Made by a program: the position numbers and the translations under genes | Source: Roseobacter fucihabitans | GTDB taxonomy: Bacteria > Pseudomonadota > Alphaproteobacteria > Rhodobacterales > Rhodobacteraceae | Reading direction: 5' to 3' | DNA length: 64,000 nucleotides | Assembly (NCBI RefSeq): GCF_014337925.2 | Contig: NZ_CP143423.1 | Location: 2,634,501-2,698,500, forward strand | Notes under the pieces: model-generated | What the model was told of the DNA's origin: nothing | What the model saw: the letters and a program-made list of their open reading frames with translations, nothing else | Database searches by the model: none | Part shown: positions 1 to 64,000 of the stretch, one piece after another | Position numbering within the stretch: position 1 is the stretch's first letter | Layout: each line of letters begins with the position of its first letter

Positions 1-813
1 CGGCATCGTCCAGGGTGTTGTCGTCCAAATCACGACGTATGCATTCTGTAAATCTTCAATACCTAGGACGCCGGGGATTTTCGGCTCTGGCGCAAAATCT
101 ATCCCAGCAACCGCACCCTCATTGATCACCACCTTAAACTTCACCCAAACCGTAAAGCTTTCCTTGTCGTGATACTCGACCTCCGCCTCGGCCAGTGCGG
201 TCTGCTCAATCGGCGACCACATCACGGGCTTGGACCCCTGATAAAGCGTGCCGTTCATCAGGAACTTCATGAACTCCTCGGCAATTACCCGCTCGGCATG
301 GAAATCCATCGTCAGATACGGATCAGCCCAATTCCCCGTGATGCCCAAACGCTTGAATTCCTCTCGCTGGATGTCCACCCAACCAGCCGCAAATTTCCGG
401 CATTCCGCGCGAAAATCATTGATCGCCACATCGTCCTTGTCGCGCCCCTTCTTGCGGTATTGCTCCTCGATCTTCCACTCGATGGGCAAACCGTGGCAAT
501 CCCAACCGGGGATGTAGCGCGCATCAAACCCCATCATCTGATGGCTGCGCACGATCATATCCTTGATCGTCTTGTTCAGCGCATGCCCGATGTGCAAATG
601 CCCATTGGCATAGGGCGGCCCGTCATGAAGCGTGAAACTCTCCCGGCCTGATTTCTCCCGCAACCGATCATAAATCCCGATCTGCTCCCAGCGCGCCAGC
701 CACTCGGGCTCACGCTTGGGCAGTCCCGCGCGCATCGGAAAATCCGTCTTCGGCAGGTTCAAAGTTGATTTATAGTCGAGCTTTTCAGGGGTGTCGGTCG
801 TGTCGGCGCACAT
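1..813 (-). CDS. ileS: Isoleucyl-tRNA synthetase, N-terminal part (cut by window edge)
   Basis: Class I aminoacyl-tRNA synthetase that charges tRNA-Ile in the cytoplasm. The first 271 codons are visible; the rest lies to the left of the window. The HIGH signature (HIGHALNKT) is at residues 74-77, after a typical GPPYANGHL lead-in, and [13 protein letters not shown] is characteristic of IleS. The ATG at 811-813 is the first start in frame and gives [20 protein letters not shown]. The gene is transcribed away from the oxidoreductase gene upstream of it, with about 220 bp between. Family assignment is certain; regulation is not visible. Confidence 0.96.
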
Positions 814-1007
814 TGCGGGCGTCCTTCGGATAGGGTGTGGAACAGGAAAAAGCGGTCGGTGCGAGGGTCTCAAACACCTTGGCCCGGCGTCTCAACTCTC
901 AGAGCGCCGGGGATATAATTCGTATGATGATCGCACAAACGTATCGCATGCAAGCCTTATAGGCAGAGAGACCAAGACGAACAAGACCCAAGACCAACGC
1001 GCCGTAA

Positions 1008-1030
1008 GGTGGGCTTTCAGGCCACCTTTG
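1008..1030. repeat. Intergenic hairpin repeat, copy 1
   Basis: A 23-nt inverted repeat with a perfect 7-bp stem (AAGGTGG/CCACCTT) and further partial pairing. It lies 8 bp beyond the stop of the minus-strand CNB/TrxR-like gene, where a terminator would sit. The core GGTGGGCTTTCAGGCCACC is the exact reverse complement of the core at 6461-6479 downstream of truA. It is therefore a dispersed palindromic repeat rather than a one-off hairpin. The remaining 814-1007 gap shows no gene. Confidence 0.7.
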
Positions 1031-1037
1031 CACTGCC

Positions 1038-2654
1038 TCACGCGTTCACATGCGCCCAGACGGCCGACATCACCACCGACCCCTCGCCAACGGCCGAGGC
1101 CACGCGTTTGACCGACCCCGCGCGCACATCGCCCACCGCAAAAACACCAGGACAGGACGTCTCATATTGCGAGCGCGCCTGGGCATCTCCACCCGTCTGA
1201 ACGAAACCCTTGCCATCCAGGCCGACCAGCCCGGACACCCACTCTGTATTGGGCGCGGCACCCACCATCACAAACAACGCCGCCGTGCGCAGATCCCAGT
1301 CCTGCCCCGAGGCCTTGTCACAGATCGTAATCCGCTCCAGCCCTTCCTGCCCGTGCAAGCCAATCACCTCCGTGCGCGTATGCACGGTAATACGCGGATG
1401 CGACGTGAGGCGCTGCAACAGATAATCCGACATCGACGCGGCCAGCGACTCGCCTCGGATCAACACATGCACATGCCGCGTGCTGCGCGCCAGAAACATC
1501 GCCGCTTGACCCGCCGAATTGCCCCCGCCGATCACCGCGACCTCGCCGTCCCGGCAATAGCGCGCCTCGACCTCCGTGGCGGCATAATAGACGCCCGCGC
1601 CCTCAAACCGCTCCAACCCCTCCAACGGCAGCTTGCGATATTGCACGCCAGTGGCCACGATCAACGCTTTGGCGCTCACTTCTTGATCATCATCCAGCAT
1701 GACATGAAACCACGCATCCTCACATCGCCGCAACGCCACGGCACGGCGCGGCACCGAAAACCGCGTGCCGAATTTCATTGCCTGCACTTCCCCGCGCCCG
1801 ACCAGATCACCGCCCGAAATCCCCGTGGGAAAGCCCATGTAGTTCTCGATCCGGCTCGACGTGCCAGCCTGCCCGCCGATCGCCATATCCTCAAGCACCA
1901 GCGCGCTCAGCCCCTCGGCACCCGCGTAAACACCCGCCGCGACACCGGCCGGCCCCCCGCCCACGATCAGCACGTCAAAGGCGCTGTCCTGTGATACCTC
2001 AAGGTACAGCCCCAGAGCCTTGGCCACCCCGCGCGGCGTCGGCGGGTCAATCTTATGCGCGCGCCCGAAAATCACCCCCGGCTGCGCCGCACCGACCACG
2101 CATTGCGCCGCCAGGGCCAGCGCCTCCTGCGATGTCACTTCGATCTCACGGTACGGGATCCGATTGCGCGCGGCGAAGCTGGCCACATGGCGGATGTCCC
2201 GGCTGATCTCGGAGCCGATCAACGTCAGAGCGGAATCCGATTGCTCCACGGCGCGCCTGCGCCGTGCAGCCATTACGGTCACGATGATATCACTCATTTC
2301 CGGCAAATCCGACATCAGGCGCAACACATCATCTCGCGGCACACAAAGCACCTGACTGTCCTGCACCGCCCGCGCGCCCGCCATGGACACCCCGCCGGAG
2401 AGGAATTGCAGATCCCCGAAAAACTGGCCTTCGTTCAGGGTCGCAACACCAATCCGCGCCATCGTAGTGGGATCGACCGCCTCGATTTCGCCGCTCAGCA
2501 CGAAATGGAGCAGATCCATCCCCGTGCCCGGCTCCTGGACAAACTCACCGGATTTGAAATCAAAGACCTCACCGCATTTTTCAAGTGCTGCGACATGCGC
2601 AGGCTCCAGCGGCCTGCGGATCATCGTGGCCAGATCGGCGGCGAAACTTTCCAT
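1038..2654 (-). CDS. Cyclic-nucleotide-binding domain fused to thioredoxin-reductase-like flavoprotein
   Basis: A 538-residue cytoplasmic FAD/NAD(P)H oxidoreductase with a sensory front end. Residues about 1-150 form a Crp-like cNMP-binding fold (GQFFGDLQFLSGG). Residues about 225-538 form a thioredoxin-reductase-like domain with two dinucleotide sites (IVGGGPAGVAAG and VAVIGGGNSAGQA) and a C-terminal FAD motif (GVFAVGDVR). At the position of the CxxC disulfide of bacterial TrxR this protein reads YYAATEVEA, so it cannot reduce thioredoxin in the standard way. The ATG at 2654 is preceded by GAGGAGAG. A hairpin repeat follows the stop. The substrate is unknown; the domain architecture is a known family. 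Confidence 0.85.
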   Translation of the reverse strand: MESFAADLATMIRRPLEPAHVAALEKCGEVFDFKSGEFVQEPGTGMDLLHFVLSGEIEAVDPTTMARIGVATLNEGQFFGDLQFLSGGVSMAGARAVQDSQVLCVPRDDVLRLMSDLPEMSDIIVTVMAARRRRAVEQSDSALTLIGSEISRDIRHVASFAARNRIPYREIEVTSQEALALAAQCVVGAAQPGVIFGRAHKIDPPTPRGVAKALGLYLEVSQDSAFDVLIVGGGPAGVAAGVYAGAEGLSALVLEDMAIGGQAGTSSRIENYMGFPTGISGGDLVGRGEVQAMKFGTRFSVPRRAVALRRCEDAWFHVMLDDDQEVSAKALIVATGVQYRKLPLEGLERFEGAGVYYAATEVEARYCRDGEVAVIGGGNSAGQAAMFLARSTRHVHVLIRGESLAASMSDYLLQRLTSHPRITVHTRTEVIGLHGQEGLERITICDKASGQDWDLRTAALFVMVGAAPNTEWVSGLVGLDGKGFVQTGGDAQARSQYETSCPGVFAVGDVRAGSVKRVASAVGEGSVVMSAVWAHVNA

Positions 2655-2695
2655 GACACTCTCTCCTCACAGCAGGCGCGCCTGCAACACGTGTT

Positions 2696-3703
2696 TCAGG
2701 ATTTTGACGAGGTCGAGAACAAACCGCCAAGGCTCCTTTTGATTATATCGCGCGTTTTCGGCTTTTTTCCAGCAACGAACGGCAAGGGGCGACAGACTTC
2801 CATCGCCGCGACGCCAACGCGCGCCGTCAAGGCGCCGTTCACGAGGCCCTCGCCAAAACGGCGCGACAATTTGCCGATGATCGATCCGCCCAGGATTGGC
2901 TCCAGCAGGTCATCGCCGACGGCCACCGCCCCCGTCGCCACCAGATGCGCCATTACCGCGCGGGTCAAACGCCACCCGCCCAACAACCCGGAACGCCCGC
3001 CGTAAACTTCGGCAATCGCCCGGATCATGCGCAAATTCGCGGTCAGCGCGGCGGCGACATCCGCAAAGGCCAGTGGCACAAGGGCCGTGACCGTCGCCAC
3101 CTGCCGGGCTGCCGCCTCAATCTGGCGCGAGGCGGCCACATCCAGCGGGCCGAGAATTTCGCGCTCCGCCAGCATCAACAGGCTCGCGGCATCCATTTGA
3201 TCACCCCGCGTCTGGGCAAAGCGGTCCCGGCCCCAACGGGTATCTTCGCGCCCCTTATAGAGCGCGATGAGCCGGTCACTGACATCGCGCGCCGCACTCA
3301 AATCATCAGCTTCACGCGCGCTATCCGCGGCATGGCGTAACCCATCAAGACGGCCTAAACGACCCAGGGCCGCAATTTCGCGCAGACATATCGCGGCCAG
3401 AACCAACACGAACCCCGCCGTCAGCGCCATGACGCCCCAGCCCAGCAACGGGTGGCGCGCGATCAAGCCGCTGAGGTATTCCCACATGGCGATGGAGACC
3501 AGCGCCCCGACCAACCCAGCGGCCAGCCCCCAGAACCAGCGCGCCAGCCGCGAGGGACGCCCCAGCGCCAGCGCCGCCGCGCGCTGCATCGCCTGCCCCT
3601 GTGGGCCGTCGCTCTCGAGATCAGGCACCGGGGCGGCATCCGCCACCGATACGGGTGTCGCGTCCTTTTCGAGGTCGATCAGTACCGGGTTGGTATTTGC
3701 CAT
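2696..3703 (-). CDS. YcjF-like membrane protein (TIGR01620/DUF697)
   Basis: Inner-membrane protein of the YcjF family, function not established. It has a charged N-terminus, then two membrane segments near the N-terminal third (LARWFWGLAAGLVGALVSIA and LLGWGVMALTAGFVLVLAAI), then a soluble DUF697 domain rich in Ala/Leu. I chose the ATG at 3703 (MANTNPVLIDL, 335 aa). A GTG ten codons upstream (3733) would overlap the GNAT gene by 55 bp, whereas the ATG overlaps by 25 bp. It is the last gene of ycjX - GNAT - ycjF. The ycjX-ycjF pairing is conserved in proteobacteria; the inserted acetyltransferase is unusual. Confidence 0.8.
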   Translation of the reverse strand: MANTNPVLIDLEKDATPVSVADAAPVPDLESDGPQGQAMQRAAALALGRPSRLARWFWGLAAGLVGALVSIAMWEYLSGLIARHPLLGWGVMALTAGFVLVLAAICLREIAALGRLGRLDGLRHAADSAREADDLSAARDVSDRLIALYKGREDTRWGRDRFAQTRGDQMDAASLLMLAEREILGPLDVAASRQIEAAARQVATVTALVPLAFADVAAALTANLRMIRAIAEVYGGRSGLLGGWRLTRAVMAHLVATGAVAVGDDLLEPILGGSIIGKLSRRFGEGLVNGALTARVGVAAMEVCRPLPFVAGKKPKTRDIIKRSLGGLFSTSSKS

Positions 3704-4161
3704 TTTTTCTGAAGCTGCTTTTGTTTGTTCCACTCAAAGCGGATGTCGGGCAGGCCTACGTCATTTTCGCTGCCGTCGGTGCGCTCCATCTCGACGAACC
3801 CGCGCAGACCGTAAAATCGGGTCGCGCCGAAATTCGCCACATAGCTCCAGAGCGTCAGCGTTTCGCACTCTTGCTTGGCATCTTCGATCAGCGCCGTGCC
3901 AACCCCCTGATCCTGAAAATCGGGCAGGACATAGAGCGCGTGAATGTCTTTTTCATAGCGCGCAATGAAGGCGACGACCTTGCCATCGGCCACGCCAAGC
4001 TTGATCCATCCCGCCTTGATCATCTCTTCGGCATACATGATTTCTTCGGCCGCCGAATGCATGCGCGGCAGCCAGGGCATCATGTCATTTGACGCTGACA
4101 AAATGTCGCCCACCTTGCCGGCATCCAGAAGTCGCGCGGGTTTTATCGTGATCGTGATCAT
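3679..4161 (-). CDS. GNAT-family N-acetyltransferase
   Basis: A 160-residue GNAT-fold acetyltransferase. The acetyl-CoA pyrophosphate loop is visible in VLPDFQDQGVGTALI (Q-x-x-G-x-G), followed by the usual WSYVANFGATRFYGLRGF region that closes such domains. Substrate unknown. Its ATG overlaps the ycjX stop (ATGA) and its 3' end overlaps the ycjF start, so it is translationally coupled in a three-gene operon. No signal peptide or membrane segment is seen. Confidence 0.85.
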   Translation of the reverse strand: MITITIKPARLLDAGKVGDILSASNDMMPWLPRMHSAAEEIMYAEEMIKAGWIKLGVADGKVVAFIARYEKDIHALYVLPDFQDQGVGTALIEDAKQECETLTLWSYVANFGATRFYGLRGFVEMERTDGSENDVGLPDIRFEWNKQKQLQKKWQIPTRY

Positions 4162-5573
4162 AGCCTATCCCCTAAAAGGAATTCGGCTGCCTTATCAAGT
4201 CGGATATGCGGCGGACCGTCGCCGGGACGCAAAGTAAGTGGCTGTGGTGCGAAATTCATCACACGATAGTCCTGATCGAGCCATTTTTCGGCTCCCTGAC
4301 GCGCCGCTGTTAACAAATGGTTAGGATCTTGCGGCAAATCACCGGGGTAGAACGCGGCCTGTTTGCCGGTATCCAGCAGCTTGCCACGCACCACATCGAG
4401 CGGCGCGCCTGCGTGCGTCATCGTATCCTCAGTCGTGGCGCGCAGGGCGGCAATGGCCAGCGCAGAGGTTTGCGCCCCGGCAAAACGGGCGCGCTCCGTG
4501 GCCTCGCGCAAAAGCGCCTGCATGATGGCGCTGAGGCGCGCGTGCTGTTTGTGGTGCAGATGATCGGCTTTGGTGGCGGCAAAGAGAATCTTCTCCACGC
4601 GCTTACCCTGAAAGATCTGGCTGAGGAAAGCGTTGCGACCGGGGCGGAAAGCACCCAGAATATCGGCCATGGCCCCGCGCATGTCCTCCACCGCACGCGG
4701 CCCCTTGTGGATCGCACCCAGCGCATCCACCAGCACGACCTGGCGGTCGATGCGCGCAAAATGATCGCGGAAAAACGGGCGCACGACTTCGCGTTTATAG
4801 GCCTCATAGCGGCGGTTCATCTCGCGCAGGAGCGAGCCGCGCGGACCCGTGTCCTCCCCGCGCAAGGGCGCGAAGGTCAAAACCGGCGAGCCCGCCAGAT
4901 CGCCCGGCAACAGGAACCGCCCCGGCGTGCAGTCATAGAACCCTGCATTCCGCGCGGCGTTCAGATAGGTGGTGAAGGCCACCGCGAGCGCCTTGGCGGG
5001 GGGTTCGTCCAGACGCGCGGTAGGATCGGTTTCGCGCGCCAGGGCGGCGAACTCGGCCCCCTCAGGGCGATCTTGCAGCCGCGCCAGTGTTTCACGCGAC
5101 CATTCGCCATAGGATTTATCCATCAGCGCCAGATCGAGCAGCCATTCGCCCGGATAATCGACGATATCAACATGGATGGTACGCGGCCCCTGCAAGCCTG
5201 CCAGCAACCCCGCGCGACGCACCCGCAGCGACAGGCGCAATTCGGAAATCGCGCGTGTGCTGTCAGGCCATTGCGGCGTGCGCGCCGTCAGTTGGGACAG
5301 ATGCGTTTCATAATCAAAGCGCGGCAGGGTATCATCGGGCTGCGGTTGCAGGAATGCCGCCTCAATGCGCCCCTCCGCAGCCGCCACCAGATGCGGCATA
5401 CGTCCCCTGTCCAGCATATTGGCCACCAGCGAGGTAATGAAAACGGTCTTGCCCGAGCGCGCCAGCCCCGTGACACCGATGCGGATCACGGGCTCAAAGA
5501 GCGCTTCGGTGACCGTGTCCTGCACCGTTTCGATCTGGCGCAGAACCGTATCGGCGAGTGACGTGAGTATCAA
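4158..5573 (-). CDS. ycjX: YcjX-like P-loop GTPase-like protein (DUF463)
   Basis: A 471-residue predicted nucleoside-triphosphatase of the YcjX family. The P-loop is near residue 37 (GLARSGKTVFITSL). VDIVDYPGEWLLDLALMDKSYG carries the Walker-B-like DxxG region; the conserved DALGAIHKGP and FAATKADHLHHKQ segments follow. YcjX is linked to stress regulons in enterobacteria but its reaction is unknown. It is the first gene of ycjX - GNAT - ycjF; its stop overlaps the next start by four bases. The short divergent interval to truA should hold promoters for both. Confidence 0.88.
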   Translation of the reverse strand: MILTSLADTVLRQIETVQDTVTEALFEPVIRIGVTGLARSGKTVFITSLVANMLDRGRMPHLVAAAEGRIEAAFLQPQPDDTLPRFDYETHLSQLTARTPQWPDSTRAISELRLSLRVRRAGLLAGLQGPRTIHVDIVDYPGEWLLDLALMDKSYGEWSRETLARLQDRPEGAEFAALARETDPTARLDEPPAKALAVAFTTYLNAARNAGFYDCTPGRFLLPGDLAGSPVLTFAPLRGEDTGPRGSLLREMNRRYEAYKREVVRPFFRDHFARIDRQVVLVDALGAIHKGPRAVEDMRGAMADILGAFRPGRNAFLSQIFQGKRVEKILFAATKADHLHHKQHARLSAIMQALLREATERARFAGAQTSALAIAALRATTEDTMTHAGAPLDVVRGKLLDTGKQAAFYPGDLPQDPNHLLTAARQGAEKWLDQDYRVMNFAPQPLTLRPGDGPPHIRLDKAAEFLLGDRL

Positions 5574-5686
5574 AACCAGACTGCCCTTGCGGTTGAATTA
5601 CCCGCTACATAGGCTTTGGCGCGCGCGCCTGCCAGAGCGAAGAAAGCCATTTGACGCAAAACCCGTCACAGGCTAGGGGCTGGCCC

Positions 5687-6460
5687 ATGCCCCGTTATGC
5701 TTTGAAAATCGAATATCACGGCGCGCCCTTTGCCGGGTGGCAACGCCAGAACGACCAGAAAACGGTTCAGGGGGCCATTGAAGACGCCCTGGCCCGGCTG
5801 GAGCCGCGCGCCCATACGATTGCCGCCGCCGGGCGCACCGACGCGGGGGTGCATGCGCTGGCGCAGGTGGCGCATTGCGACATGGAGCGGGACTGGGATC
5901 CGTTTCGTTTGTCCGAGGCGCTGAATTATCATCTCAAGCCCGCGCCGGTGGCGATTGTTGATTGTGCGCAGGTCGCTGCGGATTGGCACGCAAGGTTTTC
6001 CGCGCTTCAGCGGCGCTATCTGTTCCGCATCCTGATGCGGCGTGCGCCCGCCACGCATCAAAGCGGTCTGGTGTGGCAGGTCAAACAGGACCTGGACGTA
6101 GCGGCCATGCGCGAGGGGGCGGCGCATTTGATCGGACGACATGATTTCACCACCTTCCGCTCAACCATCTGTCAGGCCGAAAGTCCGACCAAGACGCTCG
6201 ATCATCTAGAGGTACGTTCAGTGGAAACGCCCGCTGGACCGGAAATACATTTCGACGTGCGCGCGCGGTCCTTCCTGCACAATCAGGTGCGCAGCTTCGT
6301 GGGTACGTTGGAGCGTGTGGGGGCCGGGTCCTGGCACCCGGACCAGGTTGGTGTGGCATTGCAAGCCCGAGATCGCGCGGCCTGTGGTCCCGTCTGTCCG
6401 CCGCAAGGTCTCTATCTGGCGCATGTTGACTATAACATAGCGCCATTTGAGAGCGCGTAA
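5687..6460 (+). CDS. truA: tRNA pseudouridine(38-40) synthase
   Basis: TruA converts uridines 38-40 of the anticodon stem-loop to pseudouridine. The 257-residue protein has the expected length. The catalytic Asp is in [13 protein letters not shown], with [15 protein letters not shown] at the N-terminus and [12 protein letters not shown] near the C-terminus. I chose the ATG at 5687 ([12 protein letters not shown]) preceded by AGGGGC; the longer frame opens at a TTG without support. It is transcribed divergently from ycjX and followed directly by a hairpin repeat that includes the stop codon. Confidence 0.95.
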
Positions 6461-6484
6461 GGTGGCCTGAAAGCCCACCCTACG
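6458..6484. repeat. Intergenic hairpin repeat, copy 2 (truA terminator position)
   Basis: Inverted repeat GTAAGGTGG ... CCACCCTAC that overlaps the truA stop codon; the inner core at 6461-6479 is the reverse complement of the core at 1010-1028. A hairpin immediately after a stop fits a transcription terminator or mRNA-stabilising element. No T-run follows. The 6485-6760 interval shows no recognisable gene. Confidence 0.7.
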
Positions 6485-6760
6485 GTGGATGATCGCTATC
6501 GGCGCGCCCCTTCGATGGCCAGTCGCACGTGGGGTGGTGTTTTGGGGGTGCCTGGGATGTTGCATTTCTTTATGCCAAGCATGGGATCAGGCCATCCTGG
6601 TCCAGAGGAAGCAGGCCGAAACAGCTGGCGCGCAGACTGCCCGGATGGCACACCCTGCTCGCCTGGGCCACCCTTCTGGCTTGACAGTGCAATTTCGGCT
6701 CTGCGCCCTGTTGGGAGATCATATGCATCAAAAAACAGGCCTTTAGGGGCTGAATTTGAA

Positions 6761-7577
6761 TCAACTAGTGACGTCTTCGATAAGGCTGATCGCCTCAAAC
6801 GTGGCCTTCGTCATATCCAGGATCGTTTGGAGGACGGGGTTGCCTTGCAGTATTCCAACCTCGTCAAAAAGGATGTCAGCGGTAGGTTCCCCATAGCGCT
6901 CCACTGTCACGCCCCCACCGCCAAAAGCAGCAACACGGCAAATTCCGCCAGGTTGGACAGTCGCGACGACCTTTCCTATGACAATGTTATTGGGGGCACG
7001 CAGATTCCAACATGTTATGGTCTGGGGCACCGTGACCGGGAGCAGGAGCCTGTGTTTATTTCTGGCGTCAAGCTTGCCAAGATGCCACAAAAGACCACCG
7101 GAGGATTTGTAAGGTCCTATCGTGTCTATGGTGATGTCTTTGATGCCAGGAACACAGACCTCCAGAGCAGCGTTGCGCCCCTTTCCCTTGCTCTTACCGG
7201 CAACGACCTCTGGCTCTGTGCGAAACGACGCGACGAGGTCTTCCCTCGTCTCAGCAATGGGGAAATGAACTCTTTTGTTATCAGCGCCGACAATCGCGGA
7301 CGCAGTGTAGTCAAGAGAGCTTCTCAGGTTGTGAACAATATCGCCCAAAGTCAGAAGAATTTGGGCTGGGGAGAGGTTGAACAGACACGACACGGAGGAA
7401 CTGAGTAGAGGTATCCGTATCCTCCTCAATGACGGTTTTGCAGAAGTCGGTTTTAAGGCACTCAATCCAGAGCTGGTGAAACTTATTGATGTGCTCAGCA
7501 GCCCAAATGTGCTTTAACTTCGCGTGAAGAAGTCGGTCATCGGAGGCAATTTTTTCAAAAGTTAGTTTTGAAGCCAC
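6761..7577 (-). pseudogene. Hypothetical protein gene broken by one-base frameshift
   Basis: Two overlapping frames encode consecutive parts of one protein. The first opens at 7577 (MASKLTFEKIASDDRLLHAK). The second continues with LGDIVHNLRSSLDYTASAIV through to a stop at 6761. The frames join at a CCCC run near 7372-7376; dropping one C gives the continuous stretch QPLPAQILLTLGDIVHNLRS. The total would be about 270 residues. The LGDxVHNLRSxLD motif belongs to a widespread family of unknown function. No membrane segments are seen. This is either a true recent frameshift or a base-call error in a homopolymer. Confidence 0.6.
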
Positions 7578-7692
7578 CGTAAAAAAACCTCTTGGATTAA
7601 AACCGAAGCCTCACAAAGACGGCTCGGTGTCATCCAAAAGTCAATCCAAGTCGGACCAATCATCCAGTAAACGGGCGATCCATGAGCGGAAC

Positions 7693-7827
7693 TCAGGCCA
7701 GTCCTGTAACAGCCCGCCGATAGGTTAAACGTCTGCCCTCAGCGCCTTTGAATACGGTGTTGGCGCGCATGGTGCCGTCAACGTCATTTGCCATCCGGTG
7801 ATTGTAACGAAACTCAAACTCGACTGT
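7693..7827 (-). pseudogene. IS1595-family (ISXO2-like) transposase, C-terminal scrap
   Basis: About 44 codons, read as VEFEFRYNHRMANDVDGT and then NTVFKGAEGRRLTYRR, before a TGA. This matches the closing part of ISXO2-type DDE transposases (E-F-x-F-R-Y-N ... G-K-R-L-T-Y-R). An in-frame stop lies just upstream and no catalytic region is present, so it is a dead remnant. The flanking 7578-7692 and 7828-7874 stretches show nothing else. Confidence 0.5.
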
Positions 7828-7874
7828 TTAGTTATGCAAATGTTGTTTGCCGCAGCGCAACGCCCTTGATGCCG

Positions 7875-7900
7875 CGCTTGAAGTTAAAAAACTTCAAGCG
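7875..7900. terminator. Perfect hairpin downstream of acyl-CoA dehydrogenase gene
   Basis: CGCTTGAAGTT / AACTTCAAGCG forms a perfect 11-bp stem with an AAAA loop. It lies about 70 bp past the stop of the minus-strand acyl-CoA dehydrogenase gene. There is no clear U-tract on the minus strand, so a terminator role is probable but not proven. Confidence 0.55.
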
Positions 7901-7968
7901 TGCCAGTTGTCCCCCCAAGATCAAGCGATATGCAAGCGGATTGGCGTCAGGCAGTCACACACCCGCAT

Positions 7969-9204
7969 TCATACCTTTTCCTGTGTATATTTGCGCAATT
8001 CCGCCCGCGCCACCTGACGGCGGTGCACCGCGTCCGGCCCATCCGCAAAGCGAAGCGCGCGCTGCCAGGTCCAGGCCATGGCCAGCGGTGTGTCCTGGCT
8101 GATGCCCTGCCCGCCGTGCATCTGCATCGCCTCGTCGATGACCTTGAGCGCCATGCGTGGGGCCACGACCTTGATCTGGCTGATCCAGGGGGCCGCGGCG
8201 CGCGCATCGCCGCGGTCCATCATCCACGCCGCTTTCAGACAGAGCAACCGCGCCATTTCGATCTCCATCCGGCAGTCGGCGATGATATCGAAATTCGCGC
8301 CCAGCTGCGCCAGCGGCTTGCCAAAGGCTTCCTTGTGAAGCGAGCGGTTGCACATCAACTCCAGCGCCGCCTCCGCCTGACCAACCGAACGCATGCAGTG
8401 ATGAATGCGCCCCGGCCCCAGCCGTCCCTGCGCGATCTCGAACCCGCGCCCCTCCCCGAGCAACAAGCTCGCGGCAGGCACGCGCACATTCGTGAAGCGG
8501 ATATGCATATGACCGTGGGGCGCGTCATCATGGCCAAATACATGCATCGGTCGCAGAGTTTCGATGCCGGGCGTGGCGACATCCACCACGATCATCGAAT
8601 GACGCTGGTGTTTGGGGGCATCCGCGTCGCCGGTGCGCACCATCACGATATAGACCTTGCAGCGCGGATCGCCAGCGCCAGAGGCCCAGTATTTCTCGCC
8701 ATTCAGCACATAATCATCGCCGTCGCGCACACAGGACATGGCGATATTCGTGGCATCTGAGGAGGCGACCTCCGGCTCGGTCATCAGATACGCGGAACGG
8801 ATCTCGCCCTCCAAAAGCCGCGCCAGCCACTCTTGTTTCATTGCCTCAGTGCCATACCGCTCAAACACCTCCATGTTGCCGGTATCGGGTGCGGAACAGT
8901 TGAACACCTCCGCCCCCATCGGCGTACGGCCCATTTCCTCCGCGAAATAGGCGTATTCCACTGTGCTCAACCCGAACCCCTTGGCACTGTCGGTCAGCCA
9001 GAAGTTCCATAGCCCCGCGGCCTTGGCCTTTGCTTTTAACCCCTCCAGAATCTCCGCCTGCCGGTCGGTATATTGCCACCGGTCCCCCTTGCCGATCTCG
9101 CCGTGGTATTCAGCCTCCATCGGCATCACCTCATCGCGGATCATGCTCGCCACGCGGGCCAGCAGATCACGGTTTTCCGGTCTCATCGCAAAATTCATAT
9201 CCAT
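7969..9204 (-). CDS. Acyl-CoA dehydrogenase, ACAD10/11-like
   Basis: FAD-dependent acyl-CoA dehydrogenase of 411 residues. Family blocks are clear: TEPEVASSDATNI (flavin/acyl site), YWASGAGDPRCK, GEGRGFEIAQGRLGPGRIHH and MHGGQGISQDTPLA. These blocks closely follow the dehydrogenase half of mammalian ACAD11. The start ATG at 9204 (MDMNFAMRPEN) has GGGAGAG seven bases upstream; a longer open frame to 9399 has no support. It is divergent from a gene encoding an APH kinase like the other half of ACAD11, which suggests catabolism of hydroxylated acyl-CoAs through a phosphorylated intermediate (inference). Confidence 0.92.
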   Translation of the reverse strand: MDMNFAMRPENRDLLARVASMIRDEVMPMEAEYHGEIGKGDRWQYTDRQAEILEGLKAKAKAAGLWNFWLTDSAKGFGLSTVEYAYFAEEMGRTPMGAEVFNCSAPDTGNMEVFERYGTEAMKQEWLARLLEGEIRSAYLMTEPEVASSDATNIAMSCVRDGDDYVLNGEKYWASGAGDPRCKVYIVMVRTGDADAPKHQRHSMIVVDVATPGIETLRPMHVFGHDDAPHGHMHIRFTNVRVPAASLLLGEGRGFEIAQGRLGPGRIHHCMRSVGQAEAALELMCNRSLHKEAFGKPLAQLGANFDIIADCRMEIEMARLLCLKAAWMMDRGDARAAAPWISQIKVVAPRMALKVIDEAMQMHGGQGISQDTPLAMAWTWQRALRFADGPDAVHRRQVARAELRKYTQEKV

Positions 9205-9300
9205 GACCCATCTCTCCCTGGCGACAATCGGGGCTTTCCCCGCCCGCGCAGGTTTGCTTAGATCGCGCCATATTGTCCATGCCGCATGAAGGGTTTCGCG

Positions 9301-10320
9301 ATGCATGCCTATGATCACGACGAATTGGAAACCTATCTGGCGGCCCATGTCGCGGGTTTCACCTCGCTGGATGACATGGTGAAATTCTGTGACGGGCAAT
9401 CCAACCCGACCTACCGGATCACCAGCAGCGCAAATGCCTTTGTGCTGCGCGCCAAACCACCGGGCAAATTACTCAAATCGGCCCATGCGGTGGACCGCGA
9501 ATACCGCGTGATGCAGGCGCTGAGCGCGACCGATGTGCCGGTGCCAAAGGTCTATCACCTCTCAGAGGATGACACGCCTATGGGTACGCAATTCATGGTG
9601 ATGCAGATGGTGGCGGGGCGGATTTTCTGGGATCCGGCGCTGCCCGACCTGGACGCCGCCGCCCGCACGCGCGCTTACGGGGCGATGAACAAGGTGCTGG
9701 CCGATTTGCACAGCATCGATCCCGACGCCATCGGGCTGTCGGAATACGGCAAGCCCGGCAATTATTTCGCGCGCCAACTCACGCGCTGGTCCGGGCAATA
9801 TCATGATACCGCGACGCAGCCGCGCCCGGATGCGGACTGGATCATCGCCTGGCTGAACGATCACATGGTCGCCGATGACGGGGCCGCAAGCATCGTGCAC
9901 GGTGATTTTCGCATCGACAACATGATCTTTGACCCTGAGGCCGAAGAGGTCATCGCCCTCCTGGATTGGGAGCTCAGCACTTTGGGCCATCCGCTGGCCG
10001 ATCTGGCCTATCAATGCATGCACTGGCGCTTGCCGCACGCTGGGCATTTCCGCGGTCTGGGCGGGGTGGATCGCGCGGCCCTCGGGCTGCCCGATGAGCA
10101 AACATATGTTGCGAGCTATTGTGAGCGGCGCACCATCCCATTGCCCGATCACTGGACGTTTTATGTGGTCTTTTCCTACTTTCGCCTGCTGGCCATATTG
10201 CAGGGCGTCTTGCGGCGCGGGCTGGAGGGGAATGCGTCCAACCCCAAGGATGCAGGGCGTCTGAGCGATATCATTGACCTCATGGCACATGACGCGCGCA
10301 CTCTGGCACAACAGAGCTGA
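9301..10320 (+). CDS. APH-family phosphotransferase, ACAD10/11 kinase-domain-like
   Basis: A 339-residue aminoglycoside-phosphotransferase-fold kinase. The catalytic loop VHGDFRIDNMIF and metal-binding LLDWELSTLGHPLADLAY are present. In mammals the same fold forms the N-terminal half of ACAD10/11 and phosphorylates 4-hydroxyacyl-CoA. I prefer the ATG at 9301 (MHAYDHDELETYLAAHV), which has GAAGGG seven bases upstream; an in-frame ATG at 9286 is the alternative. The gene diverges from the acyl-CoA dehydrogenase gene and is followed one base later by an isomerase gene. Not an antibiotic-resistance gene by context. Confidence 0.88.
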   Translation: MHAYDHDELETYLAAHVAGFTSLDDMVKFCDGQSNPTYRITSSANAFVLRAKPPGKLLKSAHAVDREYRVMQALSATDVPVPKVYHLSEDDTPMGTQFMVMQMVAGRIFWDPALPDLDAAARTRAYGAMNKVLADLHSIDPDAIGLSEYGKPGNYFARQLTRWSGQYHDTATQPRPDADWIIAWLNDHMVADDGAASIVHGDFRIDNMIFDPEAEEVIALLDWELSTLGHPLADLAYQCMHWRLPHAGHFRGLGGVDRAALGLPDEQTYVASYCERRTIPLPDHWTFYVVFSYFRLLAILQGVLRRGLEGNASNPKDAGRLSDIIDLMAHDARTLAQQS

Positions 10321-10321
10321 C

Positions 10322-10936
10322 ATGCGCAAAACCATCGAATATTTCTATGCCTGCCATTCGGTCTATGCCTATCTCGGCGCGGGCCGGCTTGCGGAAATTG
10401 CCGCGCAAAAGGGGGCAGAAATCATCCACCGCCCATTTGATTTCGACCCGGTCATGGCGGCGGCCGGTGGCGCGCCTTTTGGCAAACGCCCCAAGGCTCA
10501 TATGGATTACTTCTTTGGCCGCGAACTGCGGCGGTGGGCCGAGTACCGCGACCGCGCGATGATCCAGCACCGCCCCATGTGTCACGATAACCCGCTCGCC
10601 CTTGGCAATGGCGCAATCATCGCCGCGCAAAACGCAGAACTGGACGCGGATGCGCTGTCGCGCGGGTTGCTGGCGGCCCATTGGCGCGATGATGCCGATC
10701 TCGCCGCGCCCAAGACGCTGCACACCATCGCCGCAGGCCTCAACATGGACGGTGCGATGCTGCTCGAAGCCGCCAAAAGCAGGGACGTTCAACACCAGCA
10801 TGGCACCAATACCGATGAGGCCATCGCGCGCCATGTGATCGGCTCGCCGACATATTTCGTGCAGGGCGACATGTTTTACGGGCAGGACCGGCTGGAGCTG
10901 GTGGCGCGCGCCCTCGATACGCCCTTCGCCCGATGA
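10322..10936 (+). CDS. 2-hydroxychromene-2-carboxylate isomerase-like, DsbA-fold
   Basis: A 204-residue thioredoxin/GST-kappa-fold protein of the HCCA isomerase family, usually glutathione-dependent. The N-terminal IEYFYACHSVYAYLGAG and C-terminal VIGSPTYFVQGDMFYGQDRL blocks are typical. The start ATG lies one base after the stop of the kinase gene, so the two are probably co-transcribed. The true substrate is unknown; the association with the ACAD11-like pair suggests a step in degradation of an unusual fatty or aromatic acid. Confidence 0.85.
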   Translation: MRKTIEYFYACHSVYAYLGAGRLAEIAAQKGAEIIHRPFDFDPVMAAAGGAPFGKRPKAHMDYFFGRELRRWAEYRDRAMIQHRPMCHDNPLALGNGAIIAAQNAELDADALSRGLLAAHWRDDADLAAPKTLHTIAAGLNMDGAMLLEAAKSRDVQHQHGTNTDEAIARHVIGSPTYFVQGDMFYGQDRLELVARALDTPFAR

Positions 10937-11003
10937 ACGGATCACAGCCCTTGACCCGGCCCCGTCACCCGTGCTCCACAAACAACAACAGGGCGCGGAC
11001 ATC

Positions 11004-12191
11004 ATGACACAACACACAACATATGACGTGATCATCATCGGCGGGGCGATCTATGGCTCCAGCGTCGCCTGGTGGCTGAGCCGGATGGCAGGGTTTCAGG
11101 GCCGGGTGCTGGTCATTGAAAAAGACCCCACCTATGAACACGCCGCCACGAGCCACACCAACAGCTGCATCCGCCAGCAATTCTCCAACCCGACCAATAT
11201 CGCCGTATCGCAATTTGGGGCGCATTTCATCAAGAATTTCCAAGCCTTCATGGAGGGTGCCGACGCCCCCAGGCTGACCTTGCAAAGCTATGGTTATATG
11301 TATCTGGCCGATACGCCCGAATTTGCCGATACCCTGCGCCAAAGCCAAAAAGTTCAAGCCCAACTCGGGGCCGGAACCAAGTTCATGACGCCAGAAGAGA
11401 TCGCCGCAGATTACCCGTTCTACATGCTGGAGGATATTCTTGGGGCGAACCACAATCTGGTGGACGAGGGCTATTTCGACGGTGGCACCATGTTTGACTG
11501 GTTCAGACGCATGGCACGCAAGAACGGTGCGGAATATGTAACGGATGAGGTCACCGCGATCGCCCGCAGCGCCAGCGCGATCACCGGTGTCACCTTGAAA
11601 TCCGGCGCGACGCTGTCCTGTGGCACGGTGGTGAATGCCACCGGCACGCGCGGGGCATTGACCGCGCGCATGGCCGGGCTCGACATCCCCGTGGAGCCGC
11701 GCAAGCGCTACACCTACATCTTTGACGCCGCCCACCCGCTGGCGCGTGATCTGCCGCTGACCATCGATCCTTCGGGCGTGCATATGCGCTCTGACGGGCG
11801 GTATTACCTCGCAGGGGGGCCACCCGATGCAGACCCCGCCGTGGATCACAATGATTTCACCGCCGATCACGCGCTGTGGGAAGAAAAATTCTGGCCCATC
11901 ATCGCCACCCGCATTCCGCAGTTCGAACGCATCAAGCTGATCAATATGTGGGTTGGGCATTACGACTATAACACGCTGGATCAGAACGCGATCATCGGCC
12001 CGCATCCGCAGGTGAGCAACTTCATGTTCCTCAACGGATTTTCCGGACATGGGCTGCAACAATCCCCCGCTCTGGGGCGTGGTCTGGCCGAGTGGATCGC
12101 ATATGGTGAATACCGCAGCCTCGACCTTGCGCCCTTCCATGTGGAACGCGTATTCAGGGGCGAGAAATTCTTGGAAAAGGCCGTGATCTGA
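11004..12191 (+). CDS. FAD-dependent DAO-family oxidoreductase
   Basis: A 395-residue D-amino-acid-oxidase/sarcosine-dehydrogenase-like flavoprotein. The N-terminal dinucleotide motif is DVIIIGGAIYGSSVAWW; the C-terminal GFSGHGLQQSPALGRGLAEW is the DAO FAD-closing motif. The ATG at 11004 (MTQHTTYDVI) matches family starts. It is followed by a uronate-dehydrogenase-like gene 19 bp downstream. The substrate, probably an amino or N-methyl amino acid, cannot be told from sequence. Confidence 0.88.
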   Translation: MTQHTTYDVIIIGGAIYGSSVAWWLSRMAGFQGRVLVIEKDPTYEHAATSHTNSCIRQQFSNPTNIAVSQFGAHFIKNFQAFMEGADAPRLTLQSYGYMYLADTPEFADTLRQSQKVQAQLGAGTKFMTPEEIAADYPFYMLEDILGANHNLVDEGYFDGGTMFDWFRRMARKNGAEYVTDEVTAIARSASAITGVTLKSGATLSCGTVVNATGTRGALTARMAGLDIPVEPRKRYTYIFDAAHPLARDLPLTIDPSGVHMRSDGRYYLAGGPPDADPAVDHNDFTADHALWEEKFWPIIATRIPQFERIKLINMWVGHYDYNTLDQNAIIGPHPQVSNFMFLNGFSGHGLQQSPALGRGLAEWIAYGEYRSLDLAPFHVERVFRGEKFLEKAVI

Positions 12192-12210
12192 TGGGCCGGG
12201 AGGGACAGAT

Positions 12211-13044
12211 ATGAAACTGGTTTTGACAGGGGCCGCGGGCCGGTTGGGCTCTTATTTGCGCGAACCGCTTGCGGCGATGTGTGATGCGTTGATCAGTACA
12301 GATATCGTCAAAGACATCGGCACGCTCTATCCCGGCGAGACCTATATCCGCGCCGATCTGGCCGATATGGCGCAAATCGCACCGGTGCTGGAAGGCGCGG
12401 ATATGGTGATCCACTTCGGGGCCATCGTGGATGAAAAGCCGTTTGAGGAACTGCTCGGGCCCAATTTCGTCGGCTCCTATAATATATGGGAGGCCGGATA
12501 TAAGGCGGGCGTGAAACGAATTGTTTATGCCTCCTCCATCCATGCGGTGGGCATGCATCTGAAAACCGATGGTATTGGCGTGGATGCCGAACATCGCCCC
12601 GATACGTTTTACGGCCTGGCAAAATGTTTCACCGAAGATCTGGGCCGCATGTATTGGGACAAACGCGGGATGGAATCGGTGCATCTGCGCATCCTCTCCT
12701 GTGCGCAGGTCAATAACGCCCGTGCGCTGGGAACCTGGCTCAGCTACGACGACCTGATCCAATTGGTCACCCGCGCGATTGACACGCCATCCGTTGGGTT
12801 CACCATCGCCTACGGCGTGTCAAACAATGACCGCGCGCCGGTGAATAACGCCAAGGCCTCCTTTCTCGGCTACCGCCCCAAGGATAACGCCGAATACCTC
12901 GCCGCGCAGGTCCTCGCAGAGGCCCCCCCGGTCGATGTCACCGACCCCGGCGAAATTTGTCTTGGTGGACCCTTCGCCAAGGTCGATCTGGGGCAAAGCG
13001 GCATGGCCCATCTGAATGTGATCGATGACCGCAAAGAAACCTGA
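12211..13044 (+). CDS. NAD-dependent epimerase/dehydratase, uronate dehydrogenase-like
   Basis: A 277-residue extended SDR. Rossmann motif GAAGRLGSYL at residues 7-16; catalytic YGLAK (YxxxK) preceded by YASSIHAVG. The overall plan and short length match uronate dehydrogenases, which oxidise hexuronates to aldarolactones; a different sugar or lactone substrate is possible. It lies 19 bp behind the DAO-family gene and has GGGAGGGAC before the ATG. The 160 bp that follow carry no gene. Confidence 0.85.
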   Translation: MKLVLTGAAGRLGSYLREPLAAMCDALISTDIVKDIGTLYPGETYIRADLADMAQIAPVLEGADMVIHFGAIVDEKPFEELLGPNFVGSYNIWEAGYKAGVKRIVYASSIHAVGMHLKTDGIGVDAEHRPDTFYGLAKCFTEDLGRMYWDKRGMESVHLRILSCAQVNNARALGTWLSYDDLIQLVTRAIDTPSVGFTIAYGVSNNDRAPVNNAKASFLGYRPKDNAEYLAAQVLAEAPPVDVTDPGEICLGGPFAKVDLGQSGMAHLNVIDDRKET

Positions 13045-13206
13045 GTGCGCAGCCCTCTATGCCCCAACAGGCTTGGTGATACGGCAAAGGTGAACACCCC
13101 ATCCGCGTTACCACTCATGTCAAACGGCACGCCAGCGTGATATGCTCAACCCTGCGGCAGGTGTTTGCGCCCCGCAGTGTCGCGCCACCAACAGGAGCCC
13201 CGTGCC

Positions 13207-13989
13207 ATGCCCGTTGATGTTATTGCCGGATCAAGCCCGCTTATCCTCACCTTTTCTCATGCAGGCACAGAGATCCCGCAGTCGATCCACGCACGCCTCA
13301 ACGCGACGGGGTGCTGCCTGACGGATACGGCCTGGCATGTCGACCGGCTGTACCGCAGTGTCGTGCAGGACGTGACGGTGGTGCGCGCGAATTATCATCG
13401 CTATGTTTGTGATGTTAACCGCGATCCGGATGGGAAATCACTCTATCCGGGCCGCTTCACCACAGGGTTTGTGCCCTTGACCACTCTGGACGGAGATCCC
13501 ATCTGGCACAACCCGCCAGGCACAAAAGAAGCAGCGACCTGGCGCTCGGCCTTTCATGCCCCCTACCACGCGGCGATCTCCGCACAGATCGCACGCGTGC
13601 GCGCAAAACACGGGTTCGCCATCCTCTATGACTGCGACGCCACCCGCTCACATATCCCAAAACTATTTGAACACACGCTGCCCGATTTTAGCATCGGCAC
13701 CTTCATGGGAACCACCTGTGATCATAAAATCACCGCGCAAATTGCCAGCATCTGCATGAAGGCCCCCAATTACACGAGCGTTGTGAATGGACGTTTTACG
13801 GGCGGGTGGAGCACGCGTCGCCATGGCAATCCCAAACTCGGTGTGCATGCGTTACAAATGGATCTGGCGCAATCGACCTATCTGACAGAGGAGCGGGACC
13901 CCTGGCTTTACGATGAGGCCAAGGCAGCCCCCCTGCGCAAGGTTCTTGCTGATGTTCTGGGCTATCTGCAAGACTGGCGACCGGCCTAG
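13207..13989 (+). CDS. N-formylglutamate amidohydrolase family protein (first of two)
   Basis: A 260-residue zinc amidohydrolase of the HutG/N-formylglutamate deformylase family, which cleaves N-formylglutamate to formate and glutamate. Family features: TFSHAGTEIPQSI near the N-terminus, RYVCDVNRDP and LYDCDATRSHIPKLF. I took the ATG at 13207 (MPVDVIAGSSP) rather than the earlier in-frame ATG at 13165. No other histidine-degradation gene is adjacent, so assignment to hut is not justified. A strong hairpin lies 22 bp downstream. Confidence 0.88.
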   Translation: MPVDVIAGSSPLILTFSHAGTEIPQSIHARLNATGCCLTDTAWHVDRLYRSVVQDVTVVRANYHRYVCDVNRDPDGKSLYPGRFTTGFVPLTTLDGDPIWHNPPGTKEAATWRSAFHAPYHAAISAQIARVRAKHGFAILYDCDATRSHIPKLFEHTLPDFSIGTFMGTTCDHKITAQIASICMKAPNYTSVVNGRFTGGWSTRRHGNPKLGVHALQMDLAQSTYLTEERDPWLYDEAKAAPLRKVLADVLGYLQDWRPA

Positions 13990-14010
13990 GCTTCCGAAGG
14001 AGCAACAGGT

Positions 14011-14038
14011 CAAAGGCGCGCCATATGGCGCGACCTTT
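14011..14038. terminator. Hairpin terminator after N-formylglutamate amidohydrolase gene
   Basis: CAAAGG-CGCGCC-ATAT-GGCGCG-A-CCTTTG: an inner 8-bp stem and outer 6-bp stem separated by an A bulge. It begins 22 bp after the stop at 13989 and is followed by an A+T-rich stretch, as expected for an intrinsic terminator. Confidence 0.65.
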
Positions 14039-14214
14039 GAAATTATAAATGCGTTTATTTTCAATATTTTGAACAAATAAAGCAAGGTATCACAAGAGCA
14101 TTGCAACTGCGACACTGCAGCGGCTGGCCCAAAAATACCGGCCGGAGAATGACGGGGAACGGCCCTGCATCGCTTCGGGATTACGGCGCGCACAGCCCGA
14201 CCCCATCACTTGAA

Positions 14215-14370
14215 TTATGCAGCGTAATACTCTGAAATTAAAGGCCGACATAGCGTCGCCAACGCGCGCGTTTCTTCTGTGCAACCCTGTCGCATCAGGC
14301 AAGCCAGCAGGCTGTGCTCGACCAGATCCCGTTGCGCGCGACTGCCGCCAATCCGGGCCGTATCGGTCAT
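14215..14370 (-). CDS. Small hypothetical protein (51 aa)
   Basis: A 51-codon frame starting MTDTARIGGSRAQRDLVEHS and ending in ISEYYAA. Composition is normal for a folded small protein (two Cys, Arg- and Leu-rich helical stretch), and a GGAAG lies 13 bases before the ATG. It fills part of the gap between the hairpin at 14038 and the orphan pair at 14604. I do not recognise the family; it could be chance. The 14371-14603 stretch is A+T-rich and probably contains the promoter for the next genes. Confidence 0.4.
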   Translation of the reverse strand: MTDTARIGGSRAQRDLVEHSLLACLMRQGCTEETRALATLCRPLISEYYAA

Positions 14371-14603
14371 GGTGAAAAAAACACTTCCGCTCCAGCATCG
14401 TCGATCATCAGGTTTGTTTGCAACAAAATATCGTTAGCATTTCGTTGAGATTGATTAAGCCGCCCTTAACGGGTCGGTTGATACAAATCAGTAAAGCGCA
14501 ACAGCACTGTTTCGCTCTTACTTTTCAGACACCAATTAGGGAGATCATGATTTGACGAATCTTGCTGTCGCAAATACCGTCGCGATTGCTCAAGCGAGGG
14601 ATT

Positions 14604-14882
14604 ATGACCAAACAAGCAGAAGTGACCGACAAGGTGGTACATCTGGACTATGCAGAATTGAGAGATACGATCTTTCGCAACTGCAAGATGGTTTATTCGG
14701 GTGGTCAGCCTCCGGCTCTCGAAAACGTGACCATAACGGAATGCAAATTCGTATTCGAAGGGCCGGCATTGAATACAAGTTCCATGATGGCGCTACTTTG
14801 TCATACGGGGGATGCAAATTTAGTCGTGAAGGGTATGTTGGGGCTGTCGAACTGGGGACCGCTGAATGGCGAAGAGCAGTAA
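14604..14882 (+). CDS. Hypothetical protein, first of an A+T-rich pair
   Basis: A 92-residue protein of unknown function. The start at 14604 (MTKQAEVTDKVVHLDYAELR) is set by CGAGGG three bases upstream. The middle reads like a short right-handed repeat (TIFRNCKMVYSGG, VTITECKFVFEG), reminiscent of pentapeptide or beta-helix rungs; this is only suggestive. The gene overlaps the next by 17 bp. Base composition is lower in GC than the neighbourhood, which points to transfer. Confidence 0.6.
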   Translation: MTKQAEVTDKVVHLDYAELRDTIFRNCKMVYSGGQPPALENVTITECKFVFEGPALNTSSMMALLCHTGDANLVVKGMLGLSNWGPLNGEEQ

Positions 14883-15360
14883 CTCATTCACTGTCATTGA
14901 AGGCGGTATATCCAAGGTTTATACTAACGTCGTATTGGGCAAAAACCAATATGGGGCTGGATCAGGCGGCGGAGGTTTTGAGGTGGACGCAGAGACAAAA
15001 AACTACCTTGATGCGAAAGTTGAAGCCGTGAAAGCTCAAAATGATGCTCGATTTTCTGAGGTTATTACCAAACTAGATTCGTTCAATGGGAAGCTAGACT
15101 CATTCAACCCTGTTTCGTGGCAGCAACAGGCAGGTATTGCCATAACTGGTATCGTGGTGACAATTGGCTTGGTATTTTCCGTTCTTGCTTATGCAAGTGA
15201 TCGTTTTGACAGCGGCATCGGGGCGATGGGTGCCATTGATGATACCCTTGATGTTCAGCGAGAACTGAACGCTGCACAGGATAAAAGGCTAAATCGTGTC
15301 ATCCAGTTACTGGAACGTCAAGGTTTTGAGCCACAGGCTGTCCCCGAAGGACAAGACTGA
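14866..15360 (+). CDS. Hypothetical single-span membrane protein
   Basis: A 164-residue protein of unknown function. A Gly-rich hinge (GAGSGGGGF) near residue 32 precedes a predicted coiled segment (residues about 40-80, with repeated KLDSFNGKLDSF). One membrane helix follows (GIAITGIVVTIGLVFSVLAY), then a helical tail. It overlaps the preceding gene by 17 bp, so the two form a coupled operon. A helix-TM-helix plan with an upstream partner could fit a small envelope or defence-like system, but nothing in the sequence proves that. Confidence 0.6.
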   Translation: MAKSSNSFTVIEGGISKVYTNVVLGKNQYGAGSGGGGFEVDAETKNYLDAKVEAVKAQNDARFSEVITKLDSFNGKLDSFNPVSWQQQAGIAITGIVVTIGLVFSVLAYASDRFDSGIGAMGAIDDTLDVQRELNAAQDKRLNRVIQLLERQGFEPQAVPEGQD

Positions 15361-15413
15361 CCGTATCAAAGGATGAGAGAGTAGCAACTATTGTCGGCAT
15401 TCGAGTGCCGCCA

Positions 15414-15548
15414 CTACAACTTTGCAGCGACGAAACCGGCGTCCGTGTGAGGTTGGCCCGCCAGCAACCGATCCAGCGACAGGTGATAGTGATCCGCCGC
15501 CCGCGCATCGGACGTCGTGAGCCGGTTGTCATAACGATCCTTGAACAT
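15414..15548 (-). pseudogene. N-terminal stub of a TPR-38-like (tetratricopeptide) protein gene
   Basis: A 44-codon frame, MFKDRYDNRLTTSDARAADH then YHLSLDRLLAGQPHTDAGF, ends in TAG. It resembles the first 45 residues of the roughly 450-residue TPR-38 family common in roseobacters (DRYGNxLTTxSxxAxDxY pattern). Nothing of the remaining protein follows; the A+T-rich orphan pair lies on the other side. I read it as a gene truncated when that pair was acquired. Confidence 0.45.
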
Positions 15549-15607
15549 GGCCTCTCCAAAAGACGTTTGCGCAGGCTAGGTCAGCACCGGTGCCGGCGCA
15601 AGCGGGC

Positions 15608-16972
15608 TCACAGCGCAGCTGTCATAAGCTGGCGCAACATTACCCCCCAGAAGCGCACCGACAGCAGCAGGCCCGCCAATCCGAGCCCCACCACAAGACC
15701 CATCCAAATACCGATCCCCCCAAAGCCCAGCACGAAGCCGAAGAGATAGGAACAGGGGATGCCCACCACCCAATAGCTGAGGCCAGCGCAGATCATCGGC
15801 ACCCGCGTATCCTGAATGCCGCGCAACAAGCCAAGCGCGATCACCTGCGCCCCATCCACCAATTGAAACAGTGCCGCCATCGCCAGCAAGCCCACACCAA
15901 TCGCCAGGATCGCCTCGCGTTGTGGTTCATCACGCTGCATGAAGAGCGAGATCAAATCCTCTGGCATCAAAAGGAAAAGCACCACAGTCAGAGCGGCCAT
16001 GATCAGCGAGGCAAGCGTAACGACGCGCGCGCCTTTTTTCATATGCTCCGGGTCGTGGCGCCCAAAGGCGTTGCCCGCGCGGATGGTCGCCACATTGCTC
16101 AGACCCATGTGTACCATGAATGTAATCGACGCCAGTTGCAGCGCAATCCCATGCGCTGCCAGCGGCACCGTGCCGAGCCATCCCATCATCATCGCCGAGG
16201 TGGCAAAAAGCCCGACTTCGCTCAGACCCGTCAGCCCAATCGGCCAGCCCAGTCTGAACACCTGCGCAAGCATTTTCCAATCCGCCCGCCAGAGCCGCTG
16301 AAACAGCGCATGTTCCGGCAGGACCGCGCGCGCATAGATCACGATACCGATGAGGGCGATGAACTGCGTGGCAACAGAAGCGATCGCCGCTCCCGCAATG
16401 CCCAATTCAGGCGCGCCCCAATTGCCAAAGATCAGGGCGTAATTCACGAGCGCGTTGACGATAGCGCTCAAAACAGTGATCCAAAACACCACCTGCGTAC
16501 GTTCCAGGGCGGCGAGGTAGGATTTCAGCACCATCACCTGCAGCGCCGGAACAATGCCAAGGCCCGCGATGCGCAGATAGGCGCTGGCATCCGCGGCCAG
16601 CTGTTCGCCCTGCCCCAGCAGGCCCAATAAGGGCTCGGAGTACAACATCATCGGCAGCACCAGGACCGCAAAGCCAAGGCTGAGCCAAAGCCCCATGCGC
16701 GTGGCGCGCCGCAACCCGACCTCATCCCCCTCCGCCTCAAAAGAGGCAACCATTGGCATCACGGCCCAGGCAAAACCGGAACCAAAGATAAACAGCACAA
16801 AAAAGAAGGTCGACCCCAGGGTCACCGCCGCCAGCGCCTCCACCCCGTACCAGCCCAGCATCACCGTGTCGGTCACGCCAATCGCCGTCTGCGCGAGGTG
16901 CCCCCCGATCAGCGGCAACCCTAGCGTCAGGATCGCACGGCCGTGTTCGAAATATGTCATCTCTTTGCGCAT
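15608..16972 (-). CDS. MATE-family multidrug/Na+ efflux transporter
   Basis: A 454-residue inner-membrane exporter of the MATE family with twelve predicted membrane segments in two six-helix bundles. Features include TLGLPLIGGHLAQTAIGVTD at the N-terminus and GLSNVATIRAGNAFGRHD at the start of the second half. It exports cationic drugs or metabolites using Na+ or H+. The ATG at 16972 has AAGGGAGAT just upstream. Close NorM homologue by length and layout; substrate cannot be told. Confidence 0.9.
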   Translation of the reverse strand: MRKEMTYFEHGRAILTLGLPLIGGHLAQTAIGVTDTVMLGWYGVEALAAVTLGSTFFFVLFIFGSGFAWAVMPMVASFEAEGDEVGLRRATRMGLWLSLGFAVLVLPMMLYSEPLLGLLGQGEQLAADASAYLRIAGLGIVPALQVMVLKSYLAALERTQVVFWITVLSAIVNALVNYALIFGNWGAPELGIAGAAIASVATQFIALIGIVIYARAVLPEHALFQRLWRADWKMLAQVFRLGWPIGLTGLSEVGLFATSAMMMGWLGTVPLAAHGIALQLASITFMVHMGLSNVATIRAGNAFGRHDPEHMKKGARVVTLASLIMAALTVVLFLLMPEDLISLFMQRDEPQREAILAIGVGLLAMAALFQLVDGAQVIALGLLRGIQDTRVPMICAGLSYWVVGIPCSYLFGFVLGFGGIGIWMGLVVGLGLAGLLLSVRFWGVMLRQLMTAAL

Positions 16973-17279
16973 ATATCTCCCTTACGCCGCGCGCGCCGCG
17001 CTGGAAAGGGGTAGGCTTTGGCCGCATCGGATCAATCGACCAGTCCCCATTCCCGTTTGATGAGGTCCGGTTAGTGGAAGATACCAGCTGCTGCTTGTGA
17101 AACAAATTCCGTTAATCTGACCCGATCTGTACCATTGCTGCCCCTGAGATGTGACAAGAGTGCACATGAAGGAAACCCGATCAAACCAAAAATTTGCAGC
17201 ATAACGTCTTGAACGGTTGAGAAACTTGTCTCTCTATACGATAGAGTATGTCAACAACCGCGCCGGTGGAGCCCCAAGA
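16973..17279. other. Intergenic region without recognisable gene
   Basis: About 300 bp between the divergent MATE and hydrolase genes. It should hold both promoters. No coding region, repeat or RNA could be supported. Confidence 0.5.
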
Positions 17280-18563
17280 ATGAAGTCCAGACGATCCCTA
17301 GCTGCCATGACTGCGCTTCTGGCGGCGCCCGCGCTGGCGAATCCGATTGATCTGATCCGTCCGGATGCACCGGAATTGGCCGACTATGGCCTGTTGCCTG
17401 TCGGCGTGCAGACGCTGGATCTTGTGAACCCAGGCCAGATTGACATCGTCAACATCACTGAGGATGCGCAGCCGCTGTATGACCGCCCGCTGCGCGTGGA
17501 AATATGGTATCCGGCAGCGGCAGGAACCGAACCCGGCGGCACCTACCGCGCCATGTTGCGCGATGGCCGGACCGAGGTCACGCTAAGCGGGCGCGCCGCG
17601 CGTGACGCCACGCCCGCTCAGGGCGAAAAATACCCCCTGATCCTGATCAGCCACGGCTATCCCGGCAATCGATTTCTGATGTCGCATTTGGGTGAAAACC
17701 TTGCCTCCAAGGGGTATGTCACCGTTTCCATAGACCACACCGACAGCACCTATAGCGACCAGGATGTTTTTGGATCGACCCTGCTCAACCGCCCCATCGA
17801 CCAGAAATTCGTGCTGGACCAGATGGCGAACCTTGGAGGAGATCTGGGCGCGCTGATTGACGCAGATGTCGCGGGTGTTATCGGCTACTCGATGGGGGGA
17901 TACGGTGCGCTTGTCTTTGGGGGCGCGGGCGTGACGCAATCGGCGACGGAATACAGCTGGGGGGCGCCAAACGGGCTTCTGGCGCAACATCTTGCCGGAT
18001 CAGAAAGCCACGAGGCGCTGGTTGATCCACGCTTGCGCGCCATCATCGCCATCGGTCCCTGGGGGCGGAATGCGGAACTGTGGGACGCAAATGGTCTGGG
18101 GGGGTTGCGTGTGCCGACGCTTTTCATGGCAGGCAGCGCGGATGACGTCTCCGTCTATGGCACCATCCGCACGATGTTTGCCGAGACCGGTGGCACCGAC
18201 CGGCATTTGTTGACCTTTGAGCACGCCAATCACAACGCCGCCGCCCCGATCCCGGCACCGCGCGAGGCCTGGACCACGGCGGAGGATCTGGATTTTGTAC
18301 CCTTTGAGCATTATGCCGATCCGGTCTGGGACAGCACGCGCATGAACAATATCGCCCAGCATTTTGCCACCGCCTTCATGGATTTGCACCTCAAGGGAGA
18401 CGTCGCCAAACGCCCCTATCTCGATTTGATCCCGGATTCTGAGGCCGGCATTCAGGCGCTGGATGAAGAGGCCAACCCGACCGAGGATCACACCTATTGG
18501 ACAGGGTTTGCCCTGCGCACCGCCAAAGGGCTGCGGTTTGAAACACTGCTCAAGGGGGAGTAG
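17280..18563 (+). CDS. Exported alpha/beta hydrolase (dienelactone hydrolase/PAF-AH-like)
   Basis: A 427-residue protein with a Sec signal peptide (MKSRRSLAAMTALLAAPALA) and an alpha/beta hydrolase fold. The nucleophile elbow is GYSMGG, the oxyanion strand LILISHGYPGNR, and a late HANHN supplies the probable catalytic histidine. It is probably a periplasmic esterase or acetylhydrolase; substrate unknown. The ATG at 17280 starts the signal peptide; an in-frame ATG at 17217 would precede it with a poor leader. It is monocistronic: an IS3-family element begins about 145 bp downstream. Confidence 0.85.
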   Translation: MKSRRSLAAMTALLAAPALANPIDLIRPDAPELADYGLLPVGVQTLDLVNPGQIDIVNITEDAQPLYDRPLRVEIWYPAAAGTEPGGTYRAMLRDGRTEVTLSGRAARDATPAQGEKYPLILISHGYPGNRFLMSHLGENLASKGYVTVSIDHTDSTYSDQDVFGSTLLNRPIDQKFVLDQMANLGGDLGALIDADVAGVIGYSMGGYGALVFGGAGVTQSATEYSWGAPNGLLAQHLAGSESHEALVDPRLRAIIAIGPWGRNAELWDANGLGGLRVPTLFMAGSADDVSVYGTIRTMFAETGGTDRHLLTFEHANHNAAAPIPAPREAWTTAEDLDFVPFEHYADPVWDSTRMNNIAQHFATAFMDLHLKGDVAKRPYLDLIPDSEAGIQALDEEANPTEDHTYWTGFALRTAKGLRFETLLKGE

Positions 18564-18752
18564 TTTGTACAACATCTGAGAGCTCAAGGGCGCACTGGCC
18601 AATAGTAAAATCTCTTCTGACGCGTGAGGGCGCAAGCGCTCTCTGTTTCTGGCATGAGCTCAGAACTTGGGAAAACGCCCTTCAGGAAATGGGACTGAGC
18701 CTCCCCCATTGAAGTGGTCCGCCCCTATAGTTAGGAAAACGGAGGACCAGAG

Positions 18753-19031
18753 ATGGCCATTAAGAGACCCAAGCCCGAAGGGATTGTCGTGAAGTTACGG
18801 CAGGTTGAAGTTCTGATGGGGCAAGGCATGCCTCGGATTGACGCAATCAGACAGATCAGCGTGACTGAACAAACCTATTATCGCTGGAAGAAGAAGTATG
18901 ACGGAATGGGCACGGAACAACTCAAGGAACTGAAGCGGCTACAGAAAGAAAACGAGCGCCTTAGGCGTGCGGTTTCTGAGCTGACGTTGGACAAGTTGAT
19001 CTTGAAGGAGGCCGTATCGGGAAACTTCTGA
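18753..19031 (+). CDS. IS3-family transposase OrfA
   Basis: A 92-residue OrfA with an N-terminal helix-turn-helix (GMPRIDAIRQISVTEQTYYR) and a leucine-zipper-like C-terminal helix (LKRLQKENERLRRAVSELTL). It would bind the IS ends. Intact as read. In IS3 elements OrfA and OrfB are joined by programmed frameshift; here OrfB is broken, so OrfA is probably an orphan. Confidence 0.85.
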   Translation: MAIKRPKPEGIVVKLRQVEVLMGQGMPRIDAIRQISVTEQTYYRWKKKYDGMGTEQLKELKRLQKENERLRRAVSELTLDKLILKEAVSGNF

Positions 19032-19312
19032 GCCCCTCGCGTAGGCGGGTCTGCATCGATCATGTGCGTAGTCGGTTCAAGGTTTCTGAGCGACGTGTTT
19101 GCCGCGTTCTGTGCCAGCACAGATCCACACAGCGCCGATTGCCACGTGGACGCGCTGACGAAGAACGCTTGGTCGCGGATATGATCGAATTGACGCGCCA
19201 ATTTGGTCGATATGTCTACCGTCGGATTGCGGCCCTGTTGAGAGATGCAGGCTGGCAGGTGAACGACAAACGTGTCGAACGGCTTTGGCGGCGTGAGGTG
19301 CTTAAAGTGCCA

Positions 19313-19340
19313 ATTCCGTCGTTTCACGAAACGACGTTAA
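19313..19340. repeat. Stem-loop insert in transposase orfB (type B)
   Basis: The stretch contains a perfect 8-bp stem CGTCGTTT/AAACGACG around CACG (19317-19336). It stands where related IS3 transposases have only about two codons between KVP and QPKKGRLW. The net gain of about 22 bases shifts the frame. Its arms do not match the 38-nt element at 19653, so I treat it as a different type. Confidence 0.55.
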
Positions 19341-19652
19341 CAACCAAAGAAGGGACGGCTCTGGCTCAATGATGGTTCCTGTGTGCGGCTGCGTCCCGAG
19401 TATCGTAATCACGTCTGGTCATACGACTTCGTGCATTACCGAACCGACGACGGCAGAGCCTTTAGAACGCTCAACATCTTGGATGAGCACAGCAGGGAAT
19501 GTCTAGCGATCCGGGTGAAGCGCAAGTTGAATTCGACCGAGGTCATCGACGCCCTGACGGACTTGTTCATCCTGCTCGGTGTTCCTGCCTACATCAGGTC
19601 TGATAACGGCCCTGAGTTTATTGCTGAGGTTGTCAGGGATTGGATCAAGGCC

Positions 19653-19690
19653 CCCTCTCAGCGATGCTTTGCATCGCCTGCCGGGCAAAG
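19653..19690. repeat. Palindromic element, copy 1, inserted in orfB
   Basis: A 38-nt insert: left arm CCCTCTCAG, hairpin CGATGC-TTT-GCATCG, right arm CCTGCCGGGCAAAG. It interrupts the transposase exactly between the codons for WIKA and VGTKTTY. Removing it restores the reading frame. The same arms recur at 62052-62093 and, more diverged, at 54130-54170 and 61731-61770. Confidence 0.75.
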
Positions 19691-19967
19691 GTTGGAACAA
19701 AGACTACATATATCGAGACTGGGTCACCGTGGGAAAACGGATACTGCGAAAGCTTCAACGGAAGAATGCGTGATGAATTGTTGAACGGCGAAATCTCCTA
19801 CTCGCTGCGGGAAGCACAGATTATTATTGAAAGATGGAGGAACCATTACAACACAAAACGACCACATAGTGCTCTGGGCTACCGCCCACCTGCGCCAGAG
19901 GCCATCGTTCCGATGGACCAAACGCCAATCATGCAATAATTTTCAAACTGGACCACCCAAGTGGGGC

Positions 19968-20432
19968 TGCTCAATTCGGCCAAGACAACCTACCTGAACC
20001 TTGCGACGTTTTATGCTTTCCTGAAACGCCACAGCCAAGACACCAAATACACCCGCCATACCGCTGATCTTTGCGCTGGATCAGGCGCTGACTGACATTC
20101 TGCGGATCGGCGTGACCAAACGCTATGCGCGTATCAGGGCCCGCGCGGATCTGCTGCGTGTCGGCATGCGCAGGCTCAACCTCGAATTCCTGATTGACGA
20201 GGCCGACATGTGTTCGATCCTGACCACCGTGCGGGTGCCGCCCTCGATTTTCGTGCGCGATCTGCGGGACCGGTTGCGGGAGAAATCCATCATCATCTAC
20301 GAAGGTAAAGGGTGCTTAGCAGGCAAGGTGTTTCAGGTGGGCAATATCGGAGAATTATCGGACTACGACATCCAGTTCTTCCTTGCCGCCCTCAAGGATG
20401 TGTTGCTGACCTTGCAGGCTGAGGCGGCTTAA
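19968..20432 (+). pseudogene. Class V aminotransferase (AEP transaminase-like), C-terminal remnant
   Basis: The C-terminal 150 or so residues of a PLP-dependent class V aminotransferase resembling 2-aminoethylphosphonate:pyruvate transaminase. YLNLATFYAFLKRHSQ is followed, after a frame change near 20055-20060, by IFALDQALTDILRIGVTKRY and SIIIYEGKGCLAGKVFQVGN. The front, including the PLP lysine, is gone where the IS3-family element begins. It precedes intact CDP-alcohol phosphotransferase and nucleotidyltransferase genes, the usual partners in phosphonate attachment. Dead gene; the family call rests on the C-terminus only. Confidence 0.65.
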
Positions 20433-20512
20433 CTCGTGGCCCCGGTCAGACCCAAGCGTGCAACTTTGGTTATGCTTCCCAAGCCCGAAGGCGCGCTGGT
20501 AAAGGTGGTGTC

Positions 20513-21280
20513 GTGAGCGGCAAAGTGACCCGGCTTTGGGCCACCAAGACCCGCGATGATGAATGGTGGTCGTCTTTCGTGACGTCGCCATTGGCCATTA
20601 TCGCCAATTCCGTTGCGGTGGACGTTGCGTGGATGACGCCGAACCGGATCACAGCGGCGTCATTTCTGTTCGCCGTGATCGCAACAGTCGCAATCCTGTT
20701 GGGCGGAACCGGATGGTTCATCGCGGCGGCAATCGCGATCCACGTCAGCCACATCCTTGATTGCATGGACGGCCAGATGGCACGCTACCGGCAGGTATCC
20801 TCCCCCGAAGGCAGTTATTATGACCGCCGGACGGATCAGGTGCAGGTCGCGATGTGGTTTGGTGCTGCCGGGTATGCGGCTTTTGTGCAGACTGCCAGCG
20901 TGATCCCTGTCTTCCTCGCGCTGATCGGGATCGCGTTCTATGGCCTGCGCGGCTATGCCAAATACGTTGCCCTGGAAATCGAAACGACCCGCGACCCAGG
21001 CTATCCCGCCGAGATCGCGCGGTTGAAACCAGTAAGGACTACGACGGGGATCGGCTTTGCTCTGCGCGATAACCTTCTGTGGTTTTTGAAGGAGCAACGC
21101 AAAGTGCTCGCCTTTGACGAAGGCGTGTTCATCTTCATGCTTTCCGCCGCCCTCCTCTTTGACCAACTCATATCGATGCTCTGGGTTTTTGCGGCAAGTC
21201 AGCTCTTCTGGGGCAGCTATAAATCCTGGCAGCGCGGCAAAAACATCGCCGAAAACCGGACACGACACCTTCAAAAGTAA
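20513..21280 (+). CDS. CDP-alcohol phosphotransferase
   Basis: A 255-residue membrane enzyme that transfers a phospho- or phosphono-alcohol from a CDP carrier. The full signature D-x2-D-G-x2-A-R-x8-G-x3-D-x3-D is present: DCMDGQMARYR with the later G, D and D in order. Several hydrophobic helices surround it (for example FLFAVIATVAILLGGTGWFI). The start is GTG at 20513 after AAGGTGG. With the upstream aminotransferase and downstream cytidylyltransferase it probably attached aminoethylphosphonate or a similar headgroup to lipid or glycan (inference). Confidence 0.88.
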   Translation: MSGKVTRLWATKTRDDEWWSSFVTSPLAIIANSVAVDVAWMTPNRITAASFLFAVIATVAILLGGTGWFIAAAIAIHVSHILDCMDGQMARYRQVSSPEGSYYDRRTDQVQVAMWFGAAGYAAFVQTASVIPVFLALIGIAFYGLRGYAKYVALEIETTRDPGYPAEIARLKPVRTTTGIGFALRDNLLWFLKEQRKVLAFDEGVFIFMLSAALLFDQLISMLWVFAASQLFWGSYKSWQRGKNIAENRTRHLQK

Positions 21281-21315
21281 TCACACCCCTTGCAGCCCAT
21301 TCAGGACATAATGAT

Positions 21316-22134
21316 ATGAAAAACGAAATCAATCGCCCTCCCATGGCTGTGATACTGGCCGCAGGCGTCGGCTCCAGGCTCAGTCCACTGACAGATAATT
21401 GCGCCAAAAGCCTTCTGTCCGTTGGCGGATCGGTCATTCTGGAAAGGATGATCCGCAATTGCCTGAGTTGCGGTCTGTCACAATTCGTTCTGGTGCTCGG
21501 GCACCGGGCGGATGAGATCAAACAATTCGTGGACAAGACGTTTCGGGGCATCCGTGTCACCTATGTGATCAACGACCGCTACCGCGAGACAAACACGGGA
21601 TATTCCCTGATGCTGGCGTCCAAGGCGGTCGGCACGGCAGAATTTGCCAAATTAGATGCCGACGTCGTGTTTAATGTGAAGATCCTGCGCCAGCTTGCAG
21701 ATGACCGGCGCGCCGATGTTCTGTGCATCGACCAGAATATCGTCCTTGAGGACGAAGAGGTTAAGGTCATCACGGATGATCAGATGCAGGTGCTTGAGGT
21801 TGGTAAATCCGTCGATCCCAAACGGGCGCTGGGTGAATACATTGGGATCGAGAAAATCAGCGCCAAGACGGGCCCGCTGCTTTTTGCGGAGCTTGCGCAG
21901 ATGATGCAGAGCCCGGCACGGTATCAGGATTACTATGAGGATGCTTATGCGCGGCTCTTGGCAAAGGGGGCTGTCTTTCACGTGCTGGATATTACGGGCA
22001 CAAACTGGACAGAAATCGATGACGCTGATGACTTTGCAGCCGCAAACGCGATGTTTGGAACGCCGGTCACGACGGTGTCGCGCGGCCAGCAACGGGCGAT
22101 AGACGAGGCTGCGGCAAAACCGATCAGAGCATAG
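21316..22134 (+). CDS. Nucleotidyltransferase (LicC/PntC-type cytidylyltransferase)
   Basis: A 272-residue NTP transferase. The N-terminal VILAAGVGSRLSPLTDNCAK is the nucleotide-binding signature; KLDADVVFN supplies a metal aspartate; NIVLEDEEVKV and GTNWTEIDDADDF match phosphocholine or phosphonate cytidylyltransferases (LicC, PntC). It would make a CDP-activated headgroup for the phosphotransferase 35 bp upstream. In some bacteria this domain is fused to an AEP transaminase; here the transaminase is a separate, now broken gene. CTP preference is inferred. Confidence 0.85.
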   Translation: MKNEINRPPMAVILAAGVGSRLSPLTDNCAKSLLSVGGSVILERMIRNCLSCGLSQFVLVLGHRADEIKQFVDKTFRGIRVTYVINDRYRETNTGYSLMLASKAVGTAEFAKLDADVVFNVKILRQLADDRRADVLCIDQNIVLEDEEVKVITDDQMQVLEVGKSVDPKRALGEYIGIEKISAKTGPLLFAELAQMMQSPARYQDYYEDAYARLLAKGAVFHVLDITGTNWTEIDDADDFAAANAMFGTPVTTVSRGQQRAIDEAAAKPIRA

Positions 22135-22197
22135 GAACGACCGCAGCCGCCCTATGCCCTTTTGGCACCGGACCGCTGCACCTTGGAAGGACGCAAA

Positions 22198-22326
22198 ATG
22201 GCCAAAGGTAAAAACAGCAACAAAGAGGCGAAGAAACCAAAGCAAGAGAAGCCTAAAGTGGTGGCAACGGCAAATTCTCTGGCGGGCAAGCCCGCACTTG
22301 CGATCGGGAGAAATATGAAAAAGTAG
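22198..22326 (+). CDS. Small basic conserved protein (42 aa)
   Basis: A 42-codon gene, MAKGKNSNKEAKKPKQEKPK, then a short hydrophobic stretch (VVATANSLAGKPALAIG) and MKK at the end. GGAAGGA lies seven bases before the ATG. Small Lys-rich proteins with this opening are found in many proteobacteria, without known function. It follows the nucleotidyltransferase gene by 63 bp. Confidence 0.7.
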   Translation: MAKGKNSNKEAKKPKQEKPKVVATANSLAGKPALAIGRNMKK

Positions 22327-22481
22327 ACGGCGATCTCGCACGCTGGAACTTGTAGGGTATCACAGTGCCTCTTTGAACAGGGTGTTCAGAGAGGCCGCAT
22401 TTTTGACGTGTCTTCGGGGTGGGATTCAATGATCTGCGTTATACAATTAAGGTGCCCCGCAAAAAAACCAAGAGGGCGGCC

Positions 22482-22760
22482 ATGACAGACGAACAAGAAA
22501 AAACCACCACAAAGGTACATTACATCTGCCAGACATACACTGAAAAGAAGACGGGGCGTGGTGCGCAGGTCAGCTTACAAATAGATAAACAGCTCCAGTA
22601 TGCCACTGCCTCACAGGCGCAGGAGCGCGCAGAACGCGAAGTACGCTCTGATAGCTGCGCGGGCGCTGATGCCTATATGGTCACAGAAGACCCAAGTTCA
22701 GGCGAAGTAGGAGAGCCGACGTTTATTGTTCGGCTCGGTTGCGTACCCGAAGCGGATTGA
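22482..22760 (+). CDS. Small hypothetical protein (92 aa)
   Basis: MTDEQEKTTTKVHYICQTYT opens a 92-residue acidic protein with three Cys and no membrane segment. The middle is helical and charged (QAQERAEREVRSDSC). The start at 22482 has AGAGGG nearby. I do not recognise a function; the composition is coding-like and the frame closes cleanly. Confidence 0.6.
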   Translation: MTDEQEKTTTKVHYICQTYTEKKTGRGAQVSLQIDKQLQYATASQAQERAEREVRSDSCAGADAYMVTEDPSSGEVGEPTFIVRLGCVPEAD

Positions 22761-23282
22761 TCCCGGGCTATGTAAGATCGGTCCTGCGCCATGTTTATGT
22801 CCTGCCCTGAGGAGAAAACGTCGCAGTAGGATAGTCGGGACAGGCTCTTGGACTGGCGGCAGGGCCTGACCTGCTCCCCGTAGGTGGCGCAAATTTGGGT
22901 TCGCTTTGTTCAGGTCTTGGTCTTCTTGTGACCTGTTCCACCGGGGTCTGTGGTGATTGAAATCGACGCGCCAGACAGCGATGCGGGCGCGCGCGATCTG
23001 CCGTTCGAAGAATGGACAGAAACCTTCGGCACCGAACGCCTTATGGGTGCACTGCTGTTGGGGCAGACCCGGAGATATGATAAAAGCATAAGAGATCCCA
23101 GCAGCGCTCGCAAATGGGAGAGCGTTGCCATTTGCTCTTTCTGCCTGCGCTCACCCATGAAGCTGCCGATTGAATGACCAATCGACCGCACCACGGTCTG
23201 ATCGGTTGTTCAAAGCGACTTCTGTCGTGTCGAAAAACAAACCAGGTTTTCGCAGGTGGTGTCCCGGCAAATCAGAAAACCA
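22761..23282. other. Gap with IS21 IstB scrap
   Basis: 520 bp without an intact gene. The only recognisable piece is on the plus strand at about 22999-23061, read LPFEEWTETFGTERLMGALL. This matches a short block near the C-terminus of IS21-family IstB ATPases (LPFxEWTxVFGSERLTGALLD). The rest, including a 23065-23180 stretch, shows nothing I can name. Confidence 0.4.
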
Positions 23283-24044
23283 TCAGAGCTGAACGCCCTT
23301 CGTCAACGCGCCGTCGATGACCAGATTGGTGCCCGTCGTAAAGCTGGATGCGGGGCTCGCCAAAAAGACAACACCGCGGGCAATCTCATCTGGTCCAGCC
23401 ATGCGCCCCATGGGATTGAGGCTCATTGCTTCGGCAAATAATTCCGGCATATTCTCTTCGATATTCTGCCAAATGCCGTCTTCGAAATATGTGTTGCCGG
23501 GCGAAACCGTATTGGCACGAATACCCTGCGGGGCCAATTTCACGGCCTGACCCTGAGCATAGTGCACCAAGGCCGCCTTGAACGCGCCGTAAGCAGGGCC
23601 GGTGAAGTCAATTTCACGGCCCGATACCGATGAAACAAGCGTGATTGAAGCCGCATCAGATTTTTCCAGATACGGCATGGCGGCATTTACCAGACGCACG
23701 GAATGCATCATGTCGACCGCAAAACCCGCCTCCCAAGCGGCCTCGTCATCGGCCACAGCAAGGGCCGAGACATTGGCCACCACGATGTCAATCCCGCCCA
23801 AAGCATCCGCTGATGCCGATACCCATTGTTCCAGCGCGGCTTTATCAGCGACATCGACGCCGTTTCCAAATGCGTTGACGCCCTTCGCCTTGAGCGCGTC
23901 AACCGTTTCAGTAACACCTGCGGCGTCGCGCGCACAGATCGCAACATCCGCGCCCTCGGCTGCGAACACTTCCGCGCAACTGCGCCCGATGCCTTTTGTG
24001 CCGCCGGTGATCAGAACGCGACGTCCTTTAAGTCCTAAATCCAT
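23283..24044 (-). CDS. SDR-family NAD(P) oxidoreductase
   Basis: A 253-residue classical short-chain dehydrogenase: cofactor loop ITGGTKGIGRSCAEVF, active site SxxSGREIDFTGPAYGAFKAAL (Ser, Tyr, Lys in register), PGNTYFEDG after it. It lies 11 bp behind the formamidase-like gene on the same strand. Substrate unknown; the neighbours suggest an alcohol or aldehyde released from an amide or amine compound. Confidence 0.9.
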   Translation of the reverse strand: MDLGLKGRRVLITGGTKGIGRSCAEVFAAEGADVAICARDAAGVTETVDALKAKGVNAFGNGVDVADKAALEQWVSASADALGGIDIVVANVSALAVADDEAAWEAGFAVDMMHSVRLVNAAMPYLEKSDAASITLVSSVSGREIDFTGPAYGAFKAALVHYAQGQAVKLAPQGIRANTVSPGNTYFEDGIWQNIEENMPELFAEAMSLNPMGRMAGPDEIARGVVFLASPASSFTTGTNLVIDGALTKGVQL

Positions 24045-24055
24045 GATGTTTCCTT

Positions 24056-25039
24056 CTAGGCTAAGTATTCTTTGCGCATTGATGCGCCCAGCGTATATTT
24101 TGGATCGACCATATTGCCGACGCGCATCTTGCCCGCTTGTGTGGCAAGAAAATAGGCTTCGCTCTCTTCAAAACCATAATCATCCACCATCCAGCGGATC
24201 AGATCGCGGTAGGCCATCCGGGCGGCATCTTCCATCGGCCGTGCGGATCCGACGGACATGATAAACTCTTCTGTTTCCAAGCGCACGCCTGGGATGGACC
24301 ATCCCTTGATCAGATCAATATGCAACACCACCGTCGCAGGAATTTCAACGGCAACGCCGCAAAGCTCCCCATCGCCCTGTCGGCCATGGCAATCGCCAAC
24401 AAAGAAATGGGCGTCTTTGCGCTGGACCGGGAAATACACCACAGCACCGGGTGCCACATCGGGCAGATCCATATTGCCGCCCCAATAATCCGGTTGCAGA
24501 GCCGACACCGCTTCGATTTCCGGGCTGATGCCCATCGTCCCAATGAAAGGCTCAAACGGCAGCGTGATGCGATCAGAAAACTTCACGCCATCTTCGGTCA
24601 CCTCCATTTTTTTGACGCGTTCCGGCATGCCGGGATTGAGCATGAGGTTCGCATCCGCCACCAATGCACCAAAGCTGGGGATCAACGCTGTGGTGCCTGC
24701 GGGCTGTGGTCCGCGCGGCAGCACGCTGTGGATATGAACGGCCAGAACATCGCCTTTTTCGGCACCCTCAACCGCGATCGGGCCATTTTGCGGGTTCACA
24801 AAGGGCATATTGAGCACCTGGGAGGGCATGTCGTTTTCGGTTTTGATAACGCCTCCGAAGGCGTCAAGTGTTTCAACCTCAACGACATCGCCGGGCGCGA
24901 TGCGCAGCACCGGATCTGCATAGGGCCCGTAAACGTAGTGAAACGTGCCCTGGTCCTCCTCGCTCAGCTGGTGCTTTGATCCGAGCTGACCTTTGGCAAC
25001 TGCTTTTTGACCCATGATTGATTGAGATATCCATGACAT
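24056..25039 (-). CDS. Acetamidase/formamidase family protein
   Basis: A 327-residue metal-dependent amidase of the FmdA/AmdA family that hydrolyses short aliphatic amides to acid plus ammonia. Conserved blocks: APGDVVEVETLDAFGG, NPQNGPIAVEGAEKGD, IGTMGISPE, GGNMDLPDVAPGA and GDCHGRQGDGELCG. I placed the start at 25039 (MSWISQSIMGQ), with AAAGGA upstream; 25012 (MGQKAVAKG) is possible. It lies between the glutamine-synthetase-like gene and the SDR gene, so released ammonia could be captured next door (inference). Confidence 0.92.
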   Translation of the reverse strand: MSWISQSIMGQKAVAKGQLGSKHQLSEEDQGTFHYVYGPYADPVLRIAPGDVVEVETLDAFGGVIKTENDMPSQVLNMPFVNPQNGPIAVEGAEKGDVLAVHIHSVLPRGPQPAGTTALIPSFGALVADANLMLNPGMPERVKKMEVTEDGVKFSDRITLPFEPFIGTMGISPEIEAVSALQPDYWGGNMDLPDVAPGAVVYFPVQRKDAHFFVGDCHGRQGDGELCGVAVEIPATVVLHIDLIKGWSIPGVRLETEEFIMSVGSARPMEDAARMAYRDLIRWMVDDYGFEESEAYFLATQAGKMRVGNMVDPKYTLGASMRKEYLA

Positions 25040-25177
25040 ACGAGACGATTCCTTTGGGGCGTGGATTGTTTGAGACAATTTAGCCCGGATCAACAACGGC
25101 GCCAGAGCGCGGACAAAACGAATGCCTGATACCCAAGATAAATCCGCCAGCTTTCCCGACCCGGCGAACCCGAGCGC

Positions 25178-26488
25178 TTAATATGTGGCTTCATAGGCCG
25201 CGCATCTCTCGACCACATCCATATCGGCAACATGTGCAATCTCAGCAGCCTTATGCGCTCGGTACACGGCCGCAAACGGGTCCCCAAACCAGGACGTGGC
25301 GGTTGCATCCTGCTCAAACGCATCAATTGCGGCCTCAAGCGTTTCCGGCAACCTGACAAATCCGCGTTTGTGCAAGGCTTCCTCGTGGAGCAGGGACAGG
25401 TCTTCTTCTGTCGGGTGGCCCGCCGACAAACCGTCCTCAATACCTTGCGCCCCCGCATGGACAATCGCCGCCAGTGCCAGATAGGGCGAGGCGGCGGCAT
25501 CAGCAGCGCGATATTCGATGTTGAACTGCTGCGCAATTGAGATCGGATCTTTGGCCGTAACGGGGCAGACCCGCAAAGAGGCCTCTCTGTCGCGAAACCC
25601 AAGATTGTTATAGGCGGCGGACCAACGGTGCGGTGTCAGGCGTTCATATGAAATGACCGAAGGGGCCGTCAGCGCGATAATGCTGGGCAAATACTTCAGC
25701 ACGCCGCCGGCAAAGGCGTCGGTGAGCTGCGACATGCCGCAGTTGCCGGCCTCATCATAGGTGACCGGTGTTCCTGCGTCATCGACAAAGCTCATGTGGA
25801 TATGCACGCCGTTCCCAACACTGGCCACATCGCGAATAGGTGTGAATGTCGCCGCCTCGCCCAGGGAGCGCGCCACGGAGCGGGTGAGTTCTCGCAATAT
25901 CACCGCCTCATCGGCGGAGCGCACACCCTGAGCCGGGCCAACAACAACTTCATATTGGTTGGGCCCATATTCTTTCATGATGCTGTCGGGTGCCAATCGG
26001 GCTGTTTTCAGCGCAAACATAAGCGTTTCACACAATTCCCGTTGCAACTCGAACCCCTCACGACCGTAGGCCTGATACTCCAGCGCGGGCGGGGATTTGA
26101 GCTGAAACTCATGCTCAAAGGCGCTAATCAGGTGCACACCCGCCACGTCATGCAATCGCTTGAGCGCGGCTTTCAGGAGTGAGCGCATGCAAAGTTCCCA
26201 GGGATCGCCGTTCAGTTTGGTAATGTCCCCGATGAGGAAATGTTCGTTCTGTCCACCCGGCAAACTGACGTCAACCGCGGTATTTCCGTCCGGTATCAAC
26301 AGCAGATCCCCCAAGGCACCAAAAGGGCTTTCCCCGATGCGGTCAAAACAGGTGATCTGGACATTGGTTGGCGTCCAGCCAACCCCCCTCACCAGACGCT
26401 TTTCCAATTGATCGGCGGGAAATGCCTTGCCACGCACCTTACCTGCGATATCGCTGGTGGCTGCAAAAATCAGAGGCATAGTGTTCAT
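25178..26488 (-). CDS. Glutamine synthetase-like ligase
   Basis: A 436-residue member of the glutamine synthetase family. Visible GS blocks are the metal-binding EHEFQL and YGPNQYEVVVGP, the ATP-site GNGVHIHMSFVD, and NLGFRDREASLRVCP. The catalytic core is complete, but the sequence is not the housekeeping GlnA; gamma-glutamyl ligases acting on amines group here. The start at 26488 (MNTMPLIFAATSD) has AAAGGACC upstream and overlaps the RpiR stop by ATGA, so the two are translationally coupled. Substrate uncertain. Confidence 0.88.
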   Translation of the reverse strand: MNTMPLIFAATSDIAGKVRGKAFPADQLEKRLVRGVGWTPTNVQITCFDRIGESPFGALGDLLLIPDGNTAVDVSLPGGQNEHFLIGDITKLNGDPWELCMRSLLKAALKRLHDVAGVHLISAFEHEFQLKSPPALEYQAYGREGFELQRELCETLMFALKTARLAPDSIMKEYGPNQYEVVVGPAQGVRSADEAVILRELTRSVARSLGEAATFTPIRDVASVGNGVHIHMSFVDDAGTPVTYDEAGNCGMSQLTDAFAGGVLKYLPSIIALTAPSVISYERLTPHRWSAAYNNLGFRDREASLRVCPVTAKDPISIAQQFNIEYRAADAAASPYLALAAIVHAGAQGIEDGLSAGHPTEEDLSLLHEEALHKRGFVRLPETLEAAIDAFEQDATATSWFGDPFAAVYRAHKAAEIAHVADMDVVERCAAYEATY

Positions 26489-27333
26489 GTTTGCTGGTCC
26501 TTTGGGGCGATCCTGAGGTCTTCCCAGGCTTCCATGCGGGCGCGCGTTTTGTCCCAATTGTGCTCAGCGATGCGGGTCACAATGGCTTCTGTCACGGCAA
26601 GTGCGGCTGAATAGGTATCCCATAGCGTCCCGCTGTCTATGGGGACGGGCAAGACTTCCCGGGCATGTTTCGAAATTGGTGATATCCATTTGTCCGTCAT
26701 CAGGACGATCCGGGCATGACGCACCCCGGCGGCCCTGCGCGCCAGCTGTTCCAGCAGCGGATCGTAGCGGCGAAAATCGACCATGTAGAGAATATCACCC
26801 TGGCGCATCCGCAGCAGATAATCGGGCCATTCCTCCGCATTGCTCGGGAGTTGAAACACGTCCTTCCGGATCAGCTGCAAGTGAAAGGTCAGGTGTTTTG
26901 CAATCGTATCACTGATCCGCCCGCCCAGCACGTAGATGCGGCGTTTCGGGTCAGTCAGCAAGGCGCATATCTGAACGAATTGATCTTCGGTAATGGCATC
27001 TGCGGCAATCGCCATTTGAGACGTGGATTTTGCGATGAAATCCTTGAGAAAACCACCTTCTACCTGCCTGTTGGGCGCATGAAGCTCGATCGGCGAGCGC
27101 AGGCCTTGTTTAAGCTCGGAAATCAGCTCGCGCTGGAATTCCTGATAACCCTCCAAACCAATCTTGGTCACAAAGCGGGAGATGGATGGCGCCGACACCT
27201 CGGAGTGTTTTGCAAGCTCATGGATCGGCGACAGACCCGCAAACGGATAGTCCGACAAAATGGTCGCGGCAAGCTTGCGCTCTCCGGTCGTCAGGTTTTC
27301 CGCTTCTTTTTCAATACGCTCACGGATCATCAT
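26485..27333 (-). CDS. RpiR/MurR-family transcriptional regulator
   Basis: A 282-residue repressor with an N-terminal RpiR helix-turn-helix (residues about 1-75; HSEVSAPSISRFVTKIGLEG is the recognition region) and a C-terminal SIS domain that senses a phosphosugar or other ligand (IYVLGGRISDTIAKHLTFHL). It is divergent from the isochorismatase-type amidase and ABC genes, with palindromic sites between, and is the first gene of the minus-strand operon. It therefore very likely controls both arms. Confidence 0.9.
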   Translation of the reverse strand: MMIRERIEKEAENLTTGERKLAATILSDYPFAGLSPIHELAKHSEVSAPSISRFVTKIGLEGYQEFQRELISELKQGLRSPIELHAPNRQVEGGFLKDFIAKSTSQMAIAADAITEDQFVQICALLTDPKRRIYVLGGRISDTIAKHLTFHLQLIRKDVFQLPSNAEEWPDYLLRMRQGDILYMVDFRRYDPLLEQLARRAAGVRHARIVLMTDKWISPISKHAREVLPVPIDSGTLWDTYSAALAVTEAIVTRIAEHNWDKTRARMEAWEDLRIAPKDQQT

Positions 27334-27523
27334 ATGCCGGTAATTGCCTTTCTTTTCAACAAAGGTGTTCGAATTATAATTTCACGTCAACAATTTTTAT
27401 TGACAATGAAATATTAGTTTCGTTTGCTTTACCGAACGAAAACGGATCACGGATGCCCATGCCTGCTCAGAACACCTCCTTTTTCTGTGGTGTCTGAAGA
27501 TGCTCGCACAATCCTAAGAGGAC
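27334..27523. promoter_or_regulatory. Divergent promoter/operator region of the amide cluster
   Basis: Between the RpiR gene and the amidase gene. It is A+T-rich and contains TTGACA at 27400-27405 and TATAAT (minus strand, about 27376). Three inverted repeats lie here: AATTATAATT near 27372, GAAA-N6-TTTC near 27409-27422, and TTTCGTT-N10-AACGAAA near 27418-27441. These are good operator candidates for the RpiR protein. Assignment is by position only. Confidence 0.45.
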
Positions 27524-28189
27524 ATGATGACCAGCAACACGAATGCGATTCTGACCCGTGAGGTCCCGTTGGTCCCTGATCAATCGGGCCTCCTCTTTAT
27601 TGACGTGCAAAACTTCAGCGCAAAGAGAGAGGGTGCGGAATTCAAAGACCTGACGGATGCGGAATTTGACAAAAGCTATGGCTGGTTCTTTGAGCAGCTC
27701 AACAGCCGCGTGGTGCCAAATATGCAAGCTCTGCAATCGGGATGCCGCGCGGCGGGTATCGAAGTGATGTATACCACCATTGAGAGCCTGACCAAGGATG
27801 GGCGTGATCGCAGCCTTGATTACAAAATCACCGGGTTCAATGTGCCCAAAGGCTCCTGGGATGGCAAAGTCATTGATGAAATCGCACCGGACGAGGATGA
27901 AATCGTTTTACCCAAGACCTCTTCGTCGGTCTTTGTCTCCACGCATATCGACTACATCCTGCGCAATCTTGGGGTAAAACAAATTGTGCTATGTGGTCTG
28001 ATCACGGACCAATGTGTGGAGAGCGCCATTCGCGATGCCTGCGACCTTGGGTATTTGGTGACACAGGTTACAGACGCTTGTCTGACCTACTCCATGGACC
28101 GCCATGAGACCTCATTGCGCGCGATCAAGGGGTATTGCCGGCAAGTCACAACGCAGGAATTGCTCGACGAGTTGACCCACAATGGGTGA
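27524..28189 (+). CDS. Isochorismatase-family (cysteine) amidohydrolase
   Basis: A 221-residue cysteine hydrolase of the isochorismatase/N-carbamoylsarcosine amidase family. The triad is visible: Asp in LLFIDVQNFS, Lys in IVLPKTSSSVF, and the nucleophile Cys in GLITDQCVESAIRDACDLGY. It probably cleaves a carbamoyl or amide bond. AAGAGGAC precedes a double ATG (27524 or 27527). First gene of the plus-strand operon, directly ahead of the transporter genes. Confidence 0.9.
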   Translation: MMTSNTNAILTREVPLVPDQSGLLFIDVQNFSAKREGAEFKDLTDAEFDKSYGWFFEQLNSRVVPNMQALQSGCRAAGIEVMYTTIESLTKDGRDRSLDYKITGFNVPKGSWDGKVIDEIAPDEDEIVLPKTSSSVFVSTHIDYILRNLGVKQIVLCGLITDQCVESAIRDACDLGYLVTQVTDACLTYSMDRHETSLRAIKGYCRQVTTQELLDELTHNG

Positions 28190-28216
28190 GTGTGGGCCGC
28201 AAAGCCGGTGCACCAA

Positions 28217-30091
28217 ATGAGTGACAGCGCGCTTCTGTCGCATCCTGCGCGACTTCGGGCGGCCAATATCGCGCGCACAGCGGTGTGTCTGGCACTGCTG
28301 GGCGCGGTTGTGCTTGTCCTGACTGTTGTTTTTGGCCGTTCCGGGGAACGCATTGCGGTCCAGATGTGTATTAATGTGGCCGCTGTCGTGGCGCTTTGCG
28401 TGTACTGCGGCAATACCGGGATCGTATCATTTGGCCATGGTGCCTTTATGGCCATCGGAGCATATGTTTCAGGCATTTTAACGATGCCCGCGGCGATCCA
28501 GCGTACGGCGCTGCCAGATTTACCAAGCTTTTTGGCAGGGCATGAGATGTCGCTGTGGCTCTCTTTGCCTCTGGTTGCGCTAGCCGGGCTGGCCTTTGCC
28601 GCCCTGAGCGGGAGCGCCATTGCCCGCCTGATGGGCGCATCGGCGGCGATCGCTTCGCTGGGCCTTTTGATCATTACCCACAGTGTCGCTGTTGGCGCGC
28701 GCGAGATCACACGCGGCAGTCAGACCTTTTTTGGTGTGCCCCGCGTTGTTGATCTGACCTTGGCGTTTGGCGCTGCCGTGGTGTTTATCATTCTGGCCCG
28801 TCTTTACCGTGAAAGCCCGGCGGGGCTGTTTGCACGCGCGGCGCGCGATGATCCGGATGCGGCAGCAGCTTTGGGGATCAACCCGCAACAAACGCGATTT
28901 GTCAGCTGGTGTTTATCGGGCATGATGTGCGCTGTTGCGGGGGCGCTTTACGGGCATATGCTGGGTGCGTTTTCGCCCGCCTCATTTTACCTCTCACTGG
29001 TGTTTGCCCATGTGGCGATGATGATTGTCGGTGGCATGGCCTCGGTCGGCGGGGCCGTTACGGGCGTTATTGGGGTGACGCTGCTACAAGATGGCGTGCG
29101 TCAATTCGAAGGCGGCTTTGATCTGTTTGGCATCGCAATCCCCGCGGTTTTCGGCCTGACAACCGTCTCTTTGGGACTTGCGATCCTCTTGGTGATCTGG
29201 CTGCGGCCAACCGGTTTGGTCGGCAGTTTTGAATTGGGTCCGGGCGCGGGCGCAAGATTGTTCAAGAACATCATCAGACCGTCAGACCCCGCACCAGCAC
29301 CGACGCGCGTCAAAGAGAGTGTTTTGGTCGCGGACGGTCTTTCCAAGAGCTTTGCTGGTGTGAAGGCCGTCACGAACATGAGCTTTGAGGCACCAACGGG
29401 GCGCGTCACCGGATTGATCGGCCCCAATGGCGCGGGCAAATCGACCTTGGTCAATCTGATTACCAGACAATACCACGCTGATGGCGGCCAAACGCGCCTG
29501 TCTGATCACGATCTGAGCACCGTATCCCGCGAGGACATCGCCAGGGCAGGTATTTCACGCAGTTTTCAAAACCTGCGACTGTTTCAGGGGCTGACGGTTT
29601 ACGAAAATGTCATTGTATCGGCCTTGGCCGCAGGGCATACGCGGCGGCGCGCAGCAGAAGTGGCATTACGCGAATTGCAGGCTTTCGATCTGGGCGCATG
29701 GGCTGCAACGCCAGCACAGTCCCTACCTTACGGCGCGCGCAAGCGTCTGGAAGTTGCACGCGCCTTGGCACAAGAACCCGTCATTCTGCTGCTGGATGAG
29801 CCCGCAGCCGGCATGAACCCCTCTGAGACAGATGATCTTGCGGATCGTCTGGTCAAAATACGCGACGAACGTGGCTTGGGGATTTTGCTGATTGATCACG
29901 ATCTGAGGTTTGTAAACCGCCTCTCCAGTTGGACGGTCGTGATGCACAGGGGCACGTTGATCGCACAGGGTACCCCGGAAGATGTCCGCGCAAACCCTGC
30001 GGTCATTGAGGCCTATATCGGTCGGGGCAGAACCGCTGCGGCCGTTACCAAGGAAGAAGAAAATAACCTAAAACAAGGAGTAAGACCATGA
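28217..30091 (+). CDS. Liv-type ABC transporter, permease-ATPase fusion (LivM-LivG)
   Basis: A 624-residue fusion. The N-terminal 340 residues form a LivM-type permease with about nine membrane helices (CGNTGIVSFGHGAFMAIGAY; GRVVDL-type loops; ASVGGAVTGVIGVTLLQDGV). The remainder is a LivG-type ATPase with Walker A GLIGPNGAGKSTLVNL, signature-equivalent QSLPYGARKRLEVARAL and Walker B VILLLDEPAAGMNP. The upstream in-frame GTG at 28190 is an alternative start. The stop overlaps the binding-protein start. One protein thus supplies two of the usual five subunits. Confidence 0.88.
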   Translation: MSDSALLSHPARLRAANIARTAVCLALLGAVVLVLTVVFGRSGERIAVQMCINVAAVVALCVYCGNTGIVSFGHGAFMAIGAYVSGILTMPAAIQRTALPDLPSFLAGHEMSLWLSLPLVALAGLAFAALSGSAIARLMGASAAIASLGLLIITHSVAVGAREITRGSQTFFGVPRVVDLTLAFGAAVVFIILARLYRESPAGLFARAARDDPDAAAALGINPQQTRFVSWCLSGMMCAVAGALYGHMLGAFSPASFYLSLVFAHVAMMIVGGMASVGGAVTGVIGVTLLQDGVRQFEGGFDLFGIAIPAVFGLTTVSLGLAILLVIWLRPTGLVGSFELGPGAGARLFKNIIRPSDPAPAPTRVKESVLVADGLSKSFAGVKAVTNMSFEAPTGRVTGLIGPNGAGKSTLVNLITRQYHADGGQTRLSDHDLSTVSREDIARAGISRSFQNLRLFQGLTVYENVIVSALAAGHTRRRAAEVALRELQAFDLGAWAATPAQSLPYGARKRLEVARALAQEPVILLLDEPAAGMNPSETDDLADRLVKIRDERGLGILLIDHDLRFVNRLSSWTVVMHRGTLIAQGTPEDVRANPAVIEAYIGRGRTAAAVTKEEENNLKQGVRP

Positions 30092-31239
30092 TTTTAAGAA
30101 AGCTTCTACTCACCACGACAAGCGCGCTTGTGCTTGCAGGTGCCGTTCAGGCAGAGGATTACGTGATCGGCGTGATGTCCGCGCAATCGGGATATCTCGC
30201 TCCCTATGACGGCCCTGCCTATGCCGGGTTTCAGTTCTGCATCGATCAGAAAAACGCAGCAGGCGGGCTGAATGGCACGCATATGGTCAAGACCATCGTC
30301 AAAGACACCCGCTCTGACATCGCCGAGGGCGTAAAAGTGGTGCAGGAGATGATAGATGACGGCGCTCAGTTCATCGTGTCCTCTGCGGATGCGGACCCGA
30401 CCATCGCCGCGGCTCAAATCACGATGGCGGATGGCATCCCCACGATGACCTTTGCCGGAACCGCCCCCGTTCTGACGCAGGTCGGCACCCATGTGTTTGG
30501 TAGCTATCCAGCCGACAACCAGCAAGGCGCGGTCCTTGCGGGGTACGCGCGCGACCAGGGGTTCGAGAATGTCTATTTGGTGAAATCACCGGACAGCGCC
30601 TATACGCTTGGCGGTCCCGAGTATTTTGGTGAAGTGTTCGAGAGCTTGGGCGGCAATATTGTCGGCACCTCGAATTACTCGCTCAACCAGCCGGATTTCT
30701 CGGCAATTGTGACAACGATCAAGGCCGCAGAGCCTACACCTGATGTGATCGTCACCTGGGCGTGGGAGCCTGACTTCCCCGCCTTTATCAAAGCCTTGCG
30801 TGGTGCGGGCCTTGATACACAAGTAATGGGCGGCGATGTGCTGGATACCCCCACGGTGCGGGGATTGGGCGATGTCGTTGACGGTGTCGTGCATACCTCG
30901 GGTGGCTTCCCGCATGAAGGGTCCGATTATGCCAAGTTCATCGATGATTTCAAAGCGGCGACCGGCACGACGCCGGATAATAATTACTACGTCAACGGCT
31001 GTGACATCGCAAATATGATTGAACAAGCCGTGATGGCAGCGGGCTCGACTGAACCCGGTGCAGTTGCTGCGGCGATGGCCGAGATCGAAAACGGCAAGGG
31101 CATCATGTCCGACTTTACGTTCAAGGGGACCGACCGGATGCCGCTGCGCGATGTGGTTGTCGCGCGCATCACCGGGGCCGGTGACAAAGAATTCGTTCTG
31201 CGGACCACTGCGGACCCTGAAACACTGCCGCAACCGTAA
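30088..31239 (+). CDS. Periplasmic substrate-binding protein, LivJ-type
   Basis: A 383-residue binding protein with a Sec signal peptide (MILRKLLLTTTSALVLAGAV, cut after QA) and a Peripla_BP_6 fold (IGVMSAQSGYLAPYDGPAYA, KTIVKDTRSDIAEGVK). It feeds the adjacent ABC permeases. AAGGAG lies before the ATG. Ligand unknown; Liv-type proteins also carry urea, amides and other non-amino-acid solutes, and the amidase neighbours suggest such a ligand. Confidence 0.9.
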   Translation: MILRKLLLTTTSALVLAGAVQAEDYVIGVMSAQSGYLAPYDGPAYAGFQFCIDQKNAAGGLNGTHMVKTIVKDTRSDIAEGVKVVQEMIDDGAQFIVSSADADPTIAAAQITMADGIPTMTFAGTAPVLTQVGTHVFGSYPADNQQGAVLAGYARDQGFENVYLVKSPDSAYTLGGPEYFGEVFESLGGNIVGTSNYSLNQPDFSAIVTTIKAAEPTPDVIVTWAWEPDFPAFIKALRGAGLDTQVMGGDVLDTPTVRGLGDVVDGVVHTSGGFPHEGSDYAKFIDDFKAATGTTPDNNYYVNGCDIANMIEQAVMAAGSTEPGAVAAAMAEIENGKGIMSDFTFKGTDRMPLRDVVVARITGAGDKEFVLRTTADPETLPQP

Positions 31240-31251
31240 AGGCATTTGGGG

Positions 31252-31965
31252 ATGGAAACTGCACTCACCCTCAAAGGGCTCGACGTCCGATATGGTCCGG
31301 TACAGGCGGCGCGCGGCGTCGACCTGATCGCGGCCAAAGGCGGCGTCACCGCATTGTTGGGTGCAAATGGTGCCGGCAAGACATCAACGGTGATGGCCAT
31401 TGCGGGTGCACGCAAGATCCATGCGGGGTCGGTTTCCATCTTTGGGCAAGATATGACAGGGGCAACGCCTGACGCCATTGTGCGGGCAGGCGTTGCCATT
31501 TCTCCGGAAGGGCGGCGCGTGTTTTCTGCCCTGTCGGTAGAGGATAATTTGACCTTGGCGGGGTCTGTTCTGGGGGATGGTGCGCGCGCGGCACGCCAAA
31601 AAGCCGCCATGATGGAACGGTTCCCCATCCTGGGCGAGCGACGCAAGCAATTGGCGGGCCTGTTGTCGGGTGGCGAACAGCAGATGCTGGCAGTCGCCCG
31701 TGCCTTGATGAGCGGTCCGCGTCTGTTGCTGATGGATGAACCTTCCCTTGGGCTTGCACCGCAAATGGTTGATACAATTTTCGGGATTGTCGAAGAGTTG
31801 CGCGATGAAGGCATTTCGATCCTTCTGGTCGAACAAAACGCGACGCTCGCACTTGATGTGGCGGATCACGCGGTGATCCTGGCCAACGGCGAGGTGGCCG
31901 CCGCAGGGGCACCAGGGGATTTGAAAAATGACAAGCTGCTGCAAGCGGCCTATCTGGCGGCCTGA
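31252..31965 (+). CDS. ABC transporter ATPase, LivF-type
   Basis: A 237-residue ATPase with Walker A LLGANGAGKTSTVMAIAG, signature LLSGGEQQMLAVARAL and Walker B LLLMDEPSLGLAP. It pairs with the ATPase half of the LivM-LivG fusion. The start is ATG at 31252 after AAAGG; a TTG two codons earlier is possible. It lies 12 bp after the binding-protein stop and 3 bp before the LivH start. Confidence 0.92.
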   Translation: METALTLKGLDVRYGPVQAARGVDLIAAKGGVTALLGANGAGKTSTVMAIAGARKIHAGSVSIFGQDMTGATPDAIVRAGVAISPEGRRVFSALSVEDNLTLAGSVLGDGARAARQKAAMMERFPILGERRKQLAGLLSGGEQQMLAVARALMSGPRLLLMDEPSLGLAPQMVDTIFGIVEELRDEGISILLVEQNATLALDVADHAVILANGEVAAAGAPGDLKNDKLLQAAYLAA

Positions 31966-31968
31966 CAC

Positions 31969-32856
31969 ATGGATTTGATCTTACAACAATCGATCAACGC
32001 GATCAGCCTCGGCGGCGTCTATGCGATGCTGGCTTTGGGATTGGCAATCGTCTTTTCCATCGTCGGGCTGATCAACTTTGCCCATGGCGATATCATGACC
32101 TTTGGCGGGTACGGCATATTTCTCGCGCTTGCTTTTGGCATGTCGCCGGTATCCGCATTGGCCGTCGGGATTGGCGCTGCGGTGGTGATGGCACTGACGT
32201 TGGAGCGCACCGCATTCCGCGCGATGCGCGGCGCGGATGTTGTGACCTTGCTGATCACCAGCTTTGCCGTGTCCGAAATCCTCAAGGTGCTTTTCCAAAA
32301 CGGCATCTCCGCCCGCCCGGTGCCGATTTCTTTTCCATCCGCCTGGTCGGGCACCTATCAGGTGGGCGGGGCGACGATCGGCGTTGTCCCGACGGTTTCG
32401 ATCATCGTCGCTCTGGCGTCGCTCACGGCGCTGACGCTTGTGTTGCGCAGAACTGCGACGGGTATGGCAATGCGCGCCGCCGCCGAAGACATTGAAATGC
32501 TGAAGCTATTAGGGGTGCGGGCCAATCGCGTGGTGGCGATTGCCTTTGCAATATCGGGATTGCTCGCTGGTATTGCTGCCGTGATCTGGACGGCCCAGCG
32601 AGGATCTGTCGATCCGATGATGGGCTTTTTCCCAGTGCTCAAGGCCTTTATCGCAACGGTTCTGGGCGGATTGGGCAGCCTTGGCGGGGCTGTGCTCGGG
32701 GGCTTTGTGATCGGGATCCTCGAAGTGCTGACGCAGGCCTTTCTGCCGGACAGCCTTTCCCCTTACCGTGATGCCATTGTGTTGGCGCTCGTGATCGCAG
32801 CGTTGCTATGGCGCCCGGACGGGTTGCTGCCCGCCAAAAACGCCAATCGTTCATAA
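31969..32856 (+). CDS. ABC transporter permease, LivH-type
   Basis: A 295-residue inner-membrane permease with about eight helices. It has the conserved INAISLGGVYAMLALGLAIV start, INFAHGDIMTFGGYG, and GGLGSLGGAVLGGFVIGILE. It completes the high-affinity importer with the LivM-LivG fusion, LivF and the binding protein. Tightly packed in the operon (3 bp from livF). Confidence 0.92.
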   Translation: MDLILQQSINAISLGGVYAMLALGLAIVFSIVGLINFAHGDIMTFGGYGIFLALAFGMSPVSALAVGIGAAVVMALTLERTAFRAMRGADVVTLLITSFAVSEILKVLFQNGISARPVPISFPSAWSGTYQVGGATIGVVPTVSIIVALASLTALTLVLRRTATGMAMRAAAEDIEMLKLLGVRANRVVAIAFAISGLLAGIAAVIWTAQRGSVDPMMGFFPVLKAFIATVLGGLGSLGGAVLGGFVIGILEVLTQAFLPDSLSPYRDAIVLALVIAALLWRPDGLLPAKNANRS

Positions 32857-32896
32857 TGGGACGGGCGCAGGCTCAGAGAGCGCAAAGGGGGGTGTA

Positions 32897-33673
32897 ATGG
32901 GCGATGCCGAGGCAAGGCACGTAGGGGCGGTGCATAACGACCCGGCACCTGTTGAGTGGATAAATGCCGACAGCCAAGCTGAAGTTCTGCTGCTATGTGA
33001 ACATGCAGGACAAGCAATCCCGTCGCATTTGTACGACCTTGGGCTTCCCAAGGGGGCGATTGATCGGCACATCGGATGGGACATTGGTGCCGAGAAACTG
33101 GCAAGAGCGGTTGCTGAGAAACTGGACGCGCCGCTCATTTTGCAACGCTACAGCAGGTTAGTCCTGGATTGCAATCGCCCGCCACATTCAGCCGGCTCGA
33201 TTCCAGAAGTGAGTGACACGGTGGTTATTCCGGCAAATCAGGGGCTTGATCCCAAGGCCCGTGCGCAGCGTCAAAGCACGATCTTCGACCCCTTGAATGA
33301 CGCGATCCAAGATGGGTTTTTGCGTGCGCCGCGCCGCGCGGGTTTTTCAATTCACACTTTCACGCGACAGATGCAGCTAGGTGAGCGGCGCACATGGGAT
33401 GCGGGTATCTTATGCCGCCGCGATTTGCCCACCGCACAAACCATCCTTGAAAGCATCACGCGGGCGGACCCGGCGTTGACTGTCGCGCTCAATGAACCCT
33501 ATCAAATCGAAGAGGACGGCGACTGGTTTATTCCACAGCACGCAGAACCTCGCGGCCTGCGCCACAGCCTGATTGAAGTCTGTAACGATCAGGTAGAAAC
33601 GGAAGTACAGGTTGAAAAATGGGCGGAACTCCTGGCCGTCGCTCTGAGGGATGTTCTGGCTCAAACGCGCTGA
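32897..33673 (+). CDS. N-formylglutamate amidohydrolase family protein (second of two)
   Basis: A 258-residue zinc amidohydrolase. Key pieces are LLLCEHAGQAIPSHLYDLGL, HIGWDIGAEKLARAVAEKL and LVLDCNRPPHSAGSIPE. It differs clearly from the paralogue at 13207: the catalytic blocks agree, the rest does not. It ends the amidase-transporter operon 40 bp after livH, so it may deformylate or deacylate a product of the imported compound. Confidence 0.88.
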   Translation: MGDAEARHVGAVHNDPAPVEWINADSQAEVLLLCEHAGQAIPSHLYDLGLPKGAIDRHIGWDIGAEKLARAVAEKLDAPLILQRYSRLVLDCNRPPHSAGSIPEVSDTVVIPANQGLDPKARAQRQSTIFDPLNDAIQDGFLRAPRRAGFSIHTFTRQMQLGERRTWDAGILCRRDLPTAQTILESITRADPALTVALNEPYQIEEDGDWFIPQHAEPRGLRHSLIEVCNDQVETEVQVEKWAELLAVALRDVLAQTR

Positions 33674-33880
33674 CCTCTGCCCTCGTTGTTTTATGAACGT
33701 CTTGGCTCTTGCGTCACACTAGCGCCATCGACCAGCGCGGCGTTTGTGGCGGGGATGGGGCGGCACCGCGCGAGTTTTCAAAGAACCGTACTAGAGTAAG
33801 ATCGTCCCCGTCTTTTTCCCATGGCCTGAATGGATAAGAGGGGGCCAGCGGCCCCGAATGACAAGCAGAGGATTCGGAAA

Positions 33881-34348
33881 ATGACGCTTCAAGCGATCGG
33901 TGTAGATGTGTCGAAGGTGCATCTTGATGTTCATAGCTTGCCAGATGGCAGGTATGCTCAGTTTGAGAACGATATGAACGGTTTTCGAAAGTTCCTGCAG
34001 TGGGCGCGTGAACAACCCCTCAGAATGGTGATTTTTGAACCGACTGGGGGCCTATCATCGCGCATTTGGGCATGCCCTTCACCGGGCAAAATACCCCTTG
34101 GTGAAGGTTAATCAGCTATTTACGGCTCGATTTGCCCAAGCGAGAGTTTTTCTGACAAAGACGGATAGGGTTAAAACCGCCGTTCTGGCGCGCATGGTGA
34201 TGGAGCTGGAGCCGCAGAAAGAAACACTTCCCATTATTTTGGTGTTACGCGAATTCTACATGGCAAACGCAGTTTGTTGAAGGAACGGACAGCCGCATTG
34301 AACCGGCAAAAGACCGCATATCTTTCGCGCGGTGGCTTGGTGTTTTGA
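33881..34348 (+). pseudogene. IS110-family transposase remnant
   Basis: Reads MTLQAIGVDVSKVHLDVHSL then, after one extra G in a GGGGG run near 34047, AYHRAFGHALHRAKYPLVKV and AKTDRV-like FLTKTDRVKTAVLARM. A lost A near 34265 restores KRSLLKERTAALNRQKT. The first catalytic Asp (GVDVSK) and the KTDRVKTA motif are visible; the C-terminal domain is missing. A GGGGCC-AGC-GGCCCC hairpin sits at 33841-33855, just upstream, in the part of IS110 elements that specifies the guide RNA. Confidence 0.65.
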
Positions 34349-34727
34349 CGTTTTATGCTGGTTTCCAAGGGGCGGCCTGACATCTCGCTGCCCTTCATTT
34401 TGGGCAACCGGTATGAAAGGCCAACGGGAAATTGCCTACGTCGGGCTTGATGCGTCGAAGGACACCCACCTATCCCGCGGCCTCACAGCCACCGTCAAGG
34501 GCCATAAACAAAAGGACACCGGCCAGCTGATATTCCAGAACTCCAAAGGATGAAGTAATAAATGCAATGATGTGGGTATTGGAGCTGGAAACCCTTAAGG
34601 CTCCAAAAAACCGCTACAGCGAAATCAACGGGATGGGAGCGCCATAGATCAGGTATTCGCAACCCACGGCGGTGTTCAAAAATCGCCCTCAGCCCTCCTT
34701 AAAACCGCTTGCCGCATAACGCATACG
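34349..34727. other. Gap with a second weak transposase scrap
   Basis: 380 bp without an intact gene. From 34413 a short frame reads MKGQREIAYVGLDASKDTH, which looks like the opening of another IS110/IS1111-type transposase (YVGLDxSKxxH), and then diverges to unrelated sequence ending at 34553. Nothing else is recognisable. Confidence 0.3.
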
Positions 34728-37700
34728 CTAGCTCTGCCAAAGTTCTACTTCCGCCAGTATTTTTTCCAGCGTCGCTGCAATCATGTCAATATCATCGGCT
34801 TGAATGGTAAGGGGCGGTCGTATTTTCAGGATGTTGTCTTTGGGCCCTTCGCTTCCGATCAAGATGCGATGATCCCGCATCCGATTTTTGACATAGGCAC
34901 AAATCTCAGGGCTTTCGCTGCCATCAGGGTTGATCAATTCAACGCCTACAAAAAGACCCATGCCGCGCACATCGCCCACAGTGTCAAAGCGCTGCTCGAT
35001 ATCGCGCAGCTGTGTCATCAACCGGTCGCCCATGCGTTTGGCGTTGTTTTGAAGGTTTTCCGCATCCACAATATCCAAAACCTCTTTTCCGATGCGGCAA
35101 GACAGTGTTGAGCCGCCAAAGGTAGAGAAAAACTCGATACCATTGTCGAAAGCCTCGGCAATATGGCGTGTGGTCACGACCACACCAATCGGATGGCCAT
35201 TCCCGATGGGTTTGCCCAGGACAACCACGTCAGGCACGGCACCTTGCTGCTCAAAGCCAAAATAGTATTCGCCCAGGCGACCCAGTCCAGTCTGTACTTC
35301 ATCGGCAATGCAAACACCCCCTGCCGCGCGGATTTTTTCATACACTTTTGGCAAATACCCATCCGGGGGAATGATCTGGCCACCCACGGATGGAAAGGTT
35401 TCTGCGATAAACCCCGCCACGCCGTGGCCTTTGGTTTTGAGTGCGGCGATCGCCGGATCCACCAGATTGGCAAACTGCTGGGCACGATCGGGATCATTGC
35501 GCCCAAAGCGTCCGCGATAATCATCCGCGACATCAACCAATTCCACCCAATCCGCTTGTCCGACCCCGCCGGGTTTAGCGAATTTGTAAGCCGAGATATC
35601 AATCGCGCCGGTGGTATTGCCGTGATATCCGTGATCGGGCGTGATCATTCCCTTGTCACCGGTGTGGGCGCGGGCCAAACGCAGCGCCAGCTCGTTGGCC
35701 TCTGATCCGGAATTGACAAAAAAGCACACCTCAAAGCTCGCGGGCAGCTTGGACAGGATTTTCTCGGCAAAAGCAGTTTGCGCCGGGTGCAGATACCGCG
35801 TGTTGGAATTGATGCGTTTAAGCTGTTCGGCGGCCACGTTCTGGATGCGCGGATGGGCATGCCCGACATGCGGGACATTGTTGTAGGCATCCAGATAGAC
35901 CCGCCCCCATTCGTCAAACAAGTGGTGGCACCAACCGCGCAACACCATGACAGGTTCTGAATAGGTCAAACTGAGGTTCCCCGCAAAATAACGCTGGCGT
36001 TTGGTCTGTTCCTCAGATTTTGCCGCAGCGGCATAGGCCAGTTTTGTAGCGGGCAGATTGAGAAGCACCGCGGGGTTGGGACAGAGTGCCTCCCACATTT
36101 GCAAATCATCAGGATCGGCCACACCCGGCCAGGAGGGTGCCATGCCATCCGCAGTCATCAGAAATTGAAAATGCAGGTGCGGGGCCCAACCGCCATTCAC
36201 ATTCTGCGCCCCAAAGGCGCAAAAAACCGCGCCCGCTTCAACCCAATCCCCAATCTGAAGCTGGTCCAGAAACATCGGATCAAGGTGACCGTAAAGCGTG
36301 TAAAAACCGTCGCCCTGCGGTGTTTCATGCCTCAGAACAATCATGCCGCCGTAATCGAGCGGGTCAGATCGGTATTCGGCCACCATCACCTGGCCGCGCA
36401 GAGGCGCATGAACAGACGTTCCGGCGGGGGCAAAGATATCAACGCCCAAATGCACGCTGCGCCGATCATCTGCTTTGAAGGGACCCGCCCGAAAGGCATC
36501 GTCGGTGTAGATCAACCGCGGCTCGCGATAATACCCCAACCAAAGGTCATTTGCCTGTGCATCAAGCCCTCCCAAGGCGGCGGCTTCGGAGGGGGTCATG
36601 GCAAAGGGGTTCTGCGGTTCTGAGGAATGCTCAACCGAAAGCGCGCCCATGGGGACCTCATCCAGTTTCATGTCCGTAATTGGGGCAAAATCGCCCTGCC
36701 CTGCCAACCAATCCAGAACACGCTCAGCGCCCTCTGTGACAGGCAGGCCGCATGCTGCGCGCAAGCGTGCATTGATCATGTTGGGGTGGCTGTGGACCCG
36801 TTCCAGAAACCGCCATGCGGGCGCTTGGGATATCGTGACGTAGGGATCATCCGGGTTCTGTGCAGCCATCAGGGTTGAATTCACCACGCTGACCGCCAGG
36901 CGCGCGCGCAACAGCGGCCAAATCAAATCAACCTCGCGCGCTTGAAGCGGAGAGGTGCTGTGAAAACCTGCCACCAGAGCCGCAAGTGCCCGTTCAGGAT
37001 GATCATGATCCAATACGATATATGCGGCGGCAATCGCCAGATCGCAAACCCGTGGTGCTGCACACATATCGCCCAGATCGATCAGCCCGGAAACTGAAAG
37101 ATCAGCGCCAAGCCGACCCTCGACCAGAATGTTATAGTCATTCGCGTCATTGTGGATGGCCTGATGCGGCATCGCTTTAAGCGCGGTCTGTATTTGTCTG
37201 AAATCGTTTCCGATTTCTTCTATTAGGACCCGCCGCTGAGTATCCTGAATGCTGTCGATCTGTGCGGTGAACCAATCGGCCTGTGTCAGGTTCCATTTGA
37301 AGTCGCGAAGAAGTCCGGGGTGTTCAAAGCTTTTCAGCGCAGTGGCGCACCGACCTAAGACGGCCCCAACATCCTGGATCAACGCGAGGCTTTTGGGCGC
37401 AATCTTCGCATAGCAACGCCCCGCCCGTTTTGTCAGCACCCATAAAAGCCTGAGCTCGCCGTTTGCGTCGCGGATTTCTGCATAGCGTCGCCCGTCCTTG
37501 CAACGCACAACTGAGGGCACCGGCACTGTGGGATCGTTCTGCCGTATATGGTCAAACGCCTTGATTTGCATGTCGATCAAGTCCGACGCGCAGCCCGGAC
37601 GCATGACTTTCAGAATATAGCCCTGCCCATCTTGGGTGGCCGCAAGAAAGTTAAGATCATACTCCCCGTCAAGCGCTTGGAGCTGCGCTGTGATCTGCCA

Positions 37701-37739
37701 ATGCTGCGCAAGCTCTTGTGTCCAGAAGTCTATCGACAT
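34728..37739 (-). CDS. Three-domain fusion: APH kinase, M23 peptidase fold, class III aminotransferase/phospholyase
   Basis: A 1003-residue cytoplasmic protein. Residues about 1-340 are an APH-type kinase with catalytic loop AIHNDANDYNILVEG and metal motif LIDLGDMCAAPRVCD, most like hydroxylysine kinase. The middle third has LytM/M23 metal ligands HLGVDIFAP and HLHFQF. The last 410 residues are a class III PLP enzyme (FVNSGSEANELALRLARAHT, CIADEVQTGLGRLG, VVLGKPIGNGHPIGV with the PLP lysine), most like ethanolamine-phosphate or phosphohydroxylysine phospholyase. Kinase plus phospholyase suggest phosphorylation then elimination of an amino alcohol in one polypeptide (inference). No signal peptide, so the M23 part is probably structural or cytoplasmic. 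Such fusions are known in alphaproteobacteria, uncharacterised. Confidence 0.88.
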   Translation of the reverse strand: MSIDFWTQELAQHWQITAQLQALDGEYDLNFLAATQDGQGYILKVMRPGCASDLIDMQIKAFDHIRQNDPTVPVPSVVRCKDGRRYAEIRDANGELRLLWVLTKRAGRCYAKIAPKSLALIQDVGAVLGRCATALKSFEHPGLLRDFKWNLTQADWFTAQIDSIQDTQRRVLIEEIGNDFRQIQTALKAMPHQAIHNDANDYNILVEGRLGADLSVSGLIDLGDMCAAPRVCDLAIAAAYIVLDHDHPERALAALVAGFHSTSPLQAREVDLIWPLLRARLAVSVVNSTLMAAQNPDDPYVTISQAPAWRFLERVHSHPNMINARLRAACGLPVTEGAERVLDWLAGQGDFAPITDMKLDEVPMGALSVEHSSEPQNPFAMTPSEAAALGGLDAQANDLWLGYYREPRLIYTDDAFRAGPFKADDRRSVHLGVDIFAPAGTSVHAPLRGQVMVAEYRSDPLDYGGMIVLRHETPQGDGFYTLYGHLDPMFLDQLQIGDWVEAGAVFCAFGAQNVNGGWAPHLHFQFLMTADGMAPSWPGVADPDDLQMWEALCPNPAVLLNLPATKLAYAAAAKSEEQTKRQRYFAGNLSLTYSEPVMVLRGWCHHLFDEWGRVYLDAYNNVPHVGHAHPRIQNVAAEQLKRINSNTRYLHPAQTAFAEKILSKLPASFEVCFFVNSGSEANELALRLARAHTGDKGMITPDHGYHGNTTGAIDISAYKFAKPGGVGQADWVELVDVADDYRGRFGRNDPDRAQQFANLVDPAIAALKTKGHGVAGFIAETFPSVGGQIIPPDGYLPKVYEKIRAAGGVCIADEVQTGLGRLGEYYFGFEQQGAVPDVVVLGKPIGNGHPIGVVVTTRHIAEAFDNGIEFFSTFGGSTLSCRIGKEVLDIVDAENLQNNAKRMGDRLMTQLRDIEQRFDTVGDVRGMGLFVGVELINPDGSESPEICAYVKNRMRDHRILIGSEGPKDNILKIRPPLTIQADDIDMIAATLEKILAEVELWQS

Positions 37740-37899
37740 GGTCTCAATCCATCTTTTTTCCCTATGTAGATGGTTGCCGCATTTCGTTCTGGATTCACAG
37801 CCAGAATGTTTGGGGTGGTGTCAAAGGTTGGATCGAGACGATGTCACATTTGACAAATCAGCGATTGATCGAAGGGCGCTGCGCACCAGAGTTGGTTGT

Positions 37900-37978
37900 G
37901 AGGGCGTGGCGGAATTGGTCTGCGCGCTCCCTTGCCAAAGCCCATGAGGGGGTCGAGAGTTATCTATCGCTCGCCCCC
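37900..37978 (+). other. tRNA-like sequence, probably degenerate
   Basis: 79 nt with tRNA-like parts: possible acceptor strands GAGGGCG/CGCCCCC (one mismatch), a D-arm GCGGAATTGGTCTGCGC very like tRNA-Leu, and CTCCC-TTGCCAA (a Gly-GCC-like loop). The anticodon stem does not close and no CCA follows. It overlaps the ldhA stop. A decayed tRNA or chance. Confidence 0.18.
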
Positions 37979-38961
37979 GGCACGCGGTAAAGAGGTTCCC
38001 CATCGCGCTGAAAACCCGTCACGTTGGCGATTGTCATCTCAGCAATGGCGGTCAGGGCCTCATGAGTAAAAAACCCCTGATGTCCGGTGATCAAGACGTT
38101 GGGAAATGTCAGCAGGCGCGCAAACAGATCGTCCGAAATGAAGCTGTTGGACAAATCCTGAAAGAAGAGATCCGCCTCCTCTTCGTAAACGTCAAGACCG
38201 ACGCTGCCGATCACGCCGCTTTTCAAACCTCCGATCATCGCGCCCGTATCTACGACCGCGCCGCGACTGGTGTTGATCAGCATTACGCCACGCTTCATCT
38301 TCGCAATTGCCACCGCATCAATCAGGTGGTGCGTCTGGGGGGTGAGCGGACATTGCAAAGTGATCACGTCGCTGAGGCCAAAAAGTTCATCAAGGCCGAC
38401 ATAGCGCACACCGAGCGCCTCGCAGGCCGGGTTCTGCACTGGATCATGGGCGAGCAGGCAGCAGCCAAAACCGTTCAGGATCCGGGCCACAACCGCGCCG
38501 ATCTGGCCGGTCCCGACAATGCCGACCGTTTTTGCGTGCAGATCAAAGCCAAGCAGCCCATCGAGCGCAAAATTCCCCTCCCGGACACCGTTATAGGCAC
38601 GGTGAGTTTTGCGATTGAGCGTTAGCATCATTGCCACGGAGTGTTCCGCGACGGCATGCGGCGAATAGGCCGGGACGCGTGCCACGACAATGCCCGCCTT
38701 ATCTGCGGCGGCAAGATCGACGTGGTTGAACCCGGCTGAACGAAGCGCGATCAGCTTGACACCGCCATCGGCCAACGCGGCGATGACCGGTTCACTGAGG
38801 TCGTCATTGACAAAGGGGCAAATGACCTGCGCACCGGCTGCAAGCGGCACGGTGTCCAGCGACAGGCGCGCGTCAAAGAAGGCCAGCTCATGCGTGTCGC
38901 CGCTCGCCTGCGCCAGGTATTTTACATCGTAGGGTTTTGTGCTGAAGACTGCGATCCGCAT
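37960..38961 (-). CDS. ldhA: D-lactate dehydrogenase (NAD-dependent, fermentative type)
   Basis: A 333-residue D-2-hydroxyacid dehydrogenase closely following E. coli LdhA along its length: [49 protein letters not shown] (NAD loop), [13 protein letters not shown] and [13 protein letters not shown] (catalytic His). It interconverts pyruvate and D-lactate. It lies 115 bp downstream of the lactate permease on the same strand, so it belongs to the lactate region. ATG at 38961. Confidence 0.93.
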
Positions 38962-39075
38962 TTACATCCCGGAGGCCGACGTATCGATGTCCGCCATATT
39001 ATTTGCGTTGTTTCTTATCGATTGGGCGCATCCCGGCGTTACGGCAGCCGGCCCGAATGCGCCCGTACCGGTTGT

Positions 39076-40743
39076 TTACAGAGCCATCACAACGACACCA
39101 ATGATCCCGGTAAAGACCAGATAATAGATCGTCGGAATGATTGTTTTCGATAATACAGCCCCTTCACGCCCCAGAAAGCCCACGGTTGCCGCCGCGGCGA
39201 CCACGTTGTGAATGGCGATCATGTTACCGGCAGCCGCACCGACCGCCTGCAGGGCTATGATCATCGGTGTCGATTGTCCCAGTTGTTCCGCCACGCCGTA
39301 TTGAAACTGGCTGAGCATCATGTTGCTGACGGTGTTGCTTCCGGCAATAAAGGCCCCCAATGCGCCCACCGTTGCGGTGAAGAACGGATAGACGTCACCG
39401 ACGACCGCTGCCAGCCAGGTCGACATGGCAACGGGCATGCTCATCAAATCCGCGGTGTTGACGCCTGAGTTAATCAGGATCCGGACCATCGGAATTGTAA
39501 AGGCCAGCACGAATCCGGCACCCACCAGCAGCTTTGCAGACTCGCCCACAGCCTCCCCGAATTGCGCAGGTTTCATGCGGTGCAACAGCACCGTCATAAG
39601 GGCGACGAAAACCAAGATGCCACCAGGCAGATAGAGCGGTTGGATGCTTGCCGAAATGCCAGTTTCGCCAAAGATATCCTTCATTCCAAAAGAGACTGAG
39701 ACCAGGAAGCTTTTGAAGTCAGGCCAGACACGGCTGAGCACCAGGATACCTGCGACCAAAATATAGGGTGTCCATGCCATCACGGAAGAAATGGGCGCTT
39801 TGTCGGTCAGTTTTTCGAGCTTGATCTCCAGATCACCAATCCACTCCGAGGGCCATTGCTCGGCGGGCGCAAAATCCCAGTTGTCCTTGGGCAGCAAAAA
39901 CCCCTTGCGCGCTGCCGTCACCACAATGGCAAGTGCAACCAACGCACCGATCAGGGAGGGGAATTCCGGCCCGAGAAAGACGCCCGCAAGCGCGTAGGGC
40001 ACCGAGAAACACGCAGCGGCAAAAAGCGCAAATGGCACAATCGACAGACCCTCCGTCCAGGATTTATGCGCGCCAAAGAAACGGGTCATCATCATCACCA
40101 TCAGGATCGGCATAAACAGCCCAACCAAAGCATGGGTCATCGCCACATTTGAGACAATAGTGCCATAGAAGGCTTCCCAGGACGATCCCTGCGCTTCAAG
40201 CTGCGCAGTCACCGCGACCTTATCCAGACCGCTTGTCACACCGATCACGATGGGTGTGCCAACCGCGCCAAATGAAACGGGCGTGCTTTGTACCATCATG
40301 CCCATGACGACAGCGGCCATGGCCGGGAACCCGATCGCCACAAGCAGGGGCGCAACGATCGCGGCGGGGGTGCCAAAACCAGACGCGCCTTCGATGAAGG
40401 ATCCAAACAGCCAGACAATGATGATCATCTGCACCCGTCGGTCCGGGCTGATCTCGGTAAACCCGGAACGGATCGTCGTGATTGCGCCGCTGTGTTTGAG
40501 CGTGTTGAGCAGCAAGATCGCGCCAAAAATGATCCACAGAACCGATACGGTGATCAACAGGCCTTGCACCGTCGATGCAGCGACACGGCTGAACGGCATG
40601 CCCCAGAAAAACAGCGCAATAAGTGCTGCGGACAGATACACCAGCGGCATCGCGTTGCGTGCCGGCCATCGCAATCCGACCAACAGGATACCGGCAAGCG
40701 CAATGGGCGCAAAAGCGAGTAAAGCTTGAATTCCTATAGACAT
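39076..40743 (-). CDS. lctP: L-lactate permease
   Basis: A 555-residue inner-membrane lactate:H+ symporter of the LctP/LldP family with about 13-14 helices. Family blocks: [35 protein letters not shown] and [21 protein letters not shown] chose the ATG at 40743 ([20 protein letters not shown]); the frame extends 29 codons upstream without a good start. It follows lutC by 188 bp, room for its own promoter. With LutABC and Dld it forms the uptake end of the lactate module. Confidence 0.95.
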
Positions 40744-40931
40744 ATTCTGGTCTTTCTCTGAAGAAGTTGACGCTGAGCAAACGGCTGACGCAAGGAAAGC
40801 GGGACTGGGAAAAGACCTTGAGGGTGCCAAGAGCTTTTGGGGTCCACGCAGTTACCAACGCGGGTGATGTCGCCTTCGTTCGTCAGCCAAGGTGCGCGCG
40901 CGCACGGCCTGAAGCGCGACATATTTTCGCG

Positions 40932-41585
40932 TCACGGTGGCACGATCAAAATATGCATGTGCTTTGGCCCATGCGCACCGCGAACATTTATGGCTTCGAT
41001 ATCTGCGGTGCCGCTGGTGCCAGTGACAATCGTGAGCAATCTTGATTGCGGGGCATGCGCGCCCCCCAACAGAGGCCAAAGGTCTTCGGTGTATCCGATC
41101 AAGGTGTCTGTTCTTAAAACCACAATGTGGTACATCGGCAAGAAGTTCAGAAGTATGGGGCTGTCAGCACCCGATCGGAACACCACGGAACCTGTTTCGG
41201 CAATTCCGTATTCGGCCAGTGTCACCGCACAGCCCCGGTCTTTTTCAAGATCTGGCGAACACGCGAACCCGGACCAATCCAACCCGTTCAATACAGCGCA
41301 GTTTTGCACGCAGATGTCTGTGCCCTGCCCGATCTTTTTCAAATATTCCGACACAGCCCTCGGGATATCGCGCTTGGCCGCCAACTGATCCACGGTCGCG
41401 GTGACACGTTCTGAGGTTGCTTTGGCCACGAACCGGTCGAGCAATGTCTCGCCCGCAAAACCCGGTTGGGTGACCTCTGGGTGGGCCACTAAATCTGCCG
41501 CCTCTTTGGCGATGTCCTCTGCCGGGCGCGCGGGGGATCTTTTGGCCGACCTGATTGCCCCAAAAATCAAAGCCCTGTCGCTCAT
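40932..41585 (-). CDS. lutC: L-lactate utilization protein LutC
   Basis: A 217-residue LUD-domain protein (VTLAEYGIAETGSVVFRSG; GTSGTADIEAINVRGAHGPK). One of three subunits that oxidise L-lactate to pyruvate. Its ATG overlaps the lutB stop (ATGA). Third and last of lutABC. Confidence 0.93.
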   Translation of the reverse strand: MSDRALIFGAIRSAKRSPARPAEDIAKEAADLVAHPEVTQPGFAGETLLDRFVAKATSERVTATVDQLAAKRDIPRAVSEYLKKIGQGTDICVQNCAVLNGLDWSGFACSPDLEKDRGCAVTLAEYGIAETGSVVFRSGADSPILLNFLPMYHIVVLRTDTLIGYTEDLWPLLGGAHAPQSRLLTIVTGTSGTADIEAINVRGAHGPKHMHILIVPP

Positions 41586-43006
41586 GGTCGTTTCTCCCCT
41601 GCGTGCTTTGAGGCTTTATATTGCTGCATGAAGCTGCCTTTTTCGGGCCGCGGCAAATCGCGGTATTTCACCCAGCCTCCGGCCATGGGCATACGCCGGA
41701 TACGTGTGCGCCCGAGCGACAGAAGGCGCATCCCAAACACGGCCATTCCGGTTGCAAAATGATATAATTTCGGACGGCGGGCTACAAAACGCCACGCGCC
41801 CAAAGCGAGTTTCGTCACGGGCGAGGCCAGTTTCGCTTCCCACTGGCGCGCCCTTAGATTTCGCAGCATGTCCGGCAGCGGGATATTGACAGGGCAGACC
41901 TCTTTGCAACGCCCGTTCAAAGTGCAGGCATTTGGCAGGTCCTTGGCGGCCTTCAAAGATGACAGCGCAGGGGTCAAAACCGATCCCATCGGGCCGGGAT
42001 AGACAGCACCGTAGGCATGCCCACCGATGGCGGCATAAACAGGGCAATGGTTCATACAGGCCCCACACCTGATACATTTGAGCATCGCCTGCAGGTCGCT
42101 GCCCAACATTTCGCTACGATGATTGTCAACCAGAACAATATGATAGGCCTCGGGTCCATCCGCATCACCGCTGCGTTTGGGGCCATTGTAAAAGGTCGTG
42201 TATTGAGTGATTTCGGCCCCAATGGCGGCGCGCGCCAAAAGCCGCAAAAAGACGCTGGCATGCGCCATTCCCGGAACAAGCTTTTCGATACCGGCCGTCA
42301 CGATATGCACCTTGGGCGGTGTACAGGTCAGTTCCGAATTGCCCTCGTTAGTAACGGTTACAGTCGCACCAGTGTCCGCGATCAGAAAGTTGGCTCCGGA
42401 TATGCTGACGTCCGCCGACAGGAATTTCTGGCGTAATTCACGCCGCGCAGAGCCTACCAGATCAGGAATATCATGCGTATCCGGTGCGATGTCGTGCAAA
42501 TCATCAAAGAGCTGTGCGACTTGTTCGTGGGTCTTATGCATGGCCGGCATCACGATGTGGCTCGGCGGGTCTTGTGCCAGTTGAATGATGTGCTCGGCCA
42601 GATCGGTTTCGATCCGTTCAACCCCTGCATCGCTCAGCGCTTGGGCGATGCCGATTTCCTCGCCCAGCATCGATTTGACCCGTGTGGCGGTCTTTGCTCC
42701 GGCCTGCGTGCAGATCTTTGTGACGATCCGCCGCGCCGCCTCGGGGGTTTTGGCCCAATGTACAGTGGCACCATTGGCGCGCGCGTTGGTCTCGAACATC
42801 TCAAGGTAGTGGTCCAGGTGCGCAAGCGTGTGGTCCTTGATCGCGCCAGCCCTTTCGCGGGCCGCGCCGTATTCCGCGTATTCATCGATGACTTGCCTGC
42901 GCCGCGCCTGGAGCAACCCTGTTGTGCGCGAAAGCGCGATCTTCAGATCATCATCCGCAAGGGCACGCGTCACATGTTCCTTGAACCGATCAGAGGTTTG
43001 AATCAT
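41582..43006 (-). CDS. lutB: L-lactate utilization iron-sulfur protein LutB
   Basis: A 474-residue LUD plus ferredoxin-type protein. Two cluster motifs are visible, CIRCGACMNHCPVY and CTLNGRCKEVCPVNIPLP, each followed by the expected proline. It carries electrons from lactate oxidation to the quinone pool. The ATG at 43006 overlaps the lutA stop by ATGA; the frame opens five codons earlier without reason. Confidence 0.94.
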   Translation of the reverse strand: MIQTSDRFKEHVTRALADDDLKIALSRTTGLLQARRRQVIDEYAEYGAARERAGAIKDHTLAHLDHYLEMFETNARANGATVHWAKTPEAARRIVTKICTQAGAKTATRVKSMLGEEIGIAQALSDAGVERIETDLAEHIIQLAQDPPSHIVMPAMHKTHEQVAQLFDDLHDIAPDTHDIPDLVGSARRELRQKFLSADVSISGANFLIADTGATVTVTNEGNSELTCTPPKVHIVTAGIEKLVPGMAHASVFLRLLARAAIGAEITQYTTFYNGPKRSGDADGPEAYHIVLVDNHRSEMLGSDLQAMLKCIRCGACMNHCPVYAAIGGHAYGAVYPGPMGSVLTPALSSLKAAKDLPNACTLNGRCKEVCPVNIPLPDMLRNLRARQWEAKLASPVTKLALGAWRFVARRPKLYHFATGMAVFGMRLLSLGRTRIRRMPMAGGWVKYRDLPRPEKGSFMQQYKASKHAGEKRP

Positions 43007-43782
43007 GACCCCTCCCCGCAAATACCGCCATCGCCAGCCATGCCCGCCAGAACCTCAACAGTGTGAAACGCTTTGACCTTATGCCCCTCACGCGACAGCT
43101 TGCCCGCCATATTCATCAGACATCCCAGATCACCAGCCAGCAGCGTATCCGCTTTGGTTTCCACGATGTTGCGGGTTTTTTCGGCGACGATAGCGTTGGA
43201 GATATCCGGGTATTTCACACAAAACGTGCCACCAAACCCGCAGCAGGCATCATTGTCTTTGAGCGGTGTCATCTGCAGGCCGTCAACATTTGCCAACATC
43301 GCGCGCGGCTGATCACGAACCCCCAGATCGCGCAGCCCCGAACAGCTGTCATGATAGGTCGCAAGCCCGTCATAGCGGACATCCTCGGGGTGATACCCTA
43401 TCACGTCCGACAGGAAGCTTAAAACTTCCCACGTCTTGGCGGACAAAGCGGACTGACGTTCAATCCAATCCGGCTCATCGCCGAAAACCTCGCCGAAATG
43501 CGTGCGGATCATGCTGGCGCAGGACCCAGAGGGCACCACAACATAGTCATATCGCGCAAAGCTCTCAATGATCTGCTTGGCGATGGCGCGGGTCGTCGCG
43601 TCATCACCGCTGTTAAAGGCGGGTTGTCCACAACATGTCTGGGCTGATGGCACCTCGACATCACACCCCGCCGCTTCCAATAGCTTGAGAGTGGCAAACC
43701 CGATGTTGGGTCGCATCGCATCAACAAGGCAGGTCACAAACAGACCAACGCGGGGCCTGTCTGAAGCTGTATGTTCTGTCAT
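43003..43782 (-). CDS. lutA: L-lactate utilization Fe-S oxidoreductase LutA
   Basis: A 259-residue protein with two CCG cysteine-rich domains: AQTCCGQPAFNSGD and NDACCGFGGTFCVKYPDISN. Catalytic-type subunit of LutABC. It lies 55 bp behind the phasin gene and couples to lutB by a four-base overlap. MxxxVGLFVTCLVDAMRPN is the usual start region. Confidence 0.94.
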   Translation of the reverse strand: MTEHTASDRPRVGLFVTCLVDAMRPNIGFATLKLLEAAGCDVEVPSAQTCCGQPAFNSGDDATTRAIAKQIIESFARYDYVVVPSGSCASMIRTHFGEVFGDEPDWIERQSALSAKTWEVLSFLSDVIGYHPEDVRYDGLATYHDSCSGLRDLGVRDQPRAMLANVDGLQMTPLKDNDACCGFGGTFCVKYPDISNAIVAEKTRNIVETKADTLLAGDLGCLMNMAGKLSREGHKVKAFHTVEVLAGMAGDGGICGEGS

Positions 43783-43837
43783 CCGATTTCCTTTCCGATC
43801 TATCCCGAGGCCCTGAGCCGCTGCCCCTTGACTGGTG

Positions 43838-44284
43838 TTATGACCCTTTCGAGCCCATCATGTTTTCGGCCTGGTCTTTTATGGATTCAAACGCCTTTTC
43901 ATTGGCCTCGCGCGTGGCCTCGGCCATTTTCTGCATCAGAGAAAGCGCCTGTTCCACGGCCTCATTCATCGCCTCGGTTCCGGCTTGGATCGTGGCGGGG
44001 TCACCTGCGTCTTTCAGCTTTTGTTGAGCGGGCTCGATCGCTGATTGAAAGATCTCCATCTGTTTTGCCAGCATGTCCCTATAGCCTTCGGCAGCCGCCT
44101 TATTCGCCTCTGCCATGGCTTCGAAGTTGCGCTGGTTGGTCTCAATGAACGCCGACAGATCGGGCATGCCTTTATGTGTCTGTTGCAGCGATTTCATCAT
44201 CTCTGAAGGATCAAAGACCTTTGACATCGCCTCCGGGTTGAAGGCTTTGAACATGTCCGACATATCAAATGGGGTCTTGGTCAT
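43838..44284 (-). CDS. Phasin-family protein
   Basis: A 148-residue, highly helical, Ala/Glu/Met-rich protein with the phasin plan (FIETNQRNFEAMAEANKAAA, then TEAMNEAVEQALSLMQKMAE). Phasins coat polyhydroxybutyrate granules. GAGAGGAC precedes the ATG at 44284. Its place between lpdA and lutA links the lactate/pyruvate genes to PHB storage; in Ralstonia the pyruvate dehydrogenase and PHB pathways are metabolically joined in the same way (comparison is inference). Confidence 0.85.
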   Translation of the reverse strand: MTKTPFDMSDMFKAFNPEAMSKVFDPSEMMKSLQQTHKGMPDLSAFIETNQRNFEAMAEANKAAAEGYRDMLAKQMEIFQSAIEPAQQKLKDAGDPATIQAGTEAMNEAVEQALSLMQKMAEATREANEKAFESIKDQAENMMGSKGS

Positions 44285-44322
44285 TTTTTGTCCTCTCATT
44301 GGTGTTGCATCAAAATTGGGGG

Positions 44323-46068
44323 TTAGTGGCGTTTCTTCGGCGGCATCAAATCCGTGATCGTTCCTTCATACATCTCTGCCGCAAAATTCACCGTTTCCGA
44401 GAGCGTTGGGTGGGGATGGATCGTGTGGCCCAGATCAGTCGCGTCACAGCCCATTTCGATGGCCAATGCGACCTCGGCAATCAAATCGCCCGCGTTGGTG
44501 CCCACAATGGCGGCGCCGATGACCCGATCATCGGTCGGGTCAAAGAGCACCTTTGTCATGCCTTCGGAGCGTGCATTGGACAACGCACGCCCGGATGCCG
44601 CCCAGGGAAACACGCCCTTGCCAAATTTTACGCCCTTTGCCTTGGCTTCGGTTTCCGTGATGCCGACCCATGCGACCTCGGGATCGGTATAGGCCACGGA
44701 TGGGATCACCATCGCGTCAAAGGCGCGCTTTTCACCGGCGGCCACTTCGGCGGCGACCTTGCCTTCGTGCACGGCCTTATGCGCCAGCATCGGCTGGCCA
44801 ACGACATCCCCGATGGCAAAGATATGTGGAACACCGGTGCGTTGCTGATTGTCCACGGCGATAAAACCGCGTTCATCCACGGCAACGCCAGCCGCTTGCG
44901 CATTTATCAACTTGCCATTGGGCCGGCGCCCTACGGAAACCAGGACCTTGTCAAAAGTATCACTTGTGACCTCGCCCTTGGCATCCTCGAAAGTGACCTT
45001 GAGGCCTTTCTTCTGCGCCTCCATCGCCGTCACCTTGGTTTTCAGCAAAATCTTCTCATAACGCTTGGCGATCCGCGTGTGCAGGGGCTTCACCATATCC
45101 TTATCCGCACCGGGCATCAGCTGGTCCATGAACTCCACAACCGTAATTTTGGAGCCGAGCGCATCATAGACACAAGCCATTTCCAGACCGATGATGCCAC
45201 CGCCGAGGATCAACATGCGCTTTGGAATATCGCCCAGTTCCAGCGCCCCTGTGCTGTCCAGAACCCGCGGATCATCATGCGGAATAAAGGGCAGCTCAAC
45301 GGGTTCGGACCCCGCAGCGATAATGCATTGATCAAAGCTGAGTGTCTTGGTGCCGTCGTCGCCCGTGACCTCAATCATATTGGGGCCGGTGAATGTACCC
45401 GTCCCGCTTACAACCGTGACTTTGCGCCCTTTGGCGAGCCCATCAAGACCCCCGGTAAGCTGCGCTACGACACCGTCTTTCCAACCACGCAAAGCATCCA
45501 GATCAATCTTGGGCTTGGCGAAGGTCACACCGTGGGCGGACATTTCTTCAGCTTCGGTCAACACCTTGGCCACGTGAAGGAGCGCTTTTGATGGGATACA
45601 GCCCACGTTGAGGCAAACGCCGCCCAGCGTCGGGTTGCGTTCGATGAGAACCACGTTTTTACCCAGATCAGCGGCGCGGAATGCCGCTGTGTAGCCGCCG
45701 GGTCCAGACCCCAGAACAACCACCTCGGCATGGATGTCGCCTGGGCCGGTGGCGGTAGCGGTGCCTGTTGCCGCTGTGGCCACGGGTGCCGGGGCGGCTG
45801 TGGGTGCTGGAGCAGCCGCAGCGGGCGCCTCGGCAGCCTCCGCGCCTTCAAGCACCACGATCACCGACCCTTCGGAAACCTTGTCACCTTCGGCCACCTT
45901 GATCTCTTTCACCACGCCCGCTGCCGGGGATGGCACTTCCATTGTAGCTTTGTCGCTTTCCAGCTCGACCAGCGGATCTTCGACGGCAACGGTGTCGCCG
46001 ACGCTGACCAGAATGCCGACCACGGGGACCTCTTCGAAGTCACCAATATCAGGAACTTTAATGTCCAT
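44323..46068 (-). CDS. lpdA: Dihydrolipoyl dehydrogenase with N-terminal lipoyl domain (PDH E3)
   Basis: A 581-residue E3. Residues 1-75 form a lipoyl domain (lipoyl-Lys in [14 protein letters not shown]), then an Ala/Pro linker, then the flavoprotein with redox pair [20 protein letters not shown] motif [15 protein letters not shown] and C-terminal HPHPTLSE. The fused lipoyl domain is typical of betaproteobacterial-type PDH E3. It regenerates lipoate on AceF. 12 bp after aceF. Confidence 0.95.
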
Positions 46069-46080
46069 GTCCGCGCCCCC

Positions 46081-47328
46081 TTACAGCATCAGCCGGCGTA
46101 CATCGCCGAGCAGGTGTTTCAATGTGGCGCAGAACCGCGCGGCGAGCGCGCCATCAATGGCGCGGTGGTCATAGCTCAGCGACAGAGGCTGCATGTTGCG
46201 GGGCTGGAACGCCTCGCCATCCCAGACCGGTGCAATTTTCGAGCGTGTCAGGCCAAGGATCGCCACCTCGGGGGCATTCACAATCGGTGTGAAGGACGTA
46301 CCACCGATCCCGCCCAGCGAGGAAATGGTGCAGGTTGCCCCCTGCATATCTGCGCTCTTCAACTTGCCGTCACGAGCCTGTGCGGACAGATCGCCAAGTT
46401 CCTTCGATATCTGCACCAAACCCTTGCGATCCGCGTCCTTTATCACCGGCACCATCAAACCGTTTGGCGTGTCGGCGGCAAAACCGATGTTGAAAAAATC
46501 CTTCTTGATCAGCTTGTCGCCATCAGGATGCACGGAAGAATTCACCTCCCAATGCTGTTTGAGCGCGGAAACGGAAGCCTTGATCACAAAGCTGAGCAAG
46601 GTCACCCGGTAACCTTCGGTTTTGGCCTGGGCGTCCAGCTCCCTGCGGTATGTGTCGAGGTCGGTAATATCCGCCTCCTCATTATGCGTCACATGCGGGA
46701 TGTTCAGCCAACTGCGGTGCAGCGCGGGACCGGACAGCTTTTTGATGCGGGGCATCTCCACGTTCTCGATGGGACCAAACTTGGAAAAATCCACAACCGG
46801 GATTGGCGGGATCCCCATCCCTCCAGATTGAGCGCCCCCTCCCGCAGCAGGTGCCGTGGTGGCTTTGAGAAACTTGGTGACGTCCTCGCGCAGGATACGA
46901 CCTTTGCGGCCTGTACCATTGACTTTGGTGATGTCGATATCGAGCGTGCGTGCAAAAGCCCGGATCGAAGGCGACGCATGAGCCTTGCCAAATCCCGCAT
47001 CAGTGACCGGCGCGACAGAAGCCTGCGCAACGGGGATGTCCGGCACCGCAGCCGCCGGGGTCGCCGCAACAGGTGCGGGCGTGTCCCCGGAACCCTCTTC
47101 CTCGATGACCAGCAAAGGCGTCCCCTTCGAGACATTCTGCCCTTCGGAGATGAGGATCTCGACGATCTTGCCGGCTGCCGGACTTGGCACCTCCATCGTG
47201 GCTTTGTCGCTTTCGATCTCGACCAGCGAGTCCTCGAGCGCGACCATATCACCAACAGCAACCAGAATGCCCACAACGGGTACATCTGCAAAGTCTCCGA
47301 TATCGGGAACCGTAACTTGGGTTGTCAT
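46081..47328 (-). CDS. aceF: Dihydrolipoyl acetyltransferase (PDH E2)
   Basis: A 415-residue E2: one N-terminal lipoyl domain (lipoyl-Lys in [14 protein letters not shown]), an E1/E3-binding segment (HASPSIRAFARTLDIDIT, KGRILREDVTKFL), Ala/Pro linkers, and the catalytic domain ending in LSYDHRAIDGALAARF (HRxxDG). It transfers acetyl from lipoate to CoA. It lies 24 bp after aceE. A single lipoyl domain is fewer than in E. coli AceF, matching Ralstonia-type PDH. Confidence 0.95.
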   Translation of the reverse strand: MTTQVTVPDIGDFADVPVVGILVAVGDMVALEDSLVEIESDKATMEVPSPAAGKIVEILISEGQNVSKGTPLLVIEEEGSGDTPAPVAATPAAAVPDIPVAQASVAPVTDAGFGKAHASPSIRAFARTLDIDITKVNGTGRKGRILREDVTKFLKATTAPAAGGGAQSGGMGIPPIPVVDFSKFGPIENVEMPRIKKLSGPALHRSWLNIPHVTHNEEADITDLDTYRRELDAQAKTEGYRVTLLSFVIKASVSALKQHWEVNSSVHPDGDKLIKKDFFNIGFAADTPNGLMVPVIKDADRKGLVQISKELGDLSAQARDGKLKSADMQGATCTISSLGGIGGTSFTPIVNAPEVAILGLTRSKIAPVWDGEAFQPRNMQPLSLSYDHRAIDGALAARFCATLKHLLGDVRRLML

Positions 47329-47352
47329 ATTTCTTCTCCTTTTCCGGCGTCC

Positions 47353-50010
47353 TCAGACGAGCCGTGGGTTCGGCTTGTCGCCGTCAATGTCATATTTGAT
47401 AAGCGCTGCTTGCATTTCGGCCTTGGTAATGGCCCCGGCCTCAAACAGCTCACTCATCGCGGCGGCCGCGATATGGTTTGCGTCCACCTCAAAGAAACGA
47501 CGCAGGTTGACGCGACTGTCAGAACGCCCAAAACCATCAGTGCCCAGAACGGTATACCTGTTGGGAACAAAGGCGCGGATCTGTTCGGCGTAATTCTTCA
47601 TGTAATCCGTCGCTGCGATAACCGGACCTTTGGCGCGGCTCAGCAATTCAGTCACATAAGGCACTTGTTTATCAGACAGCGGACTGAGCCGGTTGTGGCG
47701 CGCCGTATCCTGACCCTCACGGGCCAGCTCGTTGAAGCTGGTGGCCGACCAGATGTCGGAAGTGACACCAAAATCCTCTTTCAACATGCGTGCCGCTTCA
47801 ATCGCTTGAACCAATATCGTGCCAGACCCCATCAGGTTGACGTGCTTTTTGCCGGGCCTTTTGGTCTGAGACATGCGGTAAAGGCCCTTGATGATGCCCT
47901 CTTCGACCCCCATCGGCATATCCGGGTGGCTGTAGTTTTCATTCATCAGAGTGATGTAGAAACTGATGTCTTCCTGATCGACGAACATCCTTTGCAGCCC
48001 GTTGTGCAGGATGACGGCCAACTCATAGCTAAATGTCGGATCATAGGTCACACAGTTGGGAATGGTGGCGGCCAGGATATGGCTGTGGCCGTCCTCATGC
48101 TGCAACCCTTCGCCGTTGAGCGTTGTGCGTCCCGCCGTGGCCCCCAAAAGGAACCCGCGTGCCCGGCTGTCACCCGCCGCCCAGGCCAGATCACCTACGC
48201 GTTGATGCCCGAACATCGAATAATAGATGTAGAACGGGATCATCGGCACACCATGGTTGGAATAAGACGTCGCCGCCGCGATCCAATCGGCCATGGCACC
48301 GGCCTCATTGATGCCTTCCTGCAAGACCTGCCCATCGATGGTCTCTTTGTAAAACATCATCTGATCGGCGTCTTCGGGCGTGTAGTTCTGCCCCAGCGGA
48401 TTGTAGATGCCCGCCGAGCGGAACAACCCCTCCATCCCGAAGGTCCGGGATTCATCGGGGACAATTGGCACCACGAATTTTCCGATCTTTTTGTCCCGCA
48501 GCAGGGTCGTCAAAATGCGCACATAGGCCATTGTCGTCGAAATTTCGCGATCCCCGGTGCCCTTCAGCTGCGCTTGGAAATTGGACAGGGGTGGTATTTC
48601 CAGTTTGGGTGCATCCCGCCATTCACGTTTGGGGAATGGGCCGCCAAGGGCGCTACGGCGATCCGCCAGATAGGCTTTTTGCGCGTTGTTCAAGGATACA
48701 AACGGTGCCTTTGGCAGGTCCTCATCCGACACTGGAATCTTGAACCGGTCGCGGAAATCACGCAGCTGGTTATCGGCAAATTTCTTGGCCGAATGAGTGG
48801 TATTCTGACCCTCACCCGCCGTGCCCATACCGTAACCTTTGACCGTCTTGATCAGCAAGCAGGTCGGCTGCCCCTTGGTGTCGCTGGCCGCTTTGAACGC
48901 GGTGTATACCTTTTGCGGATCATGGCCGCCCCGACGCAACGCCCAGATTTGATCGTCTGACCAGTCGGCAACCAGTGCCGCTGTTTCTGGATATTTGCCA
49001 AAGAAATGCTTGCGGATATAGGCGCCGTCCTTGGATTTGAACGTCTGGTAATCACCGTCAACGGTTTCATCCATCAATTGTTTCAATCGCCCGGTGGCGT
49101 CATTTTCCAGCAGATTATCCCAGCCTTTGCCCCACAAAAGCTTGATCACATTCCAGCCTGCACCGCGAAAATCGCCCTCAAGCTCTTGCACGATCTTGCC
49201 GTTTCCGCGCACGGGTCCATCGAGACGTTGCAGGTTGCAATTGACCACAAAGATCAGATTATCCAGCCCTTCGCGGGCCGCCAGGTCAATTGCGCCACGC
49301 GATTCTGGCTCGTCCATTTCACCGTCGCCGAGGAAAGCCCAGACCTTGCGATCGTCCATGTCGATATGGCCCCGGTTGTGCATGTATTTCATGAACCGCG
49401 CCTGATAGATCGCCATCAGCGGGCCAAGCCCCATCGAGACCGTCGGGAATTGCCAGTAATCCGGCATCAGCCAGGGGTGCGGATAGGATGACAACCCGCC
49501 ACCATCGACCTCAGAGCGGAAGCTCTCCATCTGTTCCTGCGTCAGGCGCCCTTCCATGAAGGACCGCGCATAGATGCCCGGAATCACGTGACCCTGAAAG
49601 AACACCAGATCGCCACCGTGGATCGCTGATTTAGAGCGCCAGAAGTGGTTCAACCCGATGTCATACATGACCGCTGAGGAGGCAAATGAGGCGATGTGCC
49701 CCCCGTATTCACTGCTTTCCTTGTTGCGCTGCACAACTGTCGCCATCGCGTTCCAGCGGTTGATGGTCCGAATGCGCCATTCCATTTCCAGATCGCCAGG
49801 TATCTCAAGCTCATCGTCCGCAGGGATCGTATTCTGATAGGGTGTCGTGGCGGAAAACGGCAGTGTTGCTCCAGCGGCACGGGCCTGCTGCACAGCCTTA
49901 TCCAGCAGATAATGGGCGCGGTTCGCCCCATCTTTTTCAATAACGTCCTGAACGGCCTCCTGCCATTCCTGCGATTCCAGGGGGTCTATATCGGTGTTTT
50001 GAATGATCAT
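47353..50010 (-). CDS. aceE: Pyruvate dehydrogenase E1, homodimeric type
   Basis: An 885-residue thiamine-diphosphate enzyme that decarboxylates pyruvate. Motifs: AFLGDGEMDEPESRGAI (ThDP-Mg site), GGDLVFFQGHVIPGIYARSF, YGMGTAGEGQNTTHSAKK and ATSYSNHGVPMIPFYIYY. I chose the ATG at 50010 (MIIQNTDIDPLESQEWQEA) with GAGGAAG upstream; the frame is open far upstream through the thiolase gene in another frame. Alphaproteobacteria usually have the alpha/beta E1, so this AceE type is probably a second, acquired PDH. Confidence 0.95.
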   Translation of the reverse strand: MIIQNTDIDPLESQEWQEAVQDVIEKDGANRAHYLLDKAVQQARAAGATLPFSATTPYQNTIPADDELEIPGDLEMEWRIRTINRWNAMATVVQRNKESSEYGGHIASFASSAVMYDIGLNHFWRSKSAIHGGDLVFFQGHVIPGIYARSFMEGRLTQEQMESFRSEVDGGGLSSYPHPWLMPDYWQFPTVSMGLGPLMAIYQARFMKYMHNRGHIDMDDRKVWAFLGDGEMDEPESRGAIDLAAREGLDNLIFVVNCNLQRLDGPVRGNGKIVQELEGDFRGAGWNVIKLLWGKGWDNLLENDATGRLKQLMDETVDGDYQTFKSKDGAYIRKHFFGKYPETAALVADWSDDQIWALRRGGHDPQKVYTAFKAASDTKGQPTCLLIKTVKGYGMGTAGEGQNTTHSAKKFADNQLRDFRDRFKIPVSDEDLPKAPFVSLNNAQKAYLADRRSALGGPFPKREWRDAPKLEIPPLSNFQAQLKGTGDREISTTMAYVRILTTLLRDKKIGKFVVPIVPDESRTFGMEGLFRSAGIYNPLGQNYTPEDADQMMFYKETIDGQVLQEGINEAGAMADWIAAATSYSNHGVPMIPFYIYYSMFGHQRVGDLAWAAGDSRARGFLLGATAGRTTLNGEGLQHEDGHSHILAATIPNCVTYDPTFSYELAVILHNGLQRMFVDQEDISFYITLMNENYSHPDMPMGVEEGIIKGLYRMSQTKRPGKKHVNLMGSGTILVQAIEAARMLKEDFGVTSDIWSATSFNELAREGQDTARHNRLSPLSDKQVPYVTELLSRAKGPVIAATDYMKNYAEQIRAFVPNRYTVLGTDGFGRSDSRVNLRRFFEVDANHIAAAAMSELFEAGAITKAEMQAALIKYDIDGDKPNPRLV

Positions 50011-50020
50011 AGTTTCTTCC

Positions 50021-51115
50021 TCACACAAAGAATTGGGTGCCATTGGCGCGGAGTGTGGAGCTCTTGTTAAAGCCCGCATCATCAGACGCGCGCAAAGCCA
50101 TGCAGCGCGCGATTTCTTCAGGTTCTCCCAAGCGAGCGGCAGGTATTTCCGCGATGATGCTCTCGCGGATTTTCTCGGGCACGACCAACACCATGTCGGT
50201 GCCAATGTCGCCAGAGCAGATCGCATTGGCTGTGGCATAAATTGGACCAACGCCCATGATCGACGGATCGAGGCCCGCCGTGGCGTAGGATGCGATGCGC
50301 GCAAGAGGTTCGATCCCACGTTTTTCTGCATCATCCGCATGCATCAACAGCCCTGCAGCGGCACCATCATTCAGCCCAGAAGCGTTCGCAGCGGTTACCG
50401 AGCCCTGCTTGGCAAAGGCAGGGCACCGTTTTTCAAGGGCACCGATAGTTGCCCCGTGGCGGTTATATTCGTCCTGCTCGACGACAATGTCGCCCTTGTG
50501 GGTCTTCACCGCAAAGGACGCAATTCCATCGTCAAACCTGCCCGCCTTTTGCGCCGCTTCGGCCTTGTTCTGTGACGCTACGGCAAAGGCGTCCTGATCT
50601 TCACGGCTGATCTGCCAATGGTTTGCAACGTTCTCTGCGGTCTGGCCCATGTGATAGCCATTAAAGGCATCCCACAACCCGTCCGAAATCATGGTATCGA
50701 CCAGTTTCAAATCGCCCATCTGCTGGTCGGCACGCATGTTTTGCGCATTGGGAGACAATATCATGTTTTCCTGACCCCCGGCGGCTACGACCTGGGCATC
50801 ACCCAGCTGGATATGCTGGGCATCCAAGGCAACGGCGCACAGGCCCAAGCCGCAGACCTGATTGATCGAGCATGCGGAACTTTCTTGCGGCAACCCTGCT
50901 TTGATATGGGCCTGACGGGCCGGGTTTTGCCCTTGGGCAGCGGTCAAGATCTGACCCAGAATGGTCTCGGATACCTTGCTATTTTCGATCCCCGCGCGCG
51001 CCACCACGGCCTCCAGAACGGCCGCACCCAGATCATGCGCCGGCGTCGTGGCAAACCCGCCCCCAAAGGAGCCCACGGCGGTTCGGGCGGCGGATGCGAT
51101 TACAACATGTGTCAT
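50021..51115 (-). CDS. Chimeric acetyl-CoA acetyltransferase/acetoacetyl-CoA reductase fragment (PhaA-PhaB fusion)
   Basis: 364 residues. Residues 1-295 are an ordinary PhaA/AtoB thiolase: ASAARTAVGSFGGG, the nucleophile region SINQVCGLGLCAVAL, and AGLDPSIMGVGPIYAT. At about base 50230 it turns, in frame, into the C-terminal 69 residues of a PhaB-type SDR reductase (NAICSGDIGTDMV, RESIIAEIPAARLGEPEEIA, ANGTQFFV). The thiolase loses its NEAFA, GGAIALGHP and CIGGG motifs, hence the catalytic His and second Cys; the reductase loses its cofactor loop and active site. Neither activity is expected. It lies 25 bp after dld and 10 bp before aceE, with translational continuity preserved. Confidence 0.88.
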   Translation of the reverse strand: MTHVVIASAARTAVGSFGGGFATTPAHDLGAAVLEAVVARAGIENSKVSETILGQILTAAQGQNPARQAHIKAGLPQESSACSINQVCGLGLCAVALDAQHIQLGDAQVVAAGGQENMILSPNAQNMRADQQMGDLKLVDTMISDGLWDAFNGYHMGQTAENVANHWQISREDQDAFAVASQNKAEAAQKAGRFDDGIASFAVKTHKGDIVVEQDEYNRHGATIGALEKRCPAFAKQGSVTAANASGLNDGAAAGLLMHADDAEKRGIEPLARIASYATAGLDPSIMGVGPIYATANAICSGDIGTDMVLVVPEKIRESIIAEIPAARLGEPEEIARCMALRASDDAGFNKSSTLRANGTQFFV

Positions 51116-51140
51116 GGGACGTGCCTTTCTGGCCTGTAGG

Positions 51141-52823
51141 TCAGGCATAGTTCTTTTTCTTGGACATTTTGCCGATGCCCGGATTCATCGAATTTGTTGG
51201 ATCAACCGATTTATAGAACGCCGCCAGATCGGGCTTGGCCTTATACAGATGCCCGACGTTGTGTTCAGCCGGGTATTCGGCACCGCGTTTTTCCAGCAGA
51301 TCCAGCATCTGCGCCTTGATCGCTTTGACGTCCGCGCCTTTGCGCAGGATGTAATCCTGATGCAGGACGTGGCACATGAAATGCCCGTAGTAGAGACGGT
51401 GGACGATTTGATCACCAATCTTAGCGGGCAGCTTTTCAAACCAGTCGCGATCGTTTCGTCTCAGCGCGATATCGAGCGCAAGAATGTCCTCGACGTCCTG
51501 CGCGTGCACGTTCTGATACCGAATGGCCGCACCTGCGGCTGCAAAACGATGAAGCCCCGCCAGTTTGCCTTCGCGCTGGGTGCAGGCAAAAAAATCCGCC
51601 TCGCTGTCAGCAAAGGCGCTGTGCAGGAAGGCATCGGTTTCAGCAATGCCGCCGTCTCGTGTTTTGATGATCAGGTGATGTTCAAACCGATCCCGGAATG
51701 CCATCATCTTATCGGGCAGAATTTTGGGCCAAGCACCACTCAGCACCTGCATGAATTTATCGGTAAATCCGCGCAACAGAGGGATTTTATTCAGTCGCGC
51801 ATCCACAGCCCCCTTGATCGCAAAGAACATCGGCAAACGCGCGGTGCCCAGCTTGTCGATCATGACCATCGTATCTTTGCCGTATTTGGTTGTGATATCG
51901 AATACATCGCGGTGCATATATTCAGCGCTGACAGGCAGCGTCTCAAATTCGGCCAGCATGTGGCGGCGTAACATTGTCAGATCGGCGGGATCGTTGGTGC
52001 CGACATAAAACACCTGTTCGCGATCATTCTTGGGGTAGGTATCAAGGCGCACGGCGAAAACCGCAAGTTTACCCGCGCAGCCCGCAGTCTCGTGCAGACA
52101 ACGCGTGTCACTGTTAAAGCGCGCAGGCGTATCCGCCTCAACCGCCCGCACAATCCGCGTGTAATCCGTATCAGAGGCCTTTTTATTGCTGTCCTCGAAA
52201 TCCGCGTCGCTAAATCTTCCCGCCTGAACACGGCGCAGGATGTCTTCGGGATCGTCGCCCAAGGACAGCCCGAGATGATTAACGAGGCGCAATGCACCTG
52301 TCGCGTCAATCTGCGCAAAGAGCGACAGTTCCGTGTAAGAGGGCCCGCGTTCAATCAAAGAGCCGCCCGAATTATTGCACACGCCCCCCACAACGGATGC
52401 GCCGATACAGGAGGACCCAATCACGGAATGAGGCTGCCGTCCCAGCGGGTCGAGCAGCTTTTCCAGTGCAAACAAGGTGGACCCCGGAAGGGCGAGCACC
52501 TGCGCCCCCCCTTTGAGCAAATGCAGCCCATCCATGCGCCGCGTGTTGATCAGCACCACATCGCGCTCATAGCTGCCGCTGGGCGTACTCCCTTCGGTCA
52601 GCCCCGTATTGGCGGCCTGCATGATGATGATCTTATCCGCCGCCACACAGGTTTGCAGAACACGCCATTGCTCCACCAGATCGCCCGGCTGCACCACGCA
52701 TAGCGCATCCCCCTGCCCCGAACGCCATCCCTTGCGGAAACGTTCTGTTTTCTTTTGCCCGGTCAGCACGTGTCGTTTGCCGACAATCTGACGCAGGCTG
52801 TTTAGAATGTCATGATCGGTGAT
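51141..52823 (-). CDS. dld: Quinone-dependent D-lactate dehydrogenase
   Basis: A 560-residue FAD-binding membrane-associated enzyme that oxidises D-lactate to pyruvate. It parallels E. coli Dld throughout: GWRSGQGDALCVV, MQAANTGLTEGSTPSGSY, PHSVIGSSCIGASVVGGVCN, MIDKLGTARLPMFF, HRFAAAGAAIRYQNVHAQDV and DPTNSMNPGIGKMSKKKNY. Homology begins at TDHDILNSL, just after an ATC codon (52821-52823) that has GGGAGG seven bases upstream. No ATG, GTG or TTG fits that Shine-Dalgarno; the open frame reaches 52898 (TTG). Start therefore unusual. Divergent from the GntR gene. Confidence 0.9.
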   Translation of the reverse strand: MTDHDILNSLRQIVGKRHVLTGQKKTERFRKGWRSGQGDALCVVQPGDLVEQWRVLQTCVAADKIIIMQAANTGLTEGSTPSGSYERDVVLINTRRMDGLHLLKGGAQVLALPGSTLFALEKLLDPLGRQPHSVIGSSCIGASVVGGVCNNSGGSLIERGPSYTELSLFAQIDATGALRLVNHLGLSLGDDPEDILRRVQAGRFSDADFEDSNKKASDTDYTRIVRAVEADTPARFNSDTRCLHETAGCAGKLAVFAVRLDTYPKNDREQVFYVGTNDPADLTMLRRHMLAEFETLPVSAEYMHRDVFDITTKYGKDTMVMIDKLGTARLPMFFAIKGAVDARLNKIPLLRGFTDKFMQVLSGAWPKILPDKMMAFRDRFEHHLIIKTRDGGIAETDAFLHSAFADSEADFFACTQREGKLAGLHRFAAAGAAIRYQNVHAQDVEDILALDIALRRNDRDWFEKLPAKIGDQIVHRLYYGHFMCHVLHQDYILRKGADVKAIKAQMLDLLEKRGAEYPAEHNVGHLYKAKPDLAAFYKSVDPTNSMNPGIGKMSKKKNYA

Positions 52824-52986
52824 TGTCTTTCCTCCCGGTTTCGTCTGGGGCACTTGCGTTGAGCGTGGCACCCGCGGGATCAGCCTCCCAAAGCGCAATT
52901 CGGTCTACGGGTTGATTTCCATGAGAAAGAGGTAAATATTGTTGACCATGGCTGTCGGCCCAACCCTGTAAAACAACGGTAAATTT

Positions 52987-53799
52987 ATGCCCAAAACTGC
53001 AATACTCGATCCGGTCGACCACGACTCCGTGTCTGAAGCGGTGATTGCCCAGATCGAAGATGTCATCATCGCCGGCGTCCTCAAGAGCGGACAAAAACTC
53101 CCCTCTGAACGCGAGCTTGCCCAGCAGACGGGCGTCTCCCGACCAAAGATCCGGGCCGCGATCCAGACGCTCGAAGATCGTGGGCTGTTGACGGTCAAGC
53201 ACGGAGAGGGGACGTTCGTTGCTTCGCTGACCGGCACGGCCTTGTCGCCCGCCATGATCGATCTTTTTGCGCGCCGCCCCCAGGCGTTTGGCGACTACCT
53301 TGAATTTCGCAGAGAGGTCGAAGGTTTCGCAGCCTTCACCGCCGCGCAACGTGCAACCACCGAGGACCTTGCTATCATTCAACAAATTCTGGATGAAATG
53401 GCGGATGCCACTGTCGCTTTCGACGCCGCGCATGAATTGAAGCTTGATGTCCAGTTTCATGGGGCGGTCGTGGATGCCACACATAACGCGATGCTGGTGC
53501 ACACGATGGCGTCGATCTACGAGCTTCTGGCGCGCGGGGTGTTTCTGGGTCGTAACATGGAATATCTCGACACCACCCGCCGCGCCGTTCTTTTGGAGCA
53601 GCACCAGGCGATTGGGCTTGCGATTTTGGACCGCGATGCCCAGGCGGCGGCGGCGGCAGCCGAAGAGCATATCAATTTTGTCGAACTTTCTTACCGGGAA
53701 GCGAACAGCCTGGAACGGCGCACAGATATGGCGCGCAAACGAAGAAGCCTGTTTACCACCCAGCGACCGATGAAAACGCGATCGCGCCCGCCGTCCTGA
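52987..53799 (+). CDS. GntR/FadR-family regulator (LldR/PdhR-like)
   Basis: A 270-residue repressor: N-terminal winged helix (KLPSERELAQQTGVSRPKIR; GLLTVKHGEGTFVAS) and a C-terminal FCD ligand domain (YLEFRREVEGFAAFTAAQRA; FHGAVVDATHNAML; AVLLEQHQAIGLAIL). LldR and PdhR of this subfamily sense lactate and pyruvate. It is divergent from dld across about 160 bp and so is the likely regulator of the lactate-PDH operon. GGTAAA motifs at 52930 and 52978 lie in this interval. Basic C-terminal tail. Confidence 0.9.
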   Translation: MPKTAILDPVDHDSVSEAVIAQIEDVIIAGVLKSGQKLPSERELAQQTGVSRPKIRAAIQTLEDRGLLTVKHGEGTFVASLTGTALSPAMIDLFARRPQAFGDYLEFRREVEGFAAFTAAQRATTEDLAIIQQILDEMADATVAFDAAHELKLDVQFHGAVVDATHNAMLVHTMASIYELLARGVFLGRNMEYLDTTRRAVLLEQHQAIGLAILDRDAQAAAAAAEEHINFVELSYREANSLERRTDMARKRRSLFTTQRPMKTRSRPPS

Positions 53800-53969
53800 G
53801 GCCCGCCCGATCAACGCGCCGCACACCGCATCCGCGGCGTGACGAGAGTCACTCAATGTCCTCATCGTCTGTACCTCCCCGCACAAGTTGTGAGTTTGGG
53901 CAGCATTTGTGATTGTGGCGTTCGAGTCTCTGATCATAATCAGAAAAAACTCATTAAAACATTTTGCAT

Positions 53970-54620
53970 TTAATCTGAGGCGTATCCGGCAGCTTTGAGG
54001 AGGTTCCGGCATTCGCTTGGATCAAACAGATCACAAATGTCGCCGAGGGCCTGGAAGTTTGTATCAAACGTTTTTGGCCCGATCCGTCTCAGATGGGCTT
54101 TGAGCTTTGAGAAAGCCATCTCGATCATTGGCCGTCAGGGTATTGCGCAGCAATGTCCCGAGAAGCAATAAAGTGTGGCTCCTGGCGCATGCGCGGCTGG
54201 CGGTGGTTGATCCACCCCCGCCTTGCCCTGCGCAGGGCAGGCCGATTACGTTCCCGTGCGATAAGTCCTTTTTTCATATAAGAACCCGGCGCGTACCAAG
54301 GCGCGGTGAATTGATGAGAGGTGAACAGATACGCCAGACGTGTCTTCCAGCGCGCCGGATAGTTCATGCAATGTTATGTCTGGTTCGGCACGGATAACCC
54401 CGATTAAGAAATCCTTATACGGTGCCAGCTGGCCAAATCGGCCCACCGGCCTGCCCTGTGGTCTGGGCGTGACGTCGCGCCGCTCTCGTTTGTCCGCAGC
54501 ATAACGCACCCCCGTTGCCGCACTGACACCAAAAATACGCCCTGCTGCACGACAAAAGATCCCAGCAGCAACATACCCGCAAATCCGGTGCCGAAGATCT
54601 AAAGAAAGAGGTTTGCCCAT
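53970..54620 (-). pseudogene. IS630-family transposase, frame-broken and missing its catalytic centre
   Basis: Reads MGKPLSLDLRHRICGYVAAG, then HRALVRAGFLYEK. A frame change at a poly-A run near 54272 leads to KKGLIARERNRPALRRARRG and RQPRMRQEP. It then jumps, through the palindromic segment, to [20 protein letters not shown] and [10 protein letters not shown]. The central DDE part, about 150 residues, is absent. Some IS630 elements use programmed frameshifting at poly-A, so that break alone may be natural; the deletion is not. Confidence 0.8.
54130..54170. repeat. Palindromic element, copy 2 (in IS630 copy A)
   Basis: Minus-strand reading: left arm GCTTCTCGGG, hairpin ACATTGC-TGC-GCAATA (core ATTGC/GCAAT), right arm CCCTGACGGCCA. 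The arms align with those of the copies at 19653 and 62052. It sits exactly where about 150 codons of transposase are missing, and matches 61731-61770 over 44 identical bases. Confidence 0.6.
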
Positions 54621-54767
54621 CATCCACCTCCACACTGAAAATGAAGCAGACAAAGACTCCTTTGGGAAACACAAATCAATTCAGATTAAACGCAAACCGC
54701 TTTAAGGTTCTGGACGCTATCTCGCCGTCAGCAAAAAATGTGAGGCGGCACCGGGAAAACCACACTG

Positions 54768-55550
54768 TTACTCAGCCGCAATAGATCCGCCGTTGCTCAA
54801 ATGCGCCAGGGAATGCCAATCCCTGACAACAACGCGGCTTGGCGATAGCAGGCTTATGTAGCCATCAGATTTCAGGCGTGTGAATTGGCGGCTGACGGTC
54901 TCGCTTTCCAACCCGATGTAGTCACCGATCTCGCCGCGCGATATTGGTATGCGGATTTCGCCGCTTGCGTCATTCACCCCCATTCCCCGATCGTTTAATT
55001 CAATCAGCAGTGATGCCAGCCGTTCGATCGGCGATTTGCGACCAAGGGTGACAAGATGCGCCAGTGCCCAACCGATCTCTCTATTCGCGTGGGAACTCAT
55101 ATCAATATTGAATTGACGACTTTCCAGACGGAGCTTTTCGGTTTTTTCAGCACCCAAAACCAAGAGCGCCGCATCTTCTACAACTTCAACTCTGGCAAAC
55201 CATGGTTCCGCCTGCGTCAGAAGGGTGATGAATTCACCCGGAAACCTAAGGCCCACGATCTGGGTCCGACCGTCGCGAAACGACGTTGATAATTTCACCA
55301 TGCCATTCAGGACCGCAATGAGTCCTTGCTGCGCCGAACCCTCGTTGGCGATGATGCTATGCTTGTTTGCGCGCTTTATGTAAGCGCCCTCGGCGCAGAG
55401 TAATGCGTTCAGCGAGCCGCCAAGTATCGCCCCATTCAGCGTCCCGGTGAAAATCCCAGGATCAACGCCGACATCGGCCTCTGTTTGCTGAAGCTTGTGC
55501 GGATATCTGTCATTCACGGTGTCAGGCTCGCTTTTTGACCACACCCACAT
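54768..55550 (-). CDS. Crp/Fnr-family transcriptional regulator
   Basis: A 260-residue regulator: cNMP-type beta-roll (VLNGMVKLSTSFRDGRTQIV, LRFPGEFITLL) and C-terminal helix-turn-helix (ISRGEIGDYIGLESETVSRQ). The cysteine cluster of O2-sensing FNR is not seen, so it is not a classical Fnr; FixK- or other-type sensor is possible. It stands alone, with the IS630 derivative downstream and a large A+T-rich promoter region upstream containing GGTAAA inverted repeats. Confidence 0.88.
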   Translation of the reverse strand: MWVWSKSEPDTVNDRYPHKLQQTEADVGVDPGIFTGTLNGAILGGSLNALLCAEGAYIKRANKHSIIANEGSAQQGLIAVLNGMVKLSTSFRDGRTQIVGLRFPGEFITLLTQAEPWFARVEVVEDAALLVLGAEKTEKLRLESRQFNIDMSSHANREIGWALAHLVTLGRKSPIERLASLLIELNDRGMGVNDASGEIRIPISRGEIGDYIGLESETVSRQFTRLKSDGYISLLSPSRVVVRDWHSLAHLSNGGSIAAE

Positions 55551-56131
55551 GCGGCACTATTATTTACCACCTAACCACCCACCTCCCTTAGATTAACAGT
55601 TGGTTCAGTAGAGGCGCTTGTTTAGAACTCAAATTTATAACTTAGTGGTAAACATTATTTACCTCTAAAGTCAATCATTTTATGCCGCGCCGCAGCAATT
55701 CAATGCGCATTGCTTGATCTTGTTAAGAAAACTTTTTGTGATCAGCGCGTCCAAACCAAAAATGCGCAGGTATATGCGTCAAGACAGGATCACGCTTACG
55801 AATCAAATTTCATCGGACCGCAGGCGCTTTCATCGTGCTCCATAAGCCGTCAGTGACGTGACCCAGATTTGCCGGATCGACGAACCTGACGCGCATCCCA
55901 TAAGCCCGTTGCTCAGTGCGCGCCGTACTCCACGCTCACGGAACTCACCTTCGCGCTCACGACCCGTCTTTCATTACCTTCGGTGTAGCAAACGCAATCA
56001 ATGGAGCGACATCAAAACATGCCAGGTCCACGTCACCTCAAGCCACTCTGCCCGGCACAGTTCGCGTGAAAGAAATTGTAAAATTAGAAAAGCTACTTTA
56101 GGTTGCAAACGTGGGCTATGGAGTAGAGACG
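55551..56131. other. Long intergenic region, divergent promoters
   Basis: About 580 bp between the Crp/Fnr and GH19 genes. The half next to the regulator is A+T-rich and holds TTTACC motifs (55563 and 55643-55667). The other half contains only chance frames. No RNA or mobile element is recognised. Confidence 0.45.
55643..55667. promoter_or_regulatory. Operator-like inverted repeat upstream of Crp/Fnr gene
   Basis: TAG-T-GGTAAA-CATTA-TTTACC-T-CTA: nine of ten mirror positions pair around a 5-base centre. It lies about 95 bp upstream of the regulator ATG; another TTTACC is at 55563. It is a protein-binding-site candidate, possibly for autoregulation. Confidence 0.45.
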
Positions 56132-56764
56132 ATGAAAAAAATTGACAGAAAAGCCTTTTTCGACACCATCCGGCAGAAACTATTTGGCGGAACCCTGAGC
56201 ACAACTCAGGTTACTGGTATAACTACTTTTCTTGATTATTGGGAAAAAAATTACGGTGATGCCGATGACCGCTGGCTGGCTTATGTGCTCGCCACGGCGC
56301 ATCATGAGGTCAATCAAACCTTTACCCCGATAAGTGAATATGGCGGGGATAAATACTTCTTCAGAATGTATGATATCGAAGGCGACCGACCCCATGTTGC
56401 CAAGAGATTGGGCAATCTTGCGAAAGGAGACGGCGTGCTGTTTCACGGGCGCGGGTTTGTTCAACTGACGGGTCGATCAAATTATGCGTTTTGGGAAAAG
56501 CGTGTCCCGAGCGGCGATCTGACCAGCAATCGCGCAGCTGCGGACCGTGTGCTTGAGGTTGGCATTGCAACAGAAATCATCTTCGAGGGCATGGTGGAAG
56601 GCACATTCACGGGTAAAAAGCTTGCGGATTATATTGCCAACGTCAAACAGGATTATGTGAATGCGCGACGGATCATAAACGGCGTGGATAAGGCCGATTT
56701 GATTGCTGGCTATGCCAAAAGCTATAACAATGCCATTTCTTACGAAACGTCGCTGTCGGCCTAA
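56132..56764 (+). CDS. Glycoside hydrolase family 19-like (chitinase/endolysin) protein
   Basis: A 210-residue lysozyme-like protein of the GH19 class. The catalytic region YVLATAHHEVNQTFTPISEYGG carries the general-acid Glu; GVLFHGRGFVQLTGRSNYAFW is the second hallmark block. No signal peptide, as in phage endolysins and secreted effectors. It cleaves peptidoglycan or chitin. ATG at 56132 after GGAGTAGAGA. No holin or phage genes are nearby, so the role is open; the downstream membrane and DUF2589-like genes may be partners. Confidence 0.85.
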   Translation: MKKIDRKAFFDTIRQKLFGGTLSTTQVTGITTFLDYWEKNYGDADDRWLAYVLATAHHEVNQTFTPISEYGGDKYFFRMYDIEGDRPHVAKRLGNLAKGDGVLFHGRGFVQLTGRSNYAFWEKRVPSGDLTSNRAAADRVLEVGIATEIIFEGMVEGTFTGKKLADYIANVKQDYVNARRIINGVDKADLIAGYAKSYNNAISYETSLSA

Positions 56765-56793
56765 AGGTCAACGGGGATAGACACAATCAGCGC

Positions 56794-57774
56794 TTAATCC
56801 TGAGCATCGCGCTCAGCGGGTTGCCGCGCTGAGTAGCTTGTCTCCCCCCTTCCTTGCCCCCCTTGGACCGAGGACGGATTTGCCACGCGCGGCTGAAAGG
56901 GCATTTGAATATTAGACGGCGTCTGTTCATCGGGTGTGTAATCAAAGGCGCGCTTTAATGCGTTAACGATGCTGTTAAGCACCATATGGATAACGCTGGC
57001 GGAAAACCCTCCGAGAAGCGCAAGGAGCGTGTCTGACATCCCGCCAAAACCGGCACCTGTATCGCTGCCCTCAACCAGAACCTGCTCACTTCCGATAATC
57101 TCGGCAAGCATCAGGCCAGCGACCACACCAAGGCCGATCTGCATCCAGATTGCACTATCAGCCAGCGGCTCATAGCGGTGTTTTCGAAGGTCCTCCCAAA
57201 CGGTAAACAACGCTGAAAAACTCGCCCCCAGGCCAGCAGCGGACAGGATGAGAGCAAGCTTGACTGCCAAAGGCGTGCCGTTCAGTTCATAAATGCTTTT
57301 GGACATCGCCTCAATGTTGATGTCGGCCGACAGGCTGATGGCAAAGAATGTGAGGGCGAAAAAGAGGCTTGCAATCGACAGCCTTCGCACGCCCGGCGTT
57401 GGCCCGAGAAAACCTGACATCCGCCCGGATGCTTTGCCTTGCTGAAGCGACAGGAGTGAACGCTGCTTGGCAGGTGCGACCGCTTCCGCCAGAAGCCCAT
57501 GCAGCGAAATCAGGCCCTCCAGCGGCATATCCGCCTGTTGTTCCAGTTGCGAAAGCCCGGCGGCAGCCTCCTGCCCGATCGCACGGCCATCTGAGAGGAG
57601 AAACAGCGCCATGGCTTCGATCTCGCGAACCGTATCGGTTCGCAGTTTTTCGCTCAAGTTATTGACCCTCATGTTCCGCTCGCGCTTTTGAACCGGGGCT
57701 TTGGGGTCTTTGGCCGTACGCGGGGTGTCGGACTGATCACTCTCGGTCGAAATGGTGGCAATTTTGGTATTCAC
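56794..57774 (-). CDS. Hypothetical multi-span membrane protein
   Basis: A 326-residue protein of unknown function. It has a charged N-terminus (RVNNLSEKLRTDTVREIEAM) and a helical region. Four hydrophobic segments follow between about residues 130 and 265 (SLFFALTFFAISLSADI, LALILSAAGLGASFSALFTV, IGLGVVAGLMLAEIIG, LLALLGGFSASVIHMVLN), then a Gln/Pro/Arg-rich tail. It is convergent with the GH19-like gene (29 bp between stops). Confidence 0.7.
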   Translation of the reverse strand: MNTKIATISTESDQSDTPRTAKDPKAPVQKRERNMRVNNLSEKLRTDTVREIEAMALFLLSDGRAIGQEAAAGLSQLEQQADMPLEGLISLHGLLAEAVAPAKQRSLLSLQQGKASGRMSGFLGPTPGVRRLSIASLFFALTFFAISLSADINIEAMSKSIYELNGTPLAVKLALILSAAGLGASFSALFTVWEDLRKHRYEPLADSAIWMQIGLGVVAGLMLAEIIGSEQVLVEGSDTGAGFGGMSDTLLALLGGFSASVIHMVLNSIVNALKRAFDYTPDEQTPSNIQMPFQPRVANPSSVQGGQGRGETSYSARQPAERDAQD

Positions 57775-58264
57775 AGTGACAGCCCTCCCGTGCAGATAGA
57801 AAATCCTAGCACTTCAAACCCTTCGATTCCAGCGGCACTGCAAACCCTCTCCAGCGCGTGCACCTGAAGGGCGGGATCCGCTGTTTGATTTTTATCGGCG
57901 CCGGGGGGTCGAATGCACCGCGCGGAATCTGCAATAAAAACCGAGTGAAAGACATTCCTGGCACGATGCGCAAAGCAGAAAACGCCCCATTGCCATCTCA
58001 TCATGCGCACCACTCTCCGCGCCGTGCAGCTACGCTGACAGTCCTGTTTTGAAATGCCGAAAAATTGCCGCTAAGCGACTGTGATTTCCGCCCGTGTTAT
58101 CCAAAACCATGCGCACATGGTGCGCTTGGATATCGCTTTGCGAAGTGCTTTTATACCCCTGCATCAGTCCTCAAGCAGTGCGACAGGTTGCCCCCAGGAC
58201 ATAACGCTTGTTGGAAATATCCGCGCTGTGCACTCACTTTTAAACCCGATTTTAGGTGATTATC
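57775..58264. other. Intergenic region without recognisable gene
   Basis: About 490 bp between the divergent membrane-protein and DUF2589-like genes. It should contain both promoters. Only chance frames; no repeat or RNA is supported. Confidence 0.45.
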
Positions 58265-58811
58265 TTGGCCAGCAGTGTTGATCTCGGAGACCTAGTAGAT
58301 GCCATTGCGAATGGTGTCTTAGAGGCTCAAGACCATGTGAAGAGACATCAAATCGCCCTTCTTCACAATTACTTCGATAAAAATCATCGCCCCATTACAC
58401 TCAAAATCCGTGTGCCCTCAATGCGAGATGATCTTGATGAAGACGAGATGGGAGTCCCCCTTCTCTCTCTGGTCGGCACAACAAGACTGGCAATCAAAGA
58501 CCTCGAGGTATCCAGTACCCTTGCGCTTGGTGATTTGAGCAGCGTGCCAATTGAAAGCGCGGACGGGGATGAAAAAGCCGACGCGGCGGGGTATCCAAAG
58601 GACGACGTTGACGCAAACAGTCCGAAAAAACAGATTTCTGCGTGTGGTCTTACCAAGAGATCAGCGCTCAACGTCGACATGAATGCGACAAAGAAAAACC
58701 CGGTCAAATCATCCGCCGAGCTCAAATTAACGGTGGAAGCCCAAGTGAAGTGGTCCGGCAAAATCGGACAGCGTGCTAAGATGTATCCAACAACGACGAC
58801 AGGATACACAA

Positions 58812-59090
58812 ATGACGAAGAGACGCAGTTTTTCAGACAAGTTCAAAGCTACGGTGGCGCTTGAGGCGCTTCGTGGAGACAGGACGGCGCAAGAGATTGC
58901 AACCAAACATAAAGTTCATCCGACGCAGGTGACGACATGGAAGCGGCAGGCGATTGATGGCCTGACGGACGTGTTTTCTGATAAGACCAGGAGAGCGGAA
59001 GACAACGAAGCCGAGGTCAAAGAGCTTCATGCAAAGATCGGTAAGCTGGCGGTCGAAAATGATTTTTTGTCACAAGGGCTGAAGCGATGA
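58812..59090 (+). CDS. IS3-family transposase OrfA
   Basis: A 92-residue OrfA: MTKRRSFSDKFKATVALEAL, helix-turn-helix around AQEIATKHKVHPTQVTTWKR, and a C-terminal helix ending FLSQGLKR. It belongs to another IS3 subgroup than the element at 18710. The frame is intact and overlaps the orfB start by four bases. Confidence 0.88.
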   Translation: MTKRRSFSDKFKATVALEALRGDRTAQEIATKHKVHPTQVTTWKRQAIDGLTDVFSDKTRRAEDNEAEVKELHAKIGKLAVENDFLSQGLKR

Positions 59091-59645
59091 ACCCGACCGA
59101 ACGCAAGGCGATGATCCGCAAAGACCTGGCAGATCTGAGCCTGACGAAGCAGTTTAAGTTGCTGAAGATAAGCCGGTCGTCACTGTACTACGTGCCAGTC
59201 GGCGTGAATGCTGAGACGCTGGAACTGATGAACGAGATTGATCGGGTGTTCACCAAATATCCGTTCTTCGGCAGCCGCCAGATTGCGGCATACTTGCCTA
59301 GAAATCGTTTCCGTGCTGGCCGTCACCGTGTGCGTCGGCTGATGGGCATCATGGGCATACAAGCAATCTACAAAGGACTAAACACCAGCAAAAACACCCA
59401 CAGCATCGCATCTACCCCTACCTGCTACGGAAGTTACCAATCACGCGCCCCAACCACGTTTGGTGTAGTGATATCACCTACATCCTCATGCGGCGCGGGT
59501 CTTGTATCTGGTGGCGATTATGGATTGGGCGGCGCGCAAGGTGCTGGCGTGGCAGTTGTCGAACACGCTGGATGCCACCTTCTGTGTTGAAACCCTAAAC
59601 GAAGCCATCGCAAAACAAGGCAAGCCCGAGATCATGAATTCCGAC

Positions 59646-59902
59646 AGTCATAGAATGGACACCAGTTCTCGGGTGGTTTGACTCTAACACCGATCGACCA
59701 TTCGTTGGGTTGGTACCGCTTGGCCTCTTGGTGTGATCTGACCCTCACTCCGATCGACCTGACTTGTGTCTTTCCCTGGACCTGTCGATCATCCGGGAAC
59801 GCTTTGCGGTGAGGCTTCGTCTCGAAGATATCGCGTGACCAAAGAAGGGCCTGACCACTTGGTCTCATGACTGTCCTGTCCGTGCATTCTTTCTGGTGAA
59901 GT
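59646..59902 (+). ncRNA. Left non-coding end of IS110 element, candidate bridge RNA
   Basis: IS110-group elements encode a bridge RNA in the non-coding end that pairs with target and donor DNA; with a 257-nt left end and 16-nt right end this element fits the IS110 (left-end) arrangement. A near-duplicate, TGACTCTAACACCGATCGACC and TGACCCTCACTCCGATCGACC (18/21 identical), recurs at 60-bp spacing (59679-59699, 59739-59759). The RNA is inferred, not detected. Confidence 0.4.
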
Positions 59903-61051
59903 ATGTCGAAAGCCGCCGCAAAGGATGATCCCATGGGCAAAACTAAGCAAACCATCCCAGTCGTTGGCGGGGTTGATACGCATAAAGATCTTCATGTTGC
60001 GGCAGTTGTCGATGATAATGATCAAGTGCTGGGCACGCAGAACTTTGCGACGACGCGGCAGGGTTACAAGTTGATGCTGGCGTGGATGCGGTCATTCGGG
60101 AACCTGCAGCGCATTGGGGTGGAATGCACCGGCAGTTGCGGCGCAGGACTTTTAAGATATATGCAGGTCGCTGATGTTGATGTTCTGGAGGTAACCGCAC
60201 CACACAAGCTGGATCGAAGACGGCGCGGCAAGAATGATGACTTTGATGCTGAAAGTACCGCCCATGCGGCTTTCGCAGAGCGGCGCACAGTCACCCCGCG
60301 CAGTCGAGATAGAATGGTGGAATCCCTGCGTGTATTGAAGGTTTGCCGCAATGAGGAGGACCAGCAAACAGCGTGGGGCGCTGTTTGCCCGACGCATGCG
60401 GTTCAAGCACGCCGGATCGCGCTGCAAATAATCCAGACGACAATTGTTTGCGCTCCGGATCGATTGCGCGACACTCTGCGCAAAATGACCCGTATGCAAT
60501 TGATACGGACTTTGGCGGCCTGGCAGCCCGACTTATCAGGGTATCGGGATGTTGAAGAAGCCTACAAGATCGCGCTCAAATCACTGGCACGTCGTTATCT
60601 CGAACTGCATGACGAAGTGGCCGACCTTGACGATATGATCGAAGCAATTGTCAAAGACCTGGCTCCAGAGCTGATCGCACGCAACTCAATTGGGTTGAAC
60701 AGCGCGGCCCAACTTTTGCTGACTGCAGGTGACAATCCTGAACGACTGAGATCAGAGACAAGCTTTGCTGCTCTATGCGGTGTCAGTCCGGTTCCGGCGT
60801 CATCAGTCAAAACAACACGCCACCGGTTGAACCGGGGCGGCGACCGTGCCGCCAACAGCGCGCTTCATATCATTGCAATTGGACGGTTGCGACTGGATTC
60901 AAAGACCCAAGAATACGTGGCGCGCCGAGTAGCCCAAGGCCATTCCAAACTCGAAGCAATCCGCTGCGTCAAGCGATACATAGCTCGCGAAGTCTTCAAC
61001 ATCATCGCGCGACGCCACAAACAGATCAATCGGGCTCAGATCGCGGCTTGA
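59903..61051 (+). CDS. IS110-family DEDD recombinase with in-frame stem-loop insert
   Basis: A 382-residue serine-assisted RuvC-like recombinase. N-terminal acidic residues in GGVDTHKDLHVAAVV, ECTGSCGAGL and GKNDDFDAESTAHA; C-terminal Tnp20 domain with SFAALCGVSPVPASSVKTTR and HRLNRGGDRAANSALHII. Relatives read KVCRKTAVQARR where this one has an extra dozen or so residues (NEEDQQTAWGAVCPTHA), encoded by the hairpin at 60364-60388. Frame is intact. Start may be 59903 or 59933 (MGKTKQT). Confidence 0.88.
   Translation: MSKAAAKDDPMGKTKQTIPVVGGVDTHKDLHVAAVVDDNDQVLGTQNFATTRQGYKLMLAWMRSFGNLQRIGVECTGSCGAGLLRYMQVADVDVLEVTAPHKLDRRRRGKNDDFDAESTAHAAFAERRTVTPRSRDRMVESLRVLKVCRNEEDQQTAWGAVCPTHAVQARRIALQIIQTTIVCAPDRLRDTLRKMTRMQLIRTLAAWQPDLSGYRDVEEAYKIALKSLARRYLELHDEVADLDDMIEAIVKDLAPELIARNSIGLNSAAQLLLTAGDNPERLRSETSFAALCGVSPVPASSVKTTRHRLNRGGDRAANSALHIIAIGRLRLDSKTQEYVARRVAQGHSKLEAIRCVKRYIAREVFNIIARRHKQINRAQIAA
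60351..60395. repeat. In-frame stem-loop insert in IS110 recombinase gene
   Basis: Perfect 10-bp stem GCAAACAGCG/CGCTGTTTGC around TGGGG (60364-60388), flanked by GAGGAGGACCA and CCGACGCATGC. The coded residues are extra compared with related recombinases; length is close to 42-45 bases so the frame survives. Its right flank TTTGCCCGACG resembles the complement of the CGGGCAAA arm in copy 1, hinting at a related element. Confidence 0.5.
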
Positions 61052-61631
61052 CACTTAGAAGGGCGTCCAGGGCTATAGTTCACGGGTGCAGAGTGGATCA
61101 CCACCTTGACCGAGGCAGATGTCAAAATCTCAATGGATGGTCGAGGTCGTCATCTCGATAACATCTTCATCAAACGGCTGTAGCGGTCGCTCAAACAGGA
61201 GGCCGTTTATCTGCACGAATTACAGGATGGGTTCCAAGCCAAACGCGTGATCAAAGACTGGATTGGGTTCTACAACTCTGAACGGCCTCACACAGCCCTA
61301 GACAAGCGATCCCCCGACGATGCGTTCTTCGACATGGAACGAACCCAAAAGGCGGCATGGCTCCAAACCCGATTACATCTTAGCTGAGCCGCAAAACTGT
61401 CCAAATAAGTGGGACCACTTCAGTCAAAGCAGACGGCACCCTAGCCACCCCCGGTGAGACAATAGGGCACATACGCATTGCCAGGTTCCAGTTTCAGCAC
61501 CCCGCAACCCCTGTCGTTGCGGGCCAGGACGCACCCGACATCGAAACCGTCTCCTTGGGTGTTCCTTTGCTGGCAATCCTGAATATTCCAGCCTTATCGA
61601 CAAATCGTAACTGCTCCATTTTTACCGCAGT

Positions 61632-61926
61632 GACTGAGCGTGATCGGCCTGCGCTGCGCCAGACACGTCAGGAGTGGATCACGCGCCGCCAGCCAAGGAT
61701 GCGGCAGCGAACCTCACGGGCTGGTCTTTATTGCTTCTCGGGACATTGCTGCGCAATACCCTGACGGCCAGTGATCGAGATGGCTTTCTCAAAGCCCATC
61801 TGAGACGGATCGGGGCCAGAACCTTCGAAGCCCTTGGCGACATATGCGACCTCTTCGATCCCCAAAAATGCTGGAACTTCATCAAAGCTGCCGGATATGC
61901 CTCAGATTAAATACAAAACGCTTTAA
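61632..61926 (+). mobile_element. IS630-family remnant (copy B)
   Basis: The back end of the same IS630 derivative as at 53954-54705, now on the plus strand: [19 protein letters not shown], the palindromic segment, [13 protein letters not shown] and AAGYASD-stop, then ATTAAATACAAAACGCTTTAA. The N-terminal third is missing. It carries the same internal deletion junction as copy A, plus small deletions of its own. Confidence 0.75.
61731..61770. repeat. Palindromic element, copy 3 (in IS630 copy B)
   Basis: GCTTCTCGGG-ACATTGC-TGC-GCAATA-CCCTGACGGCCA; identical to copy 2 over 44 bases while the transposase sequence on both sides has drifted. The arms align with copies 1 and 4. Confidence 0.6.
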
Positions 61927-62024
61927 AGGCGCTACTGACAAGATATCAGCCGGTGCTCAAAGGTTGTCGCGAAATTTCAGACCAATCGTTAAGGTGGATC
62001 GCATGACGAGAGAAGTGATCCAAG

Positions 62025-62320
62025 ATGACGAAACGAAAGAACCATTCGTCCCATTGCCCGGCAGGGTCATGCATAGCATGATCCCGAGAGGGTGAATTCA
62101 AGGCCAAGGTTGCGCTTGAGGCGATCTGCGAAGAAATGACATTGGCGGAGTTGTCGAAGAAGTAGGGTGCCCACCCCACGCAGATTGGGACTTGGAAGCG
62201 TGCAGCGATAGAAAACATGGTAACGGCATTTACGCGCAGAGATCCAGTTCCAGAACAGGTGAGCTCGGCTGACGTTGATAAGCTGCATTCTATCATTACA
62301 GACCACGACCAACAGCAGTG
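62025..62320 (+). pseudogene. IS3-family OrfA remnant interrupted by palindromic element
   Basis: Reads MTKRKNHSS, then after a 42-nt palindromic insert, FKAKVALEAICEEMTLAELS, then KK-stop-GAHPTQIGTWKRAAIENM and VSSADVDKLHSIITDHDQQQ before TGA. The stop replaces the tyrosine of the usual KKYGVHPTQI. The end of OrfA is lost. No orfB follows. Dead remnant. Confidence 0.7.
62052..62093. repeat. Palindromic element, copy 4, inserted in orfA remnant
   Basis: Reverse-strand reading: CCCTCTCGGG, hairpin ATCATGC-TAT-GCATGA, CCCTGCCGGGCAATG. The arms match copy 1 nearly base for base (CCCTCTC-A/G-G and CCTGCCGGGCAA) while the hairpin sequence differs. It separates the codons for HSS and FKAKVAL of OrfA and brings a TGA into frame. 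Confidence 0.72.
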
Positions 62321-62377
62321 ATACCCTTAACATCGTCCCTGCGGGTGGTTGTCAACAGGCCCGAGATCAGTGGCGTT

Positions 62378-64000
62378 TCAATGCTCCGCCCCCAGCAGGT
62401 GCGTGATCACGTTTTGCAGCAGTCGGGATACATCGTTCTTGTAGCCGTTCCATGGCAAACAGCCACAAAAAGTAATCGATCCCGTTGCGAACACCGAGCC
62501 ACCGCCGGGGTATTCGATGAGGACCATATCGGCGTGCATCGCTTCTTTGGCGGTGCCACCGGTCAGGTTTGTCAGATGGGTCAACTGCTCTTCGGGCACC
62601 AGCATGAAGCCATTGTCCCGTGTCACTGATTGCGCCAGCAGAACCGCGTTTTGAGGGGTCCCAAGGCGGTAATCCATATGGTCAAGCTCGAACCCCGCAG
62701 CGCCGTTCCCCGAATACCCGTAGTCCCCGATCAATGTGTTCTCAACGCCCTCAAAAACCCAATCATAAGCGGGATCTGTGCAAATCCGGCGGTACGGGTC
62801 GCCAAAGAATTCACCCTGGGCGGCAAAACCGATCCCAACCAGATCCTGCGGGGCCCGTCCATTGCGCCGCCATAACCCGCCATAGGTGCCATCAAATGCG
62901 TTGTAATATTCGCCCGGCTCAGCCGCCCAGGCGCGTATCCCGTCTTCGGCGCGGCGGATTTCCAACATATCCTCGCTTTCGGGGTGCAGGGCGACGCGCC
63001 AATAAAACCCATTCCCACCAAGATAAAGCAGATGACCGCCCCCGTCGCGATAATCGCGCAGCGCGTCCAGCGTCTGGCTGGTGTGGTATTCGGGATGCGA
63101 ACCGGTCGTCACAGCGCGGTACCCCGCGATTGCGGCAACACCGTCATCATGCAGCTCCCTGTCGGTGACGATGTCATATTCGATGCCCTTGGCATGCAGC
63201 CAGGCGATCAGATGCATATCGGCAGGAAAATGGCGCAGGCCCGAACAGATCGCCTCGCCAAAGGTCAAATAGCCGGGTCTGAGATTGAACAACGGGCGTT
63301 TGTGTGAGGCGTGGCAGATCCCCGACCCATCTGCGTGGTAATTATAGGTCGACAGGCCATATTCGGGATGCTCCGCCGGATTATGGGGATATGCGTTCCA
63401 GTCGCGGATTCTGTCCAACCAAGCCGGTTTGTAATCAGGCCGCGCGTGATTGCCATAGATGGCGTAGGTAAAGGTCGAGACCAGCACGCAGAGCTTTGCT
63501 TTGGGTTGCCCCGACGGCGGGCAGACAAAGAAGGGGATCGCGTCCTCATGCCCGTCACAGCTGAGGCGCATGACATAGACGCCGGAGGGGATATCCTGCG
63601 GCAATCTGTAAGAAAAATCCGTGTCCCATCCAAAATCATAGATGTCGTCAGGGTGAAAATGGATGGCCGCGTAATGGGCGGGCTTGTGGGTCCAGTTCAT
63701 TTCTGATCCGTCCCAAGCGGAACCGGTCACCGCGCGGGTGGGATAGTTGATCAGCTCCAAATCTGGCCCTGACTGTGCGGGTACGACCCGGCTGGAAATA
63801 TCGGAGGCGAAATCCCATTGGCACAACATTTGCCCATCGACCAGAATCTGAGGTGCCTCGATCTTGCCGTTGAATTGCTGTGCTGGCACCGCGTCTATCA
63901 GATGCGCACCAATGGTGGGCCGTCCTGAGAGCGACAGATCGGTATTTCCGGGACCCGTTATTTCCTGCGCGGTGGTCGTCTTGTGCCCGACGGGGCGCTG
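62378..64000 (-). CDS. N,N-dimethylformamidase, large subunit (5' end outside window)
   Basis: The C-terminal 540 residues of the large (beta) subunit of N,N-dimethylformamidase, which hydrolyses DMF to dimethylamine and formate. Typical blocks: LVSTFTYAIYGNHARPDY, YNYHADGSGICHASHKRP, DIVTDRELHDDG, TGSHPEYHTSQTLDALRDY, LGGNGFYWRVA and EGVENTLIGDYG. The frame stays open to the right edge without a stop, so the internal GTG at 63889 is not the true start. It lies next to IS debris on its 3' side and fits the one-carbon/amide theme of the region. Confidence 0.9.
   Translation of the reverse strand, partial: QRPVGHKTTTAQEITGPGNTDLSLSGRPTIGAHLIDAVPAQQFNGKIEAPQILVDGQMLCQWDFASDISSRVVPAQSGPDLELINYPTRAVTGSAWDGSEMNWTHKPAHYAAIHFHPDDIYDFGWDTDFSYRLPQDIPSGVYVMRLSCDGHEDAIPFFVCPPSGQPKAKLCVLVSTFTYAIYGNHARPDYKPAWLDRIRDWNAYPHNPAEHPEYGLSTYNYHADGSGICHASHKRPLFNLRPGYLTFGEAICSGLRHFPADMHLIAWLHAKGIEYDIVTDRELHDDGVAAIAGYRAVTTGSHPEYHTSQTLDALRDYRDGGGHLLYLGGNGFYWRVALHPESEDMLEIRRAEDGIRAWAAEPGEYYNAFDGTYGGLWRRNGRAPQDLVGIGFAAQGEFFGDPYRRICTDPAYDWVFEGVENTLIGDYGYSGNGAAGFELDHMDYRLGTPQNAVLLAQSVTRDNGFMLVPEEQLTHLTNLTGGTAKEAMHADMVLIEYPGGGSVFATGSITFCGCLPWNGYKNDVSRLLQNVITHLLGAEH

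What the first reader, a model, noticed from the sequence alone, without database searches (positions are those of the whole stretch)
19653..62093. Family of about 40-nt palindromic elements nested in transposase genes
Four sites share arms around a variable hairpin: 19653-19690 (CCCTCTCAG ... CCTGCCGGGCAA), 62052-62093 (reverse strand CCCTCTCGGG ... CCCTGCCGGGCAA), and 54130-54170 and 61731-61770 (TTCTCGGG ... CCCTGACGGCCA). The hairpin stems differ but keep pairing, so structure is conserved beyond sequence. All four lie inside transposase reading frames of three different IS lineages. The 19653 copy removes cleanly: 38 nt out restores the OrfB frame. Small palindromic elements that enter genes are known elsewhere (for example Rickettsia palindromic elements); a family preferring IS genes in this lineage is not one I recognise.
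Basis: partly seen in the sequence, partly recalled or inferred. Interest (0 to 1): 0.85.

Follow-up and report, generated by a model that had tools for sequence, protein, structure and literature searches.

The report
Tiny hairpin elements inside transposase genes
Many mostly marine bacteria of one large family carry, some of them in well over a hundred copies, a roughly 40-letter DNA hairpin that has entered, cleanly and at preferred spots, almost only the genes of other jumping DNA: apparently a tiny parasite of parasites whose moving machinery is unknown.

Summary
The four sites are real and belong to a large family not found in my literature searches. Element: 36-45 nt, CCCTCTC-[variable hairpin]-TGCCGGGCARTG. 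The window's genome holds 119 exact-arm copies (reversed-pattern control 1); 215 working hits fall into 106 distinct contexts. With independent transposases 75 of 106 contexts match within 400 nt, against 47 of 1900 control positions; with a wider, partly circular set 101 of 106. 57 of 149 genera sampled carry it.

Clean insertions without target duplication were read against intact homologues in IS3, IS5, IS21, IS1182 and one non-IS plasmid gene. The right flank prefers GATG (48 of 194). Unrelated hairpins occupy the same base of the same gene. Stems covary.

Sense and antisense copies are similar in number (88:70), and one IS with elements plus a nonsense codon has still multiplied, so translational bypass is unlikely. 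No mobiliser was found; Y1 and Y2 HUH genes are both undetected in element-rich G031.

Best reading: a site-specific, non-autonomous hairpin element parasitising IS genes. Closest precedent for IS preference: pneumococcal RUP.

The parts
19653..19690 (+). Element in an IS3-type OrfB gene (sense), 38 nt, CCCTCTC-hairpin-TGCCGGGCAAAG; the same context occurs at two further places of the genome (L106, L110)
62052..62092 (-). Element in an IS3-type OrfA fragment (antisense), 41 nt canonical; the frame of the fragment returns with 42 nt out
54126..54165 (-). Hybrid element in an IS630-type transposase remnant: scar of a deletion of about 390 nt between two elements
61734..61772 (+). The same kind of hybrid deletion scar in another IS630-type remnant
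18753..19940 (+). Host of the first element: IS3-type orfA/orfB remnant with a second frame change before the element; limits approximate, from the ORF list and reading
   Evidence: tblastn match of the homologous context L106 to IS3

Best explanation
The four sites are members of a family of non-autonomous, single-hairpin mobile elements of 36-45 nt. Shown: conserved arms around a covarying hairpin; insertion, at the sites that could be compared with intact relatives, as a clean addition without target duplication; a strong preference for a right flank GATG (on the other strand, insertion just 3' of CATC); either orientation relative to the host gene; unrelated hairpins at the same base of the same gene in different genomes; a very strong preference for IS genes (IS3, IS5, IS21, IS66, IS110, IS200, IS256, IS630, IS1182; IS30 and an IS91-type recombinase by reading) in Rhodobacteraceae. 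Shown too: ISs carrying elements are themselves multi-copy, in at least one case with a transposase that is also broken elsewhere; pairs of elements are end points of deletions. Inferred: an enzyme acting in trans recognises the folded hairpin and its arms as single-stranded DNA, cuts at both ends and joins the element 3' of CATC, as enzymes of the HUH or structure-reading tyrosine type do; the element interrupts transposases and spreads by riding on ISs that are moved by a related active enzyme. The enzyme is not identified.
For: Copies: 31, 147 and 119 by three searches (reversed controls 0 and 1; one search scored only 150 of 4360 candidates). Clean insertions against intact relatives: 4 in IS3, 2 in IS5, 8 in IS21, 2 in IS1182 (alignment-placed ends drift by a base or two) and 1 of 41 nt in a non-IS gene, DUF3768, with a closely similar empty allele. 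Right flank: G .75, A .67, T .58, G .63, exact GATG 48 of 194; 46 of 141 in a scan of public genomes and viral contigs, which in part overlaps the genomes. Same base, different hairpins: IS3 position 358, 7 distinct contexts with 4 unrelated hairpins; position 985, 4 contexts; IS21 position 2216, 3 contexts with 3 hairpins (which removes the repeated loci). Stem: 510 of 530 cells paired, 65 compensatory cells, against 11.7 on average (maximum 21) in 500 shuffles (the pairing offset was chosen as the best of those tried). IS preference. Spread: 57 of 149 genera; 0 of 24 genomes outside the family.
Against: No mobilising enzyme, circle or new insertion was seen. Y1 (PF01797) was not detected in element-bearing G016, G020, G021 and G031; Y2 (PF04986) not in G012, G021 and G031. 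No autonomous long form was found in the fetched loci. Exact GATG follows only a quarter of sites. Part of the agreement between contexts is common descent of ISs, and exchange of hairpins between elements could mimic repeated insertion at one base.
Confidence: 0.68

Rival explanations
1. The element inserts widely, and its abundance in IS genes is survivorship: insertions in host genes are harmful, those elsewhere decay, while those in ISs are copied and passed on by the IS.
For: Non-IS insertions exist: a DUF3768 plasmid-type gene and a RelE-type gene. ISs with elements are multi-copy. Some hosts are plasmid-borne.
Against: None of the 106 distinct contexts of the window's genome was recognised as lying between genes or in an ordinary gene, although insertion between genes should often be tolerated; the test, however, asks only for a transposase match within 400 nt on either side. 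20 systematic stretches (300 kb) gave 2 convincing elements, one in an IS200 gene and one in what reads as an IS3 remnant, and three weak matches of 20 bits or less that I set aside. Eight elements lie in one IS21 fragment.
Confidence: 0.35
2. Translational-bypass elements like the byps of yeast mitochondria (recalled): ribosomes skip the hairpin, so interrupted transposases still work and their ISs keep spreading.
For: One IS1182-type IS of G012 has four copies, 100% identical over at least 1.4 kb, all with a 41-nt element; the rest of the 488-codon frame is open; no element-free copy of that stretch was found in that genome (a fifth, partial copy does not reach the site). Many interrupted genes show no other lesion in the parts compared. 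Among copies sharing inserts 26 synonymous and 37 non-synonymous variant codons, fewer protein changes than neutrality would give by recalled rule of thumb (small numbers).
Against: Sense 88, antisense 70 (30 unassigned, 6 conflicting). Insert lengths are both multiples and non-multiples of three. The D. shibae IS5 copies carry a TGA where IS1248A has TGG, yet three identical copies exist. IS630 copies with further frame-breaking deletions, and hybrids that lost most of the middle of the gene, occur in several copies.
Confidence: 0.06
3. A REP family moved by a REP-associated (TnpAREP/RAYT) Y1 transposase.
For: Size class, imperfect hairpin and conserved flank fit REPs (PMC8266576, introduction read). 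Clean insertion beside a tetranucleotide fits IS200/IS605-type chemistry (recalled).
Against: No GTAG or CGTC tag in the arms. No Y1 gene detected in element-bearing G016, G020, G021, G031. The three Y1 genes inspected in the window's genome are not flanked by the arms as ends. Not intergenic.
Confidence: 0.1
4. The arms are an ordinary part of these transposase genes, or chance palindromes.
For: None found.
Against: Absent from intact relatives; reversed-pattern controls 0 and 1.
Confidence: 0.01

Closest known systems
RUP, repeat unit of pneumococcus (PMC2229807, passages and section 8 read)
   Same: Small non-autonomous element reported in more than six IS families, inactivating transposase genes; the review asks whether it limits transposases.
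   Different: RUP is 107 bp, has terminal repeats like those of IS630-Spn1, inserts at TA and is tabled with target duplication; 108 intergenic copies. Here 36-45 nt, no duplication, GATG-preferring, no matching IS ends found, nearly all in IS genes.
REP elements and TnpAREP (PMC8266576 outline and introduction read; PMC3733652 passages read)
   Same: 20-50 nt imperfect hairpin with a conserved flank, many copies, probably moved as single-stranded DNA.
   Different: REPs are mostly intergenic and most often tagged GTAG (or CGTC); here intragenic in ISs, other arms, Y1 not detected in several carriers.
Rickettsia palindromic elements (PMC2229807 passages read)
   Same: Palindromic elements inside genes.
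   Different: 105-146 bp, in-frame fusion with many kinds of conserved genes.
Group II introns such as RmInt1 and the IS ISRm2011-2 (search listing only; target preference recalled)
   Same: Strategy: site-specific residence inside other mobile DNA.
   Different: Introns are far larger, encode their enzyme and splice (recalled).
Small dispersed repeats of cyanobacteria (recalled, not tested)
   Same: Very small mobile hairpins.
   Different: Other lineage and sequence; not compared here.

Membership tests
RUP-type MITE | about 107 bp with TA target duplication | tested here: not met
   36-45 nt; flanks join without duplication at the audited sites
RUP-type MITE | terminal repeats shared with a resident IS | tested here: inconclusive
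   No long form with these arms in the fetched loci; one weak resemblance to an IS91-type end
RUP-type MITE | insertions in several IS families | tested here: met
REP / TnpAREP | GTAG or CGTC tag at one end | tested here: not met
   Arms CCCTCTC and TGCCGGGCARTG
REP / TnpAREP | mostly intergenic | tested here: not met
   (transposase match within 400 nt)
REP / TnpAREP | resident Y1 transposase gene | tested here: not met
   Not detected in G016, G020, G021, G031, which carry elements; present in others, the window's genome included
IS200/IS605-type mechanism (works like) | hairpin, no target duplication, insertion 3' of a fixed tetranucleotide | tested here: inconclusive
   Hairpin and clean insertion met; CATC is only a preference, 48 of 194 exact
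IS200/IS605-type mechanism (works like) | strand-specific cutting of single-stranded DNA by a cognate enzyme | not testable with these tools
   needs biochemistry
byps (translational bypass; features recalled) | sense orientation in functional genes | tested here: not met
   88 sense, 70 antisense; nonsense codon in multiplied copies
Rickettsia palindromic element | 105-146 bp with an open frame kept through the insert | tested here: not met
   36-45 nt; inserts with an in-frame TGA or shifting the frame (read)
Rfam families | match at gathering score | tested here: not met
   0 matches of 4227 families in the window; other loci not searched

The most novel reading that the evidence does not exclude
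A dedicated system in Rhodobacteraceae writes 40-nt hairpins into transposase genes: either a hyperparasite whose integration is aimed at other mobile elements, or a host defence that silences ISs by inserting DNA hairpins at fixed sites. Either would be a kind of insertion system that I do not know to be described.
Probability: 0.2. Interest if true: 0.92.

Novelty: new variant of a known kind. Interest (0 to 1): 0.74.

Why it matters
It is among the smallest mobile DNA proposed in bacteria (by recall), with a clean insertion signature, a readable target and many natural pairs of filled and empty sites. It makes an old question raised for RUP testable: do small elements aim at transposase genes, and do they tame them? 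The use of the same base by unrelated hairpins suggests a direct assay for the enzyme. Annotation also matters: the D. shibae IS with two elements lies in a stretch without a listed transposase in the plasmid collection's incomplete gene table.

Tried and rejected
Integral part of transposases: rejected by empty sites. Translational bypass: attractive because whole IS groups multiply with inserts; lowered by orientation, lengths, the nonsense codon in D. shibae and the deleted IS630 copies. Selection test on copies sharing inserts: 26 synonymous, 37 non-synonymous, inconclusive. Empty copies of the same IS among the fetched own loci: none found (these loci were chosen for having elements). Autonomous long form: none among 20 right-arm matches without a left arm nearby; on reading these are element variants or unrelated sequence. 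Y1 genes: flanks unlike the arms in the three read, not detected in several carriers. Y2 (IS91) genes: of the nine genomes with 7 or more matches, present in G000, G003, G009, G014, G016, G020, G025, absent from G012 and G031; Y1 is present in five of the nine, and IS load may confound both; IS91 ends read. Rows dropped: I entered 159 of the 200 model matches, leaving out rows of loci that repeat others and four weak rows of 23-25 bits; 63 of 257 contexts without recognisable ends were left out of the logo and orientation counts. One search counted overlapping loci more than once, and the 297 segments include some elements cut at two starts; one search recounts both. Literature: searches listed no description that I recognised from titles, abstracts and the passages read; that covers only the held open library.

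Full report
Observation. The four palindromes lie where stated and are the only window matches of a covariance model searched to E 5. The 38 nt at 19653-19690 interrupt an IS3-type OrfB frame that is continuous without them. The sites at 54126-54165 and 61734-61772 turn out to be hybrids: compared with an IS630-type copy that holds three elements, they join the left flank and half of element 1 to the right half and flank of element 3, with about 390 nt lost.

Copy number. In the window's genome (G000, 4.85 Mb) a strict pattern gives 31 copies (reversed control 0), a looser one 119 (control 1), and the model 147 matches among the 150 candidates it scored out of 4360, so more may exist. In 60 fetched stretches plus the window the model gave 208 matches to E 5. 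With regex additions the working list was 215 hits in 106 distinct contexts. L129:1038 (16 bits) and L127:869 (14 bits) are probably chance, and so perhaps is the regex-only L145:3732; they are kept in the counts.

Anatomy. The forward element is CCCTCTC, a variable hairpin, then TGCCGGGCARTG. Alignments with intact relatives give inserts of 36, 36, 41 and 41 nt in IS3, 41 and 41 in a D. shibae IS5, eight of 37-45 in IS21, 41 and 41 in IS1182 and 41 in a DUF3768 plasmid-type gene whose empty allele is closely similar. There the flanks join without a duplicated or lost base, allowing for the aligner's placement of ends; the window site at 62052 is off by one. Among 106 distinct 41-nt elements the five inner pairs are formed in 510 of 530 cells, with 65 compensatory cells against 11.7 on average and 21 at most in 500 shuffles of the same pairs; the offset was chosen as the best-pairing one. 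Over 242 distinct variable segments the longest uninterrupted stem averages 5.7 pairs against 2.8 after shuffling.

Target. In 194 sites with recognisable ends (of 257) the right flank reads G.75 A.67 T.58 G.63, exactly GATG in 48. A scan of public genomes and viral contigs gives GATG in 46 of 141 distinct sites; the two sets overlap in part. Different hairpins occupy the same base in the same orientation: IS3 reference position 358 in 7 distinct contexts with 4 unrelated hairpins, 985 in 4 contexts, 493 in 3 with 2 hairpins, IS21 position 2216 in 3 with 3. Exchange of hairpins between elements is an alternative to repeated insertion.

Host genes. With transposases taken from annotated plasmids of other bacteria, 75 of 106 contexts match within 400 nt on at least one side, against 47 of 1900 evenly spaced positions in 300 kb of the same genome. 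With a wider set that includes pieces of element-bearing ISs of this and a related genome (partly circular) the numbers are 101 of 106 and 56 of 1900, and 49 of 2000 random GATG sites. The five left are two in an IS3-type copy whose other elements match (L103, L110), one next to IS3 contexts (L138), one in an IS91-type recombinase read by eye (L129:1863), and the weak L129:1038. Pfam placed contexts in IS66, IS256, IS200, IS21, DDE_Tnp_1 and IS3-type (rve) genes, tblastn one in IS1182. In relatives 121 of 152 distinct contexts match the wider set. Pfam on pieces of 24 loci among the other 31 contexts gave IS-type or integrase domains in 5, other domains in 6 and none in 13. Read by eye, of the six one is an IS3 remnant (L177) and one an IS5 (L187), one is a DUF3768 gene (L197), one a RelE-type gene (L077), and L217 and L081 stay unclear, L081 being a weak match; of the 13, L230 and L242 read as IS5 while L073, L071, L173, L078 and L191 stay unclear. 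So the preference is strong but not absolute.

Spread. 23 of 35 genomes of the genus and family, the window's own included, and 0 of 24 from elsewhere in the class carry matches at E 0.01; some of the weakest may be chance (one, L082, is a partial match beside what reads as ribosomal RNA). One genome per genus: 57 of 149 at E 1e-4. In these stretches and 9 viral ones, 98 of 141 distinct sites match the wider transposase set; of the 43 others several read as transposases by eye and at least two are the RelE-type gene.

What happens to the hosts. ISs with elements are often multi-copy: an IS3 in eight copies with two to five elements, IS21 fragments in four with three to ten, an IS3 of G117 in four copies, an IS5 in three identical copies on D. 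shibae pDSHI04. The last also carries a nonsense codon outside the elements, and IS630 copies with further deletions are multi-copy too. Movement in trans by a related enzyme is therefore the simplest account. The case that fits this least is an IS1182 of G012: four copies, identical over at least 1.4 kb, one element each, the rest of the frame open, and no element-free copy of that stretch found in the genome.

Mechanism. Clean insertion, a conserved-arm hairpin, a preferred tetranucleotide and fixed orientation relative to it resemble single-strand HUH transposition (recalled). But Y1 genes were not detected in G016, G020, G021 and G031 and Y2 genes not in G012, G021 and G031, all with elements. 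The enzyme may be another type, may act from elsewhere, or may have been lost. Bypass is unlikely (88 sense, 70 antisense, 36 undecided).

Comparison. By IS preference the nearest precedent is RUP of pneumococcus, by size REPs, by residence inside genes the Rickettsia elements (sources and what was read are given under Closest known systems). None fits on the features tested. No description of this family was found in the searches listed under Tried and rejected, and Rfam has no match in the window. I rate it a new variant of a known kind; aimed integration or IS silencing would be more.

Noticed in passing
L428:1156-1190 (IS91-type element of the window's genome, C1 near 2251355): Near its left end the IS91-type element reads CCGCTGCCGCGGCAATGG, one base more than the element's right arm CTGCCGGGCAATGG. 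Could be chance or a lead to the mobiliser.
   Followed up: partly
L137 about 3008-3048; also L163 and L228 of G012: The IS21 gene carries a different 41-nt insert made of two small hairpins (CTCGCCAAAGGCGAG and GCGCACCTTTGGTGC), also in another species: perhaps a second tiny element family.
   Followed up: partly
L077:1501, L277:1346, L382:1472: A RelE-type gene of an antitoxin pair carries an element at what looks like the same place in three separate records; a rare non-IS host.
   Followed up: no
L197:1501-1545: A DUF3768 plasmid-type gene holds a clean 41-nt antisense insertion seven codons before its stop; a closely similar empty allele exists on Octadecabacter plasmid pow41.
   Followed up: yes
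L271 and L326 (Vreelandella neptunia contig NZ_JAKVTW010000024.1): Two elements in IS3- and IS5-type genes in a gammaproteobacterial assembly: transfer with an IS, or contamination.
   Followed up: no
L100/L098 (IS3) and window 54126-54165, 61734-61772 (IS630): Deletions of about 150 and 390 nt have their end points in pairs of elements and occur in several copies; elements shape IS remnants by recombination.
   Followed up: partly
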